Source of the DNA: Bacteroidales bacterium
GTDB taxonomy: Bacteria > Bacteroidota > Bacteroidia > Bacteroidales > P3
DNA: 49,455 bases
NCBI GenBank assembly: GCA_024400545.1
Contig: JAKSMO010000011.1
Location: 1 to 49,455 of the forward strand
Reading direction: 5' to 3'
Position 1 is the stretch's first letter; every line of letters begins with the position of its first letter. The notes under the pieces were generated by a model. The model worked only from the letters and a program-made list of their open reading frames with translations. It did not search any database and was not told where the DNA came from. Position numbers and translations under genes: made by a program. Positions 1-49,455 of this stretch are shown here, in pieces.

Positions 1-436
1 GCCCTCGCAGTTTGCCGAGCAAACTGGCAAGGCGAATAAGAAACACAAGTGCCATCACGCCAACGCCAAGCCAGTAAATCCAGCTAATTATTACCATCAT
101 ACTCGGTTTGGTATTGATAGGCAATGCCTGTTCGTCCGCTTCACCAGTTTGTGGCTTGGCTTCGACAGGTTTGCTAGAGACAGAAGCATTAGTACTGACT
201 AAATCCTGATTCGCAAAGATAGTGCGGTAGATGGTCGGTTCACCTTCCTTTGGCTGAGTCACCTGCATAGGAACCTGCAGATGCACCAAAGGCAACAGCA
301 GCGATAACACCATGGTGGACAACAGATAAATTCGCACCATCTGATGGCGCACCTCATGCCGCATCAGCAGCCAATAACCCAACAGGAAAAGAGCCATTGC
401 CACAATCACATAAAAAATATAATTGATATATTCCAT
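1..436 (-). CDS. BlaR1/MecR1-like M56 membrane peptidase, N-terminal part
   Basis: Partial gene cut by the window edge; 145 codons are visible, starting at ATG 436. The visible part has a first membrane segment at about residues 5-24, a second at about 36-53, a polar linker of about 60 residues, then another membrane segment at about 113-137. This matches the N-terminal membrane layout of BlaR1/MecR1 (M56) sensor peptidases; the zinc HExxH motif would lie beyond the edge and is not seen. The BlaI-type repressor ends 9 bases upstream, the usual repressor-sensor pairing. In that family the sensor cleaves the repressor on signal. The identification rests on layout and neighbour, not on catalytic residues. 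A non-peptidase membrane protein (for example a TonB-linked M56 variant) is possible. Confidence 0.7.
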   Translation of the reverse strand, partial: MEYINYIFYVIVAMALFLLGYWLLMRHEVRHQMVRIYLLSTMVLSLLLPLVHLQVPMQVTQPKEGEPTIYRTIFANQDLVSTNASVSSKPVEAKPQTGEADEQALPINTKPSMMVIISWIYWLGVGVMALVFLIRLASLLGKLRG

Positions 437-445
437 AACACAGAA

Positions 446-853
446 TTATTTCTCTCTATTTTCAATATCTTTGCGAGTCTGCTCAATAAGCTGGCTCAAG
501 TCATCGAGGTCCTGCGCCGAGATGTTCTTGTCTTTCAAGAAAAACGACACCAACGAACTGTACGATGCGCTAAAATAGTTCTTCATCAATGAACCCAGCA
601 TCTGCCCAGAGTACTTCTCCTTGCTCACCAAGGGAAAGTATTGGTTGTTGCCATTAAACTCATGATGGCTCACAAAGCCTTTAGTTTCTAGGATACGAAT
701 GATACTCAGCACTGTACGATAGGCCGGCTTGGGATCTTCAACATTAGCCGCAATTTCTCCGGCAAACCCTTTGCCCAATCCCCATAGCGACTGCATCACT
801 TGTTCCTCGGCCTTGGTAAGCGTGCCTGTTTCTTGTTCTTTCTTTCTTGCCAT
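446..853 (-). CDS. BlaI/MecI/CopY family transcriptional repressor
   Basis: 135 residues, the usual length of the family. The N-terminal winged helix (about residues 10-80) contains the typical LTKAEEQVMQSLW start and the AYRTVLSIIRILETKGFV recognition region; the C-terminal helices form the dimer part. It probably represses its own operon, which includes the M56 membrane protein 9 bases downstream. Start ATG 853 gives a complete helix-turn-helix domain. The intergenic region upstream carries an inverted repeat TTAGTC-N18-GACTAA (884-913) that could be its operator. The inducer is unknown; in Bacteroidota such pairs are not limited to beta-lactam resistance. Confidence 0.9.
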   Translation of the reverse strand: MARKKEQETGTLTKAEEQVMQSLWGLGKGFAGEIAANVEDPKPAYRTVLSIIRILETKGFVSHHEFNGNNQYFPLVSKEKYSGQMLGSLMKNYFSASYSSLVSFFLKDKNISAQDLDDLSQLIEQTRKDIENREK

Positions 854-883
854 GATTACAATATTATTCTTTTGATTAATTTT

Positions 884-913
884 TTAGTCCTATTAACGAC
901 ATTTTTTGACTAA
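884..913. promoter_or_regulatory. Candidate operator of the BlaI-type repressor
   Basis: Inverted repeat TTAGTC (884-889) and GACTAA (908-913), 18 bases apart, about 30-60 bases upstream of the repressor start. Placement fits autoregulation. It does not match the classical TACA/TGTA box of BlaI, so this is inference. Confidence 0.35.
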
Positions 914-1081
914 TATTGCGTCGAATGATTATTTTTTTAATCCAAAAAATCTAAACAATTGATAAACAGCAAAAAAAATAAAGCAAAAAAAATAGAAATA
1001 ATTAGATTGGAGTTGATATTAAAGCCAACAACCACCATAGTTTCTATCAGCAAATGCAACACTAAGTAGAAAAATAAGAAT

Positions 1082-1110
1082 AAAGCCACCTCCGGGCTGG
1101 GGGTGGCTTT
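1082..1110 (-). terminator. Terminator of thrS
   Basis: Stem AAAGCCACC/GGTGGCTTT with a 10-11 base loop, 27 bases past the thrS stop. The minus strand continues with a T-rich tract. It suggests thrS is transcribed alone. Confidence 0.7.
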
Positions 1111-1137
1111 ACGGTTCTTTAGCGTATTGTTCGGTCT

Positions 1138-3102
1138 TTATTCGGCCTGTTTGCGGATGGTGAGTTCCACCGACTTGGTGCGGATTTCTTTGCAAACGGC
1201 GTCGATGAAGCTGTCAAGGGTGTTCTGTCCCAGATCGCCATCCTTGCGGCTCCACATGGAAACGAGTTGCTCGTCTTGCTCTTTCTGACCAATGAGCAAT
1301 GCGTAGGGCACTTTCTGCATGCGGGTTTCGCGCAGTTTGTAGCCAATCTTCTCGTTGCGGCGGTCGATGGTGGCTTCGATACCATTGTCCTGAAGGGCTT
1401 TGGTGACCTGCTCGGCATAGTCGAGGAATTTCTCGGAGATGGGCAGCACGCGAACCTGCTCGGGAGCGAGCCAAGTGGGCAGTGCGCCATCGTATTTCTC
1501 AATCAGCCATGCCAAGGTGCGCTCGTAGCAGCCCATGCTGGTGCGGTGAATGATGTAGGGGCGGGTGCGGCTGCCGTCCTTATCGATGAAGTACATATCG
1601 AACTGCTCGGCCAACAGGGCATCCCACTGCACGGTGATCATGGTGTCTTCCTTGCCATAGACGTTTTTGGCATTGATGTCAACTTTAGGACCATAGAAAG
1701 CGGCTTCGCCAACTTCCTCGGTGAAGGGGATATTGAGTTCGTTGAGAATGTCGCGGATGTGCTGCTGGGTCTGCTCCCAGGTTTCAGCATCGCCGATGTA
1801 TTTCTCGGTGTTGGTGGGATCCCACTTGGACAGATGCCAAGTAACATCGTTGATAAGACCGAGGGTGGTGAGACAGTATTTAGCCAGGTCGATGCAACCC
1901 TTGAATTCTTCTACCATCTGGTCGGGACGCACGATGAGGTGGCCTTCAGAGATGGTGAACTGGCGCACACGGGTGAGGCCGTGCATCTCGCCGCTGTCCT
2001 CGTTACGGAAAAGGGTAGAGGTTTCGCCATAGCGGAGAGGCAGATCGCGGTAGGAGTGCTGGCTGTTCTTATATACGTAATATTGGAAGGGGCAGGTCAT
2101 GGGGCGGAGTGCGAAGACTTCTTTGTCTTTCTCTTCGTCGCCAAGAACAAACATGCCGTCTTTGTAGTGTCCCCAGTGGCCGGAGATTTTGTAGAGGTCG
2201 CTCTTGGCCATGAGGGGGGTCTTGGTGCGGACATAACCACGGCGGGTTTCTTCGTCCTCAATCCAACGCTGGAGGGTCATCATGACTTTGGTACCCTTGG
2301 GCATGATGAGGGGGAGACCCTGGCCGATAACATCGACGGTGGTGAAGTACTCGAGTTCGCGACCGAGTTTGTTATGGTCGTGATTCTTCACGTCTTCAAG
2401 GTAAACGAGGTAGGCCTCAAGGTCTTCTTTGGTGAAGAAGGCGGTGCCATGGATGCGGCTCAAAGACTTGTTGTTTTTATCGCCACGCCAATAGGTGCTG
2501 GAAGCCGAGAGAAGCTTGAAGCCCTTGATGGGACGGGTGTTGAGCAGGTGCGGTCCACGGCAGAGGTCAACAAAGTTGTTCTGCTTGTAGATGGTGATGG
2601 TTTCGCCTTCGGGGATGGCCTCGAGAAGCTCTACTTTGTAGGGTTCGTTACGTTCGGTCATCATCTGCAGGGCTTCGTTGCGGGTGACTTCGCGACGTTC
2701 CAAGCGAGTGGCTTTCTTGATGATGGATTTCATCTCTTTCTCGATAGCATCGAGATCCTCGCGGCTGAAGGGGCGGAAGTCGAAATCGTAGAAGAAGCCG
2801 TTGTCGGTGGCAGGACCGATGGTGATCTTGGCTTCGGGGAAGAGGTTCTGTACGGCTTCGGCCATGATATGTGCAGTGGTGTGGCGCAGCACAGAGAGAC
2901 ACTCTTTGCAAGTGGTATCGAGCAGTTCAATGTCGCAATCGGTTGTGATGATAGTTCGCAGATCGATGAGGGTTGACTCGTTGTTGATCTTGGCGGCAAC
3001 ATAGTTGTTGAGCGCATCGGGATTTACCATCTTGATGATGTCGATAATGGAGCAAGGCTCTGCAAACGACACTTCACCAAAGTTTTTGACATTTACTTTC
3101 AT
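1138..3102 (-). CDS. thrS: Threonyl-tRNA synthetase
   Basis: 654 residues, full length. It charges tRNA-Thr in the cytoplasm. Domains in order: TGS-like N-terminal domain (1-60), editing domain with HTTAH (about residue 93), class II catalytic core with the zinc cysteine in MTCPF, motif 2 RNEDSGEMHGLTRVRQF and motif 3 GCYERTLAWL, then the anticodon-binding domain (about 550-640). Start ATG 3102 is preceded by AGGAG at a 7-base gap, an unusually clear ribosome site for Bacteroidota. A TAACTTTG promoter element lies at 3166-3159. In many Bacteroidota thrS is followed by infC-rpmI-rplT; here a terminator follows and those genes are absent. Confidence 0.98.
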   Translation of the reverse strand: MKVNVKNFGEVSFAEPCSIIDIIKMVNPDALNNYVAAKINNESTLIDLRTIITTDCDIELLDTTCKECLSVLRHTTAHIMAEAVQNLFPEAKITIGPATDNGFFYDFDFRPFSREDLDAIEKEMKSIIKKATRLERREVTRNEALQMMTERNEPYKVELLEAIPEGETITIYKQNNFVDLCRGPHLLNTRPIKGFKLLSASSTYWRGDKNNKSLSRIHGTAFFTKEDLEAYLVYLEDVKNHDHNKLGRELEYFTTVDVIGQGLPLIMPKGTKVMMTLQRWIEDEETRRGYVRTKTPLMAKSDLYKISGHWGHYKDGMFVLGDEEKDKEVFALRPMTCPFQYYVYKNSQHSYRDLPLRYGETSTLFRNEDSGEMHGLTRVRQFTISEGHLIVRPDQMVEEFKGCIDLAKYCLTTLGLINDVTWHLSKWDPTNTEKYIGDAETWEQTQQHIRDILNELNIPFTEEVGEAAFYGPKVDINAKNVYGKEDTMITVQWDALLAEQFDMYFIDKDGSRTRPYIIHRTSMGCYERTLAWLIEKYDGALPTWLAPEQVRVLPISEKFLDYAEQVTKALQDNGIEATIDRRNEKIGYKLRETRMQKVPYALLIGQKEQDEQLVSMWSRKDGDLGQNTLDSFIDAVCKEIRTKSVELTIRKQAE

Positions 3103-3158
3103 TGTTTTTCTCCTAATATATAATAAGTTAATAAAGGTCTTGTTGTTTTTTGAAACTA

Positions 3159-3166
3159 CAAAGTTA
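3159..3166 (-). promoter_or_regulatory. -7 element upstream of thrS
   Basis: TAACTTTG on the minus strand, matching the Bacteroidota TAnnTTTG element, about 57 bases before the thrS start. No clear TTTG was found 19 bases upstream. Confidence 0.45.
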
Positions 3167-3346
3167 CGAAAAAAGTATGAATCACTAAAAAAAATGTGCT
3201 TTTAGGTTGATTTTATTTTAACCTAGCATTTCTTCTTGCGTGTAAATATAGGGTGGCAGGTGAATCAAAATACCTTGTATCCCTAGACTTTAGGTCCTAA
3301 ACTGACGCTAAACCATAGGCTCTTAACAGTCAAGATAAGGTATTCG

Positions 3347-3970
3347 TTAAGTCCTTTTCCGTCGTACTTTTGGAGGGATGGGGTCTTCGGGCTTTTGGCG
3401 GTCGCCAATAAGGCGGCAGGCTCCGACATAGCGTTTGGCATAATACTCCTCGGTAGAGTAGCTGAAGATGACGCCGGAATGTGTGGCGGCGTGGATGAAG
3501 CGGAAACGCCCTGTGGCGGGATCGCATTCGGCAACAATACCGGTGTGCCCTACGCGGCCATTCATCTCACGTCCTTGCCAAAAGACGAGGTCGCCACGTT
3601 GTAGCTGCTTGGTGCTTTTAATTTTGCGCCCTTTGACATATTGTGACGCGCTGCCTCCGGGGAGGGTGAATCCGAATTTAAGATATACATATCGTGCAAA
3701 ACCTGCACAGTCGAAGGCGTTGGGACCTTTACCCCCATAGTGGTAGGGCTTGCCGAGATGGCGCGTGGCTTCCTGAAAGATTAGGTCGGCGCTGTCGGGC
3801 TGTTGGTTGAGGGTTTGAACTGATATGCGCAGGGGAGGAATGATGACATCATTGTTGTCCCAAGTGTTTTTCTGCCAAGGCGCCGGCACCTTGGGGTAGA
3901 GGGATTGTGCTTGCCCCAATGTGCAGAAGCAGGCGAGGATTATTAGAGTATAGAGCCGTTTAAGATTCAT
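3347..3970 (-). CDS. Exported NlpC/P60 family peptidase
   Basis: 207 residues with a signal peptide (1-21, ending GQAQ). The NlpC/P60 domain covers about residues 60-180: catalytic cysteine in NAFDCAGFARY, catalytic histidine in GRVGHTGIV, and a third polar position in RFIHAATHSG. Such enzymes cut peptide bonds in murein stem peptides in the periplasm. The first 11 bases overlap the end of the O-antigen ligase-like gene, so the two are probably translationally coupled. A role in remodelling the wall during surface glycan export is inference. The C-terminus is basic (VRRKRT). Confidence 0.88.
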   Translation of the reverse strand: MNLKRLYTLIILACFCTLGQAQSLYPKVPAPWQKNTWDNNDVIIPPLRISVQTLNQQPDSADLIFQEATRHLGKPYHYGGKGPNAFDCAGFARYVYLKFGFTLPGGSASQYVKGRKIKSTKQLQRGDLVFWQGREMNGRVGHTGIVAECDPATGRFRFIHAATHSGVIFSYSTEEYYAKRYVGACRLIGDRQKPEDPIPPKVRRKRT

Positions 3971-5420
3971 TTTTCTTGTCGGCTATAAGGTTGGTGTCTT
4001 TCTTCTCGCTGTAGATATCAAGGGCTACAACCACAGCAGTGAATGCCCAGAAGGGCACCGAAAGCTTGTCGGTATCGAGGAAGTTGTTGAATACGCCGTG
4101 GATGTAGTAGGTGAGCAGGCTGAGTGTGAAAGCCAATGCCATGTTGGCTATCTGGGGGTCTTTGGCAGTGCGATAGACGCGCACACCCGTGGCAAAGGTG
4201 GCCATGAATATGCAGATGACGAATGCCACTCCAGGCACCCCCTGTTCGGTAAGCGGACCTATATATTCGCTGTGGGCGTTGCCGAGGGTTCCGGCATTGG
4301 TGCTGATGGTGGAGAGCTGGTAGCTGCGCTGGTAGCTAGCATAGAGGAACGAGTAGGTGCCGGGTCCGCAACCTAGGACGGGATGTTCTTTCCACATGCG
4401 GAAAGCCGAAGCCCAACGGTTGAGACGCTCCAAGTTGCTGGCATCGGTGGAAATATTAGAGATGGATTTGATTTGACCCGAGAGGTCGTAGGAACTGTCT
4501 TGGTGGTTTTTGCCCAGCTTGTATATGAGCTCGCTCTGGTAGATGAAGAACACACCCACACCAAGTCCGAAGAAAAGTACCATCCATTTGACTTTCATAC
4601 CCATGCGGATGAGCACATAAACTCCGATGGCTCCCAGCACACTGAGCCATGCAGCACGGCAGTAGGAGAAGAAAAGGCCTACAATGAGCAAGGCGAAGAT
4701 GCCCATGAAGAATAGTCGCGACCAACCTTTGCTGTTGCGGCTGAAGATGAAGTAGAAGGCGGCGGGCAGGAAAAGGGCAATAACGCAACCATAGGCGGTG
4801 TGGTCGTTGTAGAAGGGTTTCATCACACGGTGGAGGGTCTGCAGGTCGCTGAAGTTGCCAAGGGTTTTGGCTGTTGCGATGGCAATGACGGCGATGAGGC
4901 CTATGGCATAGCACCAGAAGAACTGGCGGATGCGCTTCTTGTTGCGGAAAATCTGGGCGGCAGCAAAGAAGAAAGGCGTCACAAACCAGAGACGTGCAAT
5001 GAGATATTTGAACGATATGAAGGGTAGGGCAGAGGTGCATGAGGTGATGAACCACCAAATCAGAGAGGCTATAAGGGTGATACTTACGGGGTGGCGGAGG
5101 ATGCGGAGGTCGTAACTGCGGCTAGCCAGCACGCGGAAGAGGAAAATGGCCGAGAAAAGTATCATCATGGGCTCCACCGGCATGGAAAGCTCCATTTTGG
5201 GTATGAGGGCAAAGTTGATAGCAAATGGAGTAAGGAGGGCGGTGCAGAGCAAGCCGGTTTCGAGTTTGGTGATGAAGAGTAGCAGTACGATGCCTGCCAG
5301 GGGAATGAGAGAAAGGTAGTAAAAATCGCGGATGAGCAATGCGGAGTTGGCCACGGCAAACAGCAGCGTCACCGCCACTGCGATGACTGCTGTAAGGTTT
5401 TGTTTGAGCCAGGAACGCAT
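3960..5420 (-). CDS. O-antigen ligase / Wzy-like membrane protein
   Basis: 486 residues, with about ten to twelve hydrophobic segments and one large periplasmic loop at about residues 285-390. The loop contains NAHSEYIGPLTEQG and GCGPGTYSFLYASYQ, the pattern of the Wzy_C/O-antigen ligase family, with the conserved histidine in NAHSEY. Proteins of this family either join O-polysaccharide to lipid A core (WaaL) or polymerise repeat units (Wzy); sequence alone does not decide. It lies between a Wzz-like chain-length protein 21 bases upstream and an NlpC/P60 peptidase overlapping it downstream, all on the minus strand, so a surface polysaccharide role is well supported. No glycosyltransferase is next to it. 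Confidence 0.85.
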   Translation of the reverse strand: MRSWLKQNLTAVIAVAVTLLFAVANSALLIRDFYYLSLIPLAGIVLLLFITKLETGLLCTALLTPFAINFALIPKMELSMPVEPMMILFSAIFLFRVLASRSYDLRILRHPVSITLIASLIWWFITSCTSALPFISFKYLIARLWFVTPFFFAAAQIFRNKKRIRQFFWCYAIGLIAVIAIATAKTLGNFSDLQTLHRVMKPFYNDHTAYGCVIALFLPAAFYFIFSRNSKGWSRLFFMGIFALLIVGLFFSYCRAAWLSVLGAIGVYVLIRMGMKVKWMVLFFGLGVGVFFIYQSELIYKLGKNHQDSSYDLSGQIKSISNISTDASNLERLNRWASAFRMWKEHPVLGCGPGTYSFLYASYQRSYQLSTISTNAGTLGNAHSEYIGPLTEQGVPGVAFVICIFMATFATGVRVYRTAKDPQIANMALAFTLSLLTYYIHGVFNNFLDTDKLSVPFWAFTAVVVALDIYSEKKDTNLIADKKNES

Positions 5421-5441
5421 ATATACTATTGTTTGTGGGGG

Positions 5442-6317
5442 TTATTCTTCGTCTTCTTTCTTAGAGGCATCAATCAGCAGCAGCACGAGGATGCACATGA
5501 CCACTGAACCCAGCGTGCCGAGGAGTACGATGATGCTGCGTTTGGGCCAAGCTTTCTTGTCGGATGCTACGGCCTGGTCGAGGAGGAATTTGTAGCTTAC
5601 GCTCTCGTTCATGTCAACTTGGGTTTGTGCTGCGCGTGTCTGCATGTCAGCCAATTGCGCACATTTCTCGTGGATGAGCTGGGTGAGGCCGAGGCTGTAC
5701 TGTGGGTTGCGCTTAAGGCTGTCTTGGAGGAGTTGGATTTCCTCACCCATCTTTTGGCACACGTTGTCCATGATTTCGGATGCGTCGCAAGCACGGTCGT
5801 GATGGATTCGGTGGCACACGGTGTCGTAGTTTGCGGCAATATAGTTGGCAATGTCGGCGGCCCATTGTGGGTCAACGTCCAGCACACCAACCTCAACGCC
5901 CAGGAATTCGGTACGCTTGACATTGATGTTGCCACGGTACTGCTCGTGGAGTTTGAACATCTTGTGGGGGTCGTCGTTGCTGATACCGTAGTGCTCCATG
6001 AGGTTGAACTTGTTGCAAACATCGCGTTCCATCGACTCGGACGAGAGGATCTGGATGCAGTATTCGCAGTCGCGTTCAATACCATAGTCCATGAAGTCGA
6101 GGCTGTAATGGTAGTCCATGATGGCCTTACTCAGACGGTTGGAGTTGGTGGGGAAAAGAATTGCCGTGGATTTGTATCTTGGGGTGATGAACAGCGACAC
6201 CACAATGGAGGCCACAAGTGCAATGGCGAAAACCCAAGTGAGTAGTTTCCACCATTTGGCAAAGAAACGTAGGGTGGCTTTATGGTCGTAGTTGTTGCCG
6301 AAAGATTTGTCTGTCAT
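5442..6317 (-). CDS. Wzz-like polysaccharide chain-length determinant
   Basis: 291 residues from ATG 6317 (MTDKSFG); an upstream TTG in frame at 6347 is less likely. Topology is that of Wzz/PCP proteins: a first membrane segment at about residues 28-48, a PRYKSTAILFPTNSN segment just after it, a large periplasmic domain with a coiled-coil-like helical part (about 180-240), and a second membrane segment at about 262-282. There is no C-terminal kinase domain. It should control the length of a surface polysaccharide made or joined by the ligase-like protein encoded 21 bases downstream. Acidic C-terminus (KKEDEE). Confidence 0.85.
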   Translation of the reverse strand: MTDKSFGNNYDHKATLRFFAKWWKLLTWVFAIALVASIVVSLFITPRYKSTAILFPTNSNRLSKAIMDYHYSLDFMDYGIERDCEYCIQILSSESMERDVCNKFNLMEHYGISNDDPHKMFKLHEQYRGNINVKRTEFLGVEVGVLDVDPQWAADIANYIAANYDTVCHRIHHDRACDASEIMDNVCQKMGEEIQLLQDSLKRNPQYSLGLTQLIHEKCAQLADMQTRAAQTQVDMNESVSYKFLLDQAVASDKKAWPKRSIIVLLGTLGSVVMCILVLLLIDASKKEDEE

Positions 6318-6450
6318 ATCGTTTGTGTTTATTTTTATGTTCAACAAAATATAAATTGTAGGTTCGTTTATTGTGAGAATATGCCGAACCTACTTTAGTA
6401 ACGATAAAAAGAAAATGTTATTGTGTGGTATGTCAAAAATATCTATAAAT

Positions 6451-6480
6451 AAAAAAACCTCCGTTTCACAACGGAGGCTA
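6451..6480 (-). terminator. Terminator of rpmG-DUF4295
   Basis: Eight-base perfect stem CCTCCGTT (6458-6465) / AACGGAGG (6470-6477) with loop TCAC, followed on the minus strand by seven T. It lies 45 bases past the DUF4295 stop and closes this short operon. Confidence 0.85.
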
Positions 6481-6522
6481 AAACAAAAGCGTATGAAAAA
6501 AAATATTATTACTGTGTCAATA

Positions 6523-6678
6523 TTATTTTTTCTTGAGGAACTCCTGAACCTGGTCGGAGAGGATGATATTCTCCTGGAAGGTGTAGGCGTTGGTTTTGGG
6601 AGAACGAACCATGCGGATAACTTTAGCATAGCTCTTACCAGTATTGGTCTTAAGGGTTGCAACAACTTTTTTTGCCAT
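6523..6678 (-). CDS. DUF4295 small ribosome-linked protein
   Basis: 51 residues, beginning MAKKVVATLKTNTGKSYAKV and ending QEFLKKK. This matches the small DUF4295 family that sits beside rpmG in Bacteroidota; its function is not established. It is lysine-rich and lies 18 bases downstream of rpmG in the same orientation. Start ATG 6678 is preceded by AGGAG at a 10-base gap. The usual next gene, ftsY, is absent; a terminator follows instead. Confidence 0.9.
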   Translation of the reverse strand: MAKKVVATLKTNTGKSYAKVIRMVRSPKTNAYTFQENIILSDQVQEFLKKK

Positions 6679-6696
6679 AGTACTCTATCTCCTATA

Positions 6697-6885
6697 TTAT
6701 TTGATTTCTTTGTGAACAGTCATTTTCTTCAAGTACGGATTGTACTTTTTGAGCTCCAAGCGCTCAGGGGTATTTTTCTTATTCTTGGTGGTGACGTAAC
6801 GGCTCATGCCAGCAACACCACTGTTTTTCTGCTCGGTGCATTCGAGGATAACCTGCACTCTTGCGTCTTTATTTTTCTTTGCCAT
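6697..6885 (-). CDS. rpmG: Ribosomal protein L33
   Basis: 62 residues, the normal size for L33 in Bacteroidota, beginning [19 protein letters not shown] and containing the typical [20 protein letters not shown]. It is a component of the 50S subunit. The CxxC pairs of zinc-binding L33 are absent; only one cysteine is present, so this is the zinc-free form. A strong promoter lies about 90 bases upstream. rpmB (L28), which usually precedes rpmG in this phylum, is not here. Confidence 0.97.
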
Positions 6886-7189
6886 GTCTTTATTAATCTA
6901 TTTTTTCTTTCAAAATCGCTTTTTTATGCACATGGGAAAGAGCATCTACAATCCACAATCTGCCCTCAAAAGCGGGTGCAAAATTACAACTTTTTTTTGA
7001 ATTAGCAAGCCTTTTACGCTTAAAAGTTTTATTTTTTTATTTGATTTTATTGTTTTGTAATATGTTATGAATTTAATTTTTTTGTGGAATGCTTGTATTA
7101 TTGCGCATTTTTGAGGGCATTTGAACCCTGTTTTTGTGGAAAAATACTGTCTTTTACTCGTTTTTGTGCCTATTTTTCAATATCTTGTT
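6886..7189. other. Intergenic region rpmG / acyltransferase
   Basis: Holds the rpmG promoter and leader (6886-7008). The rest (7009-7189) is AT-rich with T-runs and no open frame or RNA gene I can recognise; it may include the terminator of the acyltransferase gene. Confidence 0.5.
6979..7008 (-). promoter_or_regulatory. rpmG: Promoter of rpmG-DUF4295
   Basis: On the minus strand, TTG (7008-7006), 19 bases, then TAATTTTG (6986-6979): a full match to the Bacteroidota housekeeping promoter. The leader would be about 85 bases. Confidence 0.75.
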
Positions 7190-8182
7190 CTATATTATAT
7201 ATTTACGAAAGAATGGGATTTTGCGCAGGAGATAGCTGACGGCAAAGCTGGCACCGAAGGCAACCACTAGGCAGATGGCCACTAAGGGGAGGGGCTGAGG
7301 AATGAAGCGGTGGATGCGGTTGAATATTTGGATTAGGATCCATATATGTATTAGATAGATGCCAAAGGTGCAGAGCGAACACTCTTCGGTCCATCGTCCT
7401 AAGCGGCGACCTAAATGGATTGGGTGACGGATGCCGAAGACCAATAATGCAGCAGCTTGCACAATCACATTGGGCGCGGTATAGCCCATAAAGATGGATT
7501 CGTCGTCCTGACTGATAATGGTTAGGGCAACGGTTGCGATAAATCCGAGTACGCCTAATAAATAGATAATGTGGCTAGCCCTACGGGTATTCGCTGCGTT
7601 GTCGGCATTGTAGAAGATTGTGCGAATGTAATATCCGAGCAGGGCGTAGCCGACAAAGTTGACGAATATGTTGGTAGTGATAGAGAATGGGAGGGCTATG
7701 AAGTTGCCCAGATAGTCGTAAACAATGAATGCCATCCAAGCGTAGATGAAATAACGCAGAATATCTTTATTTTGCGCAATTAGTCGCAAGATGGGCAGCG
7801 ACAGATAAACACCGATGACCATGCCAAGATACCAAAAGTGGCCTTCTTGACTACCAAATGGATAGATGCTTTTTCGTAAGGTCAGGGCGTAGAAGAGTGA
7901 CCAAAACACGAGTGCGCCAATAATGCGGACAACGTATTTGCTCAGTAGCTTTTTTATGGATAAATCTTTTTGTGGATCGACCATAAAGAAACCTGTCAAC
8001 ATTACGAATATGCCAATGTCCCAACGTGTGACTGCCGTAAGCCCTAAGCAAAGTGCATAGTCAGAAGTGCCCGGGCTGACAAAATTGGCTATAATGGGGG
8101 ATCCCGCCGTGTGGCAGAGAATAACTTGTAGGCAGGCCAAAATTCTCAGTATGTCGAGAGAATGATTTCGTTGGGATGTCAT
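7190..8182 (-). CDS. Acyltransferase family 3 membrane protein
   Basis: 330 residues with about ten hydrophobic segments. The N-terminus RNHSLDILRILACLQVILCH carries the conserved histidine of the acyltransferase_3 (OafA/YrhL-like) family after the LDxLR motif. Members move acyl groups such as acetyl onto sugars of cell-surface glycans or other exported molecules. The exact substrate cannot be read from the sequence. It lies 47 bases downstream of the aldo/keto reductase gene, same strand, and may be cotranscribed with it. A link to the Wzz/ligase cluster about 1 kb away is possible but not shown. Confidence 0.85.
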   Translation of the reverse strand: MTSQRNHSLDILRILACLQVILCHTAGSPIIANFVSPGTSDYALCLGLTAVTRWDIGIFVMLTGFFMVDPQKDLSIKKLLSKYVVRIIGALVFWSLFYALTLRKSIYPFGSQEGHFWYLGMVIGVYLSLPILRLIAQNKDILRYFIYAWMAFIVYDYLGNFIALPFSITTNIFVNFVGYALLGYYIRTIFYNADNAANTRRASHIIYLLGVLGFIATVALTIISQDDESIFMGYTAPNVIVQAAALLVFGIRHPIHLGRRLGRWTEECSLCTFGIYLIHIWILIQIFNRIHRFIPQPLPLVAICLVVAFGASFAVSYLLRKIPFFRKYII

Positions 8183-8229
8183 AAGGTAATGTTGACAGGT
8201 GAAAATAATCTGTGGTGTAGGTGGATGGG

Positions 8230-9477
8230 CTATTTGCCAAAAATCTCTTTGGCGGCATCCATTCTTTCTGGCACGTTGACGCTAAACGGGCAACGGCCAA
8301 CACAAGAGCCGCAGTGTGTGCACTCCGATGCGTGATGGTCGAGGGCCTCATATGCTTGCTTCACATCGTCGGGCACCGGTTGGCCTTGAGCTTTGGCCAC
8401 TTCGGCTTTGTCCAGCAATTGGTTTACTTTGGCTATCTGTATGCCTTGCGGACAAGGGGCGCAGTGGTTGCAGTAGGTGCAGCCGGTAGATGCTTTTGCC
8501 GTGTTGCCACCATTGTTGAGGGCGGTGTTGTAGTCCTTCTCGGCTTCGGTAGCATGCAGATAGTGCAAGTCGGCCAGCAGTTCGTCGATAGTGCAAGCGC
8601 CGCAGATTGACGTGGAGACACAGGGCTTTGCCAAGACGTAGGCATTGCATTGGTCAACGGTAAGCGCAAATCCAAGGGGCGAACGTTCGGCATCGAGCAG
8701 TCGGCCACCACCGCCAAAAGTCTTCATGTTGGTGACACCGATGTGATGTTGGGTGCAATAATCAAAGAATTCGACTCGCATAGGGTCGATTCCTGGCAAC
8801 ATATTCTTGAACGATTCGGGATTCCAAACGCTATTGTCTGCCGTGACACGGTCGAAAGCCGGGTTGATGGAGAACATAATCACCTCGACTATGCCCGACT
8901 TGACGGCCTTAAGCGCAGCGGCTACATTGTGACTACTGACGCCAATGTGTTGGATTTTGCCTTCGGCTTTGAGTTGCTTTACATATTCCATATAAGGACT
9001 GTTGACCAAGGTGTCCCACTCATTGGGGTCGTCAACGATATGGATCATACCCACTTCGATATGGTCGGTGCCCAGTCGGTTGAGGAGGTCTTCAAACCCA
9101 ATCTTGCATTTCTCCACATCGCGGGTGCGCTCATAGTCGTCGCCATTCCACCAACAGCCGATATGTCCTTGGATGATCATCTCGTCGCGACGACCTTGGA
9201 GGGCATAGCCGATGTTGGATCGAACAATGGGGTCGGGGTCGTAGATATCAATATAGTTGACGCCGCTGTCAAGTGCCACCTGCATAAAAGCGCGGCATTG
9301 GGCGGTGTCGAGTTTGCCGAAAGCGGCACATCCGATGCTGATTTCGCTCACCTGAAGGCCCGTGTCGCCAAGTGGTCTGTAAACCATGCTGTTGGGTACT
9401 TTGTTCTGTTTGCCACCGCAAGATGCCAGCATAGCTATCACGGCCAGGCACGATAAAATATTTACCAGTTTTTTCAT
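8230..9477 (-). CDS. Lipoprotein aldo/keto reductase with two 4Fe-4S motifs
   Basis: 415 residues from ATG 9477. Residues 1-20 look like a lipoprotein signal ending LASC20. Residues 32-320 are an aldo/keto reductase barrel (MVYRPLGDTGLQVSEISIG). The C-terminal part carries CTYCNHCAPC (333-342) and CTHCGSCVGRC (386-396), a ferredoxin-like pair. The classical catalytic residues are altered: the tyrosine position in DTAxxY reads DIYDPD, and the lysine position reads QGHIG; the histidine in MIHIV remains. I recall a family of 4Fe-4S aldo/keto reductases with a similar DIY..DP and IIQGH pattern, so this may be a subfamily trait. Iron-sulfur proteins exported by the Sec route are unusual. The substrate is unknown. 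Confidence 0.8.
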   Translation of the reverse strand: MKKLVNILSCLAVIAMLASCGGKQNKVPNSMVYRPLGDTGLQVSEISIGCAAFGKLDTAQCRAFMQVALDSGVNYIDIYDPDPIVRSNIGYALQGRRDEMIIQGHIGCWWNGDDYERTRDVEKCKIGFEDLLNRLGTDHIEVGMIHIVDDPNEWDTLVNSPYMEYVKQLKAEGKIQHIGVSSHNVAAALKAVKSGIVEVIMFSINPAFDRVTADNSVWNPESFKNMLPGIDPMRVEFFDYCTQHHIGVTNMKTFGGGGRLLDAERSPLGFALTVDQCNAYVLAKPCVSTSICGACTIDELLADLHYLHATEAEKDYNTALNNGGNTAKASTGCTYCNHCAPCPQGIQIAKVNQLLDKAEVAKAQGQPVPDDVKQAYEALDHHASECTHCGSCVGRCPFSVNVPERMDAAKEIFGK

Positions 9478-9532
9478 ATCAATATTATTAATAAGGGCAG
9501 CCATCAGTGATAACTGCCCATTTTTGTTTCAT

Positions 9533-10852
9533 TTATTCGTTGGCGTAGGTGCCAGCGTATTCGTCATCGTCGTCGTAGGTATAAATCGGAGTTTGTGGTG
9601 CTGCATTGGCAGACGAGTCGGCCTTGATGTATTCGTGGCCGCGTGGAGGACGTTTGCAGTTGCTTACCGATCCTTGGATATAGGCAATCTCCTCGTCGGT
9701 CAGCTCTTTGTCGCCAGGGATAAAGTGCTCGCGCCAGAAAGGAAAGTCTTCGGCCAGCTCGCCAGAATAGTAGAAGTCGAAACCGATGGCGCCAAAAGTG
9801 TAGATTTGGTCGCGCACCTTGATATGGCTTCCGCCACAAACAGGATTAGCTTTAGGCACCGATTGTGCGAATCCCACATTGAAAAGGGTGAACAGCACGT
9901 CGGGGCGTTCGCTGATATCGTAGCCGGCTCTTTCCCATTGCACCTTAGTCTGATGCAGGATACATGCGGTGTATAGGTAAGAGTAGAGGTGGTTGCGATA
10001 ATCAACCAGGCGGTTATAGCGTTCGTCCTCTTGAGCTTTGCCGCTAACGGTGTAGTCCAACAAATGCTCATAACGTTTGCCCATGTAGTATTCCGATTTG
10101 GGATCCTTCAAGTGGTCTTCGATGGTTTTTGCGGTAGAAATCTTAATGCCGTTCACACCATAAGAGAACTGCGACTGAACACTCAACACCTTCACCGGGC
10201 CAAGATATTTCTTGAATGTCTCGCGTTTGGAGTTGAACAGTCGGATCTGCTCACCAATCAGGCAACCCACAATCAGACGTGGTTCTACACCGGTGAGTTT
10301 GCCGGCTTCAATGATAAGAGCCTTGTCGCGGACGATAGCTTCTTTCAGCGCATCCCATTCGATGCCTTGCATCCAGGGAATAACGTTGCCGGCTTCTTGT
10401 TGGGGATAGCTGTCAAGCAATTTGTTGACTTTCTGTAGCAGTTCGTTGTATTCCGACATGTCGTCAATATACATGCCGCAAGCCTTCATCATGCGGTCCA
10501 CCATCATGGGGTCGTGGCTGAACTGTGCGCCACGGGTGATGAGTTGTGCATTGGTGGGGTAAAACTTGCTGAACACGGCCAGCTTGGCATACTGCTGCAT
10601 CCAACGTTGGTTGATTTGCTCTTGGGTAAATGTAGAATCCTGCAAGGCTTCCATTTCATCCACCGAAAGCATATAGCGGTAGTTCTTGTCAACAGCACCG
10701 CGGTTCTTGGTAAAGCCGAGCTGATAAAAAGCCCAGGCACCTATGATGGCAAAGCCCGCCATAGCGAAAAGTGCCTCAAAGATATTGAACACTTTTCGCC
10801 ATGCGGAACGTTGCTTCCAGCTATTAATAGCTGATTTGAATTTCGAAGCCAT
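9533..10852 (-). CDS. Unknown membrane-anchored protein, possibly lysozyme-like
   Basis: 439 residues; I do not recognise the family with certainty. One membrane segment lies at about residues 27-47 after a basic N-terminus, so the bulk is probably periplasmic. A central part, GVEPRLIVGCLIGEQIRLF (about 190) followed by SYGVNGIKISTAKTI (about 235), resembles the catalytic glutamate and the substrate loop of lytic transglycosylase-like domains. That resemblance is weak and is inference. The C-terminus is acidic and low-complexity (YTYDDDDEYAG). It lies 37 bases downstream of nhaD on the same strand and is followed 55 bases later by the reductase lipoprotein. Confidence 0.6.
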   Translation of the reverse strand: MASKFKSAINSWKQRSAWRKVFNIFEALFAMAGFAIIGAWAFYQLGFTKNRGAVDKNYRYMLSVDEMEALQDSTFTQEQINQRWMQQYAKLAVFSKFYPTNAQLITRGAQFSHDPMMVDRMMKACGMYIDDMSEYNELLQKVNKLLDSYPQQEAGNVIPWMQGIEWDALKEAIVRDKALIIEAGKLTGVEPRLIVGCLIGEQIRLFNSKRETFKKYLGPVKVLSVQSQFSYGVNGIKISTAKTIEDHLKDPKSEYYMGKRYEHLLDYTVSGKAQEDERYNRLVDYRNHLYSYLYTACILHQTKVQWERAGYDISERPDVLFTLFNVGFAQSVPKANPVCGGSHIKVRDQIYTFGAIGFDFYYSGELAEDFPFWREHFIPGDKELTDEEIAYIQGSVSNCKRPPRGHEYIKADSSANAAPQTPIYTYDDDDEYAGTYANE

Positions 10853-10889
10853 TATTTATATTAGTAAATGACGTTCAGATAGTTGATTG

Positions 10890-12311
10890 TTAGGCCAACG
10901 GCACGATTGCGGGAGCAATCGAAGCCACTGCATTAGCGGCCTCCATAGGCTCGAACATGAAGGTGTACATCAGGATGTAGGTGATAGCACCTGCCAGATA
11001 GCCAACGAGGGCAAGCCAGGAGATGTTTTTGAGATACCAGATGAAGTCGATCTTCTCCATACCCATGATAGCCACACCAGCAGCAGAGCCGATGATGAGG
11101 AGGCTACCGCCAGTACCGGCGCAGTAAGCCAGACACTCCCAGAAAGCGTGGTCAGAAGCAAACATGACAGCATCGCCAGCGATGGGATACATCTTCATAG
11201 TTGCTGCCACGAGGGGCACATTGTCGATAATGGAAGAAAGAACACCGATGATGATGTCGATCAGGAAGAAACCGGAAACACCGACAAAAGAGGTGCCGAG
11301 GAATGCGTTGCTCAAGCCTTCGGAGAGACCGGCAAGGATGCCAGCAGCGTTGAGGCCGGCAACAGCCATGAGGATACCGAGGAAGAAGAGTACGCTGGGA
11401 GTATCAACGTGCTCGAGGGTGCTCATAACAGTGGGCATAGGACGGCCTTCGCCACCCTTGGCCATGTGACGCTTGCGGCTACCAATCTCGGTAACAACCC
11501 AAAGCACACCAAGGCTGAAGAGCATACCCAGATAGGGAGGCAGATGGGTGATGGTCTTGAAAATGGGCACGAAGATAAGGCCACCGATACCAAGCAGAAG
11601 GATACGCAGACGCCATTCGGAAGGAATGCTGTCTTCTTCGTTCTCAACCAATTCGGGGCGGACGATTTCGCCCTTCATGATGGGCATAGCGGAGAGGATG
11701 AGCACGGGAACAACCATGCTGACGAGGGATGCGATGATGGTCTTCACCATGATGTTGATGGTGGTGACCTGGCCGCCAATCCACAGCATGATGGTGGTAA
11801 CGTCGCCAATGGGACTCCAAGCGCCACCAGCGTTAGCGGCGAGGATTACCATACCGGCAAACAGCCAGCGCTCTTTCTGGTCGGCAATGAGTTTGCGGAG
11901 CAGTGCGCACATGACGATAGCGGTGGTCATGTTGTCGAGCAGAGCCGACAGGAAGAAGGTGAGGATGCTGAGGATCCAGAGGAGTTTTTTACGGTTGGTG
12001 GTCTTGATGCGATCGGTGATGATGCTGAAACCCTGGTAGTTGTCAACCAAGGAAACAATGGTCATAGCACCGAGGAGGAAGAATACGGTTTCGGCAGTTT
12101 CGCCCAAGTTCTCGCAAAGGAGTTCCTTGAGGTGGTGATGCCAGCCTTCCACACCCATGTCGGCGCCAAACACGTTCATCGACATGGCATACATAACCCA
12201 AACCACAACACCCAGCAGAAGGGCGGAAGCGGTCTTGTTGACTTTCAAGGGATGCTCAAGCGCGATGCAGGCATAACCCAAGATAAAAGTGACAATAATT
12301 GCTACTATCAT
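10890..12311 (-). CDS. nhaD: NhaD-type sodium/proton antiporter
   Basis: 473 residues, about twelve membrane segments, all hydrophobic throughout. Typical NhaD segments are visible: ALLDNMTTAIVMCALLRKL, NAGGAWSPIGDVTTIMLWI and IIDNVPLVAATMKMYP, which contain the paired DN/TT and SPIGD motifs of the ion transporter superfamily. It exports sodium in exchange for protons in the inner membrane. It starts about 50 bases downstream of yidC on the same strand, with AT-rich spacer between. Confidence 0.93.
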   Translation of the reverse strand: MIVAIIVTFILGYACIALEHPLKVNKTASALLLGVVVWVMYAMSMNVFGADMGVEGWHHHLKELLCENLGETAETVFFLLGAMTIVSLVDNYQGFSIITDRIKTTNRKKLLWILSILTFFLSALLDNMTTAIVMCALLRKLIADQKERWLFAGMVILAANAGGAWSPIGDVTTIMLWIGGQVTTINIMVKTIIASLVSMVVPVLILSAMPIMKGEIVRPELVENEEDSIPSEWRLRILLLGIGGLIFVPIFKTITHLPPYLGMLFSLGVLWVVTEIGSRKRHMAKGGEGRPMPTVMSTLEHVDTPSVLFFLGILMAVAGLNAAGILAGLSEGLSNAFLGTSFVGVSGFFLIDIIIGVLSSIIDNVPLVAATMKMYPIAGDAVMFASDHAFWECLAYCAGTGGSLLIIGSAAGVAIMGMEKIDFIWYLKNISWLALVGYLAGAITYILMYTFMFEPMEAANAVASIAPAIVPLA

Positions 12312-12362
12312 ACTAATTGATAATTAATAATTAATAATTTATTTTTTGTTTTCGTTTTCCAA

Positions 12363-14354
12363 TTATCTTCTCTGCTGCTGACGCTGAGCCTCTTCGGCCA
12401 TTTTTTGCATCTGCTCGAGGCGCTGCTGGAATTTGCTCTTTTTAGCACCTTTCTGGCCTTTGCCGTGCTTGGCGTCGTAGGCAGCCATGCGTGCGCGCAC
12501 TTTCTTCTCGCTGGTGAATTTGCGGATAAGAATCATGGTTACCATAGTGATGCCCAAGGAGAAGAAGTAGTAGAGGTTCAGACCTGCTGCCATACTGTTG
12601 AACATAAAGAGCATCATGAAGGGCATGAAGTACATCATAAATTTCATGCCGGGCATACCTGCCTGGGCCTGCTGGCCACGCATGGTGTACCAGGTATAGA
12701 AGAACTGCATGCCGAACATCAGGAGGCAGAAGAGCGAGATGTGGTCGCCGTAGAGGGGAATGTTGAATCCAAAGTCAAGGATGCTGTCGTAGGTGGAAAG
12801 GTCGTCGCACCACAAGAATCCCTGCTGACGCAACTCAATGGCCTGAGGATAGAACATGAACATGGCAGTGAGGATGGGCATCTGCAGCAAGATGGGCAGA
12901 CAGCCGGCCATAGGATTATATCCCGCCTTGCGCTGCAAGGCCATGGCCTCTTGCGATTTCTGCATTTGCTGTTCGGGGTTGGGGTACTTCTTGTTCAGCG
13001 CATCCATCTCGGGCTTGAGAATGCGAGAGATGGCAGAGCCCTGATATGATTTATAGACCAAGGGCAGAAGCGCCAAGCGAAGCAAAATGGTAAATACAAT
13101 AATAATGATACCATAATTCCAGCCAAAACCTTCCAAGAAGTTGAAGGTGGGAATGATGAGCACACGGCTGACGAACTTAGAGAAAATCCACCAACCCAAA
13201 GGCAGCATCTTCTCAAAGCCACGGTCCATAGCACGCAGGTCGCGATACTTGGTAGGACCGAAATAGAAGTTGAGTGGCATCACATAGTCGGCATTTCCAT
13301 TATAGGCAATACCCAGGTTGGCGCTCATATCGCACAGGTATCGATTGTCTTCCGATCCCTCTTTGGTGGTCACCTGGCTCAAGCCAGCATTCTCAAACGC
13401 ACTGTCGGCCATCAGCACAGCGGTGAAGAACTGCTGTTTGAAAGCAACCCAATCGAGCGAGGTCTTCACATTCTTCTCGCCATCGCGGCCACGGCTCACG
13501 TAATCAACATCTTTAGCCGAGCGGAAGTAGATTCCGGAGTAGAATTTCTCAGGGTCTTTGTTGCGGTTGTTGCTGCCTCGGCTGCTGGCATCCACCTTCT
13601 CCTGACGTTTCATGCGGTTGTGCCACCAAAAATCCATAAAGGGAGTCTGGCGAACCACTTTGGTCAATCCATGGAAGGCAATGTCAAAATCGACATCATA
13701 GCCCTCGCCTGTAAAGACATATTTGAATTCCAGATACTGGTTCTGATTGACACCATTGCTGTCGCCTACATAAGCGCGGAGACGGATGTCAATGGACTCG
13801 TTGTCAGCAATTTCAAACTCGGTGTCGGACTCGATTTTTGTTGCCTTTTCACCCTCGAAACGGTAAGGTACGAACACTAGGTCGCTAGTGTTGATCACGC
13901 GGTTGTCTTCGGTCGAGAAGATTAAGTTCATGTTGTCGTCGGCGGGGGTGATGAGCTGCAGGGGCATGCTGTCGTAGGTGGTGTAGTTGCGCAACACCAC
14001 TTCGTTCACCTGAGCACCCATGTTGCTGATGCTCACGCACATCTTTTCGTTCTTGACGTTCACGATGATTGTGTCGCCGAAAGCGCTGGCGTTGAATGCG
14101 CCCAAGTCGCCACGTTTGTTCATCTGCATCTGATGCAGTGCGCTGCTGTCGCCGGCAGCTGCCATGCTGTCAAGCACATGTTGCTCGTGGGCCAGCTGTT
14201 CGGCGTATGCCACGCTGTCCATATAAGCCTGGCGGATGGAGTCATTTACTCTTTGACGTTCGGCCAATTCCTCTTTGCTGGGTGCCACCCACCAGGTGTA
14301 GCCCACAAAAATGGCCATAATTAGGACTATGCCTATAATTGATTTTTTATTCAT
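12363..14354 (-). CDS. yidC: Membrane protein insertase YidC
   Basis: 663 residues. N-terminal membrane anchor (about 5-20), a large periplasmic domain (about 60-390), and a C-terminal Oxa1-type core of five membrane segments (about 415-620). The core contains NPMAGCLPILLQMPILTAMFMFYP, seen around residue 490. The C-terminal tail is basic and glutamine-rich (MAEEAQRQQQRR). It inserts proteins into the inner membrane with or without Sec. A full-consensus promoter lies 55-85 bases upstream. pyrG, a common neighbour in Bacteroidota, is not next to it. Confidence 0.97.
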   Translation of the reverse strand: MNKKSIIGIVLIMAIFVGYTWWVAPSKEELAERQRVNDSIRQAYMDSVAYAEQLAHEQHVLDSMAAAGDSSALHQMQMNKRGDLGAFNASAFGDTIIVNVKNEKMCVSISNMGAQVNEVVLRNYTTYDSMPLQLITPADDNMNLIFSTEDNRVINTSDLVFVPYRFEGEKATKIESDTEFEIADNESIDIRLRAYVGDSNGVNQNQYLEFKYVFTGEGYDVDFDIAFHGLTKVVRQTPFMDFWWHNRMKRQEKVDASSRGSNNRNKDPEKFYSGIYFRSAKDVDYVSRGRDGEKNVKTSLDWVAFKQQFFTAVLMADSAFENAGLSQVTTKEGSEDNRYLCDMSANLGIAYNGNADYVMPLNFYFGPTKYRDLRAMDRGFEKMLPLGWWIFSKFVSRVLIIPTFNFLEGFGWNYGIIIIVFTILLRLALLPLVYKSYQGSAISRILKPEMDALNKKYPNPEQQMQKSQEAMALQRKAGYNPMAGCLPILLQMPILTAMFMFYPQAIELRQQGFLWCDDLSTYDSILDFGFNIPLYGDHISLFCLLMFGMQFFYTWYTMRGQQAQAGMPGMKFMMYFMPFMMLFMFNSMAAGLNLYYFFSLGITMVTMILIRKFTSEKKVRARMAAYDAKHGKGQKGAKKSKFQQRLEQMQKMAEEAQRQQQRR

Positions 14355-14408
14355 ATCTGTTTATTATTCAATATAATTAATCGTTCGCACACATAGTGAG
14401 CGAATTTG

Positions 14409-14439
14409 CAAAGTTACAAAAGTTGAAGCAATTATCAAA
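14409..14439 (-). promoter_or_regulatory. yidC: Promoter of yidC
   Basis: On the minus strand, TTTG (14439-14436), 19 bases, then TAACTTTG (14416-14409), a full match to the Bacteroidota promoter, about 55 bases before the yidC start. Confidence 0.75.
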
Positions 14440-14499
14440 AAATATTTTCCGAACACGCAATATTTAACGCTTCCGCACGCTTCACGCACCGCAAATCCA

Positions 14500-14651
14500 G
14501 ACCCACCATACCTTTGCCGAAGTCTCACTCGTTATACCTTAGTTATCCTATATATATACTATAGTTTCGTTGTACGCAATAGGATAAATATAGTATAACT
14601 ATAGTATATTTATAGGATAACGAGCGAAGCTAGGGCGGAGCTATGGTGGGT
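14500..14651. repeat. 152-base palindromic element with tandem AT-rich units
   Basis: Outer arms ACCCACCATA (14501-14510) and TATGGTGGGT (14642-14651); inner arms CTCGTTAT and ATAACGAG; the centre holds repeated TATAGTATA and ATAGGATA units. Lies 42 bases past the 3' end of the outer-membrane protein gene and before the yidC promoter. The whole gap 14355-14692 holds no gene beyond this and the yidC promoter. Confidence 0.8.
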
Positions 14652-14692
14652 TTACAGGGTTGTTTGGGTAGGACTAGGCTATGCCAATGGGG

Positions 14693-15946
14693 CTAAATAA
14701 AGAAGCCGATTTTGATGGGGTAAATCTTAGTGGGGTTGTTCTCGCTCGGGATGAACAGCGGCATGGTGGGCACTTGCAGGAAGATACCGAAACTTTTGAA
14801 CGACATTTCCAGTCGGACGTCCAGTTTGAAGGGATTGAGATCATCTTTGATGTCGGTTTTGTCCTGCGGATTGCGCCCCGCGGTGTGGAATTCGTGTTTC
14901 AGTCCGGTGTGCTTACCAGTCCAACCCAGAGCCGGAATGGCCATAAGCCCAACACGGAAACCTTTGTTCCGATAAGCAATACCCACGGGCAGTTGCACAT
15001 AGCGTGTCACAAACCGAGAGCTGTAATATCCGCCGGGAGTGTTATTCTCGGTTGCCACAAAAGCATTGTTTTCAAAGGTGACATAAGGGTTGTTGAATTT
15101 ATACACATCCGACTCATATCCAATGCCTACGTATGTTCTGAAGTGCTTGGTTTTCACCAATTCGTACTTTGTGCAGAGCTGATAGCTGCTGAAAGAAGTG
15201 CGCAAGTCGTAGCCCGGTGCGCTTATACCCATGAGGCCATTGAAAGGCGTTGAACCCCAATTGTTGAAAGCCCAGTGGAAGTCGATGTCGGTTCGGTCGG
15301 ACGAGTCGTATTCCTTCTTTTTCTTTTGATTCTGGTTGCCGCTTTGCTGGTTCTGCTGGTCTTTAATTGGTTCAAATTTTTTTGCTGCACTGACGGCACC
15401 TTGATGCCTTACCGTCGACAAGAGTCCAAACGTGGCTCCCGTGGCAAGCTCCTTAGACCGCTTAGACAATTGGACCCAAGTCTTTAAGAGCGTAACATCG
15501 CCTTTTTCCACCATTTTTTCCACAAATAAGTCAAGTCCGGCCTCAAATTCTTCGGCGATGTCGGATTCGAGCATGTAACAACGTACATTCTGGTCGGTAA
15601 CATCATTTATGTGAACAACATACAGACTCACGTTTGGATCGCTGATAAACATTGTGTTGCCTTCGAAATGGATATGCTGCAGGCAGCCTCCAGTCTTCTC
15701 AAGGCTCACGGCCTTCACATACTGATTCACTGAGTCGTTCACCAGCATTACCACGCAGTCTTTCATGGAATTCTCCACTTTGGCCACCGAGCCTTGGAGC
15801 TCTGCTTTGCAACTCACAATGTCGCAAACGCCCGGAGTCGTCCAACTGCCCGTGATGCAGTTTCTGGTTTCTTGGTTGAGTTTGGCCTGCGCCAGGGTGG
15901 CAAATGCCATCAAGCAGCACAGTGCGATAGAGAAAATCTTTTTCAT
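14693..15946 (-). CDS. Exported beta-barrel outer-membrane protein
   Basis: 417 residues with a signal peptide (1-21, ending LAQA). The N-terminal half (about 22-190) has several cysteines and no domain I recognise. After a low-complexity linker (QNQQSGNQNQKKKKEY, about 205) the C-terminal half has alternating beta-strands with aromatic residues (YVGIGYESDVYKF, YVQLPVGIAYRNKGFRVGL), like PorT/OmpA-type barrels of Bacteroidota, ending in a hydrophobic strand IYPIKIGFFI. It lies downstream of the sigma and anti-sigma genes, 223 bases apart, and may be their target; that is inference from position. Confidence 0.75.
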   Translation of the reverse strand: MKKIFSIALCCLMAFATLAQAKLNQETRNCITGSWTTPGVCDIVSCKAELQGSVAKVENSMKDCVVMLVNDSVNQYVKAVSLEKTGGCLQHIHFEGNTMFISDPNVSLYVVHINDVTDQNVRCYMLESDIAEEFEAGLDLFVEKMVEKGDVTLLKTWVQLSKRSKELATGATFGLLSTVRHQGAVSAAKKFEPIKDQQNQQSGNQNQKKKKEYDSSDRTDIDFHWAFNNWGSTPFNGLMGISAPGYDLRTSFSSYQLCTKYELVKTKHFRTYVGIGYESDVYKFNNPYVTFENNAFVATENNTPGGYYSSRFVTRYVQLPVGIAYRNKGFRVGLMAIPALGWTGKHTGLKHEFHTAGRNPQDKTDIKDDLNPFKLDVRLEMSFKSFGIFLQVPTMPLFIPSENNPTKIYPIKIGFFI

Positions 15947-15996
15947 ATTGATAACGATTTAATTATTAAGGTGGGTTCTATAAATTCATTTCTTGT

Positions 15997-16100
15997 GATT
16001 TTGATTGGATTGTCGAGCAGATTGCTGTGCGAAGCGAGGGCGCATAGCGGGCTATGCAACCGAGTGACAAGCAGCAAGATGCCGACAAGGCTTCAAAATC
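15997..16100. repeat. Long imperfect hairpin between anti-sigma and barrel genes
   Basis: A 104-base imperfect inverted repeat. Matching blocks: GATTTTGA/TCAAAATC at the outer ends, TTGTCG/CGACAA, TTGCTG/CAGCAA, and a central perfect hairpin GCATAGC-GGG-CTATGC-like (16043-16056). Lies past the anti-sigma gene and before the barrel protein gene. Confidence 0.7.
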
Positions 16101-16169
16101 GCTGAAAAGATTTCTATTACCCATCATTATTGTTTCTTTTGTCTAATCGGTGAATTTGTAGAACTCACC

Positions 16170-16958
16170 TTAACTAAATATTACGCTGAGCGCCTCGCGA
16201 AAGGACTCGGTTTTTTCCATAATACGGTCGTAAGCCAGCTTGGCTTCATACCCTTTGACCACCATGTTCACCATCTGTTCGGTGGAAGGGCGGTAGCGGT
16301 TGGGCACAGCTGCAAATTGCTCAGTATCGTCTGGCGTTTTCACTTCAGCCACATTCTCCTCCGGCGTGGATAATAGGAACTCTATTTCTCGGTAAAGGGC
16401 GGCTTCAAGGTCTTCTTCCTCAATTACTTCCGCCACCAAAGGTTCGGGAGCGAAGGTTTGCAGAATCTCTTCTTCAATGGCTGGCTCAAGCTGTTCTTCG
16501 GCAACTGCTTGTTCAATGACTTCGGCAATATCAGGTGTTGAGTAAACTGCTTGTGGCTTTACGACAAGGGTTTCTTCGGACTCAATCTTTTTTTGCATCG
16601 GCAACACCTTTACCGCAGGTTTGGTTGCGGACACTTGAGTCACAACGGGTTCTACCTTACTATTGTGCAAGGCAAAGGTGGTTCCCACTGCTACGAGCAC
16701 CACGGCTGCGGCCGACCAGCGCCAATGCGTGGGCCCGATGCGAAAAGGTGTGGCTTCTGGATGCTTGAGACTCTCTTTGTCGGCAAAGACAAGTGCCTCG
16801 TCCTTTTCGATTATAGGGGCTTCGGCATAGAGCGCCAGTTCCTCGGCCAGCTCGGAGTGCTGGGCCATAAAGTCCTCCACCTCTTTCCTTTCTTTTGGGC
16901 ATAAGGCACCTTCTAGATATTGAAGGAAATAAAGCTCGTAGTTGTCGGTGGTAATCAT
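16170..16958 (-). CDS. Probable membrane anti-sigma factor
   Basis: 262 residues. Cytoplasmic N-terminus (1-78) with a helical zinc-free anti-sigma-like pattern (YELYFLQYLEGALCPKERKEVEDFM), one membrane segment (about 80-97), then a long acidic, low-complexity periplasmic part rich in E, V and A, and a helical C-terminus. Its start overlaps the sigma gene stop by 4 bases (ATGA), which argues for coupled expression and a partner role. The layout fits anti-sigma factors of Bacteroidota, but no FecR domain is visible. Confidence 0.75.
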   Translation of the reverse strand: MITTDNYELYFLQYLEGALCPKERKEVEDFMAQHSELAEELALYAEAPIIEKDEALVFADKESLKHPEATPFRIGPTHWRWSAAAVVLVAVGTTFALHNSKVEPVVTQVSATKPAVKVLPMQKKIESEETLVVKPQAVYSTPDIAEVIEQAVAEEQLEPAIEEEILQTFAPEPLVAEVIEEEDLEAALYREIEFLLSTPEENVAEVKTPDDTEQFAAVPNRYRPSTEQMVNMVVKGYEAKLAYDRIMEKTESFREALSVIFS

Positions 16959-17476
16959 ATATGATATTCTTTTAATTGTCGTTTTAAAGCGACGCGAGCA
17001 CGGAAGATATACACCTGCACTTGTTGGTCGCTTATGTTGAGTATGTTTGCTATTTCTTTGTAAGAATATCCCTCTACGTCACGCAGTTGCACACATTCGC
17101 GTTGCACTTGCGGCAGGGTGCTCATGGCTCGGTTGATGGCTTCTTTGAGGTCGAAGCTGTCGTCGGGTGCCAAAGATTCCTCCTGCGTGTTGCCTTGGGC
17201 GCTACGCACCTTGTCGTATCGCATTCGGCTTATCAGGTGGTTGTGGACTACGCTCAGAAGAAAGGCCTTGCCCTTTTCCCAACGTACCTCCTCGCGGTGC
17301 TCCCACAATTTGGCAAAAGCTTCCTGCACAGCATCTTTGCAACACTCAGCATCGTCGCAGCATGAGCACGCAAAGCGGTAAGCATCATCCGCCCAGAGGT
17401 CCACTCCCTTGTTATATTCCTTACAATTCAATGTTTTTTTCAAGTTTTCTGCTATATAGACGCACAACACCCCCAT
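16955..17476 (-). CDS. ECF-type RNA polymerase sigma factor
   Basis: 173 residues from ATG 17476; an in-frame ATG at 17539 would add 21 residues, but that stretch holds a -7-like element and a direct repeat and does not look coding. Region 2 contains DAVQEAFAKLWEHREEVRWEKGKAFLLSVVHNHLISRMRYDK; region 4 contains TLPQVQRECVQLRDVEGYSYKEIANIL and the ISDQQVQVYIFRARVALKRQ helix. It directs RNA polymerase to a small set of promoters. Odd: five cysteines in ten residues, C37-S-C39-C40-x4-C45-C46, in the first helices of region 2. A redox or metal role is inference. The anti-sigma gene overlaps its stop by 4 bases. Confidence 0.92.
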   Translation of the reverse strand: MGVLCVYIAENLKKTLNCKEYNKGVDLWADDAYRFACSCCDDAECCKDAVQEAFAKLWEHREEVRWEKGKAFLLSVVHNHLISRMRYDKVRSAQGNTQEESLAPDDSFDLKEAINRAMSTLPQVQRECVQLRDVEGYSYKEIANILNISDQQVQVYIFRARVALKRQLKEYHI

Positions 17477-17493
17477 TTTATTACACCTAAGGG

Positions 17494-17539
17494 CAAAAAT
17501 ATTTCCATCAGTCCACCAGATGTGCCAATTATGTGCCAA
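17494..17539 (-). promoter_or_regulatory. Candidate promoter and direct-repeat site of the sigma operon
   Basis: Plus-strand ATGTGCCAA occurs twice, 11 bases apart (17520-17528 and 17531-17539), one helical turn, so both copies face the same side of DNA. Minus-strand TATTTTTG (17501-17494) follows as a possible -7 element, 18 bases before the sigma start. No TTTG at the usual distance; the repeats may be an activator site or an ECF-specific promoter part. Confidence 0.4.
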
Positions 17540-17745
17540 ACACGTGGGATTTTACACATTATTCATAATGTTTTTTGTGAGTTTTTATACATTTTTCATG
17601 GCTAACTGAGAAAATATGACGGGAGATTGGCCAGAAAAACACTTTCCAAACGCCCCCAACAAGGCTTGATAACACTATGTTGAAAAATATTTATTATAAA
17701 TTCAAAATATTTATGTAACTTTGCCACATCAAAAATTCTAGTATC

Positions 17746-18159
17746 ATGATCACTAAAAAAGGTAGTTCTTTACTCATTTTGTTGGCAGTTACGCCACTTC
17801 TCTTTATGGGTTGCAAGCATGCACAACCTGCCGAGGAACCTATTTTTGACACCGTTGTGGTGGAACCCGAACTTGAAATTGAAGAGGAAGAACCCGAAAT
17901 TATCGAAGAAACTCCTGCTCCCGCACCTGCTGTTGTGCGCCCGGCAGTGAAGAAAGAACCTGTCAAGGACGAGGTGCTCTACATCTCCGGTCATGGCGCC
18001 AACGGTCGTGTTTGGGGTCATATCACCATGAAGGGCAACAAAGGCACTGGCACCGTTACCGACGAGCACGAGAACGCGCTCACCGTTAGCTGCACCCGCC
18101 AGGGCGAAGAGCTGATTTGCTACGACCAGAATAGCCGTCAGTACATCTTCCGCTTGTAA
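17746..18159 (+). CDS. Small exported lipoprotein
   Basis: 137 residues. Lipoprotein signal with lipobox LLFMGC (C23). Then an acidic, proline-rich linker (about 30-75, repeated EEEEPEI and PAPAP), and a C-terminal globular part (about 75-137), VLYISGHGANGRVWGHITMK to the end, probably beta-rich. I do not recognise the domain. It is divergent from the sigma operon with 269 bases between; a TAACTTTG element lies at 17716-17723, 23 bases before the start. A hairpin (18185-18214) follows the stop. Confidence 0.8.
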   Translation: MITKKGSSLLILLAVTPLLFMGCKHAQPAEEPIFDTVVVEPELEIEEEEPEIIEETPAPAPAVVRPAVKKEPVKDEVLYISGHGANGRVWGHITMKGNKGTGTVTDEHENALTVSCTRQGEELICYDQNSRQYIFRL

Positions 18160-18184
18160 TCATCCCCTTTCAGGCGTACTTTAT

Positions 18185-18214
18185 GTGGCATGGCAGTTTA
18201 TCTGTCGTTGCCAC
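18185..18214 (+). terminator. Possible weak terminator after lipoprotein gene
   Basis: Hairpin GTGGCA/TGCCAC with inner GGCAG/CTGTC around loop TTTAT, 26 bases past the stop; followed by only TTTA, so termination would be weak. Confidence 0.4.
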
Positions 18215-18263
18215 TTTAAGTGCATCTATCAACTGAGAATAATAATTAAAGTTTATCATAATA

Positions 18264-19112
18264 ATGAAATCTACACAAGAACTTCAAACCATCGCTTCGC
18301 AGGTGCGTCGCGATATTCTCCGTATGACCACCGCCGCCAAATCGGGTCACCCGGGCGGCTCTCTCGGCACTGCTGATTGGATGACTGCCATGCAGTTCAA
18401 CATCATGAACCACGATCCCGAGCATTTCACCATGGACGGCAAGGGGCAGGACATGCTCTTCGTTTCGCAGGGCCACATCACTCCCGTTATCTATAGCACC
18501 ATGGCCCGTCGCGGCTTCTTCCCCGTGCAGGAACTTAGCACTTTCCGTATTTTTGGCACCCGTCTGCAGGGTCACCCCTCCACCGCACACAATCTTCCTG
18601 GCATCCGCATGGCTAGCGGTTCGTTGGGACAGGGCATGAGTGTGGGTATTGGTGCTGCTCTTGGCAAAAAGATGACTGGCGACAATACCTTGGTTTATAC
18701 CCTCCATGGCGACGGCGAGCTTCAGGAAGGTCAGATTTGGGAGGCTGCCATGTTTGCCGGTGCCAAGCACGTTGACAACCTTATCTCTACCATCGACTAC
18801 AACCGCCAGCAGATCGACGGCACCACCGACCAAGTGATGGACCTCGGCGACCTCAAGGCCAAGTTCGAATCTTTCATGTGGAAAGTCATTGTCATCAAGA
18901 ACGGTAACGATATGCAGCAGGTGCTCGACGGCATGGCCGAGGCTAAGGCTCAGGCCGGCAAGGGTATGCCCGTGTGCGTCATCCTTACCACCGAGATGGG
19001 CTATGGCGTTGATTTCATGCAGGGCACCAACAAGTATCACGGTGCTGTGCTCTCTGCCGACGACCTGCCCAAGGCTCTGGCTCAGATTGAAGAAACCCTT
19101 GGCGATTTTTAA
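18264..19112 (+). CDS. Transketolase, N-terminal subunit
   Basis: 282 residues, covering the thiamine diphosphate-binding half of transketolase. Motifs: SGHPGGSLGTADWM (about 28), GSLGQGMSVGIGAALGKK, and the TPP motif GDGELQEGQIWEAAMFAG ending IDYN. Together with the C-terminal subunit gene (20617-21570) it would form the heterodimer that moves two-carbon units in the pentose phosphate pathway. The two halves are separated by 1.5 kb holding a VWA protein gene, which is unusual; split subunits are normally adjacent. Short GTGAA-type repeats follow the stop. Confidence 0.95.
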   Translation: MKSTQELQTIASQVRRDILRMTTAAKSGHPGGSLGTADWMTAMQFNIMNHDPEHFTMDGKGQDMLFVSQGHITPVIYSTMARRGFFPVQELSTFRIFGTRLQGHPSTAHNLPGIRMASGSLGQGMSVGIGAALGKKMTGDNTLVYTLHGDGELQEGQIWEAAMFAGAKHVDNLISTIDYNRQQIDGTTDQVMDLGDLKAKFESFMWKVIVIKNGNDMQQVLDGMAEAKAQAGKGMPVCVILTTEMGYGVDFMQGTNKYHGAVLSADDLPKALAQIEETLGDF

Positions 19113-19165
19113 TCAGTGAATGGTGAACAGTGAACGGTGTACAGTGATGGGTGAACTGTGATCGG
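19113..19165. repeat. Single arm of GTGATC-type repeat
   Basis: Reiterated GTGAACAGTGAACGGTG and GTGATGGGTGAACTGTGATC units, like the left arm of the palindromes at 21584 and 32640 but without their core and right arm. Lies directly after the transketolase N-subunit stop. Confidence 0.5.
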
Positions 19166-19184
19166 CAATGAAAATAATAAGATA

Positions 19185-20543
19185 GTGAAACGTATCTTGC
19201 TCATAGTAATGCTTATGGCCATCGGCTTTGTTGCCATGGCGCAGAAAAGCACTGCGGCACCGCAGAAGACGCGTGTGCTACTCGTCCTCGACTGCTCTCA
19301 GAGCATGTGGGATAAGTGGCAGAGCGACTCCAAGATTAAGGTGACGCAGAAGGTGTTGTTGCGCCTGCTCGACAGCATTCAGTCCCGGCCCGATGTGGAG
19401 GTGGCTTTGCGCGTATTCGGTCATCTGAACGACCACGCCTATGGCACCAGCCTCGAAGTACCCTTCGAGAAAAACAACATCTACAAGCTGCAGAGCAAGA
19501 TTAAGACTCTTGTACCCAACGGCGGATGCAACGCGGCCACGGCGCTCAGCAAATCGCTCAACGACTTTCCCCAAGACCCCAAATCACGCAACATCATCGT
19601 TGTCATCACCGACCATATTAATGATCCTGATGGCGACATCGTGGAGGTGACTGAAAAGATCGAGGAGAGCGGCAACGTGGTTCGCACCGAATTCATAGGC
19701 ATTGGCGACAAAAAGAATTTCCAAAACACCGACGACATCCTTCTGGACTTCGCCTGGAACGAGGACTTTCTGTTTGACGCGCTGAATCGAACCTTCAACA
19801 CCGTTAGTAAGATTGCCCACCTGCCTTTAACCTTGGAAGATGCTAATGGACTTTTTGAGACCGACATCCCCGTGGCCTTCTTCGACCATAGGACCCATGC
19901 TCTCAAATTTGCCACCATCTACCACTATGACACTGAGAATGGTATCGACACCTTGCAAGTGGACCCGTTGGTCGATTACGACGTGGTCGTTTACACCAAG
20001 CCCAAGCAGGTATTCCGCAGTCACCGTTTCAACGATGGCATTGTCACGGCACTGCCCGCCTACCAAGGAAGCCTTTCCATACAGTTGGTCAACAAGCGCA
20101 CTCAGTTTCAGGTGCCCGACTACACCGTACTAGTGCGGCAGCACGATAGCACGGCTATTCTTGCCAGCCAGCCGATAGGAGCCAAGGCCAATTACCTTGT
20201 AGGCCGATACGATATTGATGTACTCACCACTCCCGTTACCCATCTCGGCAATGTGATCATCCGTCAGGGTGCCAACACCAGCCTGCAGATACCCATGCCG
20301 GGGCAGCTGGCCCTCAGCAAGCCCAAAGTGGCAACCACAGGAAGTGTCTTTGTGCTTAAAAACGGTACCATGCAATGGGTCTGCGACCTCAATCCTACCA
20401 CCTTCGACGAGCGTATCGTGCTAATGCCCGGTAGCTACCAGGTAGTCTTGCGCCCTGTCGAGGCCACAAAGTACTCCGCCGTCCGCACAGCTGGTTTCAC
20501 CATCACCTCGGCCCAACAAACAGCCGTGAATTTAGAAAAATAG
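19185..20543 (+). CDS. Exported VWA-domain protein
   Basis: 452 residues from GTG 19185 (MKRILLIVMLMAIGFVAMAQ); an upstream GTG at 19158 adds nine residues without improving the signal peptide. The signal ends near residue 20. A von Willebrand A domain covers about residues 25-200 with the metal site DCSQSMW (DxSxS). The rest (about 215-452) looks beta-rich, with several repeated beta-sandwich-like parts. Function unknown; VWA domains bind protein partners through a metal. It lies between the two transketolase subunit genes on the same strand, with a hairpin after its stop. Confidence 0.85.
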   Translation: MKRILLIVMLMAIGFVAMAQKSTAAPQKTRVLLVLDCSQSMWDKWQSDSKIKVTQKVLLRLLDSIQSRPDVEVALRVFGHLNDHAYGTSLEVPFEKNNIYKLQSKIKTLVPNGGCNAATALSKSLNDFPQDPKSRNIIVVITDHINDPDGDIVEVTEKIEESGNVVRTEFIGIGDKKNFQNTDDILLDFAWNEDFLFDALNRTFNTVSKIAHLPLTLEDANGLFETDIPVAFFDHRTHALKFATIYHYDTENGIDTLQVDPLVDYDVVVYTKPKQVFRSHRFNDGIVTALPAYQGSLSIQLVNKRTQFQVPDYTVLVRQHDSTAILASQPIGAKANYLVGRYDIDVLTTPVTHLGNVIIRQGANTSLQIPMPGQLALSKPKVATTGSVFVLKNGTMQWVCDLNPTTFDERIVLMPGSYQVVLRPVEATKYSAVRTAGFTITSAQQTAVNLEK

Positions 20544-20551
20544 TTGAATCG

Positions 20552-20586
20552 ATATTTGTTAGTTTGGCAAGCGAACCAACAAATAT
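20552..20586. repeat. Hairpin between VWA and transketolase C genes
   Basis: ATATTTGTT (20552-20560) pairs perfectly with AACAAATAT (20578-20586), and the stem extends inward with one mismatch and one G-T pair. It could stop or process the transcript between the two genes; no T-run follows on either strand, so it is not a classical terminator. Confidence 0.6.
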
Positions 20587-20616
20587 AATTAATAATAGAA
20601 TAAATACATATAATAT

Positions 20617-21570
20617 ATGAAACCCTACGAAAACAAGAAATCCATGGAACTCCGCGCCGGTTTCGGCCAAGGTCTCGTTGAGGCCGGCCAGGCCAACGAG
20701 AACGTTGTGGCTCTCAGTGCCGACGTTTGCGGTTCCGTAAAGATCAATGATTTTGCCAAAGCTTTCCCCGAGCGTTTCGTGCAGTGCGGTATTGCCGAAG
20801 CCAACATGGTAGGCATTGCGGCAGGCATGTCGCTCTGTGGCAAAGTGCCCTTCCTTGGTGGTTTTGCCGAGTTCGTCACCGGTCGCGTCTATGACCAGAT
20901 TCGTCAGGTGGTGTGCTATTCCAACAAGAATGTGAAAGTCTGTGGTTCTCACGCCGGTATCTCCCTCGGTGAAGATGGCGCCACCCACCAGACTATGGAG
21001 GATATCGCCCTGATGAAAGTGCTGCCCAATATGACCGTTCTTGTGCCTTGCGACTACAACCAGGCCAAGGCTGCCACCCTTGCTGCTGCCGAGCACGTAG
21101 GTCCTGTCTATCTCCGTCTGGGTCGTTCCAAGATGCCCAACTTCACCGAAGAAGGTGCTAAGTTCGAAATCGGCAAGGCTCAGCTTATGAACGAAGGTAA
21201 GGATGTCACCCTCTTTGCTTGTGGTCATCTGGTTTGGGAAGCCCTCGAAGCTGCCAAGGCTCTTGAAGCCGAAGGTATCAGCGCCGAGGTTATCAACATC
21301 CACACCATCAAGCCCCTTGACGTTGAGGCTATCGTGGCTTCTGCCAAGAAGACCGGTGCCGTTGTTACTTGCGAAGAGCACCTCTTCAACGGTGGTATGG
21401 GCGACAGCGTAGCACAGACCCTGGCCCTTCACTGCCCCACTCCCATGGAGTATGTGGCTGTTGACGACAAGTTTGGCGAGAGCGGTACCCCCGATGAGAT
21501 GCTCACCAACTATGGTCTTCGCGCCAACAACATCGTTGAGAAAGTGCATGCTGTTTTGAAGAGAAAATAA
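20617..21570 (+). CDS. Transketolase, C-terminal subunit
   Basis: 317 residues, covering the pyrimidine-binding and C-terminal domains of transketolase. The conserved glutamate is in RFVQCGIAEANMVGIAAGM; SHAGISLGEDGATHQTMEDIALM and YLRLGRSKMPNF are typical. It pairs with the N-terminal subunit encoded 1.5 kb upstream. Full length for the family. It is followed by TTGATAAATATCAGT and a palindromic repeat, which may end the transcript. Confidence 0.95.
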   Translation: MKPYENKKSMELRAGFGQGLVEAGQANENVVALSADVCGSVKINDFAKAFPERFVQCGIAEANMVGIAAGMSLCGKVPFLGGFAEFVTGRVYDQIRQVVCYSNKNVKVCGSHAGISLGEDGATHQTMEDIALMKVLPNMTVLVPCDYNQAKAATLAAAEHVGPVYLRLGRSKMPNFTEEGAKFEIGKAQLMNEGKDVTLFACGHLVWEALEAAKALEAEGISAEVINIHTIKPLDVEAIVASAKKTGAVVTCEEHLFNGGMGDSVAQTLALHCPTPMEYVAVDDKFGESGTPDEMLTNYGLRANNIVEKVHAVLKRK

Positions 21571-21583
21571 TTGATAAATATCA

Positions 21584-21665
21584 GTGATAGGTGATCTGTG
21601 AGCTGTGATCTGACAATACATTTGTCGGTTCACAGATCACTCATCACAGATCACACATCACTCAC
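21584..21665. repeat. Palindromic repeat with conserved core, copy 1
   Basis: Left arm of GTGATCTGTGA-type units, core CTGACAATACATTTGTC (21610-21626), right arm of TCACAGATCAC-type units. The same core occurs at 32640-32707. Lies after the transketolase C-subunit gene. Confidence 0.8.
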
Positions 21666-21669
21666 TACC

Positions 21670-22203
21670 ATGCATATCGCTGTTTTTTGTGCTTCCCGCA
21701 TGGGTAGCAACCCCAAATACCAATCAACTGCCCAAGAGCTTGGGCAGTTGGTTGCTTTGCATGGCCACACCCTGGTCTATGGTGGCAGCAACCTCGGTTA
21801 CATGGGCGTCGTTTCCACCGCCGCGCTTGATGCTGGCGGTCGAGTTATCAGCATCATCCCTACTATCTTCTCGCCCGAGGTTATCAACTCCCAGCCCCGT
21901 GCCGAAACACGACTGGTCACTTCTATGCAGGAGCGTAAAAGCCAGATGATTGACCTGTGTGATGCCTTTATTGCCTTGCCAGGTGGCATAGGCACTCTCG
22001 ACGAGGTGTTTGAAGTGCTTATGTCCAATCAGCTCAATCTTTGCAACAAACCTATGGCGCTGCTCAATATCGATGGCTATTTCGACCCGCTGCTCCAGCA
22101 AATTGACCGCATGATTGCCGACGGGCTCCTCCTTCCGCAATCCATCCGGGCACTTAGCGTTGCATCTACTCCCGCAAGCCTCCTGGCCGAGATAGAGAAA
22201 TAA
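21670..22203 (+). CDS. LOG-family (TIGR00730) Rossmann-fold protein
   Basis: 177 residues from ATG 21670; the 24 codons upstream in frame fall inside the palindromic repeat and are not coding. Motifs of the LOG/lysine decarboxylase-like family: GGSNLGYMG (about 35) and PGGIGTLDEVFEVL (about 105). Characterised members release adenine or cytokinin-like bases from nucleoside 5'-monophosphates. In gut bacteria the physiological role is probably nucleotide salvage or repair; that is inference. Length is normal. Confidence 0.9.
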   Translation: MHIAVFCASRMGSNPKYQSTAQELGQLVALHGHTLVYGGSNLGYMGVVSTAALDAGGRVISIIPTIFSPEVINSQPRAETRLVTSMQERKSQMIDLCDAFIALPGGIGTLDEVFEVLMSNQLNLCNKPMALLNIDGYFDPLLQQIDRMIADGLLLPQSIRALSVASTPASLLAEIEK

Positions 22204-22241
22204 CCCGCCATAACGCACAACTCAGAAACTCTCAATACAAA

Positions 22242-22928
22242 TTGGCCTACCTTCTCACCAAGTCAAAATACATTCGCGGACTCCAATGTCCCAAGGCTAT
22301 GTTCCTCGATGTCCATGCGCCCCATTTGGCTTATTATCCACCCGAAACCTTGGCCCGTTTCCGGAGGGGACGCGACTTTGAAAAGAGCTTCAAGGATACT
22401 TTCCCTCATGGCATTGACATCAGTGCCCGACTTAAAGGCAATGTTTCGGCCTATCCGCAACTCACGGCCGACTTATTGTCTGCCCCAGGAGAGGTGGCTC
22501 TCTTCGAGGCCGGTTTCCTCTACAACGATGTGTTGGTACTTGCCGACGTGGTGCACAAAACCGCCGAAGGCATCGTCACCATCTTCGAGGTCAAAAATAG
22601 TGTTCATGTCTCCGACACTTTCCGCAACGACGTCGCCATCCAGCACTATGTCATCTCCCATGCCTTGCCGGCTATTGTGGTGGCCGACATTTTCTGCCAG
22701 GGTCTTACGCTCCAAAACTTCTTTGTTCTCTTCAACGACGGTCACGATGGATTCCTTCGCGAAGACCTCATTCAGCCTAGTCAGTCGCAACATTCTGTAA
22801 TAGAGCAAAACATAAACCATTTCAAGCAAGTTATCCTTGGTCAGGAACCCTCAGTTCCCATGTCGCCCCATTGCGATGCTCCCTATGCTTGTCCCTACAA
22901 AGGCTATTGCAGAAAACGCGGGGAGTGA
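22242..22928 (+). CDS. Cas4/Dna2-like PD-(D/E)XK nuclease with Fe-S cysteines
   Basis: 228 residues from TTG 22242; no ATG precedes the conserved start LLTKSKYIRGLQCPK. Nuclease residues: aspartate in VLADVVHK and glutamate-lysine in FEVKNS, then NDVAIQHYVI (QxxxY). One cysteine near the N-terminus (C17) and a C-terminal group in HCDAPYACPYKGYC match the Fe-S layout of Cas4/Dna2-like and DUF2779 proteins. These cut single-stranded DNA ends. No CRISPR array or cas gene is in the window, so a role in DNA repair or an unknown defence is possible. It lies 38 bases after the LOG gene. Confidence 0.82.
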   Translation: MAYLLTKSKYIRGLQCPKAMFLDVHAPHLAYYPPETLARFRRGRDFEKSFKDTFPHGIDISARLKGNVSAYPQLTADLLSAPGEVALFEAGFLYNDVLVLADVVHKTAEGIVTIFEVKNSVHVSDTFRNDVAIQHYVISHALPAIVVADIFCQGLTLQNFFVLFNDGHDGFLREDLIQPSQSQHSVIEQNINHFKQVILGQEPSVPMSPHCDAPYACPYKGYCRKRGE

Positions 22929-22943
22929 AGCGTAGAGAAAGTA

Positions 22944-22961
22944 GATTACAATTCTGTTACA
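22944..22961 (+). promoter_or_regulatory. phoB: Candidate Pho box upstream of phoB
   Basis: Direct repeat GATTACA-ATTC-TGTTACA with an 11-base period, the spacing of PhoB sites. It nearly matches the box before oprP (CATTACA-GCAA-TGTTACA). It overlaps a possible -7 element TACATTTG (22958-22965). Suggests autoregulation of phoB-phoR. Confidence 0.6.
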
Positions 22962-23025
22962 TTTGTAGTCTCAACACAACATTCAAACCCCGTCTGCGTT
23001 ATGATTTTAAAAATAATGCACACTC

Positions 23026-23709
23026 ATGGCAAGAAAAATTTTAATTGTTGATGACGAACCCGATATCTGTGAGATTCTTCGTTTTAACCTTGATCTAGAG
23101 GGCTATGATGTCCAAGTGGAGGAAGGTCCTATCGACTTGGGGCCGGTGTTGCCCGATTTAATACTATTGGATGTGATGATGACTCCTAAGTCGGGATTTG
23201 AATGGGCGACTGAACTGAAATCCGATCAGCGTACAGCCTCCATTCCCATTATATTCTGCACTGCCAAAACCTTGGAGGACGATATTTTGCAAGGCTTTTC
23301 GCTAGGTAGCGACGACTATATCTGCAAGCCTTTCCGTATTAGCGAGGTGAAGGCTAGAGTGCAGGCAGTGCTGCGCCGATCAGGAGTTGGAGGATTGCTT
23401 TCATCCACAAACGAAGTGTGTAACACCCTTCGTTTCGATACTGTTATGCTAAATTTGGACAGCAAGGAGTGTTTTGTTGACGGCCAATCAATACCTTTTA
23501 CGAAAATAGAATTTGAAATATTGGCATTGCTGATATCCAACCGTGGTCAGGTCTTCTCGCGCGACATTATCCTCCAGCGGGTATGGCCGCAAAACACCAT
23601 AGTGCTGGACCGCACGGTGGATGTAAACATAGCGCGCATACGCAAGAAACTGGGTCGCTACGGCAGCCATCTGAAATCTAAGGTCGGCTATGGGTATATT
23701 TTTAATTGA
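23026..23709 (+). CDS. phoB: PhoB-like response regulator
   Basis: 227 residues. Receiver domain (1-115) with acidic pocket DDEPD, phosphoacceptor D49 in LLDVMM, and K101 in CKPF. C-terminal OmpR/PhoB winged helix (about 130-227) with RDIILQRVWPQ and DRTVDVNIARIRKKLG. The stretch between strand 2 and strand 3 (EEGPIDLGPVLPD) is about eight residues shorter than usual, so helix alpha-2 is reduced. It is followed 83 bases later by a PhoR-like kinase and faces the pst genes. A Pho-like box lies 65 bases upstream. phoB is the best reading; assignment rests on context as well as sequence. Confidence 0.87.
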   Translation: MARKILIVDDEPDICEILRFNLDLEGYDVQVEEGPIDLGPVLPDLILLDVMMTPKSGFEWATELKSDQRTASIPIIFCTAKTLEDDILQGFSLGSDDYICKPFRISEVKARVQAVLRRSGVGGLLSSTNEVCNTLRFDTVMLNLDSKECFVDGQSIPFTKIEFEILALLISNRGQVFSRDIILQRVWPQNTIVLDRTVDVNIARIRKKLGRYGSHLKSKVGYGYIFN

Positions 23710-23792
23710 TAGGAATCGTTGAGCAGCCTCAGGAAGGCTTGATTTCCAAACGTTGAATTCTTTGAGTTACTTCAAATTCACAAATTAATCCG

Positions 23793-25007
23793 ATGACAAA
23801 AATCAAACTATCAAACCATATTTTCGTCAGTGTTACTATCTTAGTGGCCTTGTTCACCATCTTTTTTGGCCTCTATGAATATGGGCGCGAGCGTGCGTTC
23901 AGGGTGGATATTTTGCATTCCCAATTACAGCTAAATAACTACCAATATATGGTTGGCTCCGCTGACCCCGATATTCGATTAACCATCACCGACACTTTGG
24001 GCAACGTGCTTTTCGATTCTGAAGAGAAGTCGGTAGAGCATATGGACAACCATTTGCAACGCAAAGAAATCCAGGAAGCTCTGCATAACGGAAGCGGGTT
24101 CGACATCAAACGAGTTTCGGAGACCAATGGCGAGAAACATTTCTATTCTGCCACACGTTTCGACAACCGCGTGGTTCGGTCGTCGGTTCCCTATTCGGCC
24201 GAACTGACATCATCGCTCCAGCACGACTACACCTTTCCCCTTTACACTGCAGGAATTATCACATTGCTGATGGTGATGTTGTACTTTCGATTCAAATATG
24301 CTCATAGCGAACACGAAAAACAACGTATCAAACGACAGTTAACTGAGAATGCTGCCCATGAGTTGAAAACCCCCGCAGCTACTATTGAAGGCTACCTTGA
24401 AACCCTTGTTTCCAACCCGGACCTCCCTGCTGAGAAACAACAAGAGTTCATTGATCGCTGCTACCATCAGAGTCGGCGTATGAGCAGTTTGTTGGCCGAT
24501 ATGAGTACGCTGACCCGTCTTGATGAAGCTCAACTCCTTCGCCCCACTACACTGGTTGATGTTACCTCTGTGTTGCGTCAAATTCAGGAGGAAACTGCCC
24601 CGCAATTCCAGGAGTGTGGAATTCAGTTGAAAACAAGCATTCCTCCCACACTCCCCATCCAAGGCGATGCCGCCCTTGTCTATTCCCTGTTCCGCAACAT
24701 CTATAACAACGCTTTGGCTTATGCTACCGATGCCACTATTTTTGAGGTGCAAGCTAAAATAGCCGGAAGTCATTATATGTTCCGTCTTAGCGACAATGGT
24801 GTCGGAGTTCCACCGGAGCACCTACCACACATCTTTGAAAGATTCTATCGTGTTGACAAAAGTCGGTCGCGACGTCTAGGTGGTACCGGGCTGGGGCTGG
24901 CAATTGCCAAGAATATAGCCATCCAATATGGTGGGTCCATCTCGGCCTCAGCCACCCCCGGCGGAGGGCTCACCATCATTGTCACACTGGCTCAGAGTGG
25001 TGTGTGA
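23793..25007 (+). CDS. phoR: PhoR-like sensor histidine kinase
   Basis: 404 residues. Two membrane segments (about 11-28 and 150-165) flank an extracytoplasmic sensor of about 120 residues. The kinase part has the H-box ENAAHELKTPAATIEGYLE with H189, the N-box FRNIYNNALAYA, G1 DNGVGVP, F-box FERFYRVDKSR and G2 GGTGLGLAIAKN. No PAS domain is obvious. It should phosphorylate the regulator encoded 83 bases upstream. Its last 26 bases overlap the 3' end of the convergent mgsA gene (24982-25007). Confidence 0.87.
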   Translation: MTKIKLSNHIFVSVTILVALFTIFFGLYEYGRERAFRVDILHSQLQLNNYQYMVGSADPDIRLTITDTLGNVLFDSEEKSVEHMDNHLQRKEIQEALHNGSGFDIKRVSETNGEKHFYSATRFDNRVVRSSVPYSAELTSSLQHDYTFPLYTAGIITLLMVMLYFRFKYAHSEHEKQRIKRQLTENAAHELKTPAATIEGYLETLVSNPDLPAEKQQEFIDRCYHQSRRMSSLLADMSTLTRLDEAQLLRPTTLVDVTSVLRQIQEETAPQFQECGIQLKTSIPPTLPIQGDAALVYSLFRNIYNNALAYATDATIFEVQAKIAGSHYMFRLSDNGVGVPPEHLPHIFERFYRVDKSRSRRLGGTGLGLAIAKNIAIQYGGSISASATPGGGLTIIVTLAQSGV

Positions 25008-25467
25008 GGTTCAAATCTCTTTGTGCATAATCGGCCACGCATTGCGGCACTTGCACCTCATAGCCTGACACCAACTTACTTGACGAAAGTATAAGGTCAG
25101 CTGTCGTGCGGTTCGTGGCAAAGGCAATATTGTAGAGCGAAGCCAGCCGGGTCAAGGCCGACACATCATTTTGATGGCCTTGCATCACCAGATTGTCGCA
25201 GAAAAATATCAGCATGTCGATACGTCCTTCTGCAATCATGGCACCAATCTGCTGGTCTCCACCTAACGGACCAGACAGCAGCCGCACCACCCGATCGGCA
25301 AATGGCCGCTGGCCGTCGGCCGTTGTTATCTCGGCAATCAACCTACCTGTGGTTCCGGTGGCATACATGCGGTGAGGCTTCAGCTGACTGATGTTGGCCT
25401 CGGCCCATTCTACAAACTCCCTCTTTCTGGCGTCATGCGCCACTAAGGCAATGTTTAACTGTTTCAT
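24982..25467 (-). CDS. mgsA: Methylglyoxal synthase
   Basis: 161 residues. It converts dihydroxyacetone phosphate to methylglyoxal and free phosphate. Family residues: AHD (near 11), YATGTTGRLI, SGPLGGDQQIGAMI with the catalytic aspartate, IFFCDNL, and the histidine in QGHQNDVSALTRL; ATNRTTADLI follows. Known enzymes are inhibited by phosphate, which makes its place at the end of the phosphate transport genes meaningful. It lies 223 bases past pstB, separated by a palindromic array, and overlaps phoR tail to tail by 26 bases. The tail ADYAQRDLNLTHHSEPV extends a little past the usual end. Confidence 0.95.
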   Translation of the reverse strand: MKQLNIALVAHDARKREFVEWAEANISQLKPHRMYATGTTGRLIAEITTADGQRPFADRVVRLLSGPLGGDQQIGAMIAEGRIDMLIFFCDNLVMQGHQNDVSALTRLASLYNIAFATNRTTADLILSSSKLVSGYEVQVPQCVADYAQRDLNLTHHSEPV

Positions 25468-25492
25468 ATTGTGTTGATTTGTTGTTCTGGAA

Positions 25493-25685
25493 GTTTAGTG
25501 GTTTGTAAGTTTAGTGGTTTATAAGTTTAGTGGTTTATAAGGTTATAGAGTTGTTGCACTTAATCTTATAAACCCATAACCCCATAACCGTATAAACTAA
25601 TAACCCCATAAACCTTATAACCCCATAACCCCATAACCTTATAAACTAATAACCTCATAAACCCATAACCTCATAAACCTCCTTC
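25493..25685. repeat. Palindromic array of TTTATAAG / TTATAAACC units
   Basis: Left arm: three copies of GTTTAGTGGTTTATAAG-like units and GGTTATAG. Right arm: about ten units of ATAACCCCATAAACC and TTATAAACTAATAACC type. The arms are reverse complementary. Lies between pstB and mgsA. Not coding. Confidence 0.8.
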
Positions 25686-25690
25686 ATGGT

Positions 25691-26461
25691 TTATCCAATA
25701 TTTCCCGAAAGGTAGGCTCTCGTACGTTGGTCGGCAGGATTGCTGAACATTTGTTCCGTATCGCCACTCTCCACCAGTTCGCCCAAATACATAAACAGCG
25801 ATTTCTGTGAGATTCGTTTCGCCTGACCCATATTATGAGTCACGATGATAATTGATACCTCGTTTTTCAATTCCACCAGCAGATTCTCGATAGTAGAGGT
25901 GGCTATAGGGTCCAACGCTGATGTGGGTTCGTCCATCAGTATCAGTTTGGGTTTCAGTGCCAAGGCTCTGGCAATGCAGAGTCGCTGTTGCTGTCCGCCG
26001 CTGAGAAAAGTACCTCGTTTGGTCAGCGAGTCCTTTACCTCATCCCAAAGGCCGACACTTTTCAAGCTCTGCTCTACAATTTCTTGCTTCACCGACTTGT
26101 CCAGTCTGATTCCGTTGAGCGAATATCCGGCCAGTACATTGTCCGAAATACTCATCGTAGGAAATGGGTTGGGGCGCTGGAATACCATACCCACCTCGCG
26201 ACGCACTTGCATGGCATTCATTTTCAAAAGGTCTTGTCCGTCCAATAACAATTGGCCGCTTACCTGTATGCCACGATACAGCTCATGCATACGGTTGATG
26301 GCCCTAAGCAGCGTACTCTTGCCACAGCCCGAAGGGCCCATGATGGCGGTGATCTGATTGCGGGGTATATCAGTGCTGACATTACTTACCGACAGTTTAT
26401 CGGCAGTGTATGCTACGCAGAGATTGCGGATTTTGAGAATCGAGTTGTCTAGATTTTCCAT
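25691..26461 (-). CDS. pstB: Phosphate ABC transporter ATP-binding protein
   Basis: 256 residues from ATG 26461 (MENLDNSILKIRNL); a longer frame upstream overlaps pstA more deeply and lacks similarity. Walker A GPSGCGKSTLLRAI, signature LSGGQQQRLCIARALAL, Walker B LILMDEPTSALDP, and the H-loop IIIVTHNM are all present. It powers the PstSCAB phosphate uptake complex at the inner membrane. Overlaps the pstA stop by 13 bases. phoU, which usually follows pstB, is absent. Confidence 0.97.
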   Translation of the reverse strand: MENLDNSILKIRNLCVAYTADKLSVSNVSTDIPRNQITAIMGPSGCGKSTLLRAINRMHELYRGIQVSGQLLLDGQDLLKMNAMQVRREVGMVFQRPNPFPTMSISDNVLAGYSLNGIRLDKSVKQEIVEQSLKSVGLWDEVKDSLTKRGTFLSGGQQQRLCIARALALKPKLILMDEPTSALDPIATSTIENLLVELKNEVSIIIVTHNMGQAKRISQKSLFMYLGELVESGDTEQMFSNPADQRTRAYLSGNIG

Positions 26462-27315
26462 TTGTTTGCAACAATTTTTGATGATACATTCAGTAGCAGC
26501 ACAAAGAATAGCAGCACTAGCGATGCACTCCATAACAATGGCTGCAAAGTGGGATTGTTAAAGAATTGCCAGATGAGCAGCGGCACGCTGGACATAGGCT
26601 GGGCCACATTCCACTGTACGATGGCACAGCCTAAGGCAGTGAACATCAGTGGAGCTGTCTCGCCCACGATGCGACTCACGGCAAGTAGCACTCCTGTAAA
26701 AATCTGCCCAAAGGCCGACGGAATCAAAACCTTCCGTACAGTTCTAAAATAGCTTCCACCCAAGGCCAAGGATGCCTCCTTGTAGCTCGACGACAGCATC
26801 TTCACAGCCTCTTCGGTGGATCTGACAATTAGTGGCAGCATCATGATGCTCAACGCAACCGAGCCTGCTATAGCACTATAGCCTCGCATAGGTATCACTA
26901 TCCAGGCATATACTATCACGCCTAAAATAATCGAAGGCGTACCTTGCAAGATGTCGGTCATATAGCTCGACACTTTGGCAAACGCAGTTTCGCGTTTTTC
27001 GGCCAGGAACACACCGCTGAGAATGCCCACAGGGATGGAAAATAGCGATGCCATGATTAGCATCAGCAATGTGCCTACCAAACCGTTGGCTATACCGCCC
27101 GGAATGGCTTGTCCGGTAGTGGATGCTATCACGGCCTCATAAGTGGTGGGAGCAGGGCGGAAGAGGAATTCAAGCGTCAGGTTGCGCACACCTTCCACTG
27201 CCACCTTGCCCAATATGGCCACCAAAGGCACTGCCATCAGTGCCGCCAATACCACCACCGAGTAGTGCAGCAGGTGGCTCTTGAATAATCTGAATTTCAA
27301 TCTATCCATAATCAT
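26449..27315 (-). CDS. pstA: Phosphate ABC transporter permease
   Basis: 288 residues, six membrane segments, with the permease coupling motif in the region SYKEASLALGGSYFRTV. It forms the phosphate channel with PstC. Start ATG 27315 overlaps the pstC stop as ATGA, so the two are translationally coupled; a second ATG at 27309 is possible. The pstB gene starts within its last codons. Confidence 0.96.
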   Translation of the reverse strand: MIMDRLKFRLFKSHLLHYSVVVLAALMAVPLVAILGKVAVEGVRNLTLEFLFRPAPTTYEAVIASTTGQAIPGGIANGLVGTLLMLIMASLFSIPVGILSGVFLAEKRETAFAKVSSYMTDILQGTPSIILGVIVYAWIVIPMRGYSAIAGSVALSIMMLPLIVRSTEEAVKMLSSSYKEASLALGGSYFRTVRKVLIPSAFGQIFTGVLLAVSRIVGETAPLMFTALGCAIVQWNVAQPMSSVPLLIWQFFNNPTLQPLLWSASLVLLFFVLLLNVSSKIVANKWKI

Positions 27316-28232
27316 TTAGTTTGAGCTCTGTGAATGAGAATTTTACCAATAAGATTGATCAGTGCCGTAATGGCAAAGAGGATAAGCGCGATGGCAAAAA
27401 GCGATGAGAGTTTCAGTCCGTCGGCTTCGCCAAACTGATTGGCAATGATGCTGGCCATCGTGTTGCCGGTGGAAAAAAGTGAAGTGGGCATCTGGTTGGT
27501 ATTGCCAATAAGCATTGTCACAGTCATGGTCTCGCCCAACGCACGGCCTATAGCCAGAATGAAGGCCGAAAAGATGCCTGATCCTGCTGTGGGGAACACC
27601 ACGGTCCGCATCACTTCGGCTCGGGTGGCCCCTAGGGCATAGGCGGCCTCCTTCATCTCTGCAGGCACCATCTTGATGAATTCCGCGCTCAACGATGCCG
27701 CATAAGGTACAATCATCACTGCCAACACCAACGAGGCGGTAAGCACACAGGAACCCTGGTCCGACAAGCCTAATGCCACCACGATAGGACGCAGTACATA
27801 AAATCCCCATAGGCCGTAGATGATGGACGGTATGCCCGCCAGCAGGTCGGTGACTGTGCCGAATACTGTGGCAACCTTGCGGCCTTTGTAGTATTCGCCC
27901 ACAAACAAAGCCACTGTCAGCGAGAATGGGATGCAGAATGCCAAGGCTAGGAATGTTGACTCCAATGTGCCCACAATAAAGGGCAGCGCACCATAGTTCT
28001 CCTTGCCCTGAGTGTAGCTCCAATCGGTGGAAAATATGAATTTGAAGAATCCAAATTCGCCAAACGCAAGAGCAGAATCAGTGATGAGGCTGAGCAACAT
28101 GGCCGCACAAATCAGCGGCACCACTAGCGCAGCGGCCCAAAGCACCCCTCTGAATCCTTTGTCGGGGTTTCGGACAGCCAGGCCAGACATTATTCCGCTA
28201 AGGCGTAGGCGATGTATGTTTATTGTTGTCAT
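27312..28232 (-). CDS. pstC: Phosphate ABC transporter permease
   Basis: 306 residues, six membrane segments. The family region EMKEAAYALGATRAEVMRT carries the EAA coupling loop, and FILAIGRALGETMTVTML is typical of PstC. It pairs with PstA in the inner membrane. A 280-base gap holding a large palindromic array separates it from pstS upstream. Confidence 0.96.
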   Translation of the reverse strand: MTTINIHRLRLSGIMSGLAVRNPDKGFRGVLWAAALVVPLICAAMLLSLITDSALAFGEFGFFKFIFSTDWSYTQGKENYGALPFIVGTLESTFLALAFCIPFSLTVALFVGEYYKGRKVATVFGTVTDLLAGIPSIIYGLWGFYVLRPIVVALGLSDQGSCVLTASLVLAVMIVPYAASLSAEFIKMVPAEMKEAAYALGATRAEVMRTVVFPTAGSGIFSAFILAIGRALGETMTVTMLIGNTNQMPTSLFSTGNTMASIIANQFGEADGLKLSSLFAIALILFAITALINLIGKILIHRAQTK

Positions 28233-28261
28233 ATTTGTTGATCTGTTAATGAGTTTATAGG

Positions 28262-28510
28262 GGTGTTTGGTCGCTTAGATGCTTAGTTGTTGAGGTGCTT
28301 AGATGCATGGTTGTTGAGGTGCTTAGATGCATGGTTGTTGAGGTGCTTAGATCTTAGTTGTTTAGTTGTTTAGATGCTTAGTTGTTTAGTTGTTGTCTCA
28401 ACGACTAAGCAACAAAGCTATTACACGACTAAGCAACAAAGCTATCACACGATTAAGCAACTAAGCTATCACAAGATTAAGCAACTAAGCCTCTCAACAA
28501 CTAAGCCACT
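28262..28510. repeat. Large palindromic array, 24-base period, between pstS and pstC
   Basis: Left arm: about five units with a 24-base period built on GAGGTGCTTAGATGCATGG and TTAGTTGTT. Centre near 28396-28402 (GTTGTCTCAAC). Right arm: four 24-base units built on ACGACTAAGCAACAAAGC, reverse complementary in part to the left. Lies just past the pstS stop and before pstC. Confidence 0.85.
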
Positions 28511-28512
28511 AT

Positions 28513-29568
28513 TTACAAACTCTGCCCATCATACGTAATTTTCTTGATATTCTCCAGGCTGGTCTTCACCATCGACTTGGGCAGCGGGGCATAGCCCACT
28601 AGTGGGGCGGCTTGTTGGTTGGCATCGCTCAGCATGAACTTCAGCAAATCCACCGTGGCTTTGGCTTGGTCAATTGATCGGTCGGCATAGTGTTGCTCTT
28701 GATAAACGATAAGCCACGTGAAGCAACTGATGGGGTACGAGCCCTTGGCGTCGGAATTGGTAATCATGGTGCGGGTGTCGCTGGGCAGGTCGCCCTTGGC
28801 GGCGGCAGAAATACTTTCCACCGAGGGGCTGACAAACTCACCTCTTGCATTCTGCATCACTGCCATGGGCAGCTGTTGCGCAAAAGCATATTCCGAACCT
28901 ATATAGCCTATCGAATAAGGGGTCTGACTCACCACACTAGCCACGCCTGGATTGCCCTTAGCGGCCTGACCTACGGGGAAGTCCACCGACTTGGCTGCAC
29001 CATAAGTACGGCTCCATGCTTCATTTACCTGACTCAGATAGGTGGTGAACACAAATGTGGTGCCACTGCCGTCCGAGCGGAACACTGGCACAATGGCCTT
29101 GTTGGGCAGTTTGGTCAGCGGATTCAGCGCACACACACGTGCGTCGTTCCACTTTGTGATTTTGCCGGCAAAGATGTCGGCTACCACCTCGCCCGAGAGT
29201 CGTACTTCTTTCACCTCGGGCAAATTCACACCCAGTACCACAGCGCCCATACAAGTAGGCACATGCACCACGGGCTCCATCTCGGCCATCTCGTCGTCAC
29301 TCAGGTAGGCGTCGCTGCCGGCAAAGTCCACGATCATGTCCTTCAGGTTGCGCACACCACCGCCTGAACCAATGCCGCCATAGTTTACCGTGTTGCCCGA
29401 CTTAGTGGCATAATTGTCAAAAGCCATACTGTAAAAAGGCTCGGGGAAAGTTGCGCCAGCGCCCGAAAGCGAGCACGACACGCTGGCAGTATTCTCATTG
29501 TTGTTGCATCCCATGGCCATTAATGTGGCCATAGCAATGGCTGAAAGTTTAATGCTTAAATGTTTCAT
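28513..29568 (-). CDS. pstS: Phosphate-binding lipoprotein
   Basis: 351 residues from ATG 29568; the longer frame upstream runs through repeats and is not coding. Lipoprotein signal with lipobox MAMGC (C20). Phosphate-site pattern: GAGATFPEPFYSMAF near the start, NYGGIGSGGG, FAGSDAYLSDDEM, and FRSDGSGTTFVFTTYLS. It binds phosphate outside the inner membrane and passes it to PstCA. It is preceded by a 142-base gap with a palindromic array behind the oprP gene. Confidence 0.97.
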   Translation of the reverse strand: MKHLSIKLSAIAMATLMAMGCNNNENTASVSCSLSGAGATFPEPFYSMAFDNYATKSGNTVNYGGIGSGGGVRNLKDMIVDFAGSDAYLSDDEMAEMEPVVHVPTCMGAVVLGVNLPEVKEVRLSGEVVADIFAGKITKWNDARVCALNPLTKLPNKAIVPVFRSDGSGTTFVFTTYLSQVNEAWSRTYGAAKSVDFPVGQAAKGNPGVASVVSQTPYSIGYIGSEYAFAQQLPMAVMQNARGEFVSPSVESISAAAKGDLPSDTRTMITNSDAKGSYPISCFTWLIVYQEQHYADRSIDQAKATVDLLKFMLSDANQQAAPLVGYAPLPKSMVKTSLENIKKITYDGQSL

Positions 29569-29620
29569 AATATGTTGATTTATTGATTTGATGTTTGTTG
29601 ATTTGGCGTTTGCTGATTTT

Positions 29621-29720
29621 GAATGTAGATTGCAGATTGTAGAATGGGCTGCCACACTACATGTAATCCACCACCCCGTACCCGGAACTCTACAATCTAC
29701 AATCTACATTCTACAATCTC
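29621..29720. repeat. Palindromic array of GTAGATT units after oprP
   Basis: Left arm GAATGTAGATTGCAGATTG (29621-29639) and right arm of reiterated CTACAATCTACAATCTACA (29690-29708) are reverse complementary around a loop of about 45 bases. The stop codon of oprP (29711-29713) lies inside the right arm. Confidence 0.75.
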
Positions 29721-30709
29721 ACGCTCATGCTTACGCAGGCAAATACCGACAGCTTATCGCTGCCGGTTGCCTGGTTCATACGCAAATTGGGCGAGAATGA
29801 AAAGATCTTGTTGGCTTGATAATGGTAGCCAACAATGGCAGTCTGACCATCCTGTCCGTACTGCCAAGCATCGTTGGCAAAGGAGTCACCGCGATCATAG
29901 CGGGCATATACCTCGCCATGCTCACCTGTGGCTACAGCGCCATATACCGACACACCTTGCAGGCGTCGGCCCTCGGCACCACCATGATTCAGCTGCACGT
30001 TATACTCGGCAGCTACGCGCATCGTTTTGGTTTTGTAGCCGGCAAAGAAAACTATATTATGCTGACTCACCGTGTCTTTATACGTCTTCATGTCGCCATA
30101 CACACGCACCGTCAGCCCATCCACAGGCTTCATTGTCACACCCAGGGCATACTGCAACTGCTCGTCGGCCTGCACCTTCTTGTACCCCTCGCCGTTAAAA
30201 ATTGCCAGGTCGGCACTCAGCCAGTCGGTGGCCTTATAAGTGGCAGTCACACCCAGGTCGGCCGAGCTGCCCCACTTACATTGGTCCATCATCGACTTGT
30301 ACACATAGCGATAACCCCAAAACTTCTCTTGTACGCCAAACTGCGTTGTCGAAGTTAAACCCATGCTCACACTCCAGCGGCCACGGCTGTAGTCGATTTC
30401 GGCATTCTTCACATAGCCGAGGCGCTGCAAAGCGTTGTCGTCACCCTTACCCATGTCGTAAACCACCTTAGCTTTCCAGTTTTCGTTCAACTTGTACTGG
30501 TAGCCCAGATATGCACGTTCTAGATTGAAACCCAGACTAGCGACGCCATTCTTGTCAAACCCCGCTCCGGCATCGGCAAACACGGTAATGATAGGTGATC
30601 CGTTGCTGGTGGGAGCTTGCTGAGCCTTGCTCATAGGGCCGCCCATCAGAATTAATGATAGAGCCACGGCTCCGATAATGTTTCTCTTTCTTTTCATTTC
30701 TTTGTTCAT
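29711..30709 (-). CDS. Phosphate-selective porin (OprP/O-like)
   Basis: 332 residues with a signal peptide (1-29, ending SKAQ). The rest is beta-strand-rich with alternating aromatic residues (RAYLGYQYKLNENWKAKVVYD, SVSMGLTSTTQFGVQEKFWGYRYVYK) and resembles the OprO/P family of trimeric barrels in the outer membrane. A phosphate role fits the pst genes downstream and the Pho box upstream. It ends in an aromatic-free SMSVRL strand; the usual terminal phenylalanine is lacking. Start ATG 30709; the ATG four codons later is also possible. Confidence 0.85.
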   Translation of the reverse strand: MNKEMKRKRNIIGAVALSLILMGGPMSKAQQAPTSNGSPIITVFADAGAGFDKNGVASLGFNLERAYLGYQYKLNENWKAKVVYDMGKGDDNALQRLGYVKNAEIDYSRGRWSVSMGLTSTTQFGVQEKFWGYRYVYKSMMDQCKWGSSADLGVTATYKATDWLSADLAIFNGEGYKKVQADEQLQYALGVTMKPVDGLTVRVYGDMKTYKDTVSQHNIVFFAGYKTKTMRVAAEYNVQLNHGGAEGRRLQGVSVYGAVATGEHGEVYARYDRGDSFANDAWQYGQDGQTAIVGYHYQANKIFSFSPNLRMNQATGSDKLSVFACVSMSVRL

Positions 30710-31251
30710 TTTTTGTTCGTTTACAACGTGTTGCGCAACAACGTGTCATTTAAAAATCTGCCACAAAAGTACACCATCTCCATTACAGCAATGTTACAAC
30801 CCCCAATTGTAACACATTCTTAATAAGGACACAGGCTCCCCTCTATCACGGAGTGCCTAATTGATAAATATCAGTCTGCCATACCTCCATGACCAATGAA
30901 GAACTTAAATGAAAAAGACCATCGATTGAAATAACTTATTTCTTAAACTTGAAGTAAAGGCAAGCCTTAGGTGGCGACTTGCCGACTGTGTAGCTGGAGT
31001 CCGGGTTCGGCCACGGATTATGATCGATAGAATCATAGTGGCATCGCATCAGATTCTATTCATTGCGGAAATAAAATGGCTACTCGTTGTATAGTACTAA
31101 TACGATTAAAATAGGGAACATGTGGGATGGATAAGGGATTTGATCTGAAGCCACTGTAGTGCTACTGCACAAATAAGGGGGAAGGTTTGCGTGAGGGGGA
31201 CGTGAACGCAAATGTTTGCAAGATCTGGTTGTCCACGCTAGATTCTACTAG
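30710..31251. other. Intergenic region oprP / MATE
   Basis: Holds the oprP promoter and Pho box (30764-30814). From 30815 to 31251 no gene is seen. TTGATAAATATCAGT at 30860-30874 repeats the sequence at 21571-21585. A stretch GTCCGGGTTCGGCC near 31000 resembles a tRNA T-arm, but no acceptor stem or anticodon arm surrounds it. Confidence 0.5.
30764..30798 (-). promoter_or_regulatory. Promoter and Pho box of oprP-pst operon
   Basis: Minus-strand promoter: TTG (30791-30789), 17 bases, TACTTTTG (30771-30764). The box, read on the plus strand, is CATTACA (30781-30787), GCAA, TGTTACA (30792-30798), an 11-base-period direct repeat nearly identical to the one before phoB. A further TGTAACA at 30808-30814 forms an inverted repeat with it. 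The box overlaps the -33 region, where an activator would sit. Confidence 0.65.
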
Positions 31252-32628
31252 CTACATTCTGCTACTATCGCTCTCCATTTCGCCCAATTTTCTTACTATC
31301 CATACGGAGAAGGGGATGGAGAAGAGGCAGGTGGCTATGTCGGCCACGGGCTGGGTGTACATCACTCCGTCGAGACCATAGAACAGGGGCAGGATGAAGA
31401 GGGCGGGGAGGAAGAAGAGTCCCTGCCGACCTATGCTGATAAGGGTGGAGCGGATGGGCATGCGGATGACTTGGAAGAGCATATTGGTAGTGGTGGAGAA
31501 GCCTATGAGGGTGAAGGTGAGGCACTGGAGACGCAAAACGCGGGTGCCGATTTGGAGCATCATGGGGTCTTCGGCACGATAGATGCTGATGATTTGGGGC
31601 GCAAAGGTATAGCCGATGACGCATATGAGGGCTAGGATAGTGGTGGAAGCGACAGCGGTGAAGATGTAGGATTGGCGCACACGGAGGTAACGCTGGGCTC
31701 CATAGTTGAATCCTGCCACGGGTTGGAACCCTTGGTTGATGCCCAACACAAAGGAGAAGGCGAACATCATGGTGCGTGACACTACGGCGAAAGCTGCCAC
31801 GGTTGAGGCCACGTGCTCGGGAGCGGCATAGCGGGCGGCGGCATAGTTGAGGCAGATGACTGAGGTGCAGTTGAACACCTGTCGGCAGAGGGAAGGCAGA
31901 CCTCCCATGAGGATTTCGTAATAGTCCCGGGGAGTGGGTCGGAAACGGCGGATGTCGAGGTGCACACTACTCGGCCGGGTTGTGCCCCAAAGCAGCAGCA
32001 CCCAAGAGACAAACTGACTGATGGCCGTGGCCAGCGAAGCACCGGTGACGCCCCAACCGAGCACCGGGATGAAGAGTGCGTCGAGGATAATGTTGAGCAC
32101 CGCACCTGAGATGATGCCCACCATGCCGTAATTGGCATTGCCTTGGAGTCGGAGCTGGTTGTTGAGGGTGAAGGCGGTGAGCATGAAGGGTGTGGCATAG
32201 ACGATGTAGCGCATGTATTCGGCTGCCGCCGGCACTACATCGGGGGTGGCACCCAGCAGCTCGGCCAGGCCGTGGAGGTTGACCCCAAAGCCCAGAGACA
32301 TGCAGATGCCGATGAGTAGGGGGGTGAAGAATCCGACGGCGGCCATGGTGGCTGCTGTGTCGAACTTGTGGGCACCCAGTTGGCGCGAGATGTAGTTGCC
32401 CGACCCATGACCAAAGAAGAAGCCCAAGGCCTGGATGACCACCATATAGGCAAAGGAGATGCCTACGCCGGCTGTGGCCTCGGTGCTGAGGTGGCCCACA
32501 AAAGCGGCATCCACCACGTTGTAGAACGATGTGACCATCATGCTCAGCGTGGTGGGTATGGCCAGGCGCAGCACAAGTCGGCGCACTGGCATTTGTGTCA
32601 TTTCTTGGTATTTGTCTTCGAGGGTCAT
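31252..32628 (-). CDS. MATE family efflux transporter
   Basis: 458 residues, twelve membrane segments. The N-terminal motif RLVLRLAIPTTLSMMVTSF and the repeated half near residue 235 (MGGLPSLCRQVFNC) are typical of MATE pumps; FNYGAQRY is the second-half signature. It probably exports cationic drugs or metabolites using a sodium or proton gradient. Substrate unknown. Length is normal. Palindromic repeat copy 2 lies just upstream of its start. Confidence 0.93.
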   Translation of the reverse strand: MTLEDKYQEMTQMPVRRLVLRLAIPTTLSMMVTSFYNVVDAAFVGHLSTEATAGVGISFAYMVVIQALGFFFGHGSGNYISRQLGAHKFDTAATMAAVGFFTPLLIGICMSLGFGVNLHGLAELLGATPDVVPAAAEYMRYIVYATPFMLTAFTLNNQLRLQGNANYGMVGIISGAVLNIILDALFIPVLGWGVTGASLATAISQFVSWVLLLWGTTRPSSVHLDIRRFRPTPRDYYEILMGGLPSLCRQVFNCTSVICLNYAAARYAAPEHVASTVAAFAVVSRTMMFAFSFVLGINQGFQPVAGFNYGAQRYLRVRQSYIFTAVASTTILALICVIGYTFAPQIISIYRAEDPMMLQIGTRVLRLQCLTFTLIGFSTTTNMLFQVIRMPIRSTLISIGRQGLFFLPALFILPLFYGLDGVMYTQPVADIATCLFSIPFSVWIVRKLGEMESDSSRM

Positions 32629-32639
32629 GATTTTTTTTA

Positions 32640-32707
32640 GTGATCAGTGATGTGTGATGAGTGATCTGACAGTACATTTGTCTGTTCACTCATTACTCAT
32701 CACTCAC
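32640..32707. repeat. Palindromic repeat with conserved core, copy 2
   Basis: Left arm GTGATCAGTGATGTGTGATG, core CTGACAGTACATTTGTC (32666-32682), right arm of TCACTCATTACTCATCACT type. The core differs from copy 1 (21584-21665) by one base in 17. Lies past the SIMPL gene and before MATE. Confidence 0.8.
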
Positions 32708-32713
32708 ACAACA

Positions 32714-33448
32714 TCATTTCACGGAATAGGTGAGGCGCATATTGATGGAGGCGCGTTTCTTTTTGGAGGTGGTGTTGAATGTGCCGCCCCAGGAGTAGTC
32801 TTCGTCGGTGGAGTTGGGGGCAGTGATTTGGAATACACCCATGTTGGCAGTTTGCAGCTTGCCCAGATGCGAGCCGGCACTTTTGGCAATGGTTTCGGCA
32901 CGGTTCTTTGCATTTTCGGTGGCTTCGGCCAGCATTTCTATCTTAAGGTCGGCCAGCTTGGTGTAGTAATAGTTGAGGCTGTTGTTGTCGATATTGATGC
33001 CGTGCTCGAGGAGCTCGGAAATCTCGCGTGAGATTTTCTCAATCTTATCGACATCGTTGCTCTCCACGCGCACGCTCTGGTTCAGGCGGTAGCCAAGGAA
33101 AGTATAGTAACCGTTGCCGTTGTTGTAGTGGTATTCGGTTTCTTTGTTGCAGTCGAGAGAACGGAAGTCGATCTCGGCCTCGGCAATACCTTTTTGTTTG
33201 AGGTAGTCGCGCATTATGTTGTTGACTTTCTTGATTTCGGCGTAGCCTTCTTTCATGCCGTCATTGAGCACATTGTAGGAAATGTTCCAGACGATAAGGT
33301 CGGAATCAAAGTCGCGCTCGCAGCCGCCCACGACGGATACGGTTTTGGCACCATGGCGAGCTTCAACGAATTTTTTGCCACCAATCCAAACGGACACGAC
33401 CATGCAAAGGCCGAGGATAGCGGTGGCGACGATAGCAGATTTTTTCAT
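32714..33448 (-). CDS. SIMPL-domain (DUF541) exported protein
   Basis: 244 residues from ATG 33448 (MKKSAIVATAILG); the longer frame upstream adds no signal. An N-terminal membrane segment (about 4-22) is a signal or anchor. The SIMPL/DUF541 domain covers about 35-240, with KTVSVVGGCERDFDSDLIVW at its start and the helical ATENAKNRAETIAKSAG near residue 190. The family occurs in envelope proteins; function is not settled. It is followed by palindromic repeat copy 2. Confidence 0.87.
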   Translation of the reverse strand: MKKSAIVATAILGLCMVVSVWIGGKKFVEARHGAKTVSVVGGCERDFDSDLIVWNISYNVLNDGMKEGYAEIKKVNNIMRDYLKQKGIAEAEIDFRSLDCNKETEYHYNNGNGYYTFLGYRLNQSVRVESNDVDKIEKISREISELLEHGINIDNNSLNYYYTKLADLKIEMLAEATENAKNRAETIAKSAGSHLGKLQTANMGVFQITAPNSTDEDYSWGGTFNTTSKKKRASINMRLTYSVK

Positions 33449-33482
33449 AGTTATAGTTTTTTTTAATTTTGTTATAAAAAAG

Positions 33483-33527
33483 AATGAAGTTTTGAGAAAG
33501 GGTTTAACCAAGCATCAAAACTTCATT
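33483..33527. repeat. Perfect 13-base inverted repeat upstream of SIMPL gene
   Basis: AATGAAGTTTTGA and TCAAAACTTCATT flank a 19-base loop. A second imperfect hairpin, with GTAAA/TTTAC and GGGCA/TGCCC blocks, follows at about 33563-33613. Both lie between the YD-repeat-like and SIMPL genes. Confidence 0.7.
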
Positions 33528-33647
33528 ATGTTGGGTTAAGGGTTGTTGGACTAATTGTTTGGTTGAAGGGCAGAGCCAGTTTGTGTAAAAGAGTTTACAA
33601 GTTTGTTGGTTGCCCCTTCTGCTAGGCCTATAACCTTATAGCCTCCA

Positions 33648-34478
33648 TTAGTATGCGGGGAATGCGATTTCGCGTTCGATAACCTGGTAGGCTACGTTGT
33701 TGCGGTAAATGGTTTGACGCACCCAGTTGTCATCCTCATCGTACTCAAACACATAGGAGTGTTTCCAGTTGAGGTGCTCGTCGTAGTTGAAGGAGGAGAG
33801 CTCAATGAGGTTGTCGTGGTCGTCGTAGTAGTAGGTGGTGAGGGCCACGAGGAAGTCGTCGGCATCGTAGAAACGCCATTCGATGCGGTTGCCGTGGCTG
33901 TCGTATTTATAGAGGTAGCGCTGCATAAGCTCGCCGTCGCGGTCGTAGAACTCCATTTCGGTATTGTTGCCGGAAGCGTCATATTTATATACGCGTTTCT
34001 CGGTGAGGGTGCCGTCGGGGGCAAAGCTCTGCTCTTCCACAAGTCGGTTGTTCTCGTAACGGGAGGTCTCTTTCTTGGTCATGTGTTCGCCCATGAACAC
34101 TTTGCGCTCAATGCGGTTGCCGTTTTTGTCGTTGAGATAAGCGGTGCGGCCGGTGAGCTGTTTGGCACGATTGTACTCGTTCCAACCCAGCGCATAGCCA
34201 TGAACGTCAAAGTAGTAAGAGTACCACGTGTATTCGCCGTCTTTGGTGCGGTATTTGTCTTGGAAATTGCCGCGCTTGTCGAAAGTGATGGAGTCGATGC
34301 ACATGAGGCGACGGCCACCGTTGCGGCCACCATGGATGTCGTAGGTGTATTCGATAACATACACTGCATTGCCGTTGATGCCCATTTCCTGACGAGAAGA
34401 TTTGCGGGTTCTGGGGCCTGCCACCGCGCTTGCGATAACCAGCAACATGAGTGCGAGAGTGAAAAATCTTGTCTTCAT
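33648..34478 (-). CDS. Exported YD-repeat-like protein
   Basis: 276 residues with a signal peptide (1-20, ending AVAG). The body is a row of short strands of type YKYDASGNNTEMEFYDRDG and YKYDSHGNRIEWRFYD, repeated six or seven times from about residue 75 to 260. This resembles the YD/RHS-type repeat that forms beta-spirals in extracellular proteins. There is no toxin tip, so it is not a full RHS protein. Function unknown. Not clearly linked to its neighbours. Confidence 0.75.
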   Translation of the reverse strand: MKTRFFTLALMLLVIASAVAGPRTRKSSRQEMGINGNAVYVIEYTYDIHGGRNGGRRLMCIDSITFDKRGNFQDKYRTKDGEYTWYSYYFDVHGYALGWNEYNRAKQLTGRTAYLNDKNGNRIERKVFMGEHMTKKETSRYENNRLVEEQSFAPDGTLTEKRVYKYDASGNNTEMEFYDRDGELMQRYLYKYDSHGNRIEWRFYDADDFLVALTTYYYDDHDNLIELSSFNYDEHLNWKHSYVFEYDEDDNWVRQTIYRNNVAYQVIEREIAFPAY

Positions 34479-34555
34479 TGATAAGAGTATATTATTATTT
34501 CTAGCTATTGATAACGAAAATAATTTTTATTTATTGTTATTTCGTTGAATTTTTT

Positions 34556-36013
34556 TTATTCTTCTTCGGAAAGGTTGTTTTTGCGCATTTTCTTTATTGC
34601 TAAAAAGAATATGCAAGTGACTGCCATTGTGATAACTGCGCCAATGGTGTAACCCAACCAGCGGGGAATGAACGAACCCAATCCTTCTTTCTCGGCCACA
34701 AAGAGGAAACAGCCCGTGACCATGGTCATGAATATGGCGGGGATGAGGGTGAGGATGTAGGGCTTACGTTTCAGGAAGAGATAGACCGAGAGGGTCCAGA
34801 GGGTGACGGTGGCCAGCACTTGGTTGCTCCAAGCAAAGTAGCGCCAGATCACATCAAACCCTTTGGCATCCATGAGTGAATACACCAGGATGGCGGCGGT
34901 AACTACGAAGATGGGTACGGCCACGAAGAGGCGATTCTTGATGGGCTTTTGGTCGTAATTAAGAAAGTCGGCAACAATTAGTCGGGCTGAGCGCAAGGCG
35001 GTATCGCCCGAGGTGATGGCTGCCGAGATGACACCCAGCACAGTGACTACGGCAATGGCTGCGGGGAACCAGGTGTTGGCAATGACGCTGACCATAGCGG
35101 GACCACCCTTGCCAGCGGTATCGACAGGGCTATCGGGACCAAAAAAGTAAGCTGCTGCAGCTGCCCAGATTAAGGCCACGATGCCTTCAGTGATCATTGA
35201 GCCATAGAATACGGGTCGTGCCTGTTTCTCGTTGGTCATGCAGCGAGCCATGAGGGGCGACTGGGTGGCGTGGAAGCCACTAATGGCTCCGCAGGCTATG
35301 CTGATGAACATCATGGGGAAGATGGGGTTGTGGGCGGCATCGGGGTGACGGTTTTGAAGACCTTCCCACAATTCAGGGATTTCGGGGCGGAAGGCTATGA
35401 ACGCCACCACAATGGCGGCAGCCATGGCCAGGAGTAAGATGCCAAACACGGGATAAATCTTACCAATGAGCTTGTCGATAGGCAGCAGGGTGGCAATGAG
35501 ATAATAGGCAAAGATAATGCCCACCCAGATGAAGATGTTCCAGTCGGGGGTGAAGTTGGCATTGAGCAGCACGGCAGGGGTGTTGACAAACACGGCACCC
35601 ACCAGCACCATGAGCAGGATGGTGAAGATACGCATGAATGTTTTCATGCCATTGCCGAGATATGCGCCATGGATTTCGGGCAACGAGGCACCGTCTTTGC
35701 GGATGGAGATGAATCCGGCAATGAAGTCGTGTACTGCTCCTGCAAAGATAGATCCGAACACAATCCACAGGAACGACGCCGTGCCAAACTGCGCACCCAT
35801 GATGGCACCACAGATGGGGCCGACGCCCGCAATGTTGAGGAATTGGATAAGATATATGCGCCAGGGCTTCATGGGCACATAGTCAACGCCATCGGGATGA
35901 CTGATGGCGGGTGTGGGGCGATTGGCATCAACCTCGACAATGCGGTCCAATATCTTGGCATAGATGAAATAGCCCAAGAGTAATAGTACTACGGCAATTA
36001 CGAAAGTTATCAT
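34556..36013 (-). CDS. cstA: Carbon starvation protein A
   Basis: 485 residues, shorter than the E. coli protein of about 700, as is usual in Bacteroidota. About fourteen membrane segments. CstA pattern: RPTPAISHPDGVDYVP near residue 35, NIAGVGPICGAIMGAQFGTASFLWI, and GAISGFHATQSPLMARCMTNE. Family members import peptides or pyruvate; substrate here unknown. It starts 98 bases past the metallo-beta-lactamase gene on the same strand. Confidence 0.93.
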   Translation of the reverse strand: MITFVIAVVLLLLGYFIYAKILDRIVEVDANRPTPAISHPDGVDYVPMKPWRIYLIQFLNIAGVGPICGAIMGAQFGTASFLWIVFGSIFAGAVHDFIAGFISIRKDGASLPEIHGAYLGNGMKTFMRIFTILLMVLVGAVFVNTPAVLLNANFTPDWNIFIWVGIIFAYYLIATLLPIDKLIGKIYPVFGILLLAMAAAIVVAFIAFRPEIPELWEGLQNRHPDAAHNPIFPMMFISIACGAISGFHATQSPLMARCMTNEKQARPVFYGSMITEGIVALIWAAAAAYFFGPDSPVDTAGKGGPAMVSVIANTWFPAAIAVVTVLGVISAAITSGDTALRSARLIVADFLNYDQKPIKNRLFVAVPIFVVTAAILVYSLMDAKGFDVIWRYFAWSNQVLATVTLWTLSVYLFLKRKPYILTLIPAIFMTMVTGCFLFVAEKEGLGSFIPRWLGYTIGAVITMAVTCIFFLAIKKMRKNNLSEEE

Positions 36014-36110
36014 GTTCTATTGTTTTTTACATTTATTGTTGACGGCGCAGGGGACAGATTTTAAGCCTTTTACCGCGCCAGCCACTCTACACACTATATT
36101 CTACACTCTT

Positions 36111-37511
36111 TTACAGCTCCACCTCCTGTCGGAATTCGGGAATATCTACACGTTTCCAACCGTTCAGGTTGAGGGTCTGGCGGAAATTCTCTTGGGTTTG
36201 GGCTTCGCCGTGCACGAGGAATATCTTTTTCAAGCGGCGCTTTTCTTGGCAGCCGATATAGTTGATCATCTCGCTGTAGTCGGCATGGCCCGAGAGCGAC
36301 TCGATGCGGCGCAGCTCGGCACGCACCTTGTATGGGTGGCCGAAGATGGACACCTCTTTGTCGCCACGCATGATTTTGGCGCCCAAGGTGGAGGGTTCGC
36401 AATAGCCCACACAAAGGATGGTGGTGGCGGGATTGTCGATATGGTTGGCAATATGGTGCTTCACGCGGCCAGCCTCCATCATGCCCGAGGCGGAAATGAT
36501 GACGCAGGGCTTGTGGCGGAGGTTTAGGGCTTTGGATGCCTCTACCGACTGGATGTACTGTAGGCGGTCGAAGCCAAAGGGGTCGCTGTCGGTCTTCATG
36601 TATTCCAGAATTGGGTCGCCAAAACATTCTTGATGCAGGCGCATGATGTTGGTGGCAGAAACGCTGAGGGGACTATCTACGAAAACTTCCACATCGGGCA
36701 GCAGTTGGGCGTTGGACAGGCGGTCGAGGGCGTAGATGATTTCCTGCGCACGGCCAATGGCAAAGGAGGGGATGATAAGTTTGCCCCGTTTCTTAGTGCA
36801 GGTGTCGAGCACGGCCATGAGCAGTTCCTGTTCGGCGGTGTCGAGGGTGGTGTGCAAGCGGTCGCCATAAGTGGATTCCATGATAAGGTAATCTACTTGG
36901 GGGAAGGGTTCGGGGTCTTTGAGGATATGTTTGTCGTAGCGGCCAATATCGCCGGTGAAACCCAGCTTAATGGTGCGGCGGCCGTCTTTGATTTCAAGAT
37001 ATACGCAGGCACTGCCGAGGATGTGCCCGGCATCGAAAAACTCAACGGTGACCTCGCCTTCGATGTTAAACTGCTTGTGGTAGGGCACAGAAATGAAGCA
37101 GCTCATGCACTCTTGGGCCTCTTTTTCGGTGTAGATGGGCTCTACGGGTTCTTCTCCGTTGGCTTTGCGCTTTTTGTTGAACTGATGAACATCGGCCTCC
37201 TGAATACGGCCGGCGTCGGCCAACATGATGGCACAGAGGTCGCGGGTGGCGGGAGTGCACAGAATAGTGCCACGGAAACCGAGGCGATAAATGTAAGGTA
37301 TAAGGCCCGAATGGTCGATATGGGCATGGGAAAGGATGAGGTAGTCGATTTCGGTGGGGTCGAAACCCAGGTCGCGGTTCATAGCGTCGGTTTCCAGACC
37401 TTTACCTTGATACATGCCGCAGTCGAGCAAAATCTTGGTGCCTTTTTTTGTGGTGATAAGGTGCTTGCTGCCAGTCACCTCTTTGGCTGCTCCCAAAAAT
37501 GACAATTTCAT
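36111..37511 (-). CDS. Beta-CASP metallo-beta-lactamase RNase-like protein
   Basis: 466 residues. Metallo-beta-lactamase fold with the zinc motif HAHIDHSG (about 60), a later zinc aspartate in TGDIGRY, and histidine in HADYS near residue 398. The beta-CASP insert covers about 200-370 with PSFAIGRAQE and ISASGMMEAGRVKHH. The C-terminal RNA-specificity region (FLVHGEAQTQENFRQTL) matches the CPSF-like mRNA 3'-end processing family found in bacteria. It probably cuts or trims RNA; target unknown. A TATTTTTG promoter element lies at 37601-37594. Confidence 0.85.
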   Translation of the reverse strand: MKLSFLGAAKEVTGSKHLITTKKGTKILLDCGMYQGKGLETDAMNRDLGFDPTEIDYLILSHAHIDHSGLIPYIYRLGFRGTILCTPATRDLCAIMLADAGRIQEADVHQFNKKRKANGEEPVEPIYTEKEAQECMSCFISVPYHKQFNIEGEVTVEFFDAGHILGSACVYLEIKDGRRTIKLGFTGDIGRYDKHILKDPEPFPQVDYLIMESTYGDRLHTTLDTAEQELLMAVLDTCTKKRGKLIIPSFAIGRAQEIIYALDRLSNAQLLPDVEVFVDSPLSVSATNIMRLHQECFGDPILEYMKTDSDPFGFDRLQYIQSVEASKALNLRHKPCVIISASGMMEAGRVKHHIANHIDNPATTILCVGYCEPSTLGAKIMRGDKEVSIFGHPYKVRAELRRIESLSGHADYSEMINYIGCQEKRRLKKIFLVHGEAQTQENFRQTLNLNGWKRVDIPEFRQEVEL

Positions 37512-37726
37512 ATATAATAATTGTTACGTTAAACGTGTAGTCTATAATTAAATATGCATATTTTTGTCGGCAAGCGACTAAATAAAGCAAATGCAAAAAT
37601 ACAAAAAAAGAGTGATATGGAGAAAATATTTTTGATGATTATTTGCGAGTTGGCTGGTTTATAAGTTTTTGGATAAATAAGCTTAGATGCCTGGCGAAAT
37701 ATTAGTTTATGGGTTTTGCGTGGCAG

Positions 37727-38551
37727 TCAGTTCTTGATTACGTTCAGGTTAAAAGGTGTTAGGCTATTCGCTTCATGCTTATAGGTTGCGGAAACGACCA
37801 TGCGCCAACAACTAAGCAATAAAACGAATAATCCACTAAATACAAAAGGGCCTCCAGATGGAGACCCTTTTGTGTAGGTGCCCGTTGGAATAGTGGTGGA
37901 GGTGCCATTGGTGAAATAAACGGCCTCGTGAGCATTGTTGATCACATATCCGCTTTGTGCGTTGACGCAAAGGCCGGGCTGGCGAGTCACATAGGGTGCG
38001 GCTGCCGGAGCCTCACCTATCACAATCTGCACTGTTCCGTTGTGGAATAGCTGAACCTGCCATTTATACAGGTTAGAGCGTGTTACAGTGTTGTAGGTGC
38101 CAAGGCAAAATTCCACCACGCCCACCGAGTCGCCATTGCTGGCTTGGGTATGCAGGTAGCGTACGTAGTGGTCGGTAGAGCTGTAACCATCGCAGGCAAA
38201 ATAGTTGATTTTGGGTGCGTTGGTGGTGGCAGTGCCCGAGCCAAAGGGATTGGAGTAGGCATTGGTGCCTGTTGCGGAATTGCCCAGGCGCAGGTTGCCG
38301 TCGGTATTCACCGAAAACTGGGTGTAAACATTCTCTCCAAAAGGGAAAGAGAATCCAAGGTCAGTAACTGGTGAGGCTGAACCATCGCCAGCAGAAGCAC
38401 CTATGAGCTGGGTAGCCGTACTGGGAACGTTGATCCACAACGATGCGTTGGTGCCAGTGGCAAAGGTGTACTCGTCCAGGGTCTGAGCCTGCGATGCCAG
38501 CGGTAGCGCAATGGCCACCAAGAGCATCAGTCGAAGTACGTGTTTGAACAT
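37727..38551 (-). CDS. Exported surface protein, probably truncated
   Basis: 274 residues with a signal peptide (1-22, ending SQAQ). Residues 24-225 form one beta-rich domain (TLDEYTFATGTNASLWI, FGENVYTQFSVNTDGNLRLG, YKWQVQLFHNGTVQIVIGE) that in Bacteroidales opens long fibronectin-type cell-surface proteins. Here the frame then changes character: from about residue 227 it runs through a terminator-like hairpin (37842-37873) and into sequence like the intergenic arrays (CAACAACTAAGCAA at 37806-37819). The tail FVFSGLFVLLLSC is hydrophobic. Most likely a deletion joined the N-terminal domain to a downstream terminator. A real membrane tail is an alternative. Confidence 0.7.
   Translation of the reverse strand: MFKHVLRLMLLVAIALPLASQAQTLDEYTFATGTNASLWINVPSTATQLIGASAGDGSASPVTDLGFSFPFGENVYTQFSVNTDGNLRLGNSATGTNAYSNPFGSGTATTNAPKINYFACDGYSSTDHYVRYLHTQASNGDSVGVVEFCLGTYNTVTRSNLYKWQVQLFHNGTVQIVIGEAPAAAPYVTRQPGLCVNAQSGYVINNAHEAVYFTNGTSTTIPTGTYTKGSPSGGPFVFSGLFVLLLSCWRMVVSATYKHEANSLTPFNLNVIKN
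37842..37873 (-). terminator. Terminator-like hairpin inside the surface protein frame
   Basis: Fifteen-base stem, ACAAAAGGG... paired with ...CCCTTTTGT, one G-T pair and a 2-base loop; TATTTAG follows on the minus strand. It covers codons 227-237 of the frame starting at 38551, about 38 codons before the stop. Confidence 0.6.
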
Positions 38552-39104
38552 AACTTTGATAATTTGTTTAATAAATATGGTAATTCTTAATTATGCAGTG
38601 CTATATTGTGTTTATTGCTTAAATCCAATCGTTTATCACCACCTTAGATGGTTTTGTGCAAAAGGTAATAAATTGCAAAGATACAATAAAAATCCAATAA
38701 GCAAGCATTTGTGAATCATGTAGTTATTTAACGAATTGTATTTGGGAAATGCTGCGTTGTCCAATTTGCCCATTCGGGGGAAGGCTGCATAATGCGAATA
38801 GCATAAAGGCTTAGTAGTTGCGACAACAACTAAACCCTACTAAACGGGCTAAATAAAAATACAAATGCAACTCCGTTTACATTATTTATCAATATGCAAT
38901 CGGATGCAAAGATACAAAAAAGCCATTCGGCCGTTATTGTTTATGCCCAGGATTCTTACCGCGCTGGCGAGGGAGTGGACTCGGTCAAGATCCGTAGAAG
39001 TTGCGGTGATCTTGCGGTGATTTTACGGTATGGAACCGCCCAATGACCGTAAGATCACCGTAGGATGTCCGTAGGATTATTGGGATTGGTGGGGTAGAGG
39101 TGGG
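38552..39104. other. Intergenic region with inverted CGGTGATCTT repeats
   Basis: No gene is seen. It holds two TATCTTTG promoter elements, an inverted pair around 38811-38855 (GCTTAGTAGTTG and CAACAACTAAAC), and a palindromic group at 38985-39085 with CGGTGATCTTGCGG and CCGTAAGATCACCG arms. The last lies directly past the 3' end of the lipoprotein gene. Confidence 0.6.
38676..38704 (-). promoter_or_regulatory. Promoter of the truncated surface protein gene
   Basis: On the minus strand, TTG (38704-38702), 18 bases, TATCTTTG (38683-38676), about 125 bases before the start. A second TATCTTTG in a similar context (GCAAAGATACAA) lies at 38914-38907. Confidence 0.6.
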
Positions 39105-39959
39105 TCAGAAATCTACCACACATTGCCGGTTGAATGTGCCCTGATAGGAGAAGGTGATGTCGCCTTTGTTGCTTTCGCCGTTCAGCTCCAGGTGAAACTG
39201 ATTGCCATTGCGGCTGACAATCAGGCTGCCGCTATAGGGCTTGGCGTTGACATAGCTGCCGGCAAAATAAATTACTTGTGCCGTTACGGCATTGGCCGAC
39301 GGGGCGGACTGCGAGAGCTGGTATTCGCCGGCCACAAGAGGCTGGAGCGAGGTGATTTTGATGGCGTTGAGGTAGCCGTTGGAATAAACAAGATAGGAGT
39401 AGGTTTGGTCGTAGGAGAACACACGGGCTAGGTCGCATTGGGCGGAGTCGGAATCTAAGGTCAGCGTGCCTAGTCCGACGGGAGCGTTGGCGTTGTCGAT
39501 GGTGCCGTGGTACTCCAACTTCAGTTCGCCACGATTGTCGGAGCCCTCAAAAACAATGTCGTAAACACCATCGGATTCGTGGGTGCTCAGCTGGCCGGGG
39601 TATGTGTCGGTCTCGGTGGAGGAGCGAGTTTCGTTGACCCCAAAGTCAACATTGTGCGAGTTGGCAGAGGGGGCAAAATCGTAGTCGAAAATGGTGAACA
39701 GCATGTTGGGCTGGTCGGAAAACGAAAAGTCGATATTGGTGGCTGTGCTCTCGGTTTTGCAAACGGCAAAAATATGAAGCGTGTCGCCATGATAAACCAG
39801 ATAGCCGTAGTTGTTGGGCTGGTCGGGAGTGATGGTAGAGTCGGCGGGTTGGTCGGGAGTGATGTTGTCTTCTTTTTGGCATCCGGCGGGAATCAAAGCA
39901 ACGCATACTATTAGCGCAAGTGCTTGAATCATAAATTTGGACGAGAGTCGATTCTTCAT
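39105..39959 (-). CDS. Exported lipoprotein of unknown function
   Basis: 284 residues from ATG 39959 (MKNRLSSKFMIQALALIV); the long frame upstream has no protein-like sequence and crosses the promoter. Lipobox IPAGC gives C27. Two copies of ITPDQP (near 33-48) form a short linker after the cysteine. The rest is beta-rich and ends TFNRQCVVDF, in two similar halves each with an EYHGT/SYQGT strand, and resembles lipocalin-like or adhesin-like lipoproteins of gut Bacteroidales; I cannot name the family. Possible -7 element TACTTTTG at 40062-40055. Confidence 0.75.
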   Translation of the reverse strand: MKNRLSSKFMIQALALIVCVALIPAGCQKEDNITPDQPADSTITPDQPNNYGYLVYHGDTLHIFAVCKTESTATNIDFSFSDQPNMLFTIFDYDFAPSANSHNVDFGVNETRSSTETDTYPGQLSTHESDGVYDIVFEGSDNRGELKLEYHGTIDNANAPVGLGTLTLDSDSAQCDLARVFSYDQTYSYLVYSNGYLNAIKITSLQPLVAGEYQLSQSAPSANAVTAQVIYFAGSYVNAKPYSGSLIVSRNGNQFHLELNGESNKGDITFSYQGTFNRQCVVDF

Positions 39960-40253
39960 AATAGTGTTGGGTGTGAAGCAATGGTGAATTTGATGGGGAA
40001 AAACAAGTTTCGGTGCGCTCCACTTTGCTGCCGAAACGTGTTGTAACGATTTTGCAAAAGTACAAAAATAATTCGACATGGATGAAAAAAAGTAATATAG
40101 GTCGTTGAAATTGGCTGGGCAGGCAGGCTTAGTTCCGGCATGGAAAATGGGGGCAGTTTTGCAGGTTGAAAAAGCCGGCAATTCGTAATTTGAAATGGGA
40201 TAATTGACGAAAGGCAAAGAAAAAATATTTATATATAAAAATTTATTTGTATA

Positions 40254-40296
40254 TTTGTAACTTCTATTGGATGGCGTATTTTTGCGCAATCCAATA
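40254..40296 (+). promoter_or_regulatory. Promoter and candidate operator of pfkA
   Basis: TTTG (40254-40257), exactly 19 bases, TATTTTTG (40277-40284): full Bacteroidota consensus. An 8-base inverted repeat TATTGGAT (40265-40272) / ATCCAATA (40289-40296) spans the -7 element, a good position for a repressor. The whole gap 39960-40321 otherwise holds only the leader of the divergent lipoprotein gene. Confidence 0.7.
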
Positions 40297-40321
40297 AATA
40301 TCAAATTAATAAATAATAATT

Positions 40322-41422
40322 ATGGGTTTAAAAAGAGTTATGGTCCTTACTGGTGGCGGTGATTGCCCCGGACTGAATGCCGTGATTCGTGGCATTGTGA
40401 AGCGCGCCTCGCAAGAAAAAGATTGGGAGGTGATAGGCTGCATTGAGTCGTTCAACGGCGTATTGCGCGAGCCCACCGAAATTGTGGAACTTACCGAAAA
40501 AACGGTAGAGGGTCTGCAAATTCAGGGCGGCACTATTCTCGGCACCACCAACAAGGGCGGCCCCTTCTCGTGGCCTACCAAGAATACCGATGGCACTTGG
40601 ACTACCGTGGATCGCAGCGACGAGATGATTCGCAAGCTGGGCTACATGGGCGTGGATGCCGTGATCAACATTGGCGGCGACGGCTCGCAGCGCATCTCTT
40701 TGGGCTTGGCCCAAAAGGGACTCAACATTGTGGGGGTGCCCAAAACCATCGATAACGACCTCTCTTCTACCGACTATACCTTCGGTTTTCAGACCGCTGT
40801 GCAAATCTGCACCGAGGCCATCGACAAGCTGGTGACCACCGCTGCCAGCCACAACCGTGTGTTTATCATGGAGGTGATGGGCCGCGATGCCGGTTGGATT
40901 GCGCTGCACAGCGCCATAGCTGGCGGCGCCGATGTGTGTGTGATTCCGGAAATACCCTATGATGTTGAGAAGATTAAAGAAAAGATAGAGCAGCGCTACA
41001 ACAAGCGCCACGGCTATTGCATTATTGTGGTGGCCGAAGGCGCCAAGCCCAAAGGTGGCACCACCGTGGGCACCGAGACCGGCGAGGTGGGCTACCAGCA
41101 CGTGAAGCTGGGCGGCATTGGCAACCAGCTGGCCGAGGAGCTGAAGGCTGCCGGCGTGGAGCACGATATCCGTTGCACCATACTGGGCCATCTGCAGCGC
41201 GGCGGCACGCCTATTGCGTTCGACCGCATTCTGGCTTCGGAGTTTGGCGTAAGGGCCATGGAGCTGGTAATGGAAGGCAACTATGGCCGCATGGTGGCCT
41301 ATCGCCATCCCGAAGTGGTGGATGTGTCGCTCGAAGAGGCCGTGAGGGCGCAGAACCTGGTGGATCCCGACAGTCGTTTGGTGCATACCGCCAAGGGCTT
41401 GGGCATCGTGTTTGGCGATTAA
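40322..41422 (+). CDS. 6-phosphofructokinase
   Basis: 366 residues. It phosphorylates fructose 6-phosphate in glycolysis. Motifs: TGGGDCPGLNAVIRG near the N-terminus, GGDGS (118-122), PKTIDND (140-146), EVMGRDAGWIALH and GHLQRGGTP. The two positions that separate ATP from pyrophosphate enzymes read Gly121 (E. coli 104, ATP type) and Lys141 (E. coli 124, seen in pyrophosphate and some ATP enzymes). So it belongs to the mixed group; ATP use is more likely from Gly121. A strong promoter with an inverted repeat precedes it. purH follows 60 bases later on the same strand. Confidence 0.95.
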   Translation: MGLKRVMVLTGGGDCPGLNAVIRGIVKRASQEKDWEVIGCIESFNGVLREPTEIVELTEKTVEGLQIQGGTILGTTNKGGPFSWPTKNTDGTWTTVDRSDEMIRKLGYMGVDAVINIGGDGSQRISLGLAQKGLNIVGVPKTIDNDLSSTDYTFGFQTAVQICTEAIDKLVTTAASHNRVFIMEVMGRDAGWIALHSAIAGGADVCVIPEIPYDVEKIKEKIEQRYNKRHGYCIIVVAEGAKPKGGTTVGTETGEVGYQHVKLGGIGNQLAEELKAAGVEHDIRCTILGHLQRGGTPIAFDRILASEFGVRAMELVMEGNYGRMVAYRHPEVVDVSLEEAVRAQNLVDPDSRLVHTAKGLGIVFGD

Positions 41423-41482
41423 GGCCGCGGCAGGCGCTTGCGCAACTAATATTAATATAGAAAATAAATAAAAAGATATATA

Positions 41483-43009
41483 ATGGACACTAAAAAGATA
41501 AAATCAGCACTCATTTCCGTCTTCTATAAAGACGGGCTGGAAGACATCGTTAAAGCATTGGATGCGCAGGGCGTGACAATCTACTCCACCGGCGGCACCC
41601 AGAAATTCATTGAAGGCTTGGGCATTCAGCCCGTGGCTGTGGAGTCGCTCACCGGCTATCCCTCCATCTTGGGCGGTCGTGTAAAGACTCTCCACCCCAA
41701 GGTGTTCGGCGGCATCCTCAGTCGTCGCGATATGTTCTCCGACGGCGAACAGCTGGCACAGTACGAGATCCCCGAAATCGACCTCGTTATTGTTGACCTC
41801 TATCCTTTCGAGGCCACCGTGGCAAGCGGCGCTCCCGAGCAGGACATTATCGAGAAAATCGACATCGGAGGCATCAGCCTCATCCGTGCTGCCGCTAAGA
41901 ACTTTAAGGATGTGGTGATTGTTCCCGCAGTGGACCATTACGAGGAATTCCTCAAGATCTACACCGAGCAGGACGGTGGTACCACTCTGGCTCAGCGTCG
42001 TCATTTTGCCGGCTATGCTTTCAATGTCAGCTCCAACTACGACACTGCAATCTTTAACTATTTCAACCAGGTGGAACAGATCGACGCTTTCAAACAGAGC
42101 TGCACCAAGAGCAATGTGCTCCGCTATGGCGAGAATCCTCACCAGAAGGGCTACTATTTTGGCGACCTGGAAGCCTGCTTCACCAAACTCAACGGTAAGG
42201 AGATTTCTTACAATAATATCGGCGATATTGATGCCGCATGTGCTTTGATCGACGATTTTGAGGAGACCACTTTCGCCATCCTCAAGCACAACAACGCCTG
42301 CGGTTTGGCTTGCCGTGCCAATCTGCTCGACGCTTGGACCGACGCACTGGCTGGCGACCCCGTTTCTGCCTTTGGCGGCATTCTGATCACCAACCGCACT
42401 ATCACCAAGGAGGTGGCAGAGGAGATGCACAAGATCTTCTTCGAAGTGTGTATCGCTCCCGATTATGATGCCGATGCCCTCGAGGTGCTGAAAGGCAAGA
42501 AGAACCGCATCATTTTGAAACGAAACAATTTCAAGATGCACGACAAGATGTTCCGCAGCGTGCTCGACGGCGTGTTGGTGCAGGATCGCGACAACGTGGT
42601 GCCCACCGCCGCTGATATGGCCAAGAGCGTAACCTCTACTCCCATCACCGAGCAGCAGGCCAAAGACCTCGCTTTTGCCACCATCCTGGTTAAGCACACC
42701 AAGAGCAACGCCATCGTGCTGGCCAAGAACGGTCAGCTGTGTGCCAGCGGCACGGGTCAGACTTCCCGCGTGGACGCTCTGCGCCAGGCTATCGCCAAGG
42801 CACAGTCGTTCAACTTCGACCTCAATGGCGCAGTGATGGCCAGCGACGCTTTCTTCCCCTTCCCCGACTGTGTGGAGATTGCTCACGAAGCAGGCATCGT
42901 GGCAGTGGCTCACCCCGGCGGCTCCATCAACGACCAGAAGTCTATCGACTACTGCGAGGCCAATAAGATGGGTATGGCCATTACCGGTTTCCGCCACTTC
43001 AAGCACTAA
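41483..43009 (+). CDS. purH: Bifunctional AICAR formyltransferase / IMP cyclohydrolase
   Basis: 508 residues, full length. It catalyses the last two steps of IMP synthesis. N-terminal IMP cyclohydrolase (about 1-145) with TGGTQKFIEGLG and GGRVKTLHPKVFGGIL; C-terminal transformylase (about 195-508) with LRYGENPHQKGYYF, LKHNNACGLA and the final FFPFPDCVEIAHEAGIVAVAHPGGSINDQ region. mreB follows 47 bases downstream, a pairing common in Bacteroidota. Confidence 0.98.
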   Translation: MDTKKIKSALISVFYKDGLEDIVKALDAQGVTIYSTGGTQKFIEGLGIQPVAVESLTGYPSILGGRVKTLHPKVFGGILSRRDMFSDGEQLAQYEIPEIDLVIVDLYPFEATVASGAPEQDIIEKIDIGGISLIRAAAKNFKDVVIVPAVDHYEEFLKIYTEQDGGTTLAQRRHFAGYAFNVSSNYDTAIFNYFNQVEQIDAFKQSCTKSNVLRYGENPHQKGYYFGDLEACFTKLNGKEISYNNIGDIDAACALIDDFEETTFAILKHNNACGLACRANLLDAWTDALAGDPVSAFGGILITNRTITKEVAEEMHKIFFEVCIAPDYDADALEVLKGKKNRIILKRNNFKMHDKMFRSVLDGVLVQDRDNVVPTAADMAKSVTSTPITEQQAKDLAFATILVKHTKSNAIVLAKNGQLCASGTGQTSRVDALRQAIAKAQSFNFDLNGAVMASDAFFPFPDCVEIAHEAGIVAVAHPGGSINDQKSIDYCEANKMGMAITGFRHFKH

Positions 43010-43056
43010 TTGCTAAGATAACGAATGATAATAATAAATAAGTACATAATATAAAA

Positions 43057-44082
43057 ATGGGTCTTTTTTCATTTTTCAACAAAGAGGTCGCAATGGACTT
43101 GGGTACTGCCAACTCCATCGTCATTTACAACGACCAAGTAGTTATCGATGAGCCTTCCATTGTGGCTGTCGATCGCAACACCAACCACATTATCGCTGTC
43201 GGTAAGCGTGCCCAGAGCATGGCTGGTAAGACCGACAATAAAAACGTTGAGACCATCCGTCCTTTGCGCGGTGGTGTCATCGCAGACTTCGAGATGGCCC
43301 AGCACCTTATCCGCGAACTTATTGGCATGACCCGCATCAACCGCTCTTTCATGCCCCCTTCGCTGCGTATGGTTATCTGCATCCCCTCGGGTATTACCAA
43401 CGTTGAGGAGCGTGCCGTGCGCGAGTCCGCCGAGCAGGCAGGTGCTAAGGAAATCCGCATGATCCACGAGCCTATGGCTGCTGCTATCGGTATCGGTATC
43501 GACGTGCTGGAACCCGAAGGCCACATGATTGTTGACATCGGAGGTGGTACTGCCGAAATCGCTGTTATCTCTTTGGGCGGCATCGTTTGCAACAACTCTA
43601 TCCGTGTGGCAGGCGACGAGTTTAACGAGAATGTTGTAGAGTATATGCGCAAGCAGCACAATATGGTTATTGGTGAACGCACCGCCGAGCAGGTGAAAAT
43701 CAAAGTCGGCGCCGCCATCAGCGAGCTGGACGAACCCCCAGAGGATTTCCCCACCTTGGGTCGCGACCTCCTCACGGGTCTTCCCAAAGAGATTTCCGTC
43801 AACTACAAGGAGATTGCTCACGCTCTCGACAAATCCATCGCCCGTATTGAGCAGGCCATTCTCGACACCCTTTCCGCCACTCCTCCCGAGTTGGCTGCCG
43901 ATATCTACCGCACTGGTATCTATCTGGCAGGTGGTGGCTCTCTGCTCCGTGGCTTGGATCAGCGCATCTCTTCCAAGACCAAGCTGCAGGTGCATATTGC
44001 CGAAGATCCTCTGCGCGCAGTGGCTCGTGGCACCGGTATCGCACTTAAGAATTTCAATAAGTTCTCGTTCCTTATCCGATAA
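43057..44082 (+). CDS. mreB: Rod-shape protein MreB
   Basis: 341 residues, full length. Actin-like protein that guides wall synthesis along the inner membrane. ATP-site motifs: AMDLGTANSIVIY (phosphate 1), MIVDIGGGTAEIAVISLGG (phosphate 2), and GIYLAGGGSLLRGLDQRI (adenosine). The N-terminus MGLFSFF may bind membrane. It is followed by a terminator; mreC, mreD, mrdA and rodA, the usual next genes in Bacteroidota, are absent from the window. Confidence 0.97.
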   Translation: MGLFSFFNKEVAMDLGTANSIVIYNDQVVIDEPSIVAVDRNTNHIIAVGKRAQSMAGKTDNKNVETIRPLRGGVIADFEMAQHLIRELIGMTRINRSFMPPSLRMVICIPSGITNVEERAVRESAEQAGAKEIRMIHEPMAAAIGIGIDVLEPEGHMIVDIGGGTAEIAVISLGGIVCNNSIRVAGDEFNENVVEYMRKQHNMVIGERTAEQVKIKVGAAISELDEPPEDFPTLGRDLLTGLPKEISVNYKEIAHALDKSIARIEQAILDTLSATPPELAADIYRTGIYLAGGGSLLRGLDQRISSKTKLQVHIAEDPLRAVARGTGIALKNFNKFSFLIR

Positions 44083-44104
44083 GGCACTTGGCAAAACGAT
44101 AATA

Positions 44105-44130
44105 AAAGGCGTCCCGTCGCGGGCGTCTTT
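44105..44130 (+). terminator. Terminator of purH-mreB
   Basis: Stem AAAGGCGTCC paired to GGGCGTCTTT with two G-T pairs and a six-base loop, followed by TTATATTTTG. Lies 22 bases past the mreB stop. Confidence 0.75.
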
Positions 44131-44157
44131 TATATTTTGTACTGTTTGGCCAAGAAA

Positions 44158-44186
44158 AAAAGGCATCTTGTTGCAAGATGCCTTTT
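44158..44186 (-). terminator. Terminator of engB-dacB operon
   Basis: Perfect 13-base stem AAAAGGCATCTTG (44158-44170) / CAAGATGCCTTTT (44174-44186), loop TTG; eight T in a row on the minus strand. Lies 20 bases past the dacB-like stop and may also act for mreB. Confidence 0.85.
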
Positions 44187-44206
44187 CTTATATTTCGAAA
44201 TAGACG

Positions 44207-45640
44207 TTAGAGCTTTACGATTTCTTCAATCACGTTCTTAATAAGGCGATCCATCGTGGCATCGTCGCAGTCGTAATTGTTGCACATGATGGCAAAGCTG
44301 AACATCTGGTCGTCATCGTTGGTAAAATAGCCCACGTAGTTGCGCACACCGGGCATGATGCCGCTCTTTACGCGAAGCGAGCAGCCACCGGGTATTTCGG
44401 GAATTACCGCATATTCGGGCAGATTGCGGCTGATGCCTAATGCGCTGGCAAAATCCCAGAAGAAAGGCTGGCGGGCCACAGCATCCAGGAATTGGGTTAC
44501 GAAATAGGCCGTCACATGATTGTCGCGCGAAAGTCCGCTACCATCCACAATCTTTGCCTCGCGGGTGTCGAGATTCAGCTCGCGGAAATAGTCGTACATA
44601 AACTTCCTTCCCGACGAGTAGCATCCGTGGCCGTCGCGCAGGCATCCCAGCACCTTAAACAGACTTTCGGCGGCAATATTGCTGTTGGTCTGCGTGGTGA
44701 GGGCGGTGATGGTGAAAAGGTTGAAAGAGGTGTCAACACACACTTTGCGATACTGCTTGGGCATGGAGAAATGAACCGAAGGCTCGCCCGATACGGCAAT
44801 GCCGTGGTTGCGCAGATACTGGGTGAACGATTGTGCCATGAATTGGGCGGGGTGGGGGAGCGAAGCCCGGAAATGGGTGTCGGAAGTGCCCAGGGGGATA
44901 ATGCCGCGGCACATGCGCTTGTCTTCGTAGGGCGAGCCAAAGAAACAGATGTCAAACACCGTGTCGCGGGGGCCGGTGACCACATGGTTGGCAATGGGAA
45001 TCTCAGGGTCTATGCTGGTGATGATGGCAGGTTCGCCCACTCTGCGTGCGGCTTTAAAGTGCACATCCACCGAGTTCTCGTTAAAGTTCAGTCCGCAGGC
45101 ACCGCTACCGTAGCCGTTGCCTATGTCGGCCCACTGCCATGAGGGGTGCATCATCTCGTCCTCAAAGATCGAGGTGTCAACATACACATGGCCGTTGATG
45201 CGTTTAATGCCCATCTTCTTGAGGTTGTTGGCCAGGCGGTAGAAAGTGGAGTCGGTGTAACGAAATCTGTCGGAGCAGAAGAAGGGGTCACCCGATCCCA
45301 CCATGATCAGGTCGCCGTTCAGGGTGCCCTGGTCAATGCTGCCTGAATAATAAAGATAGTTCTCAAAAGTGAACTTGGGTCCCAGTCGGCTGTAGGCCGC
45401 TGCCGTAGTGAACAGTTTGTTGATGGCTGCGGGCATCATCGAGAGGTCCTCGTTGCGGGAATAAACGGTGCTGTCTTTGGTAATATTGTGTATGCATACC
45501 GAAAGCGATGCGTGTTTCACCGCAGGGCGATGCGTGATGTGTCGCACTACAAAATCCACACGGTCGGTGTTCTGTGCCTGAATGGCCGAGAGTCCAAAGG
45601 CGGCAAAGAATATCAGTAGTAAACTCTTGCAATACTTCAT
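44207..45640 (-). CDS. PBP4-like (S13) D-Ala-D-Ala carboxypeptidase, catalytic serine replaced
   Basis: 477 residues with a signal peptide (1-22, ending IQAQ). S13 (DacB/PBP4) layout: first catalytic block near residue 70, KSG motif in LRVKSGIMPGVRNYVGYF near 430, and DGSGLSRDNHVTAYF near 370. The SxxK motif, normally PASxxK, reads PAAINK: A72 with K75 kept. The codon is GCC, one change from TCC. Without the serine it should not act as a peptidase or be acylated by penicillin. It may be a pseudoenzyme with a structural or binding role. Its start shares one base with the engB stop. Other S13 proteins may exist elsewhere. Confidence 0.87.
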   Translation of the reverse strand: MKYCKSLLLIFFAAFGLSAIQAQNTDRVDFVVRHITHRPAVKHASLSVCIHNITKDSTVYSRNEDLSMMPAAINKLFTTAAAYSRLGPKFTFENYLYYSGSIDQGTLNGDLIMVGSGDPFFCSDRFRYTDSTFYRLANNLKKMGIKRINGHVYVDTSIFEDEMMHPSWQWADIGNGYGSGACGLNFNENSVDVHFKAARRVGEPAIITSIDPEIPIANHVVTGPRDTVFDICFFGSPYEDKRMCRGIIPLGTSDTHFRASLPHPAQFMAQSFTQYLRNHGIAVSGEPSVHFSMPKQYRKVCVDTSFNLFTITALTTQTNSNIAAESLFKVLGCLRDGHGCYSSGRKFMYDYFRELNLDTREAKIVDGSGLSRDNHVTAYFVTQFLDAVARQPFFWDFASALGISRNLPEYAVIPEIPGGCSLRVKSGIMPGVRNYVGYFTNDDDQMFSFAIMCNNYDCDDATMDRLIKNVIEEIVKL

Positions 45641-46257
45641 TATTCCTGATCGTTATTGTTTTTAAGCATTTGATTTATTTCGTCAATTCGTGTCAGCACG
45701 GTGTCTCTGCCAAATCCTGTCACCGACGAGGTCATCAGCATTTCGGGCAGTTCTTCCCACTCTTCGGAGAGCACGCGTTTGTACTCGTTCACGGTAGCGG
45801 CAATCTCGCGTTGCTTCTGCTTGTCTATCTTGGTAAAGATAATGCTCATCGGCACACCGTTCTGCCCCAGGAAACTGATAAATTCCAAGTCGATCTTTTG
45901 TGGGGGAATGCGTGAGTCAACCAAAACAAACACATTCACCAATTCTTCGCGTTGGAGCATGTAATCTACAATCATCTTCTGCCATTTTTCGCGCGATGAT
46001 TTCGAGATTCTGGCATAGCCGTATCCGGGCAGGTCCACCAGATACCATTCGTTGTTGATCAAAAAGTGGTTGATGAGCTGGGTTTTGCCGGGTCGCACAC
46101 TCGTTTTGGCCAACCCCTTGGTGCGGGTCAGCATATTGATGAGCGACGACTTGCCCACATTGCTGCGGCCAATAAAGGCGTACTCGGGCAGATCGGTCTT
46201 GGGGCATTTGCGATAGTCGCTGTTGCTCACCACAAACTCGGCTTTCTTTATTTCCAT
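45640..46257 (-). CDS. engB: Ribosome-biogenesis GTPase EngB (YsxC/YihA)
   Basis: 205 residues, full length. GTPase motifs in order: [12 protein letters not shown] (P-loop, about 30), T in [11 protein letters not shown] (switch I), [10 protein letters not shown] (G3), TKIDK (G4) and MTSSVTGFG (G5). It helps assemble the 50S subunit. Its stop overlaps the PBP4-like start by one base, so the two are probably coupled. It lies 18 bases past the GlsB-like gene, which makes a run glsA-glsB-engB-dacB-like on the minus strand. Confidence 0.97.
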
Positions 46258-46275
46258 AGTTCTTTTGTTTCGGTG

Positions 46276-47415
46276 TTATTCGTTGTCGCCTCTGCGCTGC
46301 GATCTTCTTTCTCTGCGCATTCTTCTGCGCTGGGCTCTCACATTTTGGGCGGCCTGGCGCTTCAGCAGTTTCAGTCGGTTCAGCTCCTCGCGCTCCGAAT
46401 CGTCGATGTGTTTCCACCAGGGCAGTCGTTTCATGTTGATGCGGAACAGGTGGTGGCGGTCCAGCACGCGGTTGCGTTCGGTGTAGGTTTCAATATATCG
46501 GGCTCGCTTGTCGGCCACAATGTCGCGTATGGTTACCAGGATGCCGGTCTCGTCGGTGTCGCCAAACTCTTTGTTCATGGCGGTGCCAAACGAGCGCATG
46601 GTGGGCGAAAGGGCCATGTAGGCATTGATCATTGCCGGCACCGTGCTGCCCAGGTCTCTCACCGAGCGCACCAGTATCTGGTAGTCTTCCTTGTAGTTAC
46701 GGCCGTTGAACAGGGCGCTGAGCTCGTTCAAGTCCGACTCCAAGGGCAGCTTGTCGTAAGGCCACACTAGTCCGTCTCTGTCGGGGAAGTGCTTTTGCAT
46801 GAAATAAAGAATCAAGTCTTTGGCCCGACGGTTCATTTGCGGATACATCGTAATCTTGCCAAAGAAATATCTTGTTTCGGGAATCTCCAATGCAATGGCA
46901 CCCAATCCGTCCCACAGGTTGTCCAGCGAGTAGAGTCCCTTGCGCAAGTTGTTGCCGGGCTGGAAGTCGGGTTGCACAAAGGCTCTGCCCAGCTCCACGG
47001 TATAGGGCAGATAATTGGCCTTAAAATCCTCCGAAAACTGGAACAGTTCGGCGGTAGGGGTGGCAATGGGGCCGTTGTCCAGGTGCATCATATTGCTGCC
47101 GTGGATAAAGCGGTATCCGCCAACAATCTCATCGTCCTCCGGGCTCCACACAAACAGCTGTTTGAAACAGTAGGGCTCGGGCAGAGTGTCAAATTCGTCA
47201 ATGTCGCAGTCCTTGCCTGTGCCGCCGCCATCCAGGGCGAAACTCAATTCGCGCAAACGGCCAATTTCGCGCATGATGTTGGGCGAGAGGTGGGCTGTAG
47301 TGATGTATATTTCCTTATTGCCGCAATTGGTCTTGCGCAGGAAATGCTTATGTTTCAGTTCCGCATGTATCAGTTCGCGCGGCACTCGGGGGATAATATA
47401 GGATGTGTCAATCAT
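46276..47415 (-). CDS. glsB: GlsB-like N-acyltransferase (glycine/ornithine lipid)
   Basis: 379 residues. The first 270 residues match the OlsB/GlsB-type GNAT fold: YITTAHLSPNIMREIGRLRELSF, CFKQLFVWSPEDDEIVGGYRFIHG, and YTVELGRAFVQPDFQPGNN. The tail (about 330-379) is very basic (RAQRRRMRRERRSQRRGD) and could bind membrane lipids or RNA. In Bacteroides thetaiotaomicron such a protein adds a 3-hydroxy fatty acid to glycine, and a PlsC-like partner then adds a second chain. That partner (47471-48343) lies directly upstream here. Confidence 0.85.
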   Translation of the reverse strand: MIDTSYIIPRVPRELIHAELKHKHFLRKTNCGNKEIYITTAHLSPNIMREIGRLRELSFALDGGGTGKDCDIDEFDTLPEPYCFKQLFVWSPEDDEIVGGYRFIHGSNMMHLDNGPIATPTAELFQFSEDFKANYLPYTVELGRAFVQPDFQPGNNLRKGLYSLDNLWDGLGAIALEIPETRYFFGKITMYPQMNRRAKDLILYFMQKHFPDRDGLVWPYDKLPLESDLNELSALFNGRNYKEDYQILVRSVRDLGSTVPAMINAYMALSPTMRSFGTAMNKEFGDTDETGILVTIRDIVADKRARYIETYTERNRVLDRHHLFRINMKRLPWWKHIDDSEREELNRLKLLKRQAAQNVRAQRRRMRRERRSQRRGDNE

Positions 47416-47470
47416 AATAGCTTGGGTGACGTGTATTATTGTAGGTGGATAATGTCTTCAAAATTGTATA

Positions 47471-48343
47471 TCAAAGGCCAAATTCGGCCTGAGGGTCGTC
47501 TTTCAGCCTATAGCAGTAGTCCTGCACCAGCTGTGCCCATTCTTTTGCCGTATGCCTGTTGTCGAAGGTGGAGTAGGGTATGGGTTTGCCCACCACCAGA
47601 TGCAGTGTCTTGCCGCGTTGGGCAAACATTTCGCTTGGGAGCAGGGCCATTTCAAAGTTAAACTTAATGCCCACTTTCTCGCGCCAACGGGCTAGGTTGT
47701 AAAAACGTTTGCGGTTTTGTGCGTCAAAGAAGAAGGGGATCACGTCGCGCTCATATTTCACGGCTTTTTTGATAAAGGTAGGCTTCCACTCCAAATCGTG
47801 AATGCTGCCGTCCTTCCGCTTTCTCGAGCATAGGCCTGCGGGGAAATACAGCAGGGCGTTGTTTTCGGCAAAAGCCTCCTCCAGTGCGTTCACGTTCTTG
47901 GCGTTTCTGTGCACCTTGTCGATAGGGATAAACAGGGGCTGCAGTCCGGGCAGGAACAGCAGAAAGTCGTTCACCGGGAATTTAATGTCTTTGCGATACT
48001 GACCAATGGCGCCCATCAATGCCAGTCCATCGGGGCCGCCAAGCGGATGGTTGCCTGCAATAATGGGATGCCCCACGGCGTTCAGATTCTCGGGGTTGGT
48101 CACCGTCACCTTAATGTTCAGGTCGCCGGGGTGGTTGTTGCTCAAAACGGCATCCACAAAATCCAAACCCACCTTATCTCTATAACGGTAAATGGCCGAA
48201 TTTATCTCGTCCAAATGCAATAGGCGTTCCGTCAAGCCAACCAACCATTTGGGTAGCTTGACGTTTTTGCTTGTCAAAACTTTTTGAATGTCAATGTGTT
48301 TTGGCGAAATTGATTCGGGGTCAATGGGTGTCTTTTCTTCCAT
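47471..48343 (-). CDS. glsA: GlsA-like O-acyltransferase (PlsC family)
   Basis: 290 residues from ATG 48343 (MEEKTPIDPE); a TTG three codons upstream is also in frame. PlsC motifs: GNHPLGGPDG (NHxxxxD, about 96-105), LFIPIDKVHRNAKNV and YFPAGLCSRKR. It should add the second fatty acid to the lipid made by the GlsB-like protein. Neighbouring genes, 55 bases apart, fit the glycine lipid pathway of Bacteroidota. A TATCTTTG promoter element lies at 48373-48366. No membrane segment is strong, so it is probably peripheral. Confidence 0.85.
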   Translation of the reverse strand: MEEKTPIDPESISPKHIDIQKVLTSKNVKLPKWLVGLTERLLHLDEINSAIYRYRDKVGLDFVDAVLSNNHPGDLNIKVTVTNPENLNAVGHPIIAGNHPLGGPDGLALMGAIGQYRKDIKFPVNDFLLFLPGLQPLFIPIDKVHRNAKNVNALEEAFAENNALLYFPAGLCSRKRKDGSIHDLEWKPTFIKKAVKYERDVIPFFFDAQNRKRFYNLARWREKVGIKFNFEMALLPSEMFAQRGKTLHLVVGKPIPYSTFDNRHTAKEWAQLVQDYCYRLKDDPQAEFGL

Positions 48344-48488
48344 ATTACACAATTCTTCTATTTTGCAAAGATACGAAAAAAATCCGATATAAATATTTAA
48401 TTTATAAAATTAGTCCAAATGTTCGGTCGTTTGTGGCCGTTTGCGTGTGTGCGCGCCAAGCTTTTGGCGGTGGGTGGAGCAAAGAGAA

Positions 48489-48514
48489 CAGGCCAAACCT
48501 CTCGGTTCGGCCTG
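48489..48514. terminator. Possible terminator of hsp20
   Basis: Stem CAGGCC-AAACC paired with GGTTCGGCCTG (one mismatch), loop TCTC, 62 bases past the hsp20 stop. The minus strand then has TTCTCTTTG, a modest T-rich tract. Confidence 0.45.
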
Positions 48515-48575
48515 CGGTAGTTTTTCTGATGATTGGTTCTGGCTTATGAATCAAACTCCAATTAGTTTGCTGCGT

Positions 48576-49004
48576 TTATTTGATTTCGATTTTCTGTTTC
48601 AGAGCCTCCTTTTCTTGTTCGGTAAATTTGGGCAGCACAATGGTGAGTACGCCATTCTCCATCTGGGCGCCGATCGACTCCTTCTTCACGTTTTCCGGAA
48701 TGCTGAGGGTCTGCTTAAACTGCAGTCGGCCAAACTCATGGCGCAGATAGTGCAGCGCATTGTTTTCTTCCTCTTTCTTGGTTGCTGCCAGTTCCACCAC
48801 CAGGTTGTTCTCGCTGTCCATGCTCAGGCTCAGCTCCTCCTTGCTGTGGCCGGGCACACACATCTCCACCACATACTCCTTTTCGCTTTCGCTCACATTC
48901 ATTTTGGGCATTTCGTTGCGGTCTTCGGTAGCGTAGTTGCTCCAGTCCATCAGTTCGTTCAGCAGTGCGGGCATGATACCCATGTTTCTTCTGGTCATTA
49001 CCAT
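48576..49004 (-). CDS. Small heat-shock protein Hsp20
   Basis: 142 residues. Alpha-crystallin domain (about 30-130) with the typical start KMNVSESEKEYVVEMCVPGH, the middle HYLRHEFGRLQFKQTLSIPENV, and the GVLTIVLPK strand, followed by a short tail (about 128-142). It should hold unfolding proteins in the cytoplasm. Start ATG 49004 is preceded by AGGAG at a 9-base gap, a clear ribosome site; an ATG two codons later is possible. No heat-shock operator is recognised. Confidence 0.95.
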   Translation of the reverse strand: MVMTRRNMGIMPALLNELMDWSNYATEDRNEMPKMNVSESEKEYVVEMCVPGHSKEELSLSMDSENNLVVELAATKKEEENNALHYLRHEFGRLQFKQTLSIPENVKKESIGAQMENGVLTIVLPKFTEQEKEALKQKIEIK

Positions 49005-49243
49005 AATTTTGTTCTCCTATTTTTTAGTTTTTAGTTGTTTGTTTCTTGCAGGTCGGTTGCGCGGGTTCTTGCTTCTTGCAGGCTCCTTGCTTCCGCCCTA
49101 CGACCTCATTATTATCAATCCCGATGCCAAACACTTTTCTGCTGACAAAAATGCCGAAAACGCAAATTTGTGTCCGCTTTGTTGTGTCAAAAATTCCGAA
49201 ATGGCCAATTCCGAGTACTCCCCCAGTCCTCTTTTCCTGCCAA

Positions 49244-49433
49244 CGAAAATCACCGCCAATCAACGTAAATCTTGGAAAATATTAAATAAATCATTCCCGA
49301 AAGATTTTCGATTATTCCCGGCTATTCGCGTTAAAAAATAATATGTTGGGTTTTGACGAAAATCACCGCCAATCAACACAAATCTTGGAAAATATTCAAT
49401 AAATCATTCCCGAAAGATTTCCGATTGTTCACG
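49244..49433. repeat. Two 77-base direct repeats at window end
   Basis: Copies at 49244-49320 and 49357-49433, differing at six positions, 36 bases apart. Each begins CGAAAATCACCGCCAATCAA and contains ATCATTCCCGAAAGATTT. The rest of 49005-49455 holds no gene; it may be the start of a longer array beyond the edge. Confidence 0.85.
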
Positions 49434-49455
49434 AAAAAGCGCCTTCAGAAACATT

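Follow-up and report, generated by a model that had tools for sequence, protein, structure and literature searches.

The window, a stretch of 49,455 nucleotides on one contig of a rumen-type Bacteroidales bacterium, comes from a genome strewn with short tandem repeats, which lie mostly between neighbouring co-directional genes and often in palindromic arrangement. As sampled, these elements belong to one genus. An earlier sequence-only reading placed the sites mostly after exported or transport genes; in a Pfam search of 10 neighbouring proteins, PstB-like and phosphate-binding-like proteins agree with this, transketolase is at odds with it, and four had no Pfam match. An Rfam 15 scan of the window gave no matches above the gathering threshold. 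Sites with tandem units were divided by unit length into class A (7–8 bp; 21583, 25491, 28273, 29621 and 32639) and class B (11 bp; 14501 and 39001). The features are as follows:

14501..14651, unstranded, class B palindrome between co-directional genes, its 11-bp units of the ATAGGATAAAT type; z = –3.05 for the fold of 14510-14650
15997..16105, unstranded, imperfect GC-rich palindrome with no tandem arms, dispersed as a repeat of its own; fold z = –0.42
19114..19165, unstranded, heptamer array of one arm only (CAGTGAA type), not a palindrome; overlooked by the sequence-only reading
20552..20586, unstranded, hairpin with no tandem arms, flanked by a VWA-domain gene and transketolase C; fold z = –3.10
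21583..21662, unstranded, class A palindrome of 7-bp units (GTGATCT type), 3' of transketolase C; fold z = –5.68
25491..25679, unstranded, class A palindrome of 8-bp units (GTTTATAA / ATAACCCC type); fold of 25488-25613, z = –2.33
28273..28511, unstranded, class A palindrome of 8-bp units (GCTTAGTT type), both arms having a 24-bp higher order
29621..29719, unstranded, class A palindrome of 7-bp units (TGTAGAT type); fold z = –7.13
32639..32706, unstranded, class A palindrome of 7-bp units (GTGATCA type), loop as at 21583; fold z = –4.25
33478..33532, unstranded, hairpin without tandem arms; fold z = –4.22
36066..36110, unstranded, GC tip (GCGCCAGCC) with a degenerate heptamer arm (TCTACAN type) after it; overlooked by the sequence-only reading
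39001..39077, unstranded, class B palindrome of 11-bp units (TTGCGGTGATC / ACCGTAGGATC); fold z = –6.44

Palindromes and tandem arrays exceed chance expectation

The ten palindromes that the sequence-only reading had placed here are real. Arms of inverted repeats were seen at 14501, 21583, 25493/25500, 28353/28355, 29621, 33478 and 39004; those at 20552 and 32639 were visible in the folds, and that at 15997 appeared in the stem list. Stems with a score of at least 18 were present in 8 of the 33 window spacers, against 0.0 expected from dinucleotide shuffles, and in 19 of 133 spacers from stretches of the same genome chosen regardless of repeats, against 1.1 expected. Single-stranded DNA folding gave z values from –3.0 to –7.1 at 8 of the 10 sites; the 25488-25613 fold reached z = –2.3, and that of 16004-16105 was unexceptional (z = –0.4). 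Both arms together folded strongly at 28270-28511 (z = –6.90, versus –0.17 for a one-arm piece). Stems and arrays exceeded shuffles in four genomes; the earlier suggestion that they are general in this genome is borne out, and it holds too for the genus as sampled.

Tandem units, also proposed earlier, were present at seven sites, where two period classes had been lumped; tandem arms are absent at 20552, 33478 and 15997. The idea that the unit differs at each site did not survive: 21583 and 32639 have a common unit and loop, and unit families recur across the genome. The 15997 repeat matches two further places in this genome, at 74% and 78% identity. Periods of spacer arrays in the four genomes peaked at 7 (64 arrays), 8 (32) and 11 bp (77), with 10, 4, 1 and 0 arrays at 9, 10, 12 and 13 bp. 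The 7–8-bp tandem units were concentrated in spacers, coding sequence in the four genomes holding few arrays, and class A comprised at least four families in this genome, so that no single unit dominates.

It could be imagined that class A arrays serve as translation stop traps: units that contain stops, and whose length is no multiple of three, would close every frame. The density of stops was indeed 0.099 on both strands of class A arrays, compared to 0.084 after shuffling the letters within each unit (about 3 sd), but the effect is small and equal on both strands, class B had none (0.0493 vs 0.049), and 9-bp arrays occur in congeners. We find this reading hardly credible. A three-letter alphabet of the arrays was likewise discarded, as extreme GC skew was found in 61% of class A arrays but also in 46% of arrays of random spacer units.

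Three unit families were nearly private, with 14, 18 and 41 matches here versus 2, 1 and 5 in 29 congeners. The pattern of the GTGA heptamer, the unit of 21583, matched once here and was present in 9 of the 29 congeners (49 matches in G051, 82 in G050), and the 11-bp core TACGGT-N5-TACGG had 19 matches in 714 kb of this genome and 54 in 400 kb of G049. These two cases rule out that all units are species-private, and with GTGA heptamers widespread in the genus and the TACGGT core also frequent in G049, simple replacement of units in each species does not hold.

Position relative to genes

The seven tandem-unit sites of the window lie 0–41 nt from the stop codon of the preceding gene, in keeping with the proposed location just past gene ends. 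This location does not extend to 33478, which lies ~115 nt from the preceding stop and closer to the next start, nor to class A overall, which was nearer to the stop than to the next start in 40 of 71 co-directional spacers over all samples. By genome, the ratio was 23/36 here (p = 0.13) and 12/22, 4/8 and 1/5 in the others. Of the predicted excess over shuffled spacers and bias to gene 3' ends, the first was found and the second was not significant, and the 3' end is not supported as the defining position. Of 86 class A arrays, 9 lay in divergent spacers, and the density of class A was 5.3 per 10 kb in co-directional and 1.5 in divergent spacers.

These positions bear on a possible action in RNA, either as factor-independent terminators or by protecting the 3' end of the gene upstream. 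For such a role any strong hairpin would suffice, so units may vary, and both the strong folds at most window sites and their closeness to stops are consistent with it. As terminators, however, the sites fared poorly: none of the ten coincided with a terminator-like match, a GC-rich stem with a T run was lacking, and such matches numbered 20 in 14300-34200 (19.3 expected) and 2 in 38500-40300 (1.8 expected). The lack of significant closeness of class A to stops also argues against an RNA role.

Tips and arms

Many elements consist of an array, a GC-rich mini-hairpin (tip) and a second array, the two arrays being mostly unlike. Here 24 of 31 tips adjoined an array, and in G051 23 of 35, compared to 11% and 10% of random positions; the figure for G032 was only 3 of 8. 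By a script count the arms were non-complementary at 15 of 22 two-armed tips, a set that includes several tandem copies inside one spacer (L169, L107), and an identical tip occurs with different arms. Tips were oriented 20 to 20 relative to transcription. Both the mismatched arms and the independence of tip strand from transcription count against function in RNA. The tip loops seen have the form GNNA, the third base being C, T or G, and show no strand preference, so an RNA GNRA tip was rejected; as a DNA tetraloop, d(cGNNAg) has unusual stability. GNNA is not the sole tip, as the loops GGTT and GGGG were also above expectation in G051.

Arms changed together in one congener family of seven sequences, the behaviour that marks quasipalindrome template switching. 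One base change appeared in three units of one arm and its complement in the other arm; 5 of 24 pairs had changed on both sides, with a covariation of 0.187 compared to 0.115 after shuffling. Further pair types in this family numbered 8, below every shuffle (mean 9.8), a result that weighs the other way.

Orthologous junctions in congeners

We compared 113 syntenic gene pairs between species, and at 19 of the junctions one species or more had an array. The array was one-sided at 14 of these, different arrays were present at 3, and a shorter form of the same unit at 2. At the 21583 junction no array was present in G032, G059, G020 and G061, and G051 had another array. At the 28273 junction G020 had the same unit in a short form and G032 had none, and the 29621 spacer measured 142 nt here versus 14 nt in G032. 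The 20552 junction had spacers of 22 nt (G051) and 29 nt (G032) without the hairpin, and the 19114 spacer of G032 had no array. Among close relatives, one and the same junction had a heptamer palindrome in one case, an array of 9-mers in another, or next to no spacer. Because close relatives have different repeats at the same places, the repeats come and go fast, as judged from comparison between species.

The covariation of arms in the one congener family would favour action in RNA; in relatives, however, the same junctions are often without an element or have a single-armed one. With elements missing or rebuilt at orthologous junctions, a part in RNA stability, as the sequence-only reading had offered, fits poorly, and we judge an RNA role of either kind unlikely. 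A caution follows: because strong intergenic palindromes can be gained and lost at orthologous junctions even when their arms covary, covariation alone is weaker evidence of a function in RNA.

The elements might also be mobile but non-autonomous, of MITE or REP-like kind and moved in trans; near-empty sites in relatives would fit this, as would the dispersed families (the 25491 element matches 22 other places in the genome) and the tip found with different arms. However, elements have no common ends, differ greatly in length and unit, and often have mismatched arms. A search of this genome (96% complete) for the Y1 (RAYT) transposase PF01797 gave no match, compared to matches in 5 of 14 control genomes. 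Mobility of this kind seems to us improbable, and REP/BIME elements with a RAYT were rejected, given no PF01797 match in this genome and the variation in length, unit and arms, which leaves no single 20–40 bp palindrome per family.

Class B as a candidate binding-site array

Class B may be unrelated to class A and represent a binding-site array for a putative DNA-binding protein, with a unit of one helical turn and a word that drifts between species. Opposed pairs of a 17-base pattern in this genome were 47–48 bp apart in 10 of 12 cases and 59 bp in the other two, the 400 kb read of G049 hold repeated copies of a four-unit core that is nearly uniform, and the TACGGT core is found in both genomes. 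Divergent spacers were favoured in three of four genomes (10/43, 11/30 and 13/27), but G032 had class B in only 1 of 28; the words are others in G051, and the fixed spacing could reflect copying. We regard this reading as a possibility to be kept in view, and lean tentatively against it.

Proposed origin

The elements probably arise by copying errors and not for a fixed job. We give about an even chance to the explanation that they are intergenic satellite-like arrays of mutational origin, made by slippage and fold-back template switching and spread by recombination. Arrays would lengthen through slippage by whole units. Fold-back (quasipalindrome) template switching would copy one arm onto the other, so that unit changes reach both arms, and recombination or template switching between copies could move arrays to other loci and yield chimeras with unlike arms. 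Selection may mainly restrict the location of class A, with co-directional spacers tolerated and divergent, promoter-bearing ones less so. We infer these three agents, and the lack of a conserved function, from comparison of sequences between species.

Hairpin-driven slippage fits best of the three readings offered earlier, given that a shared array (L133:4399 versus L201) differs by one heptamer between species and that a relative has a short hairpin of the same unit at a site where the window has a long one. Unit changes common to both arms and independent gains at one junction lend it further support. Slippage alone does not predict period peaks as sharp as those at 7, 8 and 11. A dedicated genus-wide system acting on DNA might instead write and homogenise the arrays, in steps of 7–8 or 11 nt, around a very stable DNA hairpin tip as core (GGC-GNNA-GCC) and with a dominant unit that shifts between species; it would give most species their own intergenic repeat set, and we consider it very doubtful. 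Loss of the hairpin nuclease SbcCD was rejected as a cause of the palindromes: SbcD had no match here but was above the cut-off in repeat-rich G051, and G049, also without a match, has few strong palindromes.

Relation to known repeats

Satellite-like arrays of this form have their nearest precedents, among the published descriptions that we found, in the heptamer repeats of Xanthomonas and Beggiatoaceae. The Xanthomonas GGGAATC repeats (Rehm 2015, PMC4692102) are likewise intergenic tandem heptamers, with close pairs of opposed arrays forming an inverted repeat in 70 and 75 cases. They are described there as a single G-rich unit, discussed as quadruplex-forming, whereas our elements come in numerous units of 7, 8 or 11 bp with GC-rich tips and mosaic arms, and vary from congener to congener. 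The TAACTGA heptamers of Beggiatoaceae, Cyanobacteria and five Bacteroidetes (MacGregor 2015, PMC4679880) resemble ours as dispersed, patchy intergenic arrays that some related species lack at the same junction, and the description names no known agent of spread, as is the case here. Unlike here, that account gives one unit, mostly right before start codons and almost never inverted.

REP elements with RAYT transposases (PMC3733652, PMC2817692) are also dispersed intergenic palindromes, but are described as single palindromes of 20–40 bp in place of arms of tandem units. Quasipalindrome template switching has been proposed as a route that makes the arms of imperfect inverted repeats alike (PMC7202029, PMC8604942); these accounts concern single inverted repeats, in contrast to the tandem arrays and dispersed families here. 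A Porphyromonas gingivalis MITE with an internal minisatellite (PMC4596501) is comparable as a tandem repeat within a dispersed Bacteroidales element, but common terminal repeats were not recognised in ours. No earlier description in Bacteroidota was recognised in the open-access PMC literature.

The published bacterial intergenic heptamer repeats that we found have, as described, one unit per lineage. Here the form (period, palindrome and GC tip) is kept across the genus, but species differ in much of their unit set, a parallel in bacteria to satellite turnover. The 120 genomes of the genus allow direct tracing of repeat birth, spread and homogenisation.

Stem and array excess in spacers

The sequence-only reading had proposed that palindromes with locus-specific units follow gene ends generally in this genome, and inverted and tandem repeats were indeed found at the positions it gave. 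Stem scores of at least 18 occurred in 8 of the 33 window spacers (0.0 expected from dinucleotide shuffles), in 19 of 133 spacers of unselected stretches of the window's own genome, G000 (1.1 expected, likewise from dinucleotide shuffles), and in 24 of 183 spacers on contigs with a relative of the palindrome at 25491 (0.2 expected). Tandem arrays (score ≥14) were present in 5/33, 10/133 and 36/183 spacers of the three sets, with 0.0 expected in each, and stems and arrays co-occurred with odds ratios of 14.7 (p = 0.02), 7.3 (p = 0.005) and 4.9 (p = 0.0003), respectively. The G000 draft (2.64 Mb, 105 contigs, 96% complete, 8.3% contamination), of which the window forms contig C9, was read to 27%, about half of that on contigs picked for carrying a repeat; 120 genomes of the genus were reached, the material consisted of drafts with contamination, and gene calls and the stem score were made for the present analysis.

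Array periods in the spacers of four genomes of the genus peaked at 7 (n = 64), 8 (n = 32) and 11 (n = 77), with few at 6 (6), 9 (10), 10 (4), 12 (1) and 13 (0). Longer periods were mostly multiples (14, 16, 22 and 24), and only 44 arrays in total lay in coding sequence. The window sites fall into class A (periods 6–9 bp) and class B (10–13 bp, almost all 11):

14501, class B
21583, class A
25491, class A
28273, class A
29621, class A
32639, class A
39001, class B

Class A arrays numbered 72 per 135,648 bp of co-directional, 5 per 22,751 bp of convergent and 9 per 58,981 bp of divergent spacers, sums that include the biased, repeat-chosen set and the window. Between co-directional genes, 40 of 71 lay closer to the stop, which is not a significant bias. 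Class B arrays occurred in 10/43 divergent spacers of G000, 11/30 of its nearest relative G051, and 1/28 and 13/27 of the congeners G032 and G049. A 24-bp higher-order period was seen in the octamer arrays at 28273–28511, where the 24-mers differ between the two arms, and at 25561–25660.

Distribution of unit families

The 25491 element matched 22 further places in G000 (24 of 27 rows; two places matched on both strands). CTACATTCTACANTCTACA had 14 matches in G000, none in 79 further genomes from the order, and a single match in each of 2/29 congeners; AACTAAGCAACTAANC had 18 in G000 and one in 1/29 congeners, and CTACGGTNATNNTACGG 41 in G000 and five in 1/29. A general rule that families are species-private was rejected, being contradicted by GTGANCTGTGANCTGTGA, the heptamer of site 21583, which matched once in G000 and was present in 9/29 congeners (49 copies in G051, 82 in G050), and by TACGGT-N5-TACGG, with 19 matches in sampled DNA of G000 and 54 in G049. 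Family copy number therefore varies strongly among species, some families being nearly private and some patchily shared.

In a thin survey of 20 further congeners, 11 genomes had noncoding arrays, 25 in total over 331 kb, some with a common GTGAATTT octamer. Outside the genus, the identical scan of 20 genomes (sister genus and other families) yielded two arrays in 312 kb (two stretches being unreadable), one of them a plain AATT repeat. As far as sampled, the array trait is a mark of the genus. Earlier reports describe heptamer repeats with opposed pairs in Xanthomonas (PMC4692102), TAACTGA repeats (PMC4679880) and over-represented palindromes in most phyla (PMC4060949); no prior account of the present pattern was recognised in the open-access literature searched. 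SbcD had no match at E 0.001 in G000 (a 96% complete draft) or in G061, G003, G049 and G113, and was present in other congeners. A separate dispersed GC-rich repeat lies at 15990–16110, with copies at G000:C75:12074–12194 and G000:C61:7–72 (74% and 78% identical).

Turnover at orthologous junctions

Downstream of the stop of tktC (transketolase C), the window has a heptamer palindrome and G051 (86% at the DNA level) a single-arm 9-bp array; in G032, G059, G020 and G061 only a few bases separate stop and next start. Among 113 syntenic gene pairs (43 with G051, 46 with G032, 5 with G020, 19 with G049), 19 had an array score of at least 13 in at least one species. At this threshold the array was one-sided in 14 of the 19 (two partners had weaker repeats, score 10.5), both sides had arrays with different units in 3, and in 2 the same unit appeared on the other side in a shorter version. 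Spacer lengths differed at 29569 (142 nt in the window vs 14 in G032) and between species elsewhere (218 vs 20 and 285 vs 34 nt; reversed, 8 vs 81). At junction 28191, where the window has a long hairpin, the one in G020 spans about two 8-bp units in each arm and G032 has none. The array at L133:4399 differs from its G032 partner by one heptamer, the called spacer lengths being unequal because the gene starts differ.

By transketolase C, the nearest named relatives of the window are ruminant-gut Bacteroidales drafts (e.g., RUG417, RUG377, RGIG6831), with 80–90% protein identity for the best ~15. The transketolase C frame extends beyond the usual stop in several congeners (L018, L021, L026; L152, L154, L159 and L161, by 86–94 codons in the latter set), in some entering what otherwise follows as a zinc-ribbon-like protein, and these frames suggest a gene fusion at the junction. 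Within 18264–21570 of the window, a VWA-domain gene separates the N- and C-terminal transketolase genes. A second PstS-like gene (G000:C46:19873–20916, L093), a paralogue or contamination of the draft, is 89% identical to that of the window, as is the G020 gene.

Tips, arms and class B cores

The GC-rich hairpin tip GGC-GNNA-GCC, or its complement, occurred in sampled spacers 15 times in G000 (0.95 expected), 26 in G051 (0.55), 5 in G032 (0.6) and 4 in G049 (0.75). In G051 part of these copies are tandem duplicates, and loops of other sequence also exceeded expectation (30 vs 7). Tips adjoined an array in 24/31 cases in G000, 23/35 in G051 and 3/8 in G032, compared to 11%, 10% and 5% of random spacer positions. 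The arms of 22 two-armed tips were complementary (score ≥12) in 6, non-complementary (≤9) in 15 and intermediate in 1. The long palindrome is thus one result of an array-tip-array arrangement. The GNNA strand in co-directional spacers of three genomes was coding in 20 and template in 20, and the loops of the window's five class A sites are of other, non-matching kinds.

In another clade the tktC junction carries palindromes of AATCTTGTA units, where L144, L146 and L162 share an A-to-G change at the same position of three left-arm units with T-to-C opposite. In 7 of 13 rows (those dropped were L146, L163 and four duplicate entries, drawn from a different collection, of loci already included), covariation was 0.187 vs 0.115 shuffled (0/500 as high), and slid partners gave 0.028–0.087. 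Pairing cells reached 93.4% (1/500 shuffles as high), 5 of 24 pairs were altered on both sides (17/500 as high), and further pair types numbered 8, under the shuffled mean of 9.8. Units co-vary within an arm and across arms, which favours homogenisation.

Opposed pairs of a 17-base class B pattern in G000 were spaced 47–48 bp in 10 of 12 cases and 59 bp in two, and G049 carries a nearly uniform class B core. Class B may well represent arrays of protein-binding sites. A nearly uniform intergenic element with at least four 11-bp units of CCGTACATGCA type, possibly an architectural or operator array, recurs in G049 (L205–L224) about once per 20-kb stretch, for example at L207:4641 and L221:7890.
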